Below are positions 1 to 64,000 of a stretch of DNA of 64,000 nucleotides, piece after piece. Below the pieces are notes generated by a model, which saw only the letters and a list, made by a program, of their open reading frames with translations, did no database searches and had not been told where the DNA came from. The first letter of the stretch is position 1, and every line of letters starts with the position of its first letter. The stretch comes from Tupaia tana (Eukaryota; Chordata; Mammalia; Scandentia; Tupaiidae). The DNA lies in assembly GCA_026018925.1 (NCBI GenBank), contig JAKSZU010000210.1:62001-126000 (forward strand), given 5' to 3'. A program made the position numbers and the translations under genes.

Positions 1-434
1 AGACACAGAGACAGGGATAGAAGGCCAGAGGGGCTCCCTACCACACTAGCTTTGCTTGCTGCAGGCTGAATTATGAGTAGAAACTCTTCATTTCGCCTGG
101 GCCCTGAAATATCTAGTTCCCAGTATCCATGTGGAATCTTCACAGAGAATGGCTCAACTCTCCTGCCTGGGAGAATGGAGCAGAAGGGCTCATTAACAAA
201 CCAAAAGATGGAGCTGAGTGCCAGAGAGAAATTGTACCTTTAAAAAAAATCGTAAAAAGGAAAAATTAACAAAAAAAATGAGGAGACAGGAGCAGAGAGA
301 GACAGAGAACTCAGAGACAAAGAGACAGGGATAGAAGGCATGAGGGGCTCCCTACCACACTAGCTTTGCTTGCTAGAGGCTGAATTATGAGTAGAACATC
401 TTCATTTCGCCTGTGCCCTGAAATATCTAGTTCC
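1..434 (+). repeat. End of a c-type HOR sub-unit (left window edge)
   Basis: This stretch holds a type-A monomer (TGCAGGCTG, AAACTCTTC, GGGCCCTG, TTCACAGAG, GGCTCATTAAC, ATTGTACC) and the first part of the next monomer (CTAGAGG, AACATCTTC). It matches the ends of the three 11.6 kb units at about 25,406, 37,016 and 48,636. The match to the internal junctions stops at position 435, where this copy reads TTCCTGGTATCC instead of TTCCCAGTATCC. Confidence 0.8.
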
Positions 435-3400
435 TGGTATCCATGTGGAAGCTTCTCAGAGAATGGCTCAACTCTCCTGCCTGGGAGAAGGGAGCAGAAA
501 GGCTTATTAACAAAACAAAAGATGGAGCTGAGAGCCAGAGAGAAATTCTACCTTTAAAAAAATCGTAAAAAGGAAAAATTACCAAAAAAAATGAGGAGAC
601 AGGAGCAGAGAGAGACAGAGACCTCAGAGACACAGAGACAGGGATAGAAGGCCAGAGGGGCTCCCTCCCACACTAGCTTTGCTTGCTGGAGGCTGAATTA
701 TGAGTAGAAAATCTTCATTTCGCCTGTGCCCTGAAATATCTAGTTCCCAGTATCTATGAGGAAACTTCTCAGAGAATGGCTCAACTCTCCTGCCTGGGAG
801 AAAGGAGCAGAAGGGCTTATTAACAAAACAAAAGATGGAGCTGAGAGCCAGAGAGAAATTCTACCTTTAAAAAAATCATAAAAAGGAAAATTACCAAAAA
901 AAATGAGGAGACAGGAGCAGAGAGAGACAGAGACCTCAGGGACACAGAGACAGGGATAGAAGGCCAGAGGGGCTCCCTACCACACTAGCTTTGCTTGCTG
1001 CAGGCTGAATTATGAGTAGAAAATCTCCATTTCGCCTGTGCCCTGAAATATCTACTTCCAGTATCCATGTGGAATCTTCACAGAGAATGGCTCAACTCTC
1101 CTGCCTGGGAGAATGGAGCAGAAGGGCTTATTAACAAACCAAAAGATGGAGCTGAGAGCCAGAGAGAAATTGTACTTTTAAAAAAATCGTAAAAAGGAAA
1201 AATTAACAAAAAAAATGAGGAGACAGGAGCAGAGAGAGACAGAGAACTCAGAGACACAGAGACAGGGATAGAAGGCCTGAGGGGCTCCCTACCACACTAG
1301 CTTTGCTTGTTAGAGGCTGAATTATGAGTAGAACATCTTCATTTCGCCTGTGCCCTGAAATATCTAGTTCCCAGTATCCATGTGGAATCTTCTCAGAGAA
1401 TGGCTCAACTCTCCTGCCTGGGAGAAAGGAGCAGAAGGGCTTATTAACAAAACAAAAGATGGAGCTGAGAGCCAGAGAGAAATTCTACCTTTAAAAAAAT
1501 CGTAAAAAGGAAAAATTACCAAAAAAAATGAGGAGACAGGAGCAGAGAGAGACAGAGACCTCAGAGACACAGAGACAGGGATAGAAGGCCAGAGGGGCTC
1601 CCTACCACACTAGTTTTGCTTGCTAGAGGCTGAATTATGAGTAGAAATTCTTCATTTCGCGTGTGCCCTGAAATATCTAGTTCCCAGTATCCATGTGAAA
1701 TCTTCTCAGAGAATGGCTCAATGCTCCTGCCTGGGAGAATGGAGCAGAAAGGCTTATTAAGAAAACAAAAGATGGAGCTGAGAGCCAGAGAGAAATTCTA
1801 CCTTTAAAAAAATCGTAAAAAGGAAAAATTACCAAAAAAAAGAGGAGACAGGAGCAGAGAGAGACAGAGGCCTCAGAGACACAGAGACAGGGATAGAAGG
1901 CCAGAGGGGCTCCCTACCACACTAGCTTTGCTTGCTGGAGGCTGAATTATGAGTAGAAAATCTTCATTTCGCCTGTGCCCTGAAATATCTAGTTCCCAGT
2001 ATCCATGTGGAATCTTCTCAGAGAATGGCTCAACTCTCCTGCCTGGGAGAAAGGAGCAGAAGGGCTTATTAACAAAACAAAAGATGGAGCTGAGAGCCAG
2101 AGTGAAATTCTATCTTTAAAAAAATCGTAAAAAGGAAAAATTACCAAAAAAAATTAGGGGACAGGAGCAGAGACAGACAGAGACCTCAGAGACACAGAGA
2201 CAGGGTAGAAGGCCATAGGGGCTCCCTACCACACTAGCTTTGCTTCCTGGAGGCTGAATTATGAGTAGAAAATCTTCATTTCGCCTGTGCACAGGAATAT
2301 CTAGTTCCCAGTATCCATGTGGAATCTTCTCAGAGAATGGCTCAACTCTCCTGCCTGGGAGAAAGGAGCAGAAGCGATTATTAACAAAACAAAAGATGGA
2401 GCTGAGAGGTAGAGAGAAATTCTACCTTGAAAAAAATCGTAAAAAGGAAAAATTACAAAAAAAAAAAATGAGGAGACAGGAGCAGAGAGAGACAGAGACC
2501 TCAGAGACACAGAGACAGGGATAGAAGGCCAGAGGGGCTCCCTACCACACTAGCTTTGCTTGCTGGAGGCTGAATTATGAGTAGAAAATCTTCATTTCGC
2601 CTGTGCCCTGAAATATCTAGTTCCCATTATCCATGTGGAATCTTCTCAGAGAATGGCTCAACTCTCCTGCCTGGGAGAAAGGAGCAGAAGGGCTTATTAA
2701 CAAAACAAAAGATGGAGCTGAGAGCCAGAGAGAAATTCTATCTTTAAAAAAATCGTAAAAAGGAAAAATTACCAAAAAATTGAGGAGACAGGAGCAGAGA
2801 GAGACAGAGACCTCAGAGACACAGAGACAGGGATAGAAGGCCAGAAGGGCTCCCTACCACACTAGTTTTGCTTGCTGGAGGCTGAATTATGAGTAGAAAA
2901 TCTTCATTTCGCCTGTGCCCTGAAATATCTAGTTCCCAGTATCCATGTGGAATTTTCTCAGAGAATGGCTCAACTCTCCTGCCTGGGAGAAAGGAGCAGA
3001 AGGGCTTATTAACAAAACAGAAGATGGAGCAGAGGGCCAGAGAGAAATTCTACATTTAAAAAAATCGTAAGAAGGAAAAATTACCAAAAAAAATGAGGAG
3101 TCAGGAGCAGAGAGAGATAGAGACCTCAGAGACTCAGAGACAGGGATAGAAGGCCAGAGGGGCTCCCTACCACACTAGCTTTGCTTGCTGCAGGCTGCAT
3201 TATGAGTAGAAAATCTTCATTTCGCCTGGGCCCTGAAATATCTAGTTCCCAGTATCCATGTGGAATCTTCACAGAGAATGGCTCAACTCTCCTGCCTGGG
3301 AGAATGGAGCAGAAGGGCTCATTAACAAACCAAAAGATGGAGCTGAGTGCCAGAGAGAAATTGTACCTTTAAAAAAAATCGTAAAAAGGAAAAATTAACA

Positions 3401-4224
3401 AAAAAAATGAGGAGACAGGAGCAGAGAGAGACAGAGAACTCAGAGACAAAGAGACAGGGATAGAAGGCATGAGGGGCTCCCTACCACACTAGCTTTGCTT
3501 GCTAGAGGCTGAATTATGAGTAGAACATCTTCATTTCGCCTGTGCCCTGAAATATCTAGTTCCTGGTATCCATGTGGAAGCTTCTCAGAGAATGGCTCAA
3601 CTCTCCTGCCTGGGAGAAGGGAGCAGAAGTGCTTATTAACAAAACAAAAGATGGAGCTGAGAGCCAGAGAGAAATTCTACCTTTAAAAAAATTGTAAGAA
3701 GGAAAAAATTACCAAAAAAATATGAGGAGACAGGAGCAGAGAGAGACAGAGACCCCAGAGACACAGAGACAGGGATAGAAGGCCAGAGGGGCTCCCTACC
3801 ACACTAGCTTTGCTTGCTGGAGGCTGAATTATGAGTAGAAAATCTTCATTTCGCCTGTGCCCTGAAATATCTAGTTCCCAGTATCCATGTGGAACCTTCT
3901 CAGACAATGGCTCAACTCTCCTGCCTGGGAGAATGGAGCAGAAGGGCTTATTAACAAAACAAAAGATGGAGCTGAGAGCCAGAGAGAAATTCTACCTTTA
4001 AAGAAATCGTAAAAAGGAAAAATTACCAAAAAAAATGAGGAGACAGGAGCAGAGAGAGCCAGAGACCTCAGAGACACAGAGACAGGGATAGAATGCCAGA
4101 GGGGCTCCCTACCACACTAGCTTTGCTTGCTGGAGGCTGAATTATGAGTAGAAAATCTTCATTTCGCCTGTGCCCTGAAATATCTAGTTCCCATTATCCA
4201 TGTGGAATCTTCTCAGAGAATGGC
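435..4224 (+). repeat. Left flank block, also present at 49,070-52,856
   Basis: About 12 monomers, each of a recognisable subtype. In order: CTGG/GAAGC; CTATGAGG with CTCCCTCCCAC; CTCCATTT with TTCCAGT; GTTAGAGG; AGTTTTG with CGCGTG; GCCAGAGTG; GTGCACAGG with AAGCGATT; CATTATCC; GAATTTTCTC with GGAGTCAGG; type A; CTGG again; and a CAGACAATGG monomer. The same order recurs at an offset of about 48,635 bp with few substitutions (for example TCTACTTCC at 1,051 versus TCTAGTTCC, and CTGCATTATG at 3,195 versus CTGAATTATG). The match fades near 4,225, where this copy has GGCTAAACTC and then GGACAAATT. Confidence 0.85.
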
Positions 4225-6774
4225 TAAACTCTCCTGCCTGGGAGAAAGGAGCAGAAGGGCTTATTAACAAAACAAAAGATGGAGCTGAGAGCCAGAGAGA
4301 AATTCTACCTTTAAAGAAATCGTAAAAAGGACAAATTACCAAAAAAAATGAGGAGACAGGAGCAGAGAGAGACAGAGAACTCAGAGACACAGAGACAGGG
4401 ATAGAAGGCCAGAGGGGCTCCCTACCACACTAGCTTTGCTTGCTGGAGGCTGAATTATGAGTAGAAAATCTTCATTTCGCCTGTACCCTGAAATATATAG
4501 TTCCCAGTATCCATGTGGAATCTTCTCAGAGAATGGCAAAACTCTCCTGCCTGGGAGAAAGGAGCAGAAGGGCTTATTAACAAAACAAAAGATGGAGCTG
4601 AGAGCCAGAGAGAAATTCTACCTTTAAAAAAATCGAAAAAAGAAAAATTACCAAAAAAACATGAGGAGACCGGAGCAGAGAGAGACAGAGACCTCAGAGA
4701 CACAGAGACAGGGATAGAAGGCCAGAGGGGCTCCCTACCACACTAGCTTTGCTTGCTGGAGGCTGAATTATGAGTAGAAAATCTTCATTTCTCATGTGCC
4801 CTGAAATATCTAGTTCCCAGTATCCATGTGGAATCTTCTCAGAGAATGGCTCAACTCTCCTGCATGGGAGAAAGGAGCAGAAGGGCTTATTAACAAAACA
4901 AAAGATGGAGCTGAGAGCCAAGAGAAATTCTAACTTTAAAAGAATCGTAAAAAGGAAAAATTACCAAAAAAAAACATGAGGAGACAGGAGCAGAGAGAGA
5001 CAGAGAACTCAGATACACAGAGACAGGGATAGAAGGCCAGAGGGGCTCCCTACCACACTAGCTTTGCTTGCTGGAGGCTGAATTATGAGTAGAAAATCTC
5101 CATTTCGCCTGTGCCCTGAAATATCTAGTTCCCAGTATCCATGTGGAATCTTCTCAGAGAATGGCTAAACTCTCCTGCCTGGGAGAAAGGAGCAGAAGGG
5201 CTTATTAACAAAACAAAAGATGGAGCTGAGAGCCAGAGAGAAATTCTACCTTTAAAGAAATCGTAAAAAGGACAAATTACCAAAAAAAATGAGGAGACAG
5301 GAGCAGAGAGAGACAGAGACCTCAGAGACACAGAGACAGGGATAGAAGGCCAGAGGGGCTCCCTACCACACTAGCTTTGCTTGCTGGAGGCTGAATTATG
5401 AGTAGAAAATCTTCATTTCGCCTGTACCCTGAAATATATAGTTCCCAGTATCCATGTGGAATCTTCTCAGAGAATGGCTCAACTCTCCTGCCTGGGAGAA
5501 AGGAGCAGAAGGGCTTATTAACAAAACAAAAGATGGAGCTGAGAGCCAGAGAGAAATTCTACCTTTAAAAAAATCGTAAAAAGGACAAATTACCAAAAAA
5601 AATGAGGAGACAGGAGCAGAGAGAGACAGAGACCTCAGAGACACAGAGACAGGGATAGAAGGCCAGAGGGGCTCCCTACCACACTAGCTTTGCTTGCTGG
5701 AGGCTGAATTATGAGGAGAAAATCTTCATTTAGCCTGTGACCTGAAATAACTAGTTCCCAGTATCAATGTGGAATCTTCTCAGAGAATGGCTCACCTCTC
5801 CTGCCTGGGAGAAAGGAGCAGAAGGGCTTATTAACAAAACAAAAGATGGAGATGAGAGCCAGAGGGAAATTCTACCGTTAAAAAAATCGTAAAAAGGAAA
5901 AATTACCAAAAACAAAATTAGGAGACAGGAGCAGAGAGAGACAGAGACCTCAGAGACACAGAGACAGGGATAGAAGGCCAGAGGGGCTCCCTACCACACT
6001 AGCTTTGCTTGCTGCAGGATGAATTATGAGTAGAAAATCTTCATTTCGCCTGTGCCCTGAAATATCTAGTTCCCAGTATCCATGTGGAAACTTCACAGAG
6101 AATGGCTCAACTCTCCTGCCTGGGAGAATGGAGCAGAAGGGCTTATTAACAAACCAAAAGATGGAGCTGAGAGCCAGAGAGAAATTGTACCTTTAAAAAA
6201 ATCGTAAAAAGGAAAAATTAACAAAAAAAATGAGGAGACAGGAGCAGAGAGAGACAGAGAACTCAGAGACACAGAGACAGGGATCGAAGGCCTGAGGGGC
6301 TCCCTACCACACTAGCTTTGCTTGCTGGAGGCTTAATTATGAGTAGAACATCTTCATTTCGCCTGTGCCCTGAAATATCTAGTTCCCAGTATCCATGTGG
6401 AATCTTCTCAGAGAATGGCTCAACTCTCCTGCCTGGGAGAAAGGAGCAGAAGGGCTTATTAACAAAACAAAAGATGGAGCTGAGAGCCAGAGAGAAATTC
6501 TACCTTTAAAAAAATCGTAAAAAGGAAAAATTACCAAAAAAAAAATGAGGAGACAGGAGCAGAGAGAGACAGAGACCCAGAGACACAGAGACAGGGATAG
6601 AAGGCCAGAGGGGCTCCCTACCACACTAGCTTTGCTTGCTGGAGGCTGAATTATGAGTAGAAAATCTTCATTTCGCCTGTGCCCTGAAATATCTAGTTCC
6701 CAGTATCCATGTGGAAACTTCTCAGACAATGGCTCAACACTCCTGCCTGGGAGAAAGGAGTAGAAGGGCTTATT
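4225..6774 (+). repeat. Mixed monomer block with repeated monomer pairs
   Basis: About eight monomers. A pair of subtypes, first GGCTAAACTC/GGACAAATT and then TACCCTG/TATATAG, occurs at about 4,184-4,703 and again 941 bp (three monomers) later at 5,125-5,644. The same pair returns at 7,009-7,528 (offset 2,825 bp, nine monomers; there the first member reads GGCTCAACTC) and at 8,575-9,094. Other members are a TTCTCATGTG monomer (4,790), a GAGGAGAAAATC/TAGCCTG/ATAACTAG monomer (5,712-5,770) and a CAGACAATGG monomer (about 6,610-6,920). Confidence 0.75.
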
Positions 6775-6920
6775 AACAAAACAAAAGATGGAGCTGAGAG
6801 CCAGAGAGAAATTCTACCTTTCAAAAAATCGTAAAAAGAAAAAATTACCAAAAAAAATAAGGAGGAGACAGGAGCAGAGAGAGACAGAGACCTCAGAGAC
6901 ACAGAGACAGGTATAGAAGG
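6610..6920 (+). repeat. T-like monomer, possible donor of the HOR T monomer
   Basis: This monomer carries CTCAGACAATGG (6,721), CTTTCAAAAAATCG (6,818), AATAAGGAGGAGAC and ACAGGTATAG (6,904). The same four marks together define the T monomer of the core HOR (for example 14,795-15,105). The monomer at 3,790-4,100 has only the first mark. It may therefore represent the source from which T entered the core; the direction is inferred. Confidence 0.5.
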
Positions 6921-9780
6921 CCAGAGGGGCTCCCTACCACACTAGCTTTGCTTGCTGGAGGCTGAATTATGAGTAGAAAATCTCCATTTCGCCTGTGCCC
7001 TGAAATATCTAGTTCCCAGTATCCATGTGGAATCTTCTCAGAGAATGGCTCAACTCTCCTGCCTGGGAGAAAGGAGCAGAAGGGCTTATTAACAAAACAA
7101 AAGATGGAGCTGAGAGCCAGAGAGAAATTCTACCTTTAAAGAAATCGTAAAAAGGACAAATTACCAAAAAAAATGAGGAGACAGGAGCAGAGAGAGACAG
7201 AGAACTCAGAGACACAGAGACAGGGATAGAAGGCCAGAGGGGCTCCCTACCACACTAGCTTTGCTTGCTGGAGGCTGAATTATGAGTAGAAAATCTTCAT
7301 TTCGCCTGTACCCTGAAATATATAGTTCCCAGTATCCATGTGGAATCTTCTCAGAGAATGGCAAAACTCTCCTGCCTGGGAGAAAGGAGCAGAAGGGCTT
7401 ATTAACAAAACAAAAGATGGAGCTGAGAGCCAGAGAGAAATTCTACCTTTAAAAAAATCGAAAAAAGAAAAATTACCAAAAAAACATGAGGAGACCGGAG
7501 CAGAGAGAGACAGAGACCTCAGAGACACAGAGACAGGGATAGAAGGCCAGAGGGGCTCCCTACCACACTAGCTTTGCTTGCTGGAGGCTGAATTATGAGT
7601 AGAAAATCTTCATTTCTCATGTGCCCTGAAATATCTAGTTCCCAGTATCCATGTGGAATCTTCTCAGAGAATGGCTCAACTCTCCTGCCTGGGAGAAAGG
7701 AGCAGAAGGGCTTATTAACAAAACAGAAGATGGAGCAGAGGGCCAGAGAGAAATTCTACATTGATAAAAATCGTAAAAAGGAAAAATTACCAAAAAAAAT
7801 GAGGAGTCAGGAGCAGAGAGAGACAGAGAACTCAGAGACTCAGAGACAGTGATAGAAGGCCAGAGGGGATCCCTACCACACTAGCTTTGCTTGCTGGAGG
7901 CTGAATTATGAGTAGAAAATCTTCATTTTGCCTGTGCCCTGAAATATCTAGTTCCCAGTATCCATGTGGAATCTTCTCAGAGAATGTCTCAACGCTCCTG
8001 CCTGGGAGAAAGGAGCAGAAGGGCTTATTAACAAAACAAAAGATGGAGCTGAGAGCCAGAGAGAAATTCTACCTTTAAAAAAATCATAAAAAGGAAAATT
8101 ACCAAAAAAAATGAGGAGACAGGAGTAGAGAGAGACAGAGACCTCAGAGACACAGAGACAGGGATAGAAGGCCAGAGGGGCTCCCTACCACACTAGCTTT
8201 GCTTGCTGGAGGCTGAATTATGAGGAGAAAATCTTCATTTAGCCTGTGACCTGAAATAACTAGTTCCCAGTATCAATGTGGAATCTTCTCAGAGAATGGC
8301 TCACCTCTCCTGCATGGGAGAAAGGAGCAGAAGGGCTTATTAACAAAACAAAAGATGGAGCTGAGAGCCAGAGAGAAATTCTACCTTTCAAAAAATCGTA
8401 AAAAGAAAAAATTACCAAAAAAATAAGGAGGAGACAGGAGCAGAGAGAGACAGAGACCTCAGAGACACAGAGACAGGTATAGAAGGCCAGAGGGGCTCCC
8501 TACCACACTAGCTTTGCTTGCTGGAGGCTGAATTATGAGTAGAAAATCTCCATTTCGCCTGTGCCCTGAAATATCTAGTTCCTAGTATCCATGTGGAATC
8601 TTCTCAGAGAATGGCTAAACTCTCCTGCCTGGGAGAAAGGAGCAGAAGGGCTTATTAACGAAACAAAAGATGGAGCTGAGAGCCAGAGAGAAATTCTACC
8701 TTTAAAGAAATCGTAAAAAGGACAAATTACCAAAAAAAATGAGGAGACAGGAGCAGAGAGAGACAGAGAACTCAGAGACACAGAGACAGGGATAGAAGGC
8801 CAGAGGGGCTCCCTACCACACTAGCTTTGCTTGCTGGAGGCTGAATTATGAGTAGAAAATCTTCATTTCGCCTGTACCCTGAAATATATAGTTCCCAGTA
8901 TCCATGTGGAATCTTCTCAGAGAATGGCAAAACTCTCCTGCCTGGGAGAAAGGAGCAGAAGGGCTTATTAACAAAACAAAAGATGGAGCTGAGAGCCAGA
9001 GAGAAATTCTACTTTTAAAAAAATCGAAAAAAGAAAAATTACCAAAAAAACATGAGGAGACCGGAGCAGAGAGAGACAGAGACCTCACAGACACAGAGAC
9101 AGGGATAGAAGGCCAGAGGGGCTCCCTACCACACTAGCTTTGCTTGCTGGAGGCTGAATTATGAGTAGAAAATCTTCATTTCTCATGTGCCCTGAAATAT
9201 CTAGTTCCCAGTATCCATGTGGAATCTTCTCAGAGAATGGCTCAACTCTCCTGCCTGGGAGAAAGGAGCAGAAGGGCTTATTAACAAAACAGAAGATGGA
9301 GCTGAGAGGCAGAGAGAAATTCTACATTGATAAAAATCGTAAAAAGGAAAAATTACCAAAAAAAATGAGGAGTCAGGAGCAGAGAGAGACAGAGAACTCA
9401 GAGACTCAGAGACAGTGATAGAAGGCCAGAGGGGATCCCTACCACACTAGCTTTGCTTGCTGGAGGCTGAATTATGAGTAGAAAATCTTCATTTTGCCTG
9501 TGCCCTGAAATATCTAGTTCCCAGTATCCATGTGGAATCTTCTCAGAGAATGTCTCAACGCTCCTGCCTGGGAGAAAGGAACAGAAGGGCTTATTAACAA
9601 AACAAAAGATGGAGCTGAGAGCCAGAGAGAAATTCTACCTTTAAAAAAATCGTAAAAAGGAAAAATTACGAAAAAAAAATGAGGAGACAGGAGCAGAGAG
9701 AGACAGAGACCTCAGAGACACAGAGACAGGGATAGAAGGCCAGAGGGGCTCCCTACCACACTAGCTTTGCTTGCTGGAGG
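6775..9780 (+). repeat. 5-monomer HOR, 1,566-bp period, about two copies
   Basis: Equivalent sites lie 1,566 bp apart: 7,009/8,575, 7,280/8,846, 7,338/8,904 and 7,595/9,161. The monomer order is CTCCATTT; TACCCTG/TATATAG; TTCTCATG with GATAAAAATC and GGAGTCAGG; GGGATCCC with CATTTTGCC; then a GAGGAGAAAATC or similar monomer with CTTTCAAAAAATCG and CAGGTATAG. The second copy is incomplete: at about 9,786 a GTAGCAAATC monomer appears where the first copy has TGAGGAGAAAATC. Confidence 0.8.
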
Positions 9781-10167
9781 CTGAATTATGAGTAGCAAAT
9801 CTTCATTTCGCCTGTGCCCTGAAATATCTAGTTCCCAGTGTCCATATGGAAACTTCTCAGAGAATGGCTCAACTCTCCTGCCTGGGAGAAAGGAGCAGAA
9901 GGGCTTCTTAACAAAACAAAAGATGGAGCTGAGAGCCAGAGAGAAATACTACCTTTAAAATAATCGTAAAAATGGAAAACTACCAAAAAAAAATGAGGAG
10001 ACAGGAGCAGAGAGAGACAGAGACCTCAGAGACACAGAGACAGGGATAGAAGGCCAGAGGGGCTCCCTACCACACTAGCTTTGCTTGCTGCAGGCTGAAT
10101 TATGAGTAGAAAATCTTCATTTCGCCTGTGCCCTGAAATATCTAGTTCCCAGTATCCATGTGGAATC

Positions 10168-10178
10168 TTCTCAGAGAA
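10168..10178. repeat. Conserved 11-bp palindrome TTCTCAGAGAA
   Basis: TTCTC and GAGAA are exact reverse complements around a central A. With the preceding GGAA it reads GGAATCTTCTCAGAGAA, which contains GAA-2 bp-TTC. It is kept in most monomers; subtypes change it to TTCACAGAGAA (the type at 120-140), TTCTCAGACAA (the T type) or TTCTCAGTGAA (the type at 11,427). Confidence 0.6.
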
Positions 10179-10187
10179 TGGCTCAAC

Positions 10188-10203
10188 TCTCCTGCCTGGG
10201 AGA
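10188..10203. repeat. Short inverted repeat with 6-base loop
   Basis: TCTCC, loop TGCCTG, GGAGA: a 5-bp stem that is present in nearly all monomers. Subtype changes such as CGCTCC or TCCTTCC sit at the stem edge or in the loop. The stem is too short to be a confident structural element. Confidence 0.4.
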
Positions 10204-10270
10204 AAGGAGCAGAAGGGCTTATTAACAAAACAAAAGATGGAGGTGAGAGCCAGAGAGAAATTCTACCTTT

Positions 10271-10307
10271 AAAAAAATCGTAAAAAGGAAAAATTACCAA
10301 AAAAAAA
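10271..10307 (+). other. Phased A-tract segment of the monomer
   Basis: Four A-runs of 7, 5, 5 and 9 bases lie in 37 bp, separated by TCGT, GG and TTACC. Their centres are about 10, 7 and 11-12 bp apart, close to helical phasing for most of the segment. Phased A-tracts are known to bend DNA, so intrinsic curvature is inferred. The segment is present in almost every monomer, and most of the length variation between monomers lies in these A-runs. One recurrent subtype has AAAATAATCG and GGAAAACTACC instead (for example 9,957-9,985). Confidence 0.6.
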
Positions 10308-10308
10308 T

Positions 10309-10376
10309 GAGGAGACAGGAGCAGAGAGAGACAGAGACCTCAGAGACACAGAGACAGGGATAGAAGGCCAGAGGGG
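10309..10376 (+). repeat. Purine-rich (GAGACA/CAGAGA) tract of the monomer
   Basis: This 68-bp stretch is 81% purine on the + strand by hand count (13 pyrimidines). It is made of degenerate GAGACA, CAGAGA and GACAGG words, which look like an old microsatellite built into the monomer. It recurs once per monomer and, with the A-tracts, gives the array its strand asymmetry. Scattered C and T interruptions argue against a long perfect mirror repeat. Confidence 0.75.
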
Positions 10377-13300
10377 CTCCCTACCACACTAGTTTTGCTT
10401 GCTAGAGGCTGAATTATGAGTAGAAATTCTTAATTTCGCGTGTGCCCTGAAATATCTAGTTCCCAGTATCCATGTGAAATCTTCTCAGAGAATGGCTCAA
10501 TGCTCCTGCCTGGGAGAATGGAGCAGAAGGGCTTATTAACAAAACAAAAGATGGAGCTGAGTGCCAGAGAGAAATTCTACCTTTAAAAAAATCGTAAAAA
10601 GGAAAAATTACCAAAAAAATATGAGGAGACAGGAGCAGAGAGAGACAGAGAACCCAGAGACACAGAGACAGGGATAGAAGGCCAGAGGGGCTCCCTACCA
10701 CACTAGCTTTGCTTGCTGGAGGCTGAATTTTGAGTAGAAAATCTTCATTTCGCCTGTGCCCTTAAATATCTAGTTCCCAGTATCCATGTGGAATCTTCTC
10801 AGAGAATGGCTCAACGCTCCTGCCTGGGAGAAATGAGCAGAAGGGCTTATTAACAAAACAAAAGATGGAGCTGAGAGCCAGAGAGAAATTCTACATTTAA
10901 AGAAATCGTAAAAAGGAAAAATTACTAAAAAAATGAGGGGACAGGAGCAGAGCGAGGCAGAGACCTCAGAGACACAGAGACAGGGATAGATGGCCAGAGG
11001 GGCTCCCTACCACACTAGCTTTGCTGGCTGGAGGCTGAATTATGAGTAGAAAATCTTCATTTCGCCTGTGCCCTGAAATATCTAGTTCCCATTATCCATG
11101 TGGAATCTTCTCAGAGAATGGCTCAACTCTCCTGCCTGGGAGAAAGGAGCAGAAGGGCTTATTAACAAAACAAAAGATGGAGCTGAGAGCCAGAGAGAAA
11201 TTCTACCTTTAAAAAAATCGTAAAAAGGAAAAATTACCAAAAAATTGAGGAGACAGGAGCAGAGAGAGACAGAGACCTCAGAGACACAGAGACAGGGATA
11301 GAAGGCCAGAGGGGCTCCCTACCACACTAGCTTTGCTTGCTGGAGGCTGAATTATGAGTAGAAAATCTTCATTTCGCCTGTGCCCTGAAATATCTAGTTC
11401 CCAGTATCCCTGTGGAACCTTCTCAGTGAATGGCTCAACTCTCTTGCCTGGGAGAACGGAGCAGAAGGGCTTATTAACAAAACAGAAGATGGAGCAGAGG
11501 GCCAGAGAGAAATTCTACATTTAAAAAAATCGTAAAAAGGAAAAATTACCAAAAAAAATGAGGAGTCAGGAGCAGAGAGAGACAGAGAAATCAGAGACTC
11601 AGAGACAGTGATAGAAGGCCAGAGGGGCTCCCTACCACACTAGCTTTGCTTGCTGGAGGCTGAATTATGAGTAGAAAATCTTCATTTCGCCTGTGCCCTG
11701 AAATATCTAGTTCCCAGTGTCCATATGGAATCTTCTCAGAGAATGGCTCAACTCTCCTGCCTGGGAGAAAGGAGCAGAAGGGCTTATTAACAAAACAAAA
11801 GATGGAGCTGAGAGCCAGAGAGAAATACTACCTTTAAAATAATCGTAAAAATGGAAAACTACCCAAAAAAAAATGAGGAGCCAGGAGCACAGAGAGACAG
11901 AGACCTCAGAGACACAGAGACAGGGATAGAAGGCCAGAGGGGCTCCCTACCACACTAGCTTTGCTTGCTGCAGGCTGAATTATGAGTAGAAAATCTTCAT
12001 TTCGCCTGTGCCCTGAAATATCTAGTTCCAGTATCCATGTGGAATCTTCACAGAGAATGGCTCAACTCTCCTTTCTGGGAGAATGGAGCAGAAGGGCTTA
12101 TTAACAAACCAAAAGATGGAGCTGAGAGCCAGAGAGAAATTGAACCTTTAAAAAAATCGTTAAAAGGAAAAATTAACAAAAAAAAATGAGGAGACAGGAG
12201 CAGAGAGAGACAGAGAACTCAGAGACACAGAGACAGGGATAGAAGGCCTGAGGGGCTCCCTACCACACTAGCTTTGCTTGCTAGAGGCTGAATTATGAGT
12301 AGAACATCTTCATTTCGCCTGTGCCCTGAAATATCTAGTTCCCATTATCCATGTGGAAACTTCTCAGAGAATGGCTCATCTCTCCTGCCTGGGAGAAAGG
12401 AGCAGAAGGGCTTATTAACAAAACAAAAGATGGAGCTGAGAGCCAGAGAGAAATTCTACCTTTAAAAAAATCGTAAAAAGGAAAAATTAAGAAAAAATTG
12501 AGGAGACAGGAGCAGAGAGAGACAGAGACCTCAGAGACACAGAGACAGGGATAGAAGGCCAGAGGGGCTCCCTACCACACTAGCTTTGCTTGCTGGAGGC
12601 TGAATTATGAGTAGAAAATCTTCATTTCGCCTGTGCCCTGAGATATCTAGTTCCAAGTGTCCATATGGAATCTTCTCAGAGAATGGCTCAACTCTCCTGC
12701 CTGGGAGAAAGGAGCAGAAGGGCTTATTAACAAAACAAAAGATGGAGCTGAGAGCCAGAGAGAAATACTACTTTTAAAATAATCGTAAAAATGGAAAACT
12801 ACCAAAAATAATGAGGAGACAGGAGCAGAGAGAGACAGAGTACTCAGAGACACAGAGACAGGGATAGAAGGCCAGAGGGGCTCCCTACCACACTAGTTTT
12901 GCTTGCTAGAGGCTGAATTATGAGTAGAAATTCTTCATTTCGCCTGTGCCCTGAAATATCTAGTTCCCAGTATCCATGTGAAATCTTCTCAGAGAATGGC
13001 TCAACGCTCCTGCCTGGGAGAATGGAGCAGAAGTGCTTATTAACAAAACAAAAGATGGAGCTGAGAGCCAGAGAGAAATTCTACCTTTAAAAAAATCGTA
13101 AAAAGGAAAAATTACCAAAAAAATTAAGGAGGAGACAGGAGCAGAGAGAGATAGAGACCTCAGAGACACAGAGACAGGTATAGAAGGCCAGAGGGGCTCC
13201 CTACCACACTAGCTTTGCTTGCTGGAGGCTGAATTTTGAGTAGAAAATCTTCATTTCGCCTGTGCCCTGAAATATCTAGTTCCCAGTATCCATGTGGAAT

Positions 13301-14221
13301 CTTCTCAGAGAATGGCTCAACGCTCCTACCTGGGAGAAATGAGCAGAAGGGCTTATTAACAAAACAAAAGATGGAGCTGAGAGCCAGAGAGAAATTTTAT
13401 CTTTAAAAAAATCGTAAAAAGGAAAATTACCAAAAAATTGAGGAGAGAGGAGCAGAGAGAGACAGAGACCTCAGAGACACAGAGACAGGGATAGAAGGCC
13501 AGAGGGGCTCCCTACCACACTAGCTTTGCTTGCTGGAGGCTGAATTATGAGTAGAAAATCTTCATTTCGCCTGTGCCCTGAAATATCTAGTTCCCAGTAT
13601 CCATGTGGAATTTTCTCAGAGAATGGCTCAACTCTCCTGCCTGGGAGAAAGGAGCAGAAGGGCTTATTAACAAAACAGATGATGGAGCAGAGGGCCAGAG
13701 AGAAATTCTACATTTAAAAAAATCGTAAAAAGGAAAAATTACCAAAAAAAATGAGGAGTCAGGAGCAGAGAGAGACAGAGACCTCAGAGACTCAGAGACA
13801 GGGATAGAAGGCCAGAGGGGCTCCCTACCACACTAGCTTTGCTTGCTGGAGGCTGAATTATGAGTAGCAAATCTTCATTTCGCCTGTGCCCTGAAATATC
13901 TAGTTCCCAGTGTCCATATGGAAACTTCTCAGAGAATGGCTCAACTCTCCTGCCTGGGAGAAAGGAGCAGAAGGGCTTCTTAACAAAACAAAAGATGGAG
14001 CTGAGAGCCAGAGAGAAATACTACCTTTAAAATAATCGTAAAAATGGAAAACTACCAAAAAAAAATGAGGAGACAGGAGCAGAGAGAGACAGAGACCTCA
14101 GAGACACAGAGACAGGGATAGAAGGCCAGAGGGGCTCCCTACCACACTAGCTTTGCTTGCTGCAGGCTGAATTATGAGTAGAAAATCTTCATTTCGCCTG
14201 TGCCCTGAAATATCTAGTTCC

Positions 14222-17200
14222 CAGTATCCATGTGGAATCTTCTCAGAGAATGGCTCAACTCTCCTGCCTGGGAGAAAGGAGCAGAAGGGCTTATTAACAA
14301 AACAAAAGATGGAGGTGAGAGCCAGAGAGAAATTCTACCTTTAAAAAAATCGTAAAAAGGAAAAATTACCAAAAAAAAATGAGGAGACAGGAGCAGAGAG
14401 AGACAGAGACCTCAGAGACACAAAGACAGGGATAGAAGGCCAGAGGGGCTCCCTACCACACTAGTTTTGCTTGCTAGAGGCTGAATTATGAGTAGAAATT
14501 CTTAATTTCGCGTGTGCCCTGAAATATCTAGTTCCCAGTATCCATGTGAAATCTTCTCAGAGAATGGCTCAATGCTCCTGCCTGGGAGAATGGAGCAGAA
14601 GGGCTTATTAACAAAACTAAAGATGGAGCTGAGTGCCAGAGAGAAATTCTACCTTTAAAAAAATCGTAAAAAGGAAAAATTACCAAAAAAATATGAGGAG
14701 ACAGGAGCAGAGAGAGACAGAGAACCCAGAGACACAGAGACAGGGATAGAAGGCCAGAGGGGCTCCCTACCACACTAGCTTTGCTTGCTGGAGGCTGAAT
14801 TATGAGTAGAAAATCTTCATTTCGCCTGTGCCCTGAAATATCTAGTTCCCAGTATCCATGTGGAACCTTCTCAGACAATGGCTCAACTCTCCTGCCTGGG
14901 AGAAAGGAGCAGAAGGGCTTATTAACAAAACAAAAGATGGAGCTGAGAGCCAGAGAGAAATTCTACCTTTCAAAAAATCGTAAAAGGAAAAATTACCAAA
15001 AAAATAAGGAGGAGACAGGAGCAGAGAGAGACAGAGATCTCAGAGACACAGAGACAGGTATAGAAGGCCAGAGGGGCTCCCTACCACACTAGCTTTGCTT
15101 GCTGGAGGCTGAATTTTGAGTAGAAAATCTTCATTTCGCCTGTGCCCTTAAATATCTAGTTCCCAGTATCCATGTGGAATCTTCTCAGAGAATGGCTCAA
15201 CGCTCCTGCCTGTGAGAAATGAGCAGAAGGGCTTATTAACAAAACAAAAGATGGAGCTGAGAGCCAGAGAGAAATTCTACATTTAAAGAAATCGTAAAAG
15301 GAAAAAATTACTAAAAAAAATGAGGGGACAGGAGCAGAGCGAGGCAGAGACCTCAGAGACACAGAGACAGGGATAGATGGCCAGAGGGGCTCCCTACCAC
15401 ACTAGCTTTGCTGGCTGGAGGCTGAATTATGAGTAGAAAATCTTCATTTCGCCTGTGCCCTGAAATATCTAGTTCCCATTATCCATGTGGAATCTTCTCA
15501 GAGAATGGCTCAACTCTCTTGCCTGGGAGAAAGGAGCAGAAGGGCTTATTAACAAAACAAAAGATGGAGCTGAGAGCCAGAGAGAAATTCTACCTTTAAA
15601 AAAATCGTAAAAAGGAAAAATTACCAAAAAATTGAGGAGACAGGAGCAGAGAGAGACAGAGACCTCAGAGACACAGAGACAGGGATAGAAGGCCAGAGGG
15701 GCTCCCTACCACACTAGCTTTGCTTGCTGGAGGCTGAATTATGAGTAGAAAATCTTCATTTCGCCTGTGCCCTGAAATATCTAGTTCCCAGTATCCCTGT
15801 GGAACCTTCTCAGTGAATGGCTCAACTCTCTTGCCTGGGAGAAAGGAGCAGAAGGGCTTATTAACAAAACAGAAGATGGAGCAGAGGGCCAGAGAGAAAT
15901 TCTACATTTAAAAAAATCGTAAAAAGGAAAAATTACCAAAAAAAATGAGGAGTCAGGAGCAGAGAGAGACAGAGAAATCAGAGACTCAGGAGACAGTGAT
16001 AGAAGGCCAGAGGGGCTCCCTACCACACTAGCTTTGCTTGCTGGAGGCTGAATTATGAGTAGAAAATCTTCATTTCGCCTGTGCCCTGAAATATCTAGTT
16101 CCCAGTGTCCATATGGAATCTTCTCAGAGAATGGCTCAACTCTCCTGCCTGGGAGAAAGGAGCAGAAGGGCTTATTAACAAAACAAAAGATGGAGCTGAG
16201 AGCCAGAGAGAAATACTACCTTTAAAATAATCGTAAAAATGGAAAACTACCAAAAAAAAAATGAGGAGCCAGGAGCAGAGAGAGACAGAGACCTCAGAGA
16301 CACAGAGACAGGGATAGAAGGCCAGAGGGGCTCACTACCACACTAGCTTTGCTTGCTGCAGGCTGAAATATGAGTAGAAAATCTTCATTTCGCCTGTGCC
16401 CTGAAATATCTAGTTCCAGTATCCATGTGGAATCTTCACAGAGAATGGCTCAACTCTCCTGCCTGGGAGAATGGAGCAGAAGGGCTTATTAACAAACCAA
16501 AAGATGGAGCTGAGAGCCAGAGAGAAATTGTACCTTTAAAAAAATCGTTAAAAGGAAAAAATTAACAAAAAATGAGGAGACAGGAGCAGAGAGAGACAGA
16601 GAACTCAGAGACACAGAGACAGGGATAGAAGGCCTGAGGGGCTCCCTACCACACTAGCTTTGCTGGCTAGAGGCTGAATTATGAGTAGAACATCTTCATT
16701 TCGCCTGTGCCCTGAAATATCTAGTTCCCATTATCCATGTGGAAACTTCTCAGAGAATGGCTCATCTCTCCTCCCTGGGAGAAAGGAGCAGAAGGGCTTA
16801 TTAACAAAACAAAAGATGGAGCTGAGAGCCAGAGAGAAATTATACCTTTAAAAAAATCGTAAAAAGGAAAAATTACCAAAAAAAATAAGGAGGAGACAGG
16901 AGCAGAGAGAGACAGAGACCTCAGAGACACAGAGACAGGGATAGAAGGCCAGAGGGGCTCCCTACCACACTAGCTTTGCTTGCTGGAGGCTGAATTTTGA
17001 GTAGAAAATCTTCATTTCGCCTGTGCCCTGAAATATCTAGTTCCCAGTATCCATGTGGAATCTTCTCAGAGAATGGCTCAACGCTCCTACCTGGGAGAAA
17101 GGAGCAGAAGAGCTTATTAACAAAACAAAAGATGGAGCTGAGAGCCAGAGAGAAATACTACCTTTAAAATAATCGTAAAAATGGAAAACTACCAAAAAAA

Positions 17201-17359
17201 AAATGAGGAGACAGGAGCAGAGAGAGACAGAGACCTCAGAGACACAGAGACAGGGATAGAAGGCCAGAGGGGCTCCCTACCACACTAGCTTTGCTTGCTG
17301 CAGGCTGAATTATGAGTAGAAAATCTTCATTTCGCCTGTGCCCTGAAATATCTAGTTCC
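14222..17359 (+). repeat. Sub-unit a of copy 1 (10 monomers, 3.14 kb)
   Basis: The order is 2 (right half), 3, T, 4, 5, 6, 7, 8, then two hybrid monomers, then the start of the next type 2. The hybrid at about 16,680-16,940 begins as type 9 (AACATC, CATTATCC, GGCTCATCTC) and ends like type 11 (AATAAGGAGGAGAC). The next begins as type 12 (TTTTGAG, CGCTCCTACC at 17,090) and ends like type 1 (AAATACTACC, AAAATAATCG, GGAAAACTACC). Compared with the 13-monomer block plus T, this fits the loss of two monomers at each hybrid. Confidence 0.75.
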
Positions 17360-20191
17360 CAGTATCCATGTGGAATCTTCTCAGAGAATGGCTCAACTCT
17401 CCTGCCTGGGAGAAAGGAGCAGAAGGGCTTATTAACAAAACAAAAGATGGAGGTGAGAGCCAGAGAGAAATTCTACCTTTAAAAAAATCGTAAAAAGGAA
17501 AAATTACCAAAAAAAAATGAGGAGACAGGAGCAGAGAGAGACAGAGACCTCAGAGACACAGAGACAGGGATAGAAGGCCAGAGGGGCTCCCTACCACACT
17601 AGTTTTGCTTGCTAGAGGCTGAATTATGAGTAGAAATTCTTAATTTCGCGTGTGCCCTGAAATATCTAGTTCCCAGTATCCATGTGAAATCTTCTCAGAG
17701 AATGGCTCAATGCTCCTGCCTGGGAGAATGGAGCAGAAGGGCTTATTAACAAAACAAAAGATGGAGCTGAGTGCCAGAGAGAAATTCTACCTTTAAAAAA
17801 AATCGTAAAAAGGAAAAATTACCAAAAAAAATATGGGGAGACAGGTGCAGAGAGAGACAGAGAACCCAGAGACACAGAGACAGGGATAGAAGGCCAGAGG
17901 GGCTCCCTACCACACTAGCTTTGCTTGCTGGAAGCTGAATTATGAGTAGAAAATCTTCATTTCGCCTGTGCCCTGAAATATCTAGTTCCCAGTATCCATG
18001 TGGAACCTTCTCAGACAATGGCTCAACTCTCCTGCCTGGGAGAAAGGAGCAGAAGGGGCTTATTAACAAAACAAAAGATGGAGCTGAGAGCCAGAGAGAA
18101 ATTCTACCTTTCAAAAAATCGTAAAAAGGAAAAATTACCAAAAAAATAAGGAGGAGACAGGAGCAGAGAGAGACAGAGACCTCAGAGACACAGAGACAGG
18201 GATAGAAGTCCAGAGGGGCTCCCTATCACACTAGCTTTGCTTGCTGGAGGCTGAATTTTGAGTAGAAAATCTTCATTTCGCCTGTGCCCTGAAATATCTA
18301 GTTCCCAGTATCCATGTGGAAACTTCTCAGAGAATGGCTCAACTCTCCTTCCTGGGAGAAATGAGCAGAAGGGCTTATTAACAAAACAAAAGATGGAGCT
18401 GAGAGCCAGAGAGAAATTCTACCTTTAAAAAAACCGTAAAAAGGAAAAATTACCAAAAAAAATGAGGAGACAGGAGCAGAGAGAGACAGAGACCTCAGAG
18501 ACACAGAGACAGGGATAGAAGGCCAGAGGGGCTCCCTACCACACTAGCTTTGCTTGCTGGAGGCTGAATTATGAGTAGAAAATCTTCATTTCGCCTGTGC
18601 CCTGAAATATCTAGTTCCCATTATCCATGTGGAATCTTCTCAGAGAATGGCTCAACTCTCCTGCCTGGGAGAAAGGAGCAGAAGGGGCTTATTAACAAAA
18701 CAAAAGATGGAGCTGAGAGCCAGAGAGAAATTCTACCTTTAAAAAAATCGTAAAAAGGAAAAATTAAGAAAAAATTGAGGAGACAGGAGCAGAGAGAGAC
18801 AGAGACCTCAGAGACACAGAGACAGGGATAGAAGGCCAGAGGGGCTCCCTACCACACTAGCTTTGCTTGCTGGAGGCTGAATTATGAGTAGAAAATCTTC
18901 ATTTCGCCTGTGCCCTGAGATATCTAGTTCCCAGTGTCCATATGGAATCTTCTCAGAGAATGGCTCAACTCTCCTGCCTGGGAGAAAGGAGCAGAAGGGC
19001 TTAATAACAAAACAAAAGATGGAGCTGAGAGCCAGAGAGAAATACTACTTTTAAAATAATCGTAAAAATGGAAAACTACCAAAAATAATGAGGAGACAGG
19101 AGCAGAGAGAGACAGAGTACTCAGAGACACAGAGACAGGGATAGAAGGCCAGAGGGGCTCCCTACCACACTAGTTTTGCTTGCTAGAGGCTGAATTATGA
19201 GTAGAAATTCTTCATTTCGCCTGTGCCCTGAAATATCTAGTTCCCAGTATCCATGTGAAATCTTCTCAGAGAATGGCTCAAAGCTCCTGCCTGGGAGAAT
19301 GGAGCAGAAGTGCTTATTAACAAAAACAAAAGATGGAGCTGAGAGCCAGAGAGAAATTCTACCTTTAAAAAAATCGTAAAAGGAAAAATTACCAAAAAAA
19401 AATAAGGAGGAGACAGGAGCAGAGAGAGACAGAGACCTCAGAGACACAGAGACAGGGATAGAAGGCCAGAGGGGCTCCCTACCACACTAGCTTTGCTTGC
19501 TGGAGGCTGAATTATGAGTAGAAAATCTTCATTTCGCCTGTGCCCTGAAATATCTAGTTCCCAGTATCCATGTGGAATTTTCTCAGAGAATGGCTCAACT
19601 CTCCTGCCTGGGAGAAAGGAGCAGAAGGGCTTATTAACAAAACAGATGATGGAGCAGAGGGCCAGAGAGAAATTCTACATTTAAAAAAATCGTAAAAAGG
19701 AAAAATTACCAAAAAAAATGAGGAGTCAGGAGCAGAGAGAGACAGAGACCTCAGAGACTCAGAGACAGTGATAGAAGGCCAGAGGGGCTCCCTACCACAC
19801 TAGCTTTGCTTGCTGGAGGCTGAATTATGAGTAGCAAATCTTCATTTCGCCTGTGCCCTGAAATATCTAGTTCCCAGTGTCCATATGGAATCTTCTCAGA
19901 GAATGGCTCAACTCTCCTGCCTGGGAGAAAGGAGCAGAAGGGCTTCTTAACAAAACAAAAGATGGAGCTGAGAGCCAGAGAGAAATACTACCTTTAAAAT
20001 AATCGTAAAAATGGAAAACTACCAAAAAAAAAATGAGGAGACAGGAGCAGAGAGAGACAGAGACCCTCAGAGACACAGAGACAGGGATAGAAGGCCAGAG
20101 GGGCTCCCTACCCACACTAGCTTTGCTTGCTGCAGGCTGAATTATGAGTAGAAAATCTTCATTTCGCCTGTGCCCTGAAATATCTAGTTCC
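17360..20191 (+). repeat. Sub-unit b of copy 1 (9 monomers, 2.83 kb)
   Basis: The order is 2, 3, T, a type-4 relative (TTTTGAG with GGAAACTTCTC and CTCCTTCC), a 5/9 hybrid, 10, 11, 13, 1. The hybrid (about 18,540-18,850) begins like type 5 (AAAATC, CATTATCC, GGAATCTTC, CAACTCTCCTGCC) and ends like type 9 (TTAAGAAAAAATTG at 18,764), as expected if types 6-8 were removed. Type 12 is also missing. Confidence 0.75.
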
Positions 20192-23019
20192 CAGTATCCA
20201 TGTGGAACCTTCTCAGAGAATGGCTCAACTCTACTGCCTGGGAGAAAGGAGCAGAAGGGCTTATTAACAAAACAAAAGATGGAGGTGAGAGCCAGAGAGA
20301 AATTCTACCTTTAAAAAAATCGTAAAAAGGAAAAATTACCAAAAAAAAATGAGGAGACAGGAGCAGAGAGAGACAGAGACCTCAGAGACACAGAGACAGG
20401 GATAGAAGGCCAGAGGGGCTCCCTACCACACTAGTTTTGCTTGCTAGAGGCTGAATTATGAGTAGAAATTCTTAATTTCGCGTGTGCCCTGAAATATCTA
20501 GTTCCCAGTATCCATGTGAAATCTTCTCAGAGAATGGCTCAATGCTCCTGCCTGGGAGAATGGAGCAGAAGGGCTTATTAACAAAACAAAAGATGGAGCT
20601 GAGTGCCAGAGAGAAATTCTACCTTTAAAAAAATCGTAAAAAGGAAAAATTACCAAAAAAATATGAGGAGACAGGAGCAGAGAGAGACAGAGAACCCAGA
20701 GACACAGAGACAGGGATAGAAGGCCAGAGGGGCTCCCTACCACACTAGCTTTGCCTGCTGGAGGCTGAATTATGAGTAGAAAATCTTCATTTCGCCTGTG
20801 CCCTGAAATATCTAGTTCCCAGTATCCATGTGGAACCTTCTCAGACAATGGCTCAACTCTCCTGCCTGGGAGAAAGGAGCAGAAGGGCTTATTAACAAAA
20901 CAAAAGATGGAGCTGAGAGCCAGAGAGAAATTCTACCTTTCAAAAAATCGTAAAAAGGAAAAATTACCAAAAAAATAAGGAGGAGACAGGAGCAGAGAGA
21001 GACAGAGACCTCAGAGACACAGAGACAGGGATAGAAGTCCAGAGGGGCTCCCTATCACACTAGCTTTTGCTTGCTGGAGGCTGAATTTTGAGTAGAAAAT
21101 CTTCATTTCGCCTGTGCCCTGAAATATCTAGTTCCCAGTATCCATGTGGAAACTTCTCAGAGAATGGCTCAACTCTCCTTCCTGGGAGAAATGAGCAGAA
21201 GGGCTTATTAACAAAACAAAAGATGGAGCTGAGAGCCAGAGAGAAATTCTACCTTTAAAAAAAATCGTAAAAAGGAAAAATTACCAAAAAAAATGAGGAG
21301 ACAGGAGCAGAGAGAGACAGGGACCTCAGAGACACAGAGACAGGGATAGAAGGCCAGAGGGGCTCCCTACCACACTAGCTTTGCTTGCTGGAGGCTGAAT
21401 TATGAGTAGAAAATCTTCATTTCGCCTGTGCCCTGAAATATCTAGTTCCCATTATCCATGTGGAATCTTCTCAGAGAATGGCTCAACTCTCCTGCCTGGG
21501 AGAAAGGAGCAGAAGGGCTTATTAACAAAACAAAAGATGGAGCTGAGAGCCAGAGAGAAATTCTACCTTTAAAAAAATCGTAAAAAGGAAAAATTAAGAA
21601 AAAATTGAGGAGACAGGAGCAGAGAGAGACAGAGACCTCAGAGACACAGAGACAGGGATAGAAGGCCAGAGGGGCTCCCTACCACACTAGCTTTGCTTGC
21701 TGGAGGCTGAATTATGAGTAGAAAATCTTCATTTCGCCTGTGTCCTGAGATATCTGTTTCCCAGTGTCCATATGGAATCTTCTCAGAGAATGGCTCAACT
21801 CTCCTGCCTGGGAGAAAGGAGCAGAAGGGCTTAATAACAAAACAAAAGATGGAGCTGAGAGCCAGAGAGAAATACTACTTTTAAAATAATCGTAAAAATG
21901 GAAAAACTACCAAAAATAATGAGGAGACAGGAGCAGAGAGAGACAGAGTACTCAGAGACACAGAGACAGGGATAGAAGGCCAGAGGGGCTCCCTACCACA
22001 CTAGTTTTGCTTGCTAGAGGCTGAATTATGAGTAGAAATTCTTCATTTCGCCTGTGCCCTGAAATATCTAGTTCCCAGTATCCATGTGAAATCTTCTCAG
22101 AGAATGGCTCAACGCTCCTGCCTGGGAGAATGGAGCAGAAGTGCTTATTAACAAAACAAAAGATGGAGCTGAGAGCCAGAGAGAAATTCTACCTTTAAAA
22201 AAATCGTAAAAAGGAAAAATTACCAAAAAAAATAAGGAGGAGACAGGAGCAGAGAGAGACAGAGACCTCAGAGACACAGAGACAGGGATAGAAGGCCAGA
22301 GGGGCTCCCTACCACACTAGCTTTGCTTGCTGGAGGCTGAATTATGAGTAGAAAATCTTCATTTCGCCTGTGCCCCTGAAATATCTAGTTCCCAGTATCC
22401 ATGTGAATTTTCTCAGAGAATGGCTCAACTCTCCTGCCTGGGAGAAAGGAGCAGAAGGGCTTATTAACAAAACAGATGATGGAGCAGAGGGCCAGAGAGA
22501 AATTCTACATTAAAAAAATCGTAAAAAGGAAAAATTACCAAAAAAAATGAGGAGTCAGGAGCAGAGAGAGACAGAGACCTCAGAGACTCAGAGACAGTGA
22601 TAGAAGGCCAGAGGGGCTCCCTACCACACTAGCTTTGCTTGCTGGGAGGCTGAATTATGAGTAGCAAATCTTCATTTCGCCTGTGCCCTGAAATATCTAG
22701 TTCCCAGTGTCCATATGGAATATTCTCAGAGAATGGCTCAACTCTCCTGCCTGGGAGAAAGGAGCAGAAGGGCTTCTTAACAAAACAAAAGATGGAGCTG
22801 AGAGCCAGAGAGAAATACTACCTTTAAAATAATCGTAAAAATGGAAAACTACCAAAAAAAAAATGAGGAGACAGGAGCAGAGAGAGACAGAGACCTCAGA
22901 GACACAGAGACAGGGATAGAAGGCCAGAGGGGCTCCCTACCACACTAGCTTTGCTTGCTGCAGGCTGAATTATGAGTAGAAAATCTTCATTTCGCCTGTG
23001 CCCTGAAATATCTAGTTCC
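20192..23019 (+). repeat. Sub-unit b' of copy 1 (9 monomers, 2.83 kb)
   Basis: A near-identical neighbour of sub-unit b, offset 2,830 bp, with the same monomer order. Marks that separate it from b in all three copies include CTCTACTGCC in its first monomer (20,230), TGTCCTGAGATATCTGTTTC in the type-10 monomer (21,741) and GGAATATTCTC in type 1 in at least copies 1 and 2 (22,717). These shared marks show that b and b' were separate before the 37-monomer unit was multiplied. Confidence 0.8.
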
Positions 23020-25839
23020 CAGTATCCATGTGGAATCTTCTCAGAGAATGGCTCAACTCTCCTGCCTGGGAGAAAGGAGCAGAAGGGCTTATTAACAAAA
23101 CAAAAGATGGAGGTGAGAGCCAGAGAGAAATTCTACCTTTAAAAAAAATCGTAAAAAGGAAAAATTACCAAAAAAAAATGAGGAGACAGGAGCAGAGAGA
23201 GACAGAGACCTCAGAGACACAGAGACAGGGATAGAAGGCCAGAGGGGCTCCCTACCACACTAGTTTTGCTTGCTAGAGGCTGAATTATGAGTAGAAATTC
23301 TTAATTTCGCGTGTGCCCTGAAATATCTAGTTCCCAGTATCCATGTGAAATCTTCTCAGAGAATGGCTCAATGCTCCTGCCTGGGAGAATGGAGCAGAAG
23401 GGCTTATTAACAAAACAAAAGATGGAGCTGAGTGCCAGAGAGAAATTCTACCTTTAAAAAAATCGTAAAAAGGAAAAATTACCAAAAAAATATGAGGAGA
23501 CAGGAGCAGAGAGAGACAGAGAACCCAGAGACACAGGAGACAGGGATAGAAGGCCAGAGGGGCTCCCTACCACACTAGCTTTGCCTGCTGGAGGCTGAAT
23601 TATGAGTAGAAAATCTTCATTTCGCCTGTGCCCTGAAATATCTAGTTCCCAGTATCCATGTGGAACCTTCTCAGACAATGGCTCAACTCTCCTGCCTGGG
23701 AGAAAGGAGCAGAAGGGCTTATTAACAAAACAAAAGATGGAGCTGAGAGCCAGAGAGAAATTCTACCTTTCAAAAAATCGTAAAAAGGAAAAATTACCAA
23801 AAAAATAAGGAGGAGACAGGAGCAGAGAGAGACAGAGACCTCAGAGACACAGAGACAGGGATAGAAGTCCAGAGGGGCTCCCTATCACACTAGCTTTGCT
23901 TGCTGGAGGCTGAATTTTGAGTAGAAAATCTTCATTTCGCCTGTGCCCTGAAATATCTAGTTCCCAGTATCCATGTGGAAACTTCTCAGAGAATGGCTCA
24001 ACTCTCCTTCCTGGGAGAAATGAGCAGAAGGGCTTATTAACAAAACAAAAGATGGAGCTGAGAGCCAGAGAGAAATTCTACCTTTAAAGAAATCGTAAAA
24101 AGGAAAAATTACCAAAAAAAATGAGGAGACAGGAGCAGGGAAGGGCAGTGACCTCAGAGACACAGAGACAGGGATAGAAGGCCAGAGGGGCTCCCTACCA
24201 CACTAGCTTTGCTTGCTGGAGGCTGAATTATGAGTAGAAAATCTTCATTTCGCCTGTGCCCTGAAATATCTAGTTCCCATTATCCATGTGGAATCTTCTC
24301 AGAGAATGGCTCAACTCTCCTGCCTGGGAGAAAGGAGCAGAAGGGCTTATTAACAAAACAAAAGATGGAGCTGAGAGCCAGAGAGAAATTCTATCTTTAA
24401 AAAAATCGTAAAAGGAAAAATTACCAAAAAATTGAGGAGACAGGAGCAGAGAGATACAGAGACCTCAGAGACACAGAGACAGGGATAGAAGGCCAGAGGG
24501 GCTCCCTACCACACTAGCTTTGCTTGCTGGACGCTGAATTATGAGTAGAAAATCTTCATTTCGCCTGTGCCCTGAAATATCTAGTTCCCAGTATCCATGT
24601 GGAATCTTCTCAGAGAATGGCTCAACGCTCCTGCCTGGGAGAAAGGAGCAGAAGGGCTTATTAACAAAACAAAAGATGGATCTGAGAGCCAGAGAGAAAT
24701 TCTACCTTTAAAAAATCGTAAAAAGGATAAATTACCAAAAAAAAAATGAGGAGACAGGAGCAGAGAGAGACAGAGACCTCAGAGACACAGAGACAGGGAT
24801 AGAAGGCCAGAGGGGCTCCCTCCCACACTAGCTTTGCTTGCTGGAGGCTGAATTATGAGTAGAAAATCTTCATTTCGCCTGTGCCCTGAAATATCTAGTT
24901 CCCAGTATCTATGAGGAAACTTCTCAGAGAATGGCTCAACTCTCCTGCCTGGGAGAAAGGAGCAGAAGGGCTTATTAACAAAACAAAAGATGGAGCTGAG
25001 AGCCAGAGAGAAATTCTACCTTTAAAAAAATCATAAAAAGGAAAATTACCAAAAAAATGAGGAGACAGGAGCAGAGAGAGACAGAGACCTCAGAGACACA
25101 GAGACAGGGATAGAAGGCCAGAGGGGCTCCCTACCACACTAGCTTTGCTTGCTGGAGGCTGAATTATGAGTAGAAAATCTTCATTTCGCCTGTGCCCTGA
25201 AATATCTAGTTCCCAGTGTCCATATGAAATCTTCTCAGAGAATGGCTCAACTCTCCTGCCTGGAGAAAGGAGCATAAGGGCTTATTAACAAAACAAAAGA
25301 TGGAGCTGAGAGCCAGAGAGAAATGCTACCTTTAAAATAATCGTAAAAATGGAAAACTACCAAAAAAAATGAGGAGACAGGAGCAGAGAGAGACAGAGAA
25401 CTCAGAGACACAGAGACAGGGATAGAAGGCCAGAGGGGCTCCCTACCACACTAGCTTTGCTTGCTGCAGGCTGAATTATGAGTAGAAACTCTTCATTTCG
25501 CCTGGGCCCTGAAATATCTAGTTCCCAGTATCCATGTGGAATCTTCACAGAGAATGGCTCAACTCTCCTGCCTGGGAGAATGGAGCAGAAGGGCTCATTA
25601 ACAAACCAAAAGATGGAGCTGAGTGCCAGAGAGAAATTGTACCTTTAAAAAAAATCGTAAAAAGGAAAAATTAACAAAAAAAATGAGGAGACAGGAGCAG
25701 AGAGAGACAGAGAACTCAGAGACAAAGAGACAGGGATAGAAGGCATGAGGGGCTCCCTACCACACTAGCTTTGCTTGCTAGAGGCTGAATTATGAGTAGA
25801 ACATCTTCATTTCGCCTGTGCCCTGAAATATCTAGTTCC
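23020..25839 (+). repeat. Sub-unit c of copy 1 (9 monomers, 2.82 kb)
   Basis: It starts like b (types 2, 3, T, the type-4 relative, a CATTATCC monomer) and then leaves the core family. The next monomers are x (TGGACGCTG at 24,529, with GGATCTGAG), y (CTCCCTCCCAC with CTATGAGG, 24,820-24,920), z (GTGTCCATATGAAATC with GAGCATAAG, 25,216-25,280) and type A (25,486). The y and A monomers also occur in the flanks at 1-760 and 48,700-49,400. A clustered change, GCAGGGAAGGGCAGTGACC, at 24,136 replaces the usual GCAGAGAGAGACAGAGACC and marks this sub-unit. Confidence 0.75.
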
Positions 25840-25840
25840 C
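25802..25840 (+). repeat. Copy 1/copy 2 junction: unequal-exchange interval
   Basis: The monomer here is a hybrid. Its left part (CTAGAGG, GAACATC) matches the monomer at the right edge of the core (49,032). Its right part (TTCCCAGTATCC ... GGAGGTGAGAG) matches the type-2 monomer at the left edge (14,222 onward). The two parents are identical over the 37 bases between C25,802 and C25,840, so the exchange lies there. A private C-to-A change just downstream (TCCTGACTGGG, about 25,884) is shared with the second junction and absent from both parents. Confidence 0.85.
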
Positions 25841-28800
25841 AGTATCCATGTGGAATCTTCTCAGAGAATGGCTCAACTCTCCTGACTGGGAGAAAGGAGC
25901 AGAAGGGCTTATTAACAAAACAAAAGATGGAGGTGAGAGCCAGAGAGAAATTCTACCTTTAAAAAAATCGTAAAAAGGAAAAATTACCAAAAAAAATGAG
26001 GAGACAGGAGCAGAGAGAGACAGAGGACCTCAGAGACACAAAGACAGGGATAGAAGGCCAGAGGGGCTCCCTACCACACTAGTTTTGCTTGCTAGAGGCT
26101 GAATTATGAGTAGAAATTCTTAATTTCGCGTGTGCCCTGAAATATCTAGTTCCCAGTATCCATGTGAAATCTTCTCAGAGAATGGCTCAATGCTCCTGCC
26201 TGGGAGAATGGAGCAGAAGGGCTTATTAACAAAACTAAAGATGGAGCTGAGTGCCAGAGAGAAATTCTACCTTTAAAAAAATCGTAAAAGGAAAAATTAC
26301 CAAAAAATATGAGGAGACAGGAGCAGAGAGACAGAGAACCCAGAGACACAGAGACAGGGATAGAAGGCCAGAGGGGCTCCCTACCACACTAGCTTTGCTT
26401 GCTGGAGGCTGAATTATGAGTAGAAAATCTTCATTTCGCCTGTGCCCTGAAATATCTAGTTCCCAGTATCCATGTGGAACCTTCTCAGACAATGGCTCAA
26501 CTCTCCTGCCTGGGAGAAAGGAGCAGAAGGGCTTATTAACAAAACAAAAGATGGAGCTGAGAGCCAGAGAGAAATTCTACCTTTCAAAAAATCGTAAAAA
26601 GGAAAAATTACCAAAAAAATAAGGAGGAGACAGGAGCAGAGAGAGACAGAGATCTCAGAGACACAGAGACAGGTATAGAAGGCCAGAGGGGCTCCCTACC
26701 ACACTAGCTTTGCTTGCTGGAGGCTGAATTTTGAGTAGAAAATCTTCATTTCGCCTGTGCCCTTAAATATCTAGTTCCCAGTATCCATGTGGAATCTTCT
26801 CAGAGAATGGCTCAACGCTCCTGCCTGTGAGAAATGAGCAGAAGGGCTTATTAACAAAACAAAAGATGAGCTGAGAGCCAGAGAGAAATTCTACATTTAA
26901 AGAAATCGTAAAAAGGAAAAATTACTAAAAAAAATGAGGGGACAGGAGCAGAGCGAGGCAGAGACCTCAGAGACACAGAGACAGGGATAGATGGCCAGAG
27001 GGGCTCCCTACCACACTAGCTTTGCTGGCTGGAGGCTGAATTATGAGTAGAAAATCTTCATTTCGCCTGTGCCCTGAAATATCTAGTTCCCATTATCCAT
27101 GTGGAATCTTCTCAGAGAATGGCTCAACTCTCTTGCCTGGGAGAAAGGAGCAGAAGGCTTATTAACAAAACAAAAGATGGAGCTGAGAGCCAGAGAGAAA
27201 TTCTACCTTTAAAAAAATCGTAAAAAGGAAAAAATTACCAAAAAATTGAGGAGACAGGAGCAGAGAGAGACAGAGACCTCAGAGACACAGAGACAGGGAT
27301 AGAAGGCCAGAGGGGCTCCCTACCACACTAGCTTTGCTTGCTGGAGGCTGAATTATGAGTAGAAAATCTTCATTTCGCCTGTGCCCTGAAATATCTAGTT
27401 CCCAGTATCCCTGTGGAACCTTCTCAGTGAATGGCTCAACTCTCTTGCCTGGGAGAAAGGAGCAGAAGGGCTTATTAACAAAACAGAAGATGGAGCAGAG
27501 GGCCAGAGAGAAATTCTACATTTAAAAAAATCGTAAAAAGGAAAAATTACCAAAAAAAATGAGGAGTCAGGAGCAGAGAGAGACAGAGAAATCAGAGACT
27601 CAGAGACAGTGATAGAAGGCCAGAGGGGCTCCCTACCACACTAGCTTTGCTTGCTGGAGCTGAATTATGAGTAGAAAATCTTCATTTCGCCTGTGCCCTG
27701 AAATATCTAGTTCCCAGTGTCCATATGGAATCTTCTCAGAGAATGGCTCAACTCTCCTGCCTGGGAGAAAGGAGCAGAAGGGCTTATTAACAAAACAAAA
27801 GATGGAGCTGAGAGCCAGAGAGAAATACTACCTTTAAAATAATCGTAAAAATGGAAAACTACCAAAAAAAAAATGAGGAGCCAGGAGCAGAGAGAGACAG
27901 AGACCTCAGAGACACAGAGACAGGGATAGAAGGCCAGAGGGGCTCACTACCACACTAGCTTTGCTTGCTGCAGGCTGAAATATGAGTAGAAAATCTTCAT
28001 TTCGCCTGTGCCCTGAAATATCTAGTTCCAGTATCCATGTGGAATCTTCACAGAGAATGGCTCAACTCTCCTGCCTGGGAGAATGGAGCAGAAGGGCTTA
28101 TTAACAAACCAAAAGATGGAGCTGAGAGCCAGAGAGAAATTGTACCTTTAAAAAAATCGTTAAAAGGAAAAATTAACAAAAAAATGAGGAGACAGGAGCA
28201 GAGAGAGACAGAGAACTCAGAGACACAGAGACAGGGATAGAAGGCCTGAGGGGCTCCCTACCACACTAGCTTTGCTGGCTAGAGGCTGAATTATGAGTAG
28301 AACATCTTCATTTCGCCTGTGCCCTGAAATATCTAGTTCCCATTATCCATGTGGAAACTTCTCAGAGAATGGCTCATCTCTCCTCCCTGGGAGAAAGGAG
28401 CAGAAGGGCTTATTAACAAAACAAAAGATGGAGCTGAGAGCCAGAGAGAAATTATACCTTTAAAAAAATCGTAAAAAGGAAAAAATTACCAAAAAAAATA
28501 AGGAGGAGACAGGAGCAGAGAGAGACAGAGACCTCAGAGACACAGAGACAGGGATAGAAGGCCAGAGGGGCTCCCTACCACACTAGCTTTGCTTGCTGGA
28601 GGCTGAATTTTGAGTAGAAAATCTTCATTTCGCCTGTGCCCTGAAATATCTAGTTCCCAGTATCCATGTGGAATCTTCTCAGAGAATGGCTCAACGCTCC
28701 TACCTGGGAGAAAGGAGCAGAAGAGCTTATTAACAAAACAAAAGATGGAGCTGAGAGCCAGAGAGAAATACTACCTTTAAAATAATCGTAAAAATGGAAA

Positions 28801-31800
28801 ACTACCAAAAAAAAATGAGGAGACAGGAGCAGAGAGAGACAGAGACCTCAGAGACACAGAGACAGGGATAGAAGGCCAGAGGGGCTCCCTACCACACTAG
28901 CTTTGCTTGCTGCAGGCTGAATTATGAGTAGAAAATCTTCATTTCGCCTGTGCCCTGAAATATCTAGTTCCCAGTATCCATGTGGAATCTTCTCAGAGAA
29001 TGGCTCAACTCTCCTGCCTGGGAGAAAGGAGCAGAAGGGCTTATTAACAAAACAAAAGATGGAGGTGAGAGCCAGAGAGAAATTCTACCTTTAAAAAAAT
29101 CGTAAAAAGGAAAAATTACCAAAAAAAAATGAGGAGACAGGAGCAGAGAGAGACAGAGACCTCAGAGACACAGAGACAGGGATAGAAGGCCAGAGGGGCT
29201 CCCTACCACACTAGTTTTGCTTGCTAGAGGCTGAATTATGAGTAGAAATTCTTAATTTCGCGTGTGCCCTGAAATATCTAGTTCCCAGTATCCATGTGAA
29301 ATCTTCTCAGAGAATGGCTCAATGCTCCTGCCTGGGAGAATGGAGCAGAAGGGCTTATTAACAAAACAAAAGATGGAGCTGAGTGCCAGAGAGAAATTCT
29401 ACCTTTAAAAAAATCGTAAAAAGGAAAAATTACCAAAAAAATATGGGGAGACAGGTGCAGAGAGAGACAGAGAACCCAGAGACACAGAGACAGGGATAGA
29501 AGGCCAGAGGGGCTCCCTACCACACTAGCTTTGCTTGCTGGAAGCTGAATTATGAGTAGAAAATCTTCATTTCGCCTGTGCCCTGAAATATCTAGTTCCC
29601 AGTATCCATGTGGAACCTTCTCAGACAATGGCTCAACTCTCCTGCCTGGGAGAAAGGAGCAGAAGGGCTTATTAACAAAACAAAAGATGGAGCTGAGAGC
29701 CAGAGAGAAATTCTACCTTTCAAAAAATCGTAAAAAGGAAAAATTACCAAAAAAATAAGGAGGAGACAGGAGCAGAGAGAGACAGAGACCTCAGAGACAC
29801 AGAGACAGGGATAGAAGTCCAGAGGGGCTCCCTATCACACTAGCTTTGCTTGCTGGAGGCTGAATTTTGAGTAGAAAATCTTCATTTCGCCTGTGCCCTG
29901 AAATATCTAGTTCCCAGTATCCATGTGGAAACTTCTCAGAGAATGGCTCAACTCTCCTTCCTGGGAGAAATGAGCAGAAGGGCTTATTAACAAAACAAAA
30001 GATGGAGCTGAGAGCCAGAGAGAAATTCTACCTTTAAAAAAACCGTAAAAAGGAAAAATTACCAAAAAAAATGAGGAGACAGGAGCAGAGAGAGACAGAG
30101 ACCTCAGAGACACAGAGACAGGGATAGAAGGCCAGAGGGGCTCCCTACCACACTAGCTTTGCTTGCTGGAGGCTGAATTATGAGTAGAAAATCTTCATTT
30201 CGCCTGTGCCCTGAAATATCTAGTTCCCATTATCCATGTGGAATCTTCTCAGAGAATGGCTCAACTCTCCTGCCTGGGAGAAAGGAGCAGAAGGGCTTAT
30301 TAACAAAACAAAAGATGGAGCTGAGAGCCAGAGAGAAATTCTACCTTAAAAAAATCGTAAAAAGGAAAAATTAAGAAAAAATTGAGGAGACAGGAGCAGA
30401 GAGAGACAGAGACCTCAGAGACACAGAGACAGGGATAGAAGGCCAGAGGGGCTCCCTACCACACTAGCTTTGCTTGCTGGAGGCTGAATTATGAGTAGAA
30501 AATCTTCATTTCGCCTGTGCCCTGAGATATCTAGTTCCCAGTGTCCATATGGAATCTTCTCAGAGAATGGCTCAACTCTCCTGCCTGGGAGAAAGGAGCA
30601 GAAGGGCTTAATAACAAAACAAAAGATGGAGCTGAGAGCCAGAGAGAAATACTACTTTTAAAATAATCGTAAAAATGGAAAACTACCAAAAATAATGAGG
30701 AGACAGGAGCAGAGAGAGACAGAGTACTCAGAGACACAGAGACAGGGATAGAAGGCCAGAGGGGCTCCCTACCACACTAGTTTTGCTTGCTAGAGGCTGA
30801 ATTATGAGTAGAAATTCTTCATTTCGCCTGTGCCCTGAAATATCTAGTTCCCAGTATCCATGTGAAATCTTCTCAGAGAATGGCTCAAAGCTCCTGCCTG
30901 GGAGAATGGAGCAGAAGTGCTTATTAACAAAACAAAAGATGGAGCTGAGAGCCAGAGAGAAATTCTACCTTTAAAAAAATCGTAAAAAGGAAAAATTACC
31001 AAAAAAAATAAGGAGGAGACAGGAGCAGAGAGAGACAGAGACCTCAGAGACACAGAGACAGGGATAGAAGGCCAGAGGGGCTCCCTACCACACTAGCTTT
31101 GCTTGCTGGAGGCTGAATTATGAGTAGAAAATCTTCATTTCGCCTGTGCCCTGAAATATCTAGTTCCCAGTATCCATGTGGAATTTTCTCAGAGAATGGC
31201 TCAACTCTCCTGCCTGGGAGAAAGGAGCAGAAGGGCTTATTAACAAAACAGATGATGGAGCAGAGGGCCAGAGAGAAATTCTACATTTAAAAAAATCGTA
31301 AAAAGGAAAAATTACCAAAAAAAATGAGGAGTCAGGAGCAGAGAGAGACAGAGACCTCAGAGACTCAGAGACAGTGATAGAAGGCCAGAGGGGCTCCCTA
31401 CCACACTAGCTTTGCTTGCTGGAGGCTGAATTATGAGTAGAGCAAATCTTCATTTCGCCTGTGCCCTGAAATATCTAGTTCCCAGTGTCCATATGGAATC
31501 TTCTCAGAGAATGGCTCAACTCTCCTGCCTGGGAGAAAGGAGCAGAAGGGCTTCTTAACAAAACAAAAGATGGAGCTGAGAGCCAGAGAGAAATACTACC
31601 TTTAAAATAATCGTAAAAATGGAAAACTACCAAAAAAAAAATGAGGAGACAGGAGCAGAGAGAGACAGAGACCTCAGAGACACAGAGACAGGGATAGAAG
31701 GCCAGAGGGGCTCCCTACCACACTAGCTTTGCTTGCTGCAGGCTGAATTATGAGTAGAAAATCTTCATTTCGCCTGTGCCCTGAAATATCTAGTTCCCAG

Positions 31801-34800
31801 TATCCATGTGGAACCTTCTCAGAGAATGGCTCAACTCTACTGCCTGGGAGAAAGGAGCAGAAGGGCTTATTAACAAAACAAAAGATGGAGGTGAGAGCCA
31901 GAGAGAAATTCTACCTTTAAAAAAATCGTAAAAAGGAAAAATTACCAAAAAAAAATGAGGAGACAGGAGCAGAGAGAGACAGAGACCTCAGAGACACAGA
32001 GACAGGGATAGAAGGCCAGAGGGGCTCCCTACCACACTAGTTTTGCTTGCTAGAGGCTGAATTATGAGTAGAAATTCTTAATTTCGCGTGTGCCCTGAAA
32101 TATCTAGTTCCCAGTATCCATGTGAAATCTTCTCAGAGAATGGCTCAATGCTCCTGCCTGGGAGAATGGAGCAGAAGGGCTTATTAACAAAACAAAAGAT
32201 GGAGCTGAGTGCCAGAGAGAAATTCTACCTTTAAAAAAATCGTAAAAAGGAAAAATTACCAAAAAAATATGAGGAGACAGGAGCAGAGAGAGACAGAGAA
32301 CCCAGAGACACAGAGACAGGGATAGAAGGCCAGAGGGGCTCCCTACCACACTAGCTTTGCCTGCTGGAGGCTGAATTATGAGTAGAAAATCTTCATTTCG
32401 CCTGTGCCCTGAAATATCTAGTTCCCAGTATCCATGTGGAACCTTCTCAGACAATGGCTCAACTCTCCTGCCTGGGAGAAAGGAGCAGAAGGGGCTTATT
32501 AACAAAACAAAAGATGGAGCTGAGAGCCAGAGAGAAATTCTACCTTTCAAAAAATCGTAAAAAGGAAAAATTACCAAAAAAATAAGGAGGAGACAGGAGC
32601 AGAGAGAGACAGAGACCTCAGAGACACAGAGACAGGGATAGAAGTCCAGAGGGGCTCCCTATCACACTAGCTTTGCTTGCTGGAGGCTGAATTTTGAGTA
32701 GAAAATCTTCATTTCGCCTGTGCCCTGAAATATCTAGTTCCCAGTATCCATGTGGAAACTTCTCAGAGAATGGCTCAACTCTCCTTCCTGGGAGAAATGA
32801 GCAGAAGGGCTTATTAACAAAACAAAAGATGGAGCTGAGAGCCAGAGAGAAATTCTACCTTTAAAAAAATCGTAAAAAGGAAAAATTACCAAAAAAAATG
32901 AGGAGACAGGAGCAGAGAGAGACAGGGGACCTCAGAGACACAGAGACAGGGATAGAAGGCCAGAGGGGCTCCCTACCACACTAGCTTTGCTTGCTGGAGG
33001 CTGAATTATGAGTAGAAAATCTTCATTTCGCCTGTGCCCTGAAATATCTAGTTCCCATTATCCATGTGGAATCTTCTCAGAGAATGGCTCAACTCTCCTG
33101 CCTGGGAGAAAGGAGCAGAAGGGCTTATTAACAAAACAAAAGATGGAGCTGAGAGCCAGAGAGAAATTCTACCTTTAAAAAAATCGTAAAAAGGAAAAAT
33201 TAAGAAAAAATTGAGGAGACAGGAGCAGAGAGAGACAGAGACCTCAGAGACACAGAGACAGGGATAGAAGGCCAGAGGGGCTCCCTACCACACTAGCTTT
33301 GCTTGCTGGAGGCTGAATTATGAGTAGAAAATCTTCATTTCGCCTGTGTCCTGAGATATCTGTTTCCCAGTGTCCATATGGAATCTTCTCAGAGAATGGC
33401 TCAACTCTCCTGCCTGGGAGAAAGGAGCAGAAGGGCTTAATAACAAAACAAAAGATGGAGCTGAGAGCCAGAGAGAAATACTACTTTTAAAATAATCGTA
33501 AAAATGGAAAACTACCAAAAATAATGAGGAGACAGGAGCAGAGAGAGACAGAGTACTCAGAGACACAGAGACAGGGATAGAAGGCCAGAGGGGCTCCCTA
33601 CCACACTAGTTTTGCTTGCTAGAGGCTGAATTATGAGTAGAAATTCTTCATTTCGCCTGTGCCCTGAAATATCTAGTTCCCAGTATCCATGTGAAATCTT
33701 CTCAGAGAATGGCTCAACGCTCCTGCCTGGGAGAATGGAGCAGAAGTGCTTATTAACAAAACAAAAGATGGAGCTGAGAGCCAGAGAGAAATTCTACCTT
33801 TAAAAAAATCGTAAAAAAGGAAAAATTACCAAAAAAAATAAGGAGGAGACAGGAGCAGAGAGAGACAGAGACCTCAGAGACACAGAGACAGGGATAGAAG
33901 GCCAGAGGGGCTCCCTACCACACTAGCTTTGCTTGCTGGAGGCTGAATTATGAGTAGAAAATCTTCATTTCGCCTGTGCCCTGAAATATCTAGTTCCCAG
34001 TATCCATGTGGAATTTTCTCAGAGAATGGCTCAACTCTCCTGCCTGGGAGAAAGGAGCAGAAGGGCTTATTAACAAAACAGATGATGGAGCAGAGGGCCA
34101 GAGAGAAATTCTACATTTAAAAAAATCGTAAAAAGGAAAAATTACCAAAAAAAATGAGGAGTCAGGAGCAGAGAGAGACAGAGACCTCAGAGACTCAGAG
34201 ACAGTGATAGAAGGCCAGAGGGGCTCCCTACCACACTAGCTTTGCTTGCTGGAGGCTGAATTATGAGTAGCAAATCTTCATTTCGCCTGTGCCCTGAAAT
34301 ATCTAGTTCCCAGTGTCCATATGGAATATTCTCAGAGAATGGCTCAACTCTCCTGCCTGGGAGAAAGGAGCAGAAGGGCTTCTTAACAAAACAAAAGATG
34401 GAGCTGAGAGCCAGAGAGAAATACTACCTTTAAAATAATCGTAAAAATGGAAAACTACCAAAAAAAAAAATGAGGAGACAGGAGCAGAGAGAGACAGAGA
34501 CCTCAGAGACACAGAGACAGGGATAGAAGGCCAGAGGGGCTCCCTACCACACTAGCTTTGCTTGCTGCAGGCTGAATTATGAGTAGAAAATCTTCATTTC
34601 GCCTGTGCCCTGAAATATCTAGTTCCCAGTATCCATGTGGAATCTTCTCAGAGAATGGCTCAACTCTCCTGCCTGGGAGAAAGGAGCAGAAGGGCTTATT
34701 AACAAAACAAAAGATGGAGGTGAGAGCCAGAGAGAAATTCTACCTTTAAAAAAATCGTAAAAAGGAAAAATTACCAAAAAAAAAATGAGGAGACAGGAGC

Positions 34801-37450
34801 AGAGAGAGACAGAGACCTCAGAGACACAGAGACAGGGATAGAAGGCCAGAGGGGCTCCCTACCACACTAGTTTTGCTTGCTAGAGGCTGAATTATGAGTA
34901 GAAATTCTTAATTTCGCGTGTGCCCTGAAATATCTAGTTCCCAGTATCCATGTGAAATCTTCTCAGAGAATGGCTCAATGCTCCTGCCTGGGAGAATGGA
35001 GCAGAAGGGCTTATTAACAAAACAAAAGATGGAGCTGAGTGCCAGAGAGAAATTCTACCTTTAAAAAAATCGTAAAAAGGAAAAATTACCAAAAAAAATA
35101 TGAGGAGACAGGAGCAGAGAGAGACAGAGAACCCAGAGACACAGAGACAGGGATAGAAGGCCAGAGGGGCTCCCTACCACACTAGCTTTGCCTGCTGGAG
35201 GCTGAATTATGAGTAGAAAATCTTCATTTCGCCTGTGCCCTGAAATATCTAGTTCCCAGTATCCATGTGGAACCTTCTCAGACAATGGCTCAACTCTCCT
35301 GCCTGGGAGAAAGGAGCAGAAGGGCTTATTAACAAAACAAAAGATGGAGCTGAGAGCCAGAGAGAAATTCTACCTTTCAAAAAATCGTAAAAAGGAAAAA
35401 TTACCAAAAAAATAAGGAGGAGACAGGAGCAGAGAGAGACAGAGACCTCAGAGACACAGAGACAGGGATAGAAGTCCAGAGGGGCTCCCTATCACACTAG
35501 CTTTGCTTGCTGGAGGCTGAATTTTGAGTAGAAAATCTTCATTTCGCCTGTGCCCTGAAATATCTAGTTCCAGTATCCATGTGGAAACTTCTCAGAGAAT
35601 GGCTCAACTCTCCTTCCTGGGAGAAATGAGCAGAAGGGCTTATTAACAAAACAAAAGATGGAGCTGAGAGCCAGAGAGAAATTCTACCTTTAAAGAAATC
35701 GTAAAAAGGAAAAATTACCAAAAAAAATGAGGAGACAGGAGCAGGGAAGGGCAGTGACCTCAGAGACACAGAGACAGGGATAGAAGGCCAGAGGGGCTCC
35801 CTACCACACTAGCTTTGCTTGCTGGAGGCTGAATTATGAGTAGAAAATCTTCATTTCGCCTGTGCCCTGAAATATCTAGTTCCCATTATCCATGTGGAAT
35901 CTTCTCAGAGAATGGCTCAACTCTCCTGCCTGGGAGAAAGGAGCAGAAGGGCTTATTAACAAAACAAAAGATGGAGCTGAGAGCCAGAGAGAAATTCTAT
36001 CTTTAAAAAAATCGTAAAAAGGAAAAATTACCAAAAAATTGAGGAGACAGGAGCAGAGAGATACAGAGACCTCAGAGACACAGAGACAGGGATAGAAGGC
36101 CAGAGGGGCTCCCTACCACACTAGCTTTGCTTGCTGGACGCTGAATTATGAGTAGAAAATCTTCATTTCGCCTGTGCCCTGAAATATCTAGTTCCCAGTA
36201 TCCATGTGGAATCTTCTCAGAGAATGGCTCAACGCTCCTGCCTGGGAGAAAGGAGCAGAAGGGCTTATTAACAAAACAAAAGATGGATCTGAGAGCCAGA
36301 GAGAAATTCTACCTTTAAAAAAATCGTAAAAAGGATAAATTACCAAAAAAAAAATGAGGAGACAGGAGCAGAGAGAGACAGAGACCTCAGAGACACAGAG
36401 ACAGGGATAGAAGGCCAGAGGGGCTCCCTCCCACACTAGCTTTGCTTGCTGGAGGCTGAATTATGAGTAGAAAATCTTCATTTCGCCTGTGCCCTGAAAT
36501 ATCTAGTTCCCAGTATCTATGAGGAAACTTCTCAGAGAATGGCTCAACTCTCCTGCCTGGGAGAAAGGAGCAGAAGGGCTTATTAACAAAACAAAAGATG
36601 GAGCTGAGAGCCAGAGAGAAATTCTACCTTTAAAAAAATCATAAAAAGGAAAATTACCAAAAAAATGAGGAGACAGGAGCAGAGAGAGACAGAGACCTCA
36701 GAGACACAGAGACAGGGATAGAAGGCCAGAGGGGCTCCCTACCACACTAGCTTTGCTTGCTGGAGGCTGAATTATGAGTAGAAAATCTTCATTTCGCCTG
36801 TGCCCTGAAATATCTAGTTCCCAGTGTCCATATGAAATCTTCTCAGAGAATGGCTCAACTCTCCTGCCTGGGAGAAAGGAGCATAAGGGCTTATTAACAA
36901 AACAAAAGATGGAGCTGAGAGCCAGAGAGAAATGCTACCTTTAAAATAATCGTAAAAATGGAAAACTACCAAAAAAAAATGAGGAGACAGGAGCAGAGAG
37001 AGACAGAGAACTCAGAGACACAGAGACAGGGATAGAAGGCCAGAGGGGCTCCCTACCACACTAGCTTTGCTTGCTGCAGGCTGAATTATGAGTAGAAACT
37101 CTTCATTTCGCCTGGGCCCTGAAATATCTAGTTCCCAGTATCCATGTGGAATCTTCACAGAGAATGGCTCAACTCTCCTGCCTGGGAGAATGGAGCAGAA
37201 GGGCTCATTAACAAACCAAAAGATGGAGCTGAGTGCCAGAGAGAAATTGTACCTTTAAAAAAAATCGTAAAAAGGAAAAATTAACAAAAAAAAATGAGGA
37301 GACAGGAGCAGAGAGAGACAGAGAACTCAGAGACAAAGAGACAGGGATAGAAGGCATGAGGGGCTCCCTACCACACTAGCTTTGCTTGCTAGAGGCTGAA
37401 TTATGAGTAGAACATCTTCATTTCGCCTGTGCCCTGAAATATCTAGTTCC
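25840..37450 (+). repeat. Core HOR unit, copy 2 (37 monomers, 11.6 kb)
   Basis: Sub-units: a 25,840-28,971, b 28,972-31,797, b' 31,798-34,626, c 34,627-37,450. T monomers sit at 26,416, 29,552, 32,378 and 35,209. Every subtype mark of copy 1 is found at an offset of 11,606-11,618 bp, including GAGCGAGGCAG (26,950), CGCTCCTACC (about 28,695), TGTCCTGAGATATC (33,346) and GGGAAGGGCAGTGACC (35,743). Private indels include a 2-bp insertion in GAGTAGAGCAAATC (31,439) and an extra G at 32,491-32,494. Confidence 0.9.
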
Positions 37451-37451
37451 C
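37413..37451 (+). repeat. Copy 2/copy 3 junction: same hybrid monomer
   Basis: The same hybrid as at 25,802-25,840: GAACATC on the left, TTCCCAGTATCC on the right, TCCTGACTGGG at about 37,495, then GGAGGTGAGAG. Identity of the two junctions, including the private C-to-A change, indicates that one original exchange product was later copied, rather than two independent exchanges. Confidence 0.85.
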
Positions 37452-40400
37452 AGTATCCATGTGGAATCTTCTCAGAGAATGGCTCAACTCTCCTGACTGG
37501 GAGAAAGGAGCAGAAGGGCTTATTAACAAAACAAAAGATGGAGGTGAGAGCCAGAGAGAAATTCTACCTTTAAAAAAATCGTAAAAAGGAAAAATTACCA
37601 AAAAAAAAATGAGGAGACAGGAGCAGAGAGAGACAGAGACCTCAGAGACACAAAGACAGGGATAGAAGGCCAGAGGGGCTCCCTACCACACTAGTTTTGC
37701 TTGCTAGAGGCTGAATTATGAGTAGAAATTCTTAATTTCGCGTGTGCCCTGAAATATCTAGTTCCCAGTATCCATGTGAAATCTTCTCAGAGAATGGCTC
37801 AATGCTCCTGCCTGGGAGAATGGAGCAGAAGGGCCTTATTAACAAAACTAAAGATGGAGCTGAGTGCCAGAGAGAAATTCTACCTTTAAAAAAATCGTAA
37901 AAAGGAAAAATTACCAAAAAAATATGAGGAGACAGGAGCAGAGAGAGACAGAGAACCCAGAGACACAGAGACAGGGATAGAAGGCCAGAGGGGCTCCCTA
38001 CCACACTAGCTTTGCTTGCTGGAGGCTGAATTATGAGTAGAAAATCTTCATTTCGCCTGTGCCCTGAAATATCTAGTTCCCAGTATCCATGTGGAACCTT
38101 CTCAGACAATGGCTCAACTCTCCTGCCTGGGAGAAAGGAGCAGAAGGGCTTATTAACAAAACAAAAGATGGAGCTGAGAGCCAGAGAGAAATTCTACCTT
38201 TCAAAAAATCGTAAAAAGGAAAAATTACCAAAAAAATAAGGAGGAGACAGGAGCAGAGAGAGACAGAGATCTCAGAGACACAGAGACAGGTATAGAAGGC
38301 CAGAGGGGCTCCCTACCACACTAGCTTTGCTTGCTGGAGGCTGAATTTTGAGTAGAAAATCTTCATTTCGCCTGTGCCCTTAAATATCTAGTTCCCAGTA
38401 TCCATGTGGAATCTTCTCAGAGAATGGCTTCAACGCTCCTGCCTGTGAGAAATGAGCAGAAGGGCTTATTAACAAAACAAAAGATGGAGCTGAGAGCCAG
38501 AGAGAAATTCTACATTTAAAGAAATCGTAAAAAGGAAAAATTACTAAAAAAAATGAGGGGACAGGAGCAGAGCGAGGCAGAGACCTCAGAGACACAGAGA
38601 CAGGGATAGATGGCCAGAGGGGCTCCCTACCACACTAGCTTTGCTGGCTGGAGGCTGAATTATGAGTAGAAAATCTTCATTTCGCCTGTGCCCTGAAATA
38701 TCTAGTTCCCATTATCCATGTGGAATCTTCTCAGAGAATGGCTCAACTCTCTTGCCTGGGAGAAAGGAGCAGAAGGGCTTATTAACAAAACAAAAGATGG
38801 AGCTGAGAGCCAGAGAGAAATTCTACCTTTAAAAAAATCGTAAAAAGGAAAAATTACCAAAAAATTGAGGAGACAGGAGCAGAGAGAGACAGAGACCTCA
38901 GAGACACAGAGACAGGGATAGAAGGCCAGAGGGGCTCCCTACCACACTAGCTTTGCTTGCTGGAGGCTGAATTATGAGTAGAAAATCTTCATTTCGCCCT
39001 GTGCCCTGAAATATCTAGTTCCCAGTATCCCTGTGGAACCTTCTCAGTGAATGGCTCAACTCTCTTGCCTGGGAGAAAGGAGCAGAAGGGCTTATTAACA
39101 AAACAGAAGATGGAGCAGAGGGCCAGAGAGAAATTCTACATTTAAAAAAATCGTAAAAAGGAAAAATTACCAAAAAAAAATGAGGAGTCAGGAGCAGAGA
39201 GAGACAGAGAAATCAGAGACTCAGAGACAGTGATAGAAGGCCAGAGGGGCTCCCTACCACACTAGCTTTGCTTGCTGGAGGCTGAATTATGAGTAGAAAA
39301 TCTTCATTTCGCCTGTGCCCTGAAATATCTAGTTCCCAGTGTCCATATGGAATCTTCTCAGAGAATGGCTCAACTCTCCTGCCTGGGAGAAAGGAGCAGA
39401 AGGGCTTATTAACAAAACAAAAGATGGAGCTGAGAGCCAGAGAGAAATACTACCTTTAAAATAATCGTAAAAATGGAAAACTACCAAAAAAAAAATGAGG
39501 AGCCAGGAGCAGAGAGAGACAGAGACCTCAGAGACACAGAGACAGGGATAGAAGGCCAGAGGGGCTCACTACCACACTAGCTTTGCTTGCTGCAGGCTGA
39601 AATATGAGTAGAAAATCTTCATTTCGCCTGTGCCCTGAAATATCTAGTTCCAGTATCCATGTGGAATCTTCACAGAGAATGGCTCAACTCTCCTGCCTGG
39701 GAGAATGGAGCAGAAGGGCTTATTAACAAACCAAAAGATGGAGCTGAGAGCCAGAGAGAAATTGTACCTTTAAAAAAATCGTTAAAAGGAAAAATTAACA
39801 AAAAAATGAGGAGACAGGAGCAGAGAGAGACAGAGAACTCAGAGACACAGAGACAGGGATAGAAGGCCTGAGGGGCTCCCTACCACACTAGCTTTGCTGG
39901 CTAGAGGCTGAATTATGAGTAGAACATCTTCATTTCGCCTGTGCCCTGAAATATCTAGTTCCCATTATCCATGTGGAAACTTCTCAGAGAATGGCTCATC
40001 TCTCCTCCCTGGGAGAAAGGAGCAGAAGGGCTTATTAACAAAACAAAAGATGGAGCTGAGAGCCAGAGAGAAATTATACCTTTAAAAAAATCGTAAAAAG
40101 GAAAAAATTACCAAAAAAAATAAGGAGGAGACAGGAGCAGAGAGAGACAGAGACCTCAGAGACACAGAGACAGGGATAGAAGGCCAGAGGGGCTCCCTAC
40201 CACACTAGCTTTGCTTGCTGGAGGCTGAATTTTGAGTAGAAAATCTTCATTTCGCCTGTGCCCTGAAATATCTAGTTCCCAGTATCCATGTGGAATCTTC
40301 TCAGAGAATGGCTCAACGCTCCTACCTGGGAGAAAGGAGCAGAAGAGCTTATTAACAAAACAAAAGATGGAGCTGAGAGCCAGAGAGAAATACTACCTTT

Positions 40401-43400
40401 AAAATAATCGTAAAAATGGAAAACTACCAAAAAAAAATGAGGAGACAGGAGCAGAGAGAGACAGAGACCTCAGAGACACAGAGACAGGGATAGAAGGCCA
40501 GAGGGGCTCCCTACCACACTAGCTTTGCTTGCTGCAGGCTGAATTATGAGTAGAAAATCTTCATTTCGCCTGTGCCCTGAAATATCTAGTTCCCAGTATC
40601 CATGTGGAATCTTCTCAGAGAATGGCTCAACTCTCCTGCCTGGGAGAAAGGAGCAGAAGGGCTTATTAACAAAACAAAAGATGGAGGTGAGAGCCAGAGA
40701 GAAATTCTACCTTTAAAAAAATCGTAAAAAGGAAAAATTACCAAAAAAAAAATGAGGAGACAGGAGCAGAGAGAGACAGAGACCTCAGAGACACAGAGAC
40801 AGGGATAGAAGGCCAGAGGGGCTCCCTACCACACTAGTTTTGCTTGCTAGAGGCTGAATTATGAGTAGAAATTCTTAATTTCGCGTGTGCCCTGAAATAT
40901 CTAGTTCCCAGTATCCATGTGAAATCTTCTCAGAGAATGGCTCAATGCTCCTGCCTGGGAGAATGGAGCAGAAGGGCTTATTAACAAAACAAAAAGATGG
41001 AGCTGAGTGCCAGAGAGAAATTCTACCTTTAAAAAAATCGTAAAAAGGAAAAATTACCAAAAAAATATGGGGAGACAGGTGCAGAGAGAGACAGAGAACC
41101 CAGAGACACAGAGACAGGGATAGAAGGCCAGAGGGGCTCCCTACCACACTAGCTTTGCTTGCTGGAAGCTGAATTATGAGTAGAAAATCTTCATTTCGCC
41201 TGTGCCCTGAAATATCTAGTTCCCAGTATCCATGTGGAACCTTCTCAGACAATGGCTCAACTCTCCTGCCTGGGAGAAAGGAGCAGAAGGGCTTATTAAC
41301 AAAACAAAAGATGGAGCTGAGAGCCAGAGAGAAATTCTACCTTTCAAAAAATCGTAAAAAGGAAAAATTACCAAAAAAATAAGGAGGAGACAGGAGCAGA
41401 GAGAGACAGAGACCTCAGAGACACAGAGACAGGGATAGAAGTCCAGAGGGGCTCCCTATCACACTAGCTTTGCTTGCTGGAGGCTGAATTTTGAGTAGAA
41501 AAATCTTCATTTCGCCTGTGCCCTGAAATATCTAGTTCCCAGTATCCATGTGGAAACTTCTCAGAGAATGGCTCAACTCTCCTTCCTGGGAGAAATGAGC
41601 AGAAGGGCTTATTAACAAAACAAAAGATGGAGCTGAGAGCCAGAGAGAAATTCTACCTTTAAAAAAACCGTAAAAAGGAAAAATTACCAAAAAAAATGAG
41701 GAGACAGGAGCAGAGAGAGACAGAGACCTCAGAGACACAGAGACAGGGATAGAAGGCCAGAGGGGCTCCCTACCACACTAGCTTTGCTTGCTGGAGGCTG
41801 AATTATGAGTAGAAAATCTTCATTTCGCCTGTGCCCTGAAATATCTAGTTCCCATTATCCATGTGGAATCTTCTCAGAGAATGGCTCAACTCTCCTGCCT
41901 GGGAGAAAGGAGCAGAAGGGCTTATTAACAAAACAAAAGATGGAGCTGAGAGCCAGAGAGAAATTCTACCTTTAAAAAAATCGTAAAAAGGAAAAATTAA
42001 GAAAAAATTGAGGAGACAGGAGCAGAGAGAGACAGAGACCTCAGAGACACAGAGACAGGGATAGAAGGCCAGAGGGGCTCCCTACCACACTAGCTTTGCT
42101 TGCTGGAGGCTGAATTATGAGTAGAAAATCTTCATTTCGCCTGTGCCCTGAGATATCTAGTTCCCAGTGTCCATATGGAATCTTCTCAGAGAATGGCTCA
42201 ACTCTCCTGCCTGGGAGAAAGGAGCAGAAGGGCTTAATAACAAAACAAAAGATGGAGCTGAGAGCCAGAGAGAAATACTACTTTTAAAATAATCGTAAAA
42301 ATGGAAAACTACCAAAAATAATGAGGAGACAGGAGCAGAGAGAGACAGAGTACTCAGAGACACAGAGACAGGGATAGAAGGCCAGAGGGGCTCCCTACCA
42401 CACTAGTTTTGCTTGCTAGAGGCTGAATTATGAGTAGAAATTCTTCATTTCGCCTGTGCCCTGAAATATCTAGTTCCCAGTATCCATGTGAAATCTTCTC
42501 AGAGAATGGCTCAAAGCTCCTGCCTGGGAGAATGGAGCAGAAGTGCTTATTAACAAAACAAAAGATGGAGCTGAGAGCCAGAGAGAAATTCTACCTTTAA
42601 AAAAATCGTAAAAAGGAAAAATTACCAAAAAAAATAAGGAGGAGACAGGAGCAGAGAGAGACAGAGACCTCAGAGACACAGAGACAGGGATAGAAGGCCA
42701 GAGGGGCTCCCTACCACACTAGCTTTGCTTGCTGGAGGCTGAATTATGAGTAGAAAATCTTCATTTCGCCTGTGCCCTGAAATATCTAGTTCCCAGTATC
42801 CATGTGGAATTTTCTCAGAGAATGGCTCAACTCTCCTGCCTGGGAGAAAGGAGCAGAAGGGCTTATTAACAAAACAGATGATGGAGCAGAGGGCCAGAGA
42901 GAAATTCTACATTTAAAAAAATCGTAAAAAGGAAAAATTACCAAAAAAAATGAGGAGTCAGGAGCAGAGAGAGACAGAGACCTCAGAGACTCAGAGACAG
43001 TGATAGAAGGCCAGAGGGGCTCCCTACCACACTAGCTTTGCTTGCTGGAGGCTGAATTATGAGTAGCAAATCTTCATTTCGCCTGTGCCCTGAAATATCT
43101 AGTTCCCAGTGTCCATATGGAATCTTCTCAGAGAATGGCTCAACTCTCCTGCCTGGGAGAAAGGAGCAGAAGGGCTTCTTAACAAAACAAAAGATGGAGC
43201 TGAGAGCCAGAGAGAAATACTACCTTTAAAATAATCGTAAAAATGGAAAACTACCAAAAAAAAAATGAGGAGACAGGAGCAGAGAGAGACAGAGACCTCA
43301 GAGACACAGAGACAGGGATAGAAGGCCAGAGGGGCTCCCTACCACACTAGCTTTGCTTGCTGCAGGCTGAATTATGAGTAGAAAATCTTCATTTCGCCTG

Positions 43401-46400
43401 TGCCCTGAAATATCTAGTTCCCAGTATCCATGTGGAACCTTCTCAGAGAATGGCTCAACTCTACTGCCTGGGAGAAAGGAGCAGAAGGGCTTATTAACAA
43501 AACAAAAGATGGAGGTGAGAGCCAGAGAGAAATTCTACCTTTAAAAAAATCGTAAAAAGGAAAAATTACCAAAAAAAAATGAGGAGACAGGAGCAGAGAG
43601 AGACAGAGACCTCAGAGACACAGAGACAGGGATAGAAGGCCAGAGGGGCTCCCTACCACACTAGTTTTGCTTGCTAGAGGCTGAATTATGAGTAGAAATT
43701 CTTAATTTCGCGTGTGCCCTGAAATATCTAGTTCCCAGTATCCATGTGAAATCTTCTCAGAGAATGGCTCAATGCTCCTGCCTGGGAGAATGGAGCAGAA
43801 GGGCTTATTAACAAAACAAAAGATGGAGCTGAGTGCCAGAGAGAAATTCTACCTTTAAAAAAATCGTAAAAAGGAAAAATTACCAAAAAAATATGAGGAG
43901 ACAGGAGCAGAGAGAGACAGAGAACCCAGAGACACAGAGACAGGGATAGAAGGCCAGAGGGGCTCCCTACCACACTAGCTTTGCCTGCTGGAGGCTGAAT
44001 TATGAGTAGAAAATCTTCATTTCGCCTGTGCCCTGAAATATCTAGTTCCCAGTATCCATGTGGAACCTTCTCAGACAATGGCTCAACTCTCCTGCCTGGG
44101 AGAAAGGAGCAGAAGGGCTTATTAACAAAACAAAAGATGGAGCTGAGAGCCAGAGAGAAATTCTACCTTTCAAAAAATCGTAAAAAGGAAAAATTACCAA
44201 AAAAATAAGGAGGAGACAGGAGCAGAGAGAGACAGAGACCTCAGAGACACAGAGACAGGGATAGAAGTCCAGAGGGGCTCCCTATCACACTAGCTTTGCT
44301 TGCTGGAGGCTGAATTTTGAGTAGAAAATCTTCATTTCGCCTGTGCCCTGAAATATCTAGTTCCCAGTATCCATGTGGAAACTTCTCAGAGAATGGCTCA
44401 ACTCTCCTTCCTGGGAGAAATGAGCAGAAGGGCTTATTAACAAAACAAAAGATGGAGCTGAGAGCCAGAGAGAAATTCTACCTTTAAAAAAATCGTAAAA
44501 AGGAAAAATTACCAAAAAAAATGAGGAGACAGGAGCAGAGAGAGACAGGGACCTCAGAGACACAGAGACAGGGATAGAAGGCCAGAGGGGCTCCCTACCA
44601 CACTAGCTTTGCTTGCTGGAGGCTGAATTATGAGTAGAAAATCTTCATTTCGCCTGTGCCCTGAAATATCTAGTTCCCATTATCCATGTGGAATCTTCTC
44701 AGAGAATGGCTCAACTCTCCTGCCTGGGAGAAAGGAGCAGAAGGGCTTATTAACAAAACAAAAGATGGAGCTGAGAGCCAGAGAGAAATTCTACCTTTAA
44801 AAAAATCGTAAAAAGGAAAAATTAAGAAAAAATTGAGGAGACAGGAGCAGAGAGAGACAGAGACCTCAGAGACACAGAGACAGGGATAGAAGGCCAGAGG
44901 GGCTCCCTACCACACTAGCTTTGCTTGCTGGAGGCTGAATTATGAGTAGAAAATCTTCATTTCGCCTGTGTCCTGAGATATCTGTTTCCCAGTGTCCATA
45001 TGGAATCTTCTCAGAGAATGGCTCAACTCTCCTGCCTGGGAGAAAGGAGCAGAAGGGCTTAATAACAAAACAAAAGATGGAGCTGAGAGCCAGAGAGAAA
45101 TACTACTTTTAAAATAATCGTAAAAATGGAAAACTACCAAAAATAATGAGGAGACAGGAGCAGAGAGAGACAGAGTACTCAGAGACACAGAGACAGGGAT
45201 AGAAGGCCAGAGGGGCTCCCTACCACACTAGTTTTGCTTGCTAGAGGCTGAATTATGAGTAGAAATTCTTCATTTCGCCTGTGCCCTGAAATATCTAGTT
45301 CCCAGTATCCATGTGAAATCTTCTCAGAGAATGGCTCAACGCTCCTGCCTGGGAGAATGGAGCAGAAGTGCTTATTAACAAAACAAAAGATGGAGCTGAG
45401 AGCCAGAGAGAAATTCTACCTTTAAAAAAATCGTAAAAAGGAAAAATTACCAAAAAAAATAAGGAGGAGACAGGAGCAGAGAGAGACAGAGACCTCAGAG
45501 ACACAGAGACAGGGATAGAAGGCCAGAGGGGCTCCCTACCACACTAGCTTTGCTTGCTGGAGGCTGAATTATGAGTAGAAAATCTTCATTTCGCCTGTGC
45601 CCTGAAATATCTAGTTCCCAGTATCCATGTGGAATTTTCTCAGAGAATGGCTCAACTCTCCTGCCTGGGAGAAAGGAGCAGAAGGGCTTATTAACAAAAC
45701 AGATGATGGAGCAGAGGGCCAGAGAGAAATTCTACATTTAAAAAAATCGTAAAAAGGAAAAATTACCAAAAAAAATGAGGAGTCAGGAGCAGAGAGAGAC
45801 AGAGACCTCAGAGACTCAGAGACAGTGATAGAAGGCCAGAGGGGCTCCCTACCACACTAGCTTTGCTTGCTGGAGGCTGAATTATGAGTAGCAAATCTTC
45901 ATTTCGCCTGTGCCCTGAAATATCTAGTTCCCAGTGTCCATATGGAATATTCTCAGAGAATGGCTCAACTCTCCTGCCTGGGAGAAAGGAGCAGAAGGGC
46001 TTCTTAACAAAACAAAAGATGGAGCTGAGAGCCAGAGAGAAATACTACCTTTAAAATAATCGTAAAAATGGAAAACTACCAAAAAAAAAAATGAGGAGAC
46101 AGGAGCAGAGAGAGACAGAGACCTCAGAGACACAGAGACAGGGATAGAAGGCCAGAGGGGCTCCCTACCACACTAGCTTTGCTTGCTGCAGGCTGAATTA
46201 TGAGTAGAAAATCTTCATTTCGCCTGTGCCCTGAAATATCTAGTTCCCAGTATCCATGTGGAATCTTCTCAGAGAATGGCTCAACTCTCCTGCCTGGGAG
46301 AAAGGAGCAGAAGGGCTTATTAACAAAACAAAAGATGGAGGTGAGAGCCAGAGAGAAATTCTACCTTTAAAAAAATCGTAAAAAGGAAAAATTACCAAAA

Positions 46401-49069
46401 AAAAATGAGGAGACAGGAGCAGAGAGAGACAGAGACCTCAGAGACACAGAGACAGGGATAGAAGGCCAGAGGGGCTCCCTACCACACTAGTTTTGCTTGC
46501 TAGAGGCTGAATTATGAGTAGAAATTCTTAATTTCGCGTGTGCCCTGAAATATCTAGTTCCCAGTATCCATGTGAAATCTTCTCAGAGAATGGCTCAATG
46601 CTCCTGCCTGGGAGAATGGAGCAGAAGGGCTTATTAACAAAACAAAAGATGGAGCTGAGTGCCAGAGAGAAATTCTACCTTTAAAAAAATCGTAAAAAGG
46701 AAAAATTACCAAAAAAATATGAGGAGACAGGAGCAGAGAGAGACAGAGAACCCAGAGACACAGAGACAGGGATAGAAGGCCAGAGGGGCTCCCTACCACA
46801 CTAGCTTTGCCTGCTGGAGGCTGAATTATGAGTAGAAAATCTTCATTTCGCCTGTGCCCTGAAATATCTAGTTCCCAGTATCCATGTGGAACCTTCTCAG
46901 ACAATGGCTCAACTCTCCTGCCTGGGAGAAAGGAGCAGAAGGGCTTATTAACAAAACAAAAGATGGAGCTGAGAGCCAGAGAGAAATTCTACCTTTCAAA
47001 AAATCGTAAAAAGGAAAAATTACCAAAAAAATAAGGAGGAGACAGGAGCAGAGAGAGACAGAGACCTCAGAGACACAGAGACAGGGATAGAAGTCCAGAG
47101 GGGCTCCCTATCACACTAGCTTTGCTTGCTGGAGGCTGAATTTTGAGTAGAAAATCTTCATTTCGCCTGTGCCCTGAAATATCTAGTTCCCAGTATCCAT
47201 GTGGAAACTTCTCAGAGAATGGCTCAACTCTCCTTCCTGGGAGAAATGAGCAGAAGGGCTTATTAACAAAACAAAAGATGGAGCTGAGAGCCAGAGAGAA
47301 ATTCTACCTTTAAAGAAATCGTAAAAAGGAAAAATTACCAAAAAAAATGAGGAGACAGGAGCAGGGAAGGGCAGTGACCTCAGAGACACAGAGACAGGGA
47401 TAGAAGGCCAGAGGGGCTCCCTACCACACTAGCTTTGCTTGCTGGAGGCTGAATTATGAGTAGAAAATCTTCATTTCGCCTGTGCCCTGAAATATCTAGT
47501 TCCCATTATCCATGTGGAATCTTCTCAGAGAATGGCTCAACTCTCCTGCCTGGGAGAAAGGAGCAGAAGGGCTTATTAACAAAACAAAAGATGGAGCTGA
47601 GAGCCAGAGAGAAATTCTATCTTTAAAAAAATCGTAAAAAGGAAAAATTACCAAAAAATTGAGGAGACAGGAGCAGAGAGATACAGAGACCTCAGAGACA
47701 CAGAGACAGGGATAGAAGGCCAGAGGGGCTCCCTACCACACTAGCTTTGCTTGCTGGACGCTGAATTATGAGTAGAAAATCTTCATTTCGCCTGTGCCCT
47801 GAAATATCTAGTTCCCAGTATCCATGTGGAATCTTCTCAGAGAATGGCTCAACGCTCCTGCCTGGGAGAAAGGAGCAGAAGGGCTTATTAACAAAACAAA
47901 AGATGGATCTGAGAGCCAGAGAGAAATTCTACCTTTAAAAAAATCGTAAAAAGGATAAATTACCAAAAAAAAAATGAGGAGACAGGAGCAGAGAGAGACA
48001 GAGACCTCAGAGACACAGAGACAGGGATAGAAGGCCAGAGGGGCTCCCTCCCACACTAGCTTTGCTTGCTGGAGGCTGAATTATGAGTAGAAAATCTTCA
48101 TTTCGCCTGTGCCCTGAAATATCTAGTTCCCAGTATCTATGAGGAAACTTCTCAGAGAATGGCTCAACTCTCCTGCCTGGGAGAAAGGAGCAGAAGGGCT
48201 TATTAACAAAACAAAAGATGGAGCTGAGAGCCAGAGAGAAATTCTACCTTTAAAAAAATCATAAAAAGGAAAATTACCAAAAAAATGAGGAGACAGGAGC
48301 AGAGAGAGACAGAGACCTCAGAGACACAGAGACAGGGATAGAAGGCCAGAGGGGCTCCCTACCACACTAGCTTTGCTTGCTGGAGGCTGAATTATGAGTA
48401 GAAAATCTTCATTTCGCCTGTGCCCTGAAATATCTAGTTCCCAGTGTCCATATGAAATCTTCTCAGAGAATGGCTCAACTCTCCTGCCTGGGAGAAAGGA
48501 GCATAAGGGCTTATTAACAAAACAAAAGATGGAGCTGAGAGCCAGAGAGAAATGCTACCTTTAAAATAATCGTAAAAATGGAAAACTACCAAAAAAAAAT
48601 GAGGAGACAGGAGCAGAGAGAGACAGAGAACTCAGAGACACAGAGACAGGGATAGAAGGCCAGAGGGGCTCCCTACCACACTAGCTTTGCTTGCTGCAGG
48701 CTGAATTATGAGTAGAAACTCTTCATTTCGCCTGGGCCCTGAAATATCTAGTTCCCAGTATCCATGTGGAATCTTCACAGAGAATGGCTCAACTCTCCTG
48801 CCTGGGAGAATGGAGCAGAAGGGCTCATTAACAAACCAAAAGATGGAGCTGAGTGCCAGAGAGAAATTGTACCTTTAAAAAAAATCGTAAAAAGGAAAAA
48901 TTAACAAAAAAAATGAGGAGACAGGAGCAGAGAGAGACAGAGAACTCAGAGACAAAGAGACAGGGATAGAAGGCATGAGGGGCTCCCTACCACACTAGCT
49001 TTGCTTGCTAGAGGCTGAATTATGAGTAGAACATCTTCATTTCGCCTGTGCCCTGAAATATCTAGTTCC
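37451..49069 (+). repeat. Core HOR unit, copy 3 (37 monomers, 11.6 kb)
   Basis: Sub-units: a 37,451-40,593, b 40,594-43,421, b' 43,422-46,247, c 46,248-49,069. T monomers sit at 38,033, 41,176, 44,002 and 46,828, so the 10-9-9-9 rhythm is kept. The copy ends within 49,032-49,070, where the sequence continues as TTCCTGGTATCC, the un-recombined parent, instead of the hybrid. Private one-base indels continue to about 41,500 and then almost stop. Confidence 0.9.
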
Positions 49070-52000
49070 TGGTATCCATGTGGAAGCTTCTCAGAGAATG
49101 GCTCAACTCTCCTGCCTGGGAGAAGGGAGCAGAAAGGCTTATTAACAAAACAAAAGATGGAGCTGAGAGCCAGAGAGAAATTCTACCTTTAAAAAAATCG
49201 TAAAAAGGAAAAATTACCAAAAAAAATGAGGAGACAGGAGCAGAGAGAGACAGAGACCTCAGAGACACAGAGACAGGGATAGAAGGCCAGAGGGGCTCCC
49301 TCCCACACTAGCTTTGCTTGCTGGAGGCTGAATTATGAGTAGAAAATCTTCATTTCGCCTGTGCCCTGAAATATCTAGTTCCCAGTATCTATGAGGAAAC
49401 TTCTCAGAGAATGGCTCAACTCTCCTGCCTGGGAGAAAGGAGCAGAAGGGCTTATTAACAAAACAAAAGATGGAGCTGAGAGCCAGAGAGAAATTCTACC
49501 TTTAAAAAAATCATAAAAAGGAAAATTACCAAAAAAAATGAGGAGACAGGAGCAGAGAGAGACAGAGACCTCAGGGACACAGAGACAGGGATAGAAGGCC
49601 AGAGGGGCTCCCTACCACACTAGCTTTGCTTGCTGCAGGCTGAATTATGAGTAGAAAATCTCCATTTCGCCTGTGCCCTGAAATATCTAGTTCCAGTATC
49701 CATGTGGAATCTTCACAGAGAATGGCTCAACTCTCCTGCCTGGGAGAATGGAGCAGAAGGGCTTATTAACAAACCAAAAGATGGAGCTGAGAGCCAGAGA
49801 GAAATTGTACTTTTAAAAAAATCGTAAAAAGGAAAAATTAACAAAAAAAATGAGGAGACAGGAGCAGAGAGAGACAGAGAACTCAGAGACACAGAGACAG
49901 GGATAGAAGGCCTGAGGGGCTCCCTACCACACTAGCTTTGCTTGTTAGAGGCTGAATTATGAGTAGAACATCTTCATTTCGCCTGTGCCCTGAAATATCT
50001 AGTTCCCAGTATCCATGTGGAATCTTCTCAGAGAATGGCTCAACTCTCCTGCCTGGGAGAAAGGAGCAGAAGGGCTTATTAACAAAACAAAAGATGGAGC
50101 TGAGAGCCAGAGAGAAATTCTACCTTTAAAAAAATCGTAAAAAGGAAAAATTACCAAAAAAAATGAGGAGACAGGAGCAGAGAGAGACAGAGACCTCAGA
50201 GACACAGAGACAGGGATAGAAGGCCAGAGGGGCTCCCTACCACAGTAGTTTTGCTTGCTAGAGGCTGAATTATGAGTAGAAATTCTTCATTTCGCGTGTG
50301 CCCTGAAATATCTAGTTCCCAGTATCCATGTGAAATCTTCTCAGAGAATGGCTCAATGCTCCTGCCTGGGAGAATGGAGCAGAAAGGCTTATTAAGAAAA
50401 CAAAAGATGGAGCTGAGAGCCAGAGAGAAATTCTACCTTTAAAAAAATCGTAAAAAGGAAAAATTACCAAAAAAAAGAGGAGACAGGAGCAGAGAGAGAC
50501 AGAGGCCTCAGAGACACAGAGACAGGGATAGAAGGCCAGAGGGGCTCCCTACCACACTAGCTTTGCTTGCTGGAGGCTGAATTATGAGTAGAAAATCTTC
50601 ATTTCGCCTGTGCCCTGAAATATCTAGTTCCCAGTATCCATGTGGAATCTTCTCAGAGAATGGCTCAACTCTCCTGCCTGGGAGAAAGGAGCAGAAGGGC
50701 TTATTAACAAAACAAAAGATGGAGCTGAGAGCCAGAGTGAAATTCTATCTTTAAAAAAATCGTAAAAAGGAAAAATTACCAAAAAAAATTAGGGGACAGG
50801 AGCAGAGACAGACAGAGACCTCAGAGACACAGAGACAGGTTAGAAGGCCATAGGGGCTCCCTACCACACTAGCTTTGCTTCCTGGAGGCTGAATTATGAG
50901 TAGAAAATCTTCATTTCGCCTGTGCACAGGAATATCTAGTTCCCAGTATCCATGTGGAATCTTCTCAGAGAATGGCTCAACTCTCCTGCCTGGGAGAAAG
51001 GAGCAGAAGCGATTATTAACAAAACAAAAGATGGAGCTGAGAGGCAGAGAGAAATTCTACCTTTAAAAAAATCGTAAAAAGGAAAAATTACAAAAAAAAA
51101 AATGAGGAGACAGGAGCAGAGAGAGACAGAGACCTCAGAGACACAGAGACAGGGATAGAAGGCCAGAGGGGCTCCCTACCACACTAGCTTTGCTTGCTGG
51201 AGGCTGAATTATGAGTAGAAAATCTTCATTTCGCCTGTGCCCTGAAATATCTAGTTCCCATTATCCATGTGGAATCTTCTCAGAGAATGGCTCAACTCTC
51301 CTGCCTGGGAGAAAGGAGCAGAAGGGCTTATTAACAAAACAAAAGATGGAGCTGAGAGCCAGAGCGAAATTCTATCTTTAAAAAAATCGTAAAAAGGAAA
51401 AATTACCAAAAAATTGAGGAGACAGGAGCAGAGAGAGACAGAGACCTCAGAGACACAGAGACAGGGATAGAAGGCCAGAAGGGCTCCATACCACACTAGT
51501 TTTGCTTGCTGGAGGCTGAATTATGAGTAGAAAATCTTCATTTCGCCTGTGCCCTGAAATATCTAGTTCCCAGTATCCATGTGGAATTTTCTCAGAGAAT
51601 GGCTCAACTCTCCTGCCTGGGAGAAAGGTGCAGAAGGGCTTATTAACAAAACAGAAGATGGAGCAGAGGGCCAGAGAGAAATTCTACATTTAAAAAAATC
51701 GTAAGAAGGAAAAATTACCAAAAAAAATGAGGAGTCAGGAGCAGAGAGAGATAGAGACCTCAGAGACTCAGAGACAGGGATAGAAGGCCAGAGGGGCTCC
51801 CTACCACACTAGCTTTGCTTGCTGCAGGCTGAATTATGAGTAGAAAATCTTCATTTCGCCTGGGCCCTGAAATATCTAGTTCCCAGTATCCATGTGGAAT
51901 CTTCACAGAGAATGGCTCAACTCGCCTGCCTGGGAGAATGGAGCAGAAGGGCTCATTAACAAACCAAAAGATGGAGCTGAGTGCCAGAGAGAAATTCTAC

Positions 52001-52856
52001 CTTTAAAAAAAATCGTAAAAAGGAAAAATTAACAAAAAAAATGAGGAGACAGGAGCAGAGAGAGACAGAGAACTCAGAGACAAAGAGACAGGGATAGAAG
52101 GCATGAGGGGCTCCCTACCACACTAGCTTTGCTTGCTAGAGGCTGAATTATGAGTAGAACATCTTCATTTCGCCTGTGCCCTGAAATATCTAGTTCCTGG
52201 TATCCATGTGGAAGCTTCTCAGAGAATGGCTCAACTCTCCTGCCTGGGAGAAGGGAGCAGAAGTGATTATTAACAAAACAAAAGATGGAGCTGAGAGCCA
52301 GAGAGAAATTCTACCTTTAAAAAAATCGTAAGAAGGAAAAATTACCAAAAAAATATGAGGAGACAGGAGCAGAGAGAGACAGAGACCCCAGAGACACAGA
52401 GACAGGGATAGAAGGCCAGAGGGGCTCCCTACCACACTAGCTTTGCTTGCTGGAGGCTGAATTATGAGTAGAAAATCTTCATTTCGCCTGTGCCCTGAAA
52501 TATCTAGTTCCCAGTATCCATGTGGAACCTTCTCAGACAATGGCTCAACTCTCCTGCCTGGGAGAAAGGAGCAGAAGGGCTTATTAACAAAACAAAAGAT
52601 GGAGCTGAGAGCCAGAGAGAAATTCTACCTTTAAAGAAATCGTAAAAAGGAAAAATTACCAAAAAAAATGAGGAGACAGGAGCAGAGAGAGCCAGAGACC
52701 TCAGAGACACAGAGACAGGGATAGAATGCCAGAGGGGCTCCCTACCACACTAGCTTTGCTTCCTGGAGGCTGAATTATGAGTAGAAAATCTTCATTTCGC
52801 CTGTGCCCTGAAATATCTAGTTCCCATTATCCATGTGGAATCTTCTCAGAGAATGG
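49070..52856 (+). repeat. Right flank block, copy of 435-4,224
   Basis: The same ordered series of about 12 monomer subtypes as the left flank, at an offset of about 48,632-48,635 bp. Equivalent sites include 427/49,062, 1,364/49,999 and 3,871/52,504. Differences are sparse, for example CACAGTAGTTTTG (50,242) versus CACACTAGTTTTG, and AGTGATTATT (52,262) versus AGTGCTTATT. The match ends near 52,857; the last part overlaps the start of the 11-monomer unit. Confidence 0.85.
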
Positions 52857-55800
52857 CTCAACTCTCCTGCCTGGGAGAAAGGAGCAGAAGGGCTTATTAA
52901 CAAAACAAAAGATGGAGCTGAGAGCCAGAGTGAAATTCTATCTTTAAAAAAATCGTAAAAAGGAAAAATTACCAAAAAAAATGAGGGGACAGGAGCAGAG
53001 AGAGACAGAGACCTCAGAGACACAGAGACAGGGTAGAAGGCCATAGGGGCTCCCTACCACACTAGCTTTGCTTCCTGGAGGCTGAATTATGAGTAGAAAA
53101 TCTTCATTTCGCCTGTGCACAGGAATATCTAGTTCCCAGTATCCATGTGGAATCTTCTCAGAGAATGGCTCCACTCTCCTGCCTGGGAGAAAGGAGCAGA
53201 AGCGATTATTAACAAAACAAAAGATGGAGCTGAGAGGCAGAGAGAAATTCTACCTTTAAAAGAATTGTAAAAATGAAAAATTACCGAAAAAATTGAAGAG
53301 ACAGGAGCAGAGAGAGACAGAGAACTCAGAGACTCAGCGACAGGGATAGAAGGCCAGAGGGGCTCCCTACCACACTAGCTTTGCTTGCTGGAGGCTGAAT
53401 TATGAGTAGAAAATCTTCATTTCTCCTGTGCCCTGAAATATCTAGTTCCCAGTGTCCATGTGAAAACTTCTCAGAGAATGGCTCAACTCTCCTGCCTGGG
53501 AGAAAGGAGCAGAAGGGCTTATTAACAAAACAGAAGATGGAGCAGAGGGCCAGAGAGAAATTCTACATTTATAAAAATCGCAAAAAGGAATAATTACCAA
53601 AAAAATTGAGGAGTCAGGAGCAGAGAGAGACAGAGACCTCAGAGACTCAGAGACAGTGATAGAAGGCCAGAGGGGCTCCCTACCACACTAGCTTTGCTTG
53701 CTGGAGGCTGAATTATGAGTAGAAAATCTTCATTTCGCCTGTACCCTGAAATATATAGCTCCCAGTATCCATGTGGAACCTTCTCAGAGAATGGCAAAAC
53801 TCTCTTGCCTGGGAGAAAGGAGCAGAAGGGCATATTAACCAAACAAAAGATGGAGCTGAGAGACAGAGAGAAATTCTACCTTTAAAAAAATCGAATAAAG
53901 AAAAATTACCAAAAAAACTTGAGGAGACAGGAGCAGAGAGAGACAGAGACCTCAGAGACACAGAGACAGGGATAGAAGGCCAGAGGGGCTCCCTACCACA
54001 CTAGCTTTGCTTGCTGGAGTCTGAATTATGAGTAGAAAATCTTCATTTCGCCTGTGCCCTGAATTATCTAGTTCCCAGTATCCATGTGGAATCTTCTCAG
54101 AGAATGGCTCAACTCTCCTGCCTGGGAGAAAGGAGCAGAAGGGCTTATTAACAAAACAAAAGATGGAGCTGAGAGCCAGAGAGAAATTCTACCTTTAAAA
54201 AAATCATAAAAAGGAAAAATTCCCAAAAAAAAAGAGGAGACAAGAGCAGAGAGAGACAGAGACCTCAGAGACACAGAGACAGGGATAGAAGGCCAGAGGG
54301 GCTCCCTCCCACACTAGCTTTGCTTGCTGGAGGCTGAATTATGAGTAGAAAATCTTCATTTCGCCTGTGCCCTGAAATATCTAGTCCCAGTATCCATGTG
54401 GAATTTTCTCAGAGAATGGCTCAACTCTCCTGCCTGGGAGAAAGGAGCAGAAGGGCTTATTAACAAAACAGAAGATGTAGCAGAGGGCCAGAGAGAAATT
54501 CTACATTTACAAAAATCGTAAAAACAAAAATTACCAAAAAAAATGAGGAGTCAGGAGCAGAGAGATACAGAGAACTCAGAGACACAGAGACAGGGATAGA
54601 AGGCCAGAGGGGCTCCCTACCACACTAGCTTTGCTTGCTGGAGGCTGAATTATGAGTAGAAAATCTCCATTTCGCCTGTATCCTGAAATATCTAATTCAC
54701 AGTATCCATGTGGAATCTTCTCAGAGAATGGCTCATCTCTCCTGCCTGGGAGAAAGGAGCAGAAGGGCTTATTAACAAAACAAAAGATGGAGCTGAGGGC
54801 CAGAGAGAAATTCTAACTTTAAAAAAATCGTAAAAAGGAAAAATTACCAAAAAAAAAATGAGGAGACAGGAGCAGAGAGAGACAGAGACCTCAGAGACAC
54901 AGAGACAGGGATAGAAGGCCAGAGGTGCTCCCTACCACACTAGCTTTGCTTGCTGGAGGCTGAATTATGAGGAGAAAACCTTCATTTCGCCTGTGCCCTG
55001 AAATAACTAGTTCCCAGTATCCATGTGGAATCTTCTCAGAGAATGGCTCAACTCTCCTGCCTGGGAGAAAGGAGCAGAAGGGCTTATTAACAAAACAAAA
55101 GATGGAGCTGAGAGCCAGAGAGAAATTCTACCTTTAAAAAAATCGTAAAAAGGAAAAATTACCAAAAAAAAAATGAGGAGACAGGACCAGAGAGAGACAG
55201 AGAACTCAGAGACACAGAGACAGGGATAGTAGGACAGAGGGGCTCCCTACCACACTAGCTTTGCTTGCTAGAGTCTGAATTATGAGTAGAAAATCTTCAT
55301 TTCGCCTGTGCCCTGAAATATCTAGTTCCCAGTGTCCATATGGAATCTTCTCAGAGAATGGCTCAACTCTCCTGCCTGGGAGAAAGGAGCAGAAGGGCTT
55401 ATTAACAAAACAAAAGATGGAGCTGAGAGCCAGAGGGAAATTCTACCTTTAAAATAATCGTAAAAATGGAAAACTACCAAATAAAATGAGGAGACAGGAG
55501 CAGAGAGAGACAGAGACCTCAGAGACACAGAGACAGGGATAGAAGGCCAGAGGGGCTGCCTACCACACTAGCTTTGCTTGCTGGAGGCTGAATTATGAGT
55601 AGAAAATCTTCATTTCGCCTGGGCCCTGAAATATCTTGTTCCCAGTATCCCTGTGGAATCTTCACAGAGAATGGCTCAACTCTCCTGCCTGGGAGAATGG
55701 AGCAGAAGGGCTTATTAACAAACCAAAAGATGGAGCTGAGAGCCAGAGAGAAATTGTATCTTTAAAAAAATCGTAAAAAGGAAAAATTAACATAAAAAAT

Positions 55801-55983
55801 GAGGAGACAGGAGCAGAGAGAGACAGAGAACTCAGAGACACAGAGACAGTGATAGAAGGCCTGAGGGGCTCCCTACCACACTAGCTTTGCTTGCTGGAGG
55901 CTGAATTATGAATAGAACATCTTCATTTCGCCTGTGACCTGAAATATCTAGTTCCCAGTATCCATGTGGAATCTTCTCAGAGA
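52540..55983 (+). repeat. 11-monomer HOR unit, full copy (3,444 bp)
   Basis: Equivalent sites in this unit and the next lie 3,444 bp apart: 52,817/56,261, 53,402/56,846, 53,713/57,157 and 54,068/57,512. Subtype marks include GGGTAGAAGGCCATAGG (53,030), GTGCACAGG with GGCTCCACTC (53,116-53,175), AATTGAAGAG with CTCAGCGACAGG (53,290-53,345), GGCATATTAACC (53,829), GGAGTCTGAATT (54,016) and ATCTAGTCCCAG (54,380). Three monomers at about 54,640-55,580 are present only in this copy. Confidence 0.85.
54640..55580 (+). repeat. Three monomers absent from the neighbouring copy
   Basis: These about 940 bp carry CTCCATTT/TATCCTG/TCTAATTCAC (54,666-54,702), GAGGAGAAAACC/ATAACTAG (54,969-55,010) and TAGGACAGAGG/GTGTCCATATGG (55,230-55,340). 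In the next copy the sequence goes straight from the ATCTAGTCCCAG monomer to the GGGCCCTGAAATATCTTG monomer at about 58,120. The offset drops from 3,444 to about 2,502 bp, a difference of exactly three monomers. Confidence 0.8.
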
Positions 55984-58485
55984 ATGGCTCAACTCTCCTG
56001 CCTGGGAGAAAGGAGCAGAAGGGCTTATTAACAAAACAAAAGATGGAGCTGAGAGCCAGAGAGAAATTCTACCTTTAAAGAAATCGTAAAAAGGAAAAAT
56101 TACCAAAAAAAATGAGGAGACAGGAGCAGAGAGAGCCAGAGACCTCAGAGACACAGAGACAGGGATAGAATGCCAGAGGGGCTCCCTACCACACTAGCTT
56201 TGCTTGCTGGAGGCTGAATTATGAGTAGAAAATCTTCATTTCGCCTGTGCCCTGAAATATCTAGTTCCCATTATCCATGTGGAATCTTCTCAGAGAATGG
56301 CTCAACTCTCCTGCCTGGGAGAAAGGAGCAGAAGGGCTTATTAACAAAACAAAAGATGGAGCTGAGAGCCAGAGTGAAATTCTATCTTTAAAAAAATCGT
56401 AAAAAGGAAAAATTACCAAAAAAAATGAGGGGACAGGAGCAGAGAGAGACAGAGACCTCAGAGACACAGAGACAGGGTAGAAGGCCATAGGGGCTCCCTA
56501 CCACACTAGCTTTGCTTCCTGGAGGCTGAATTATGAGTAGAAAATCTTCATTTCGCCTGTGCACAGGAATATCTAGTTCCCAGTATCCATGTGGAATCTT
56601 CTCAGAGAATGGCTCCACTCTCCTGCCTGGGAGAAAGGAGCAGAAGCGATTATTAACAAAACAAAAGATGGAGCTGAGAGGCAGAGAGAAATTCTACCTT
56701 TAAAAGAATTGTAAAAATGAAAAATTACCGAAAAAATTGAAGAGACAGGAGCAGAGAGAGACAGAGAACTCAGAGACTCAGCGACAGGGATAGAAGGCCA
56801 GAGGGGCTCCCTACCACACTAGCTTTGCTTGCTGGAGGCTGAATTATGAGTAGAAAATCTTCATTTCTCCTGTGCCCTGAAATATCTAGTTCCCAGTGTC
56901 CATGTGAAAACTTCTCAGAGAATGGCTCAACTCTCCTGCCTGGGAGAAAGGAGCAGAAGGGCTTATTAACAAAACAGAAGATGGAGCAGAGGGCCAGAGA
57001 GAAATTCTACATTTATAAAAATCGCAAAAAGGAATAATTACCAAAAAAATTGAGGAGTCAGGAGCAGAGAGAGACAGAGACCTCAGAGACTCAGAGACAG
57101 TGATAGAAGGCCAGAGGGGCTCCCTACCACACTAGCTTTGCTTGCTGGAGGCTGAATTATGAGTAGAAAATCTTCATTTCGCCTGTACCCTGAAATATAT
57201 AGCTCCCAGTATCCATGTGGAACCTTCTCAGAGAATGGCAAAACTCTCTTGCCTGGGAGAAAGGAGCAGAAGGGCATATTAACCAAACAAAAGATGGAGC
57301 TGAGAGACAGAGAGAAATTCTACCTTTAAAAAAATCGAAAAAAGAAAAATTACCAAAAAAACTTGAGGAGACAGGAGCAGAGAGAGACAGAGACCTCAGA
57401 GACACAGAGACAGGGATAGAAGGCCAGAGGGGCTCCCTACCACACTAGCTTTGCTTGCTGGAGTCTGAATTATGAGTAGAAAATCTTCATTTCGCCTGTG
57501 CCCTGAATTATCTAGTTCCCAGTATCCATGTGGAATCTTCTCAGAGAATGGCTCAACTCTCCTGCCTGGGAGAAAGGAGCAGAAGGGCTTATTAACAAAA
57601 CAAAAGATGGAGCTGAGAGCCAGAGAGAAATTCTACCTTTAAAAAAATCGTAAAAAGGAAAAATTCCCAAAAAAAAAGAGGAGACAAGAGCAGAGAGAGA
57701 CAGAGACCTCAGAGACACAGAGACAGGGATAGAAGGCCAGAGGGGCTCCCTCCCACACTAGCTTTGCTTGCTGGAGGCTGAATTATGAGTAGAAAATCTT
57801 CATTTCGCCTGTGCCCTGAAATATCTAGTCCCAGTATCCATGTGGAATTTTCTCAGAGAATGGCTCAACTCTCCTGCCTGGGAGAAAGGAGCAGAAGGGC
57901 TTATTAACAAAACAGAAGATGTAGCAGAGGGCCAGAGAGAAATTCTACATTTACAAAAATCGTAAAAACAAAAATTACCAAAAAAAATGAGGAGTCAGGA
58001 GCAGAGAGATACAGAGAACTCAGAGACACAGAGACAGGGATAGAAGGCCAGAGGGGCTCCCTACCACACTAGCTTTGCTTGCTGGAGGCTGAATTATGAG
58101 TAGAAAATCTTCTTTTCGCCTGGGCCCTGAAATATCTTGTTCCCAGTATCCCTGTGGAATCTTCACAGAGAATGGCTCAACTCTCCTGCCTGGGAGAATG
58201 GAGCAGAAGGGCTTATTAACAAACCAAAAGATGGAGCTGAGAGCCAGAGAGAAATTGTATCTTTAAAAAAATCGTAAAAAGGAAAAATTAACATAAAAAA
58301 TGAGGAGACAAGAGCAGAGAGAGACAGAGAACTCAGAGACACAGAGACAGGGATAGAAGGCCTGAGGGGCTCCCTACCACACTAGCTTTGCTTGCTGGAG
58401 GCTGAATTATGAATAGAACATCTTCATTTCGCCTGTGACCTGAAATATCTAGTTCCCAGTATCCATGTGGAATCTTCTCAGAGAA
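55984..58485 (+). repeat. 11-monomer HOR unit, copy shortened to 8 monomers
   Basis: It matches 52,540-54,63x closely and then 55,6xx-55,98x, skipping three monomers. The junction monomer (about 58,075-58,130) reads TTCTTTTCGCCTGGGCCC and carries a private TTCATT-to-TTCTTT change. Differences from the full copy elsewhere are few, such as AATCGAAAAAAG (57,334) versus AATCGAATAAAG (53,891). Confidence 0.8.
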
Positions 58486-61400
58486 TGGCTCAACTCTCCT
58501 GCCTGGGAGAAAGGAGCAGAAGGGCTTATTAACAAAACAAAAGATGGAGCTGAGAGCCAGAGAGAAATTCTACCTTTAAAAAAATCGTAAAAAGGAAAAA
58601 TTACAAAAAAAAAATTGAGGAGACAGGAGCAGAGAGAGACAGAGACCTCAGAGACACAGAGACAGGGATAGAAGGCCAGAGGGGCTCCCGACCACACTAG
58701 CTTTGCTTGCTGGAGGCTGAATAATTAGTAGAAAATCTTCATTTCGCCTGTGCCCTGAAATATCTAGTTCCCAGTATGCATGTGGAATCTTCTCAGAGAA
58801 TGGCTCAACTCTCCTGCCTGGGAGAAAGGAGCAGAAGGGCTTATTAACAAAACAAAAGATGGAGCTGAGAGCCAGAGAGAAATTCTACCTTTAAAAAAAT
58901 CGTAAAAAGGAAAAATTAACAAAAAAAATGAGGAGACAGGAACAGAGAGAGACAGAGACCTCAGAGACACAGAGACAGGGATAGAAGGCCAGAGGGGCTC
59001 CCTACCACACTAGCTTTGCTTGCTGGAGGCTGAAGTATGAGTAGAAAATCTTCATTTCGCCTGTGCCCTGAAATATCTAGTTCCCTGTATCCGTGTGGAA
59101 TCTTCTCAGAGAATGGCACAACTCTCCTGCCTGGGAGAAAGGAGCAGAAGGGCTTATTAACAAAACAAAAGATGGAGCTGAGAGCCAGAGAGAAATTCTA
59201 CCTTTAAAAAAATCATAAAAACGAAAAATTACCAAAAAATGAGGAGACAGGAGCAGATAGATACAGAGACCTCAGAGACACAGAGACAGGGATAGAAGGC
59301 CAGAGGGGCTCCCTACCACACTAGCTTTGCCTGCTGGAGGCTGAATTATGAGTAGAAAATCTTCATTTCGCCTGTGCACAGAAATATCTAGTTCCCAGGA
59401 TCCATGTGGAATCTTCTCAGAGAATGGCTCAACTCTCCTGCCTGGGAGAAAGGAGCAGAAGCGATTATTAACAAAACAAAAGATGGAGCTGAGAGCCAGA
59501 GAGAAATTCTACCTTTAAAAAAATCGTAAAAAGGAAAAATTACCAAAATAAATGAGGAGACAGGAGCAGAGAGAGACAGAGACCTCAGAGACACAGAGAC
59601 AGGGATAGAAGGGCAGAGGGGTTCCCTACCACACTAGTTTTGCTTGCTAGAGGCTGAATTATGAGTAGAAATTCTTCATTTCGCCTGTGCCCTGAAATAT
59701 CTAGTTCCCAGTATCCATGTGAAATCTTCTCAGAGAATGGCTCAACGCTCCTGCCTGGGAGAAAGGAGCAGAAGGGCTTATTAACAAAACAAAAGATGGA
59801 GCTGAGAGCCAGAGAGAAATTCTACCTTTAAAATATTCGTAAAAAGGAAAAATTAACATAAAAAATGAGGAGACAGGAGCAGAGAGAGACAGAGAACTCA
59901 GAGACACAGAGAGAGTGATAGAAGGCCTGAGGGGCTCCCTACCACACTAGCTTTGCTTGCTGGAGGCTGAATTATGAGTAGAAAATCTTCATTTCGCCTG
60001 TGCCCTGAAATATCTAGTTCCAACTATCCATGTGGAATCTTCTCAGAGAATGGCAAAACTCTCCTGCCTGGAAGAAAGGAGCAGAAGGGCTTATTAACAA
60101 AACAAAAGATGGAGCTGAGAGCCAGAGAGAAATTCTACCTTTAAAAAAATCGTAAAAAGGAAAAATTAACATAAAAAATGAGGAGACAGGAGCAGAGAGA
60201 GACAGAGAACTCAGAGACACAGAAGAGTGATAGAAGGCCTGAGGGGCTCCCTACCACACTAGCTTTGCTTGCTGGAGGCTGAATTATGAATAGAACAACT
60301 TCATTTCGCCTGTGACCTGAAATATCTAGTTCCCAGTATCCATGTGGAATCTTCTCAGAGAATGGCTCAACTCTCCTGCCTGGGAGAAAGGAGCAGAAGG
60401 GCTTATTAACAAAACAAAAGATGGAGCTGAGAGCCAGAGAGTAATTCTACCTTTAAAAAAATCGTAAAAAGGAAAAATTACCAAAAAAAATTGAGGAGAC
60501 AGGAGCAGAGAGAGACAGAGAACTCAGAGACACAGAGACAGGGAGAGAAGGCCAGAGGGGCTCCCTACCACACTAGCTTTGCTTGCTGGAGGCTGAATAA
60601 TTAGTAGAAAATCTTCATTTCGCCTGTGCCCTGAAATATCTAGTTCCCAGTATCCATGTGGAATCTTCTCAGAGAATGGCTCAACTCTCCTGCCTGGGAG
60701 AAAGGAGCAGAAGGGCTTATTAACAAAACAAAAGATGGAGCTGAGAGCCAGAGAGAAATTCTATCTTTAAAAAAATCGTAAAAAGGAAAAATTAACAAAA
60801 AAACATGAGGAGACAGGAGCAGAGAGATACAGAGAACTCAGACACAGAGACAGGGATAGAAGGCCAGAGGGGCTCCCTACCACACTAGCTTTGCTTGCTG
60901 GAGGCTGAATTATGAGTAGAAAATCTCCATTTCGCCTGTGCCCTGAAATATCCAGTTCCCAGTATACCTGTGGAATCTTCTCAGAGAATGGCTCAACTCT
61001 CCTGCCTGGGAGAAAGGACCAGAAGGGCTTATTAACAAAACAAAAGATGGAGCTGAGAGCCAGAGAGAAATTCTACCTTTAAGAAAATCGTAAAAAGGAA
61101 AAATTACCAAAAAAATGAGGAGACAGGAGCAGAGAGAGACAGAGACCTCAGAGACACAGAGACAGGGATAGAAGGCCAGAGGGGCTCCCTACCACACTAG
61201 CTTTGCTTGCTGGAGGCTGAATTATGAGTAGAAAATCTTCATTTCGCCTGTGCCCTGAAATATCTAGTTCCCTGTATCCGTGTGGAATCTTCTCAGAGAA
61301 TGGCACAACTCTCCTGCCTGGGAGAAAGGAGCAGAAGCGATTATTAACAAAACAAAAGATGGAGCTGAGAGCCAGAGAGAAATTCTACCTTTAAAAAAAT

Positions 61401-62033
61401 CGTAAAAACGAAAAATTACCAAAAAAAATGAGGAGACAGGAGCAGATAGATACAGAGACCTCAGAGACACAGAGACAGGGTAGAAGGCCAGAGGTTCTCC
61501 CTACCACACTATCTTTGCCTGCTGGAGGCTGAATTATGAGTAGAAAATCTTCATTTCGCCTGTGCACAGAAATATCTAGTTCCCAGGATCCATGTGGAAT
61601 CTTCTCAGAGAATGGCTCAACTCTCCTGCCTGGGAGAAAGGAGCAGAAGCGATTATTAACAAAACAAAAGATGGAGCTGAGAGCCAGAGAGAAATTCTAC
61701 CTTTAAAAAAATCGTAAAAAGGAAAAATTACCAAAATAAATGAGGAGACAGGAGCAGAGAGAGACAGAGACCTCAGAGACACAGAGACAGGGATAGAAGG
61801 GCAGAGGGGCTCCCTACCACACTAGTTTTGCTTGCTAGAGGCTGAATTATGAGGAGAAAATCTTCATTTCGCCTGTGCCCTGAAATATCTAGTTCCCAGT
61901 ATCCATGTGAAAACTTCTCAGAGAATGGCTCAACGCTCCTGCCTGGGAGAAAGGAGCAGAAGGGCTTATTAACAAAACAAAAGATGGAGCTGAGAGCCAG
62001 AGAGAAATTCTACCTTTAAAAAATTCGTAAAAA
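58486..62033 (+). repeat. Diverse monomer block with a 7-monomer (2,188-bp) duplication
   Basis: About 11 monomers with more private differences than the core. Two segments, about 59,085-59,845 and 61,272-62,033, match at an offset of 2,187-2,188 bp. They share CCCTGTATCCGTGTGG, GGCACAACTC, GTGCACAGAAATATC and CCCAGGATCC with AAGCGATT. Other marks are GAATAATTAGTAG (58,720 and 60,597) and AATTAACATAAAAAATG (59,851 and 60,165). Small deletions occur at ACAGAAGAGTG (60,222) and CTCAGACACAG (60,838). Confidence 0.7.
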
Positions 62034-64000
62034 GGAAAAATTACCAAAAAAAAATGAGGAGACAGGAGCAGAGAGAGACAGAGACCCCAGAGACACAGAG
62101 ACAGGGATAGAAGGCCAGAGGGGCTCCCTACCACATTAGCTTTGCTTGCTGGAGGCTGAATTATGAGTAGAAAATCTTCATTTCGCCTGTGCCCTGAAAT
62201 ATCTAGTTCCCAGTATAAATGTGGAAACTTCTCAGAGAATGGCTCAACTCTCCTGCCTGGGAGAAAGGAGCAGAAGGGCTTATTAACAAAACAAAAGATA
62301 GAGCTGAGAGCCAGAGAGAAATTCTACCTTTAAAAAAATCGTAAAAAGGAAAAATTACCAAAAAAAAATGAGGAGACAGGAGCAGAGAGAGACAGAGACC
62401 TCAGAGACACAGAGACAGGGATAGAAGGCAAGAGGGGCTCCCTACCACACTAGCTTTGCTTGCTGGAGGCTGAAATATGAGGAGAAAATCTTCATTTCGC
62501 CTGTGCCCTGAAATAACTAGTTCCCAGTATCAATGTGGAATCTTCTCAGAGAATGGCTCAACTCTCCTGCCTGGGAGAAAGGAGCAGAAGGGCTTATTAA
62601 CAAAACAAAAGATGGAGCTGAGAGCCAGAGAGAAATTCTACCGTTAAAAAAATCGTAAAAAGGAAAAATTACCAAAAAAAAATGAGGAGACAGGAGCAGA
62701 GAGAGACAGAGACCTCAGAGACACAGAGACAGGGATAGAAGGCCAGAGGGGCTCCCTACCACACAAGCTTTGCTTGCTGGAGGCTGAATTATGAGTAGAA
62801 AATCTTCATTTCGCCTGTGCCCTGAAATATCTAGTTCCCAGTGTCCATATGGAATCTTCTCAGAGAATGGCTCAACTCTCCTGCCTGGGAGAAAGGAGCA
62901 TAAGCGCTTATTAACAAAACAAAAGATGGAGCTGAGAGCCAGAGAGAAATTCTACCTTTAAAATAATCGTAAAAATGGAAAACTACCAAAAAAAAATGAG
63001 GAGACAGGAACAGAGAGAGACAGAGAACTCAGAGACACAGAGAGAGGGATAGAAGGCCAGAGGGGCTCCCTACCACACTAGCTTTGCTTGCTGCAGGCTG
63101 AATTATGAGTAGAAAATCTTCATTTCGCCTGGTCCCTGAAATATCTAGTTCCCAGTATCCATGTGGAATCTTCACAGAGAATGGCTCAACTCTCCTGCCT
63201 GGGAGAATGGAGCAGAAGGGCTCATTAACAAACCAAAAGATGGAGCTGAGTGCCAGAGAGATATTGTACCTTTAAAAAAAATCGTAAAAAGGAAAAATTA
63301 ACAAAAAAAATGAGGAGACAGGAGCAGAGAGAGACAGAGAACTCAGAGACAAAGAGACAGGGATAGAAGGCATGAGGGGCTCCCTACCACACTAGCTTTG
63401 CTTGCTAGAGGCTGAATTATGAGTAGAACATCTTCATTTAGCCTGTGCCCTGAAATATCTAGTTCCTGGTATCCATGTGGAAGCTTCTCAGAGAATGGCT
63501 CAACTCTCCTGCCTGGGAGAAGGGAGCAGAAGGGCTTATTAACAAAACAAAAGATGGAGCTGAGAGCCAGAGAGAAATTCTACCTTTAAAAAAATCGTAA
63601 AAAGGAAAAATTACCAAAAAAATGAGGAGACAGGAGCAGAGAGAGACAGAGACCTCAGAGACACAGAGACAGGGATAGAAGGCCAGAGGGGCTCCCTCCC
63701 ACACTAGCTTTGCTTGCTGGAGGCTGAATTATGAGTAGAAAATCATCATTTCGCCTGTGCCCTGAAATATCTAGTCCCAGTATCCATGTGCAATTTTCTC
63801 ACAGAATGGCTCAACTCTCCTGCCTGGGAGGAAGGAGCAGAAGGGCTTATTAACAAAACAGAAGATGGAGCAGAGGGCCAGAGAGAAATTCTACATTTAC
63901 AAAAATCGTAAAAAGAAAAATTACCAAAAAAAATGAGGAGTCAGGAGCAGAGAGAGACAGAGACCTCAGAGACACAGAGACAGGGATAGAAGGCCAGAGG
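62034..64000 (+). repeat. Right window edge block; z, A and CTGG monomers recur
   Basis: The order is a CAGTATAAATG monomer (62,211), a GAGGAGAAAATC/ATAACTAG/CAATG monomer (62,479-62,534), a z-like monomer (GTGTCCATATGG with GAGCATAAGCGC, 62,842-62,908), a type-A relative (CCTGGTCCCTG, 63,127) and the CTGG/GAAGC monomer (63,459). The z, A, CTGG series is the same as at 48,400-49,270 and, without z, at 1-640. It is then followed by an ATCTAGTCCCAG monomer (63,770) like those at 54,380 and 57,826. The array runs off the window end. Confidence 0.75.

Follow-up and report, generated by a model that had tools for sequence, protein, structure and literature searches.

A 37-monomer stretch of a 313-bp satellite array in Tupaia tana, probably triplicated recently and locally

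The question raised by this locus is whether the event that founds a higher-order repeat (HOR) can still be read from the repeat itself. Homogenisation has usually gone so far in a long HOR array that its founding event can no longer be made out. The window, i.e. the whole stretch of 64,000 bases analysed here, is a single tandem array:

1 to 64,000, + strand: 313-bp satellite array of 204 head-to-tail monomers

The mean pairwise identity of these 204 monomers is 94.3%. Monomer lengths range from 308 to 317 bp among the 529 monomers from 166 kb of the contig, none of which is truncated or over-long, as in-register exchange predicts. No shorter repeat was found within the monomer (best cyclic self-identity 33%, lags 20-156), and with its period of 313 bp the satellite does not belong to the alpha satellites, the monomer of which is ~171 bp long.

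A sequence-only reading of the window had claimed three tandem 37-monomer units of 11.6 kb at 14,222-49,069, and this claim is borne out. Mean identity is 96.55% at a lag of 37 monomers, 95.4% at lag 9 and 95.2% at lag 28, whereas the neighbouring multiples 36 and 38 reach only 94.1-94.2%, so that lag 37 passes the comparison of offsets proposed with the claim. The lag-37 run (at least 97.2% identity) comprises 73 monomers, as against a maximum of 5 at any lag in 200 monomer-order shuffles; it starts at ~14.2 kb and ends at 49.07 kb, and elsewhere in the window lag 37 is at background. With its ends placed at the right edge of the crossover zone described below, the block spans 34,848 bp, i.e. 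3 x 11,616, and consists of whole units only:

14,222 to 25,839, + strand: U1, first 37-monomer unit, 11,618 bp, register at the right edge of the crossover zone
25,840 to 37,450, + strand: U2, second unit, 11,611 bp
37,451 to 49,069, + strand: U3, third unit, 11,619 bp

The three copies had been said to differ by scattered single-base changes only, which is wrong in kind. Apart from run lengths, U1 and U3 are separated by 1 substitution over 11.6 kb, and U2 and U3 by none, with 2 dinucleotide indels in U2; the homopolymer-compressed lengths of the three units are 8206, 8207 and 8207. Being at least 99.99% alike by substitution, as against 94.3% between monomers, they are related in the manner of Willard-type HOR copies. 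Homopolymer lengths thus make up nearly all copy differences, a practical trap, as these would pass for mutations if counted naively. Alignment is treacherous as well. When the units were aligned whole with MAFFT, the alignment slipped by entire monomers, and its false identities of 97.7-98.9% were rejected. A monomer-registered alignment gave 10, 7 and 17 substitutions: the apparent 10 in U1 are misplaced gap columns next to indels, and the apparent 7 in U3 belong to its last monomer, which runs into the right flank under that register. Conversion was discarded as a source of the U1 clusters, with none of the 529 monomers carrying any of the 3 apparent variant sets.

The founding event can be sought where one unit passes into the next and at the outer edges of the block, i.e. 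in four monomers:

14,102 to 14,415, + strand: L, left-edge parent monomer, matching the 3' part of the junction hybrid
25,720 to 26,033, + strand: J1, in-register hybrid monomer at U1/U2, with the switch at ~25,803-25,839 and a private A at 25,885
37,331 to 37,645, + strand: J2, the same hybrid monomer at U2/U3, with the same private A at 37,496
48,950 to 49,262, + strand: X, right-edge parent monomer, matching the 5' part of the hybrid

In both J1 and J2, the 5' diagnostic columns match X, the monomer ending U3, in 6/6 cases, and the 3' diagnostic columns match L, the monomer beginning U1, again in 6/6, with a single parent switch in columns 89-129, a zone of ~37 bp. All 12 of 12 diagnostic columns and the one switch, at both junctions, are as homologous unequal exchange would leave them. 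X is also 100% identical to the monomer at 315-627. The private A common to J1 and J2 is absent from both parents and occurs in 4/529 monomers including these two; at 99% identity or above, the junction monomer was found only as J1 and J2 among the 40 scored of 1,678 genome-wide candidates. (A first extension of the block had put its start at 14,267, because it halted at the private A; this start was rejected and moved to the crossover zone.) The substitution common to both junctions suggests two amplification steps, the order of which depends on this single site. Smith's unequal crossover model of 1976 is said to predict in-register duplications of variable period together with hybrid junctions; the block displays the same features, and these data show no difference from the model.

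An earlier event may be recorded inside the unit, which had been described as 10-9-9-9 monomer sub-units:

15,357 to 18,498, + strand: a, 10-monomer stretch preceding b, in which the marker monomer and the last 4 monomers match b and the others are near background
18,499 to 21,329, + strand: b, 9-monomer sub-unit in U1, marker register
21,330 to 24,157, + strand: b', 9-monomer sub-unit in U1, 98.9% identical to b
24,158 to 26,970, + strand: c, 9-monomer stretch after b', marker register, extending into U2

The marker spacing behind this description is real, and our values recomputed from monomer starts (3142, 2831, 2828, 2813 / 3137, 2828, 2828, 2826 / 3143, 2825, 2826) agree within a few bases with those given before; the nested periodicity of 313 bp, ~2.83 kb (b/b') and 11.6 kb is likewise supported. 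Four homologous sub-units are not, since b and b' alone match each other over all 9 monomers (98.9% identity in U1, 99.2% in U2, 99.5% in U3). Averages against b are 94.8-95.8% for c and 96.4-96.7% for a, and in both high identity is confined to the marker and a few other monomers, which for c are two later monomers in U1 and U2 and none in U3, where the marker alone matches. The lag-9 run at b/b' comprises 14 monomers, or ~2.6 copies of a 9-mer. Since the 13 substitutions separating b from b' are identical in all three units, the b/b' duplication predates the triplication, and the event order already proposed, duplication of b and then multiplication of the block, holds; the sole other b/b' difference pattern, confined to 4 columns in U1, is an artefact of gap placement. 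One unit of 37 monomers falls into ~22 types at a 2% cut and 25 at 1%. Its monomers are not all distinct types, as a Willard-type HOR would require, but recur within the unit (the b and b' monomers, the marker) as they do in cascading HORs.

Overall, the block probably arose when a 37-monomer (11.6-kb) stretch within a large 313-bp satellite array was triplicated in tandem, recently and locally. To judge from the fixed differences, a 9-monomer stretch would have been duplicated into b and b' at the outset. Sister arrays would then have paired 37 monomers out of step and undergone an in-register exchange inside a monomer, which left two units in tandem, joined by a hybrid monomer; the junction is there to be seen, the enzymology is presumed. 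A C-to-A change in the hybrid, for which one site speaks, may have followed, and misalignment of the two units by one whole unit could have added the third copy along with a duplicate of the changed hybrid.

A rather unlikely alternative is that the extra copies were made by break-induced replication or template switching rather than by sister-chromatid crossover. Error-prone synthesis could account for the new substitution, 46 bp outside the switch zone, and re-using one template repeatedly could account for the identical junctions; PMC11034957 reports that human arrays expand in cells in which break-induced replication takes place. Unequal crossover, however, predicts a clean single in-register switch and whole units just as well, and sequence alone does not separate the two. 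Far less probable still is that the 37-monomer unit is the established centromere HOR of the chromosome and the window shows no more than a fraction of a long, homogeneous array. Although large primate HORs are similar to it in size and in the recurrence of monomer types, and its copies are of very high identity, the lag-37 identity ends at both block edges. Block-specific compressed 60-mers occupy only 0-78 positions in 13 other satellite stretches (2 of them on the same contig) vs 2,654 in the unit, and matches of at least 97% to two block queries fall only at contig 54-109 kb, a region including ~22 kb left of the block, among the 40 of 2,669 and 40 of 1,831 candidates scored. Neither the further stretches analysed nor the scored search candidates yielded another copy of the unit; among the contig pieces, the lag-37 test covers the 2 of 6 long enough for it. 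The implied role of the unit as the HOR of the array is also unsupported by the 166 kb of contig, where 27 other duplicated runs of at least 6 monomers lie with both copies outside the block: 26 have periods other than 37, 19 different ones in all, and the remaining run is a 7-monomer match at period 37, separate from the block. The general state of the array is a patchwork of small local duplications.

A different concern is the assembly, in which a repeat loop traversed the wrong number of times by the assembler or polisher could have produced too many or too few copies, the true number then most likely being two. Run-length differences among otherwise identical monomers in the three copies number 44 (35 monomers), 18 (34) and 38 (36), as against 4 in 40 in eight control comparisons of duplications with neither copy in the block. 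Such discrepancies in homopolymer length, in copies that otherwise agree, have the look of consensus error; the consensus thus seems unreliable, and the copy number may be off. The near-identity by substitution would fit an artefact, the private run-length differences all lie within 14,982-41,499 and are densest in U1 (30, vs 12 in U2 and 6 in U3), and rare insertions are in excess in the block (26 in 111 monomers vs 19 in 418 elsewhere; rate ratio 5.2, binomial p 8e-8), though they also occur outside it, e.g. at window 628-3,758 and contig 156,686. However, core-column deletions show no such excess (16 in 111 vs 119 in 418 elsewhere), and each copy has run-length differences of its own, so that simple pasting of a single sequence does not account for the copies. 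Nor is a pure misjoin expected to make an in-register hybrid with a substitution absent from both parents. We therefore judge an artefact unlikely, with counterpoints that favour at least two real copies and the third less so: the hybrid junction argues for two or more, and exactly three is not proven.

Taken as a triplication, the block shows ordinary satellite turnover, at the stage where a HOR would arise if amplification went on, and is probably without a function of its own. More tentatively, and somewhat short of probable, it may be a HOR caught at birth, with three copies, a founding crossover located to ~37 bp, a time-ordered mark between amplifications and no dominant HOR in the array where examined. 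With parents, hybrid and likely step order still legible, the unequal-exchange model becomes concretely testable at one locus, and, provided that the copies are genuine and variable among individuals, the first stages of repeat growth would be directly measurable.

Nested and cascading repeats and hybrid monomers are already known, and the block is a well-preserved example of this known kind of repeat growth. As far as the parts of PMC11050224 and PMC12428378 drawn on here describe them, cascading alpha-satellite HORs share with the block a large unit with recurring monomer types and sub-periods (here 9, with markers at 10-9-9-9), but are built of 171-bp alpha satellite instead of a 313-bp satellite. 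They run to 429 and 164 copies on human chromosome 15 and, in the case of an orangutan Y 58-mer, to 67, a many-copy trait that lies outside their stated definition as given there, whereas the block has 3 copies and, over the part examined, does not spread across the array. Locally nested HORs of human centromeres (PMC11652271, in part) show local sub-unit expansion as well, proposed as a seeding stage of new landscapes; they expand inside a primary repeat, whereas the examined surroundings of the block are without a dominant repeat. Human alpha-satellite hybrid monomers, in the portion of PMC9549924 considered, fuse two monomer parts with length usually conserved, like J1 and J2; in contrast to them, both parents of J1 and J2 sit at the edges of the same block, and the founding exchange is therefore directly readable.

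The array is plausibly (peri)centromeric. The CENP-B core box is NTTCGNNNNANNCGGGN. In the window, NTTCGNNNNANNCGGGN has 0 matches at up to 1 mismatch, where 1.7 are expected by chance; one unit matches no Rfam family at gathering score, and window positions 1-3,200, the part examined, contain no inverted repeats of at least 20 bp. Two CpG sites are kept in 730/811 and 714/811 monomers (90 and 88%), under the mean column agreement of 97%, and thus give no sign of special retention. Globin exons suggest a placental mammal; the best solved-structure match of the beta exon is 3fh9, and that of the alpha exon, below six entries of double length, is 5eui. A literature search for a 313-bp satellite, made without the organism name, gave no paper on this satellite among the matches listed, one of which, on the human X, has '313 bp' once.

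A minor observation concerns the end of U3 and the right flank, of which an older copy reaches into the window:

1 to 4,384, + strand: right end of the older flank copy (contig 57,928-66,384) of the U3 end and following sequence
44,558 to 53,017, + strand: matching flank copy, i.e. the U3 end and the monomers after it, at a 155-monomer offset, end approximate

The older copy and its match are 99.6% identical over 27 monomers.

The 313-bp satellite fills the whole window (204 monomers, mean pairwise identity 94.3%), and mean identity between monomers is 96.55% at an offset of 37 monomers, 95.4% at 9 and 94.1-94.2% at 36 and 38. The signal at offset 37 is one run of 73 monomers with a sharp start and a sharp stop; shuffled monomer order (n=200) gives runs of at most 5. 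With the register placed at the crossover zone described below, we recovered a block at 14,222-49,069, i.e. 34,848 bp or 3 x 11,616, exactly where the sequence-only reading had put it. Its three tandem units of 37 monomers, U1, U2 and U3 from 5' to 3', measure 11,618, 11,611 and 11,619 bp. In the same window, a repeat finder also reports a short GA-rich tandem repeat (17 bp, 2.6 copies) at 63001-63043.

How these units may have arisen is indicated by their junctions, where the joining monomers J1 and J2 are hybrids of the monomers at the two edges of the block:

14,102-14,415, left parent, monomer at the start of U1
25,720-26,033, J1, hybrid monomer joining U1 and U2
37,331-37,645, J2, hybrid monomer joining U2 and U3
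48,950-49,262, right parent, monomer at the end of U3

In both hybrids the 5' part matches the right parent at 6/6 diagnostic columns and the 3' part matches the left parent at 6/6, with one switch per hybrid, placed within an interval of about 37 bp (alignment columns 89 to 129). This structure is the apparent trace left by in-register unequal exchange between misaligned monomers. Moreover, J1 and J2 both carry an A, found in 4 of 529 monomers including these two, where both parents have C. Since the A is common to both hybrids and missing from both parents, a first duplication would have been followed by the C-to-A change in the hybrid and then by a second duplication, an order for which this one site is suggestive only. 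Searching the genome with the junction monomer gave 99% identity or better only at J1 and J2 and next-best matches of 98%, also on the same contig, C321 (best 40 of 1,678 candidates scored).

With homopolymers collapsed, U1 and U3 have the C to A change as their single difference, U2 and U3 differ by no substitution and two dinucleotide indels, and U1 and U2 by all three. The remaining differences are all in run length: 44 between U1 and U2, 18 between U2 and U3 and 38 between U1 and U3 (in 35, 34 and 36 otherwise identical monomers, respectively). When differences are assigned by majority, U1 has 30 private ones, U2 has 12 and U3 has 6, both in 36 monomers with two omitted for dinucleotide indels and in a second count of 37 monomers with three omitted. 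These private differences are confined to 14,982-41,499, possibly a patch of poorer consensus. In eleven other comparisons on C321 (b/b', treated below, excluded), the number of compressed-sequence differences ranges from 2 to 32, and the 61 monomers that are otherwise identical hold 12 run-length differences. The eight comparisons in which both copies lie outside the block account for 4 of these, in 40 monomers, and all 4 come from a single comparison. Because these older duplications outside the block show so few, consensus error seems a more likely source of the copies' run-length differences than mutation, which makes the copy number of three provisional. Rare insertions are about five-fold enriched in the block (26 in 111 monomers versus 19 in 418 elsewhere in the first 166 kb of C321); core-column deletions number 16 in 111 versus 119 in 418, so that only insertions are in excess.

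Inside one unit, a 2% cut-off sorts the 37 monomers into about 22 types. The proposed division into sub-units a, b, b' and c of 10-9-9-9 monomers holds in that the marker spacings recur as claimed, but only b and b' are full copies of each other (98.9%, 99.2% and 99.5% identity in U1, U2 and U3). Mean identity to b is 96.4-96.7% for a and 94.8-95.8% for c, both of which resemble b closely at the marker and at few monomers besides. The run at offset 9 comprises 14 monomers, which points to an old duplication of about 2.6 copies of the 9-mer. In each unit 13 substitutions split b from b' (about 0.46%), and the triplication copies differ by 0-1 substitution in 11.6 kb; since the 13 differences are common to all three copies, b/b' is older than the triplication. 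Once compressed, b and b' differ 18-19 times; their run-length differences number 10, 8 and 4, each counted in five identical monomers. Another b/b' pattern, at four U1 columns, was rejected as a gap artefact.

The flank of the block also contains an older, larger duplication that partly overlaps the window: contig positions 57,928-66,384 (27 monomers) match the end of U3 and the following sequence at 99.6%. This 27-monomer pair flanks the triplication on both sides (window 1-4384 and 44558-53017) at an offset of 155 monomers, which would have been about 81 before the triplication, two units being subtracted.

In the part examined, the 37-monomer unit is a local product rather than an array-wide repeat. 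The genome searched comprises 2.95 Gb in 1,198 contigs, and its globin exons would place it among placental mammals. The window corresponds to C321:62001-126000, and statements on C321 (325,424 bases) cover its first 166 kb, which is entirely satellite (529 monomers, each 308-317 bp long), and two short stretches, at 236-246 kb and the contig end, which are also satellite. Within the 166 kb, 53 runs extend over at least six monomers with an identity of 97.2% or higher; they are not independent events. For 27 of them both copies lie outside the block. These 27 show 20 different periods, the shortest 6 and the longest 96 monomers, and include a separate 7-monomer match with period 37. Of the 417 monomers outside the block, 249 fall within such runs. 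None of the 20 periods is dominant (C321 1-60,000 and 126,001-166,000; window 1-14,221 and 49,070-64,000). Two genome searches with block queries gave 97% or better only at C321:54-109 kb, which takes in about 22 kb left of the block (best 40 of 2,669 and 40 of 1,831 candidates scored), and block-specific compressed 60-mers cover 0-78 positions in 13 other satellite stretches versus 2,654 in the unit. Given these varied periods, local matches and few block-specific 60-mers elsewhere, the examined part of the array is a mosaic of small duplications. No run found there is longer than the block, which is also the youngest among the duplications compared for compressed and run-length differences.

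Its structure belongs to a known kind, since published work already describes large higher-order repeats of nested or cascading form in human and orangutan (PMC11050224, PMC12428378), local nesting as a seeding stage of human arrays (PMC11652271) and alpha-satellite hybrid monomers whose length is usually conserved (PMC9549924). Beyond primates, the cattle Y centromere is reported to have higher-order repeats and the cattle X to lack them (PMC12663436).

Among the matches listed (best 40 of 2,669, 1,831 and 1,678 candidates scored), the same satellite occurs in at least 32 contigs, and pieces of six contigs other than C321 (282 monomers) are 94-95% identical to C321 monomers. In the only two pieces long enough for the test, from contigs C764 (95 monomers) and C381 (63), offset 37 is absent from the eight best offsets and six longest runs listed. 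At C381:74543-124774, three pairs of block-query matches show a spacing of about 3.13 kb (10 monomers), a hint that this contig has a different local repeat.
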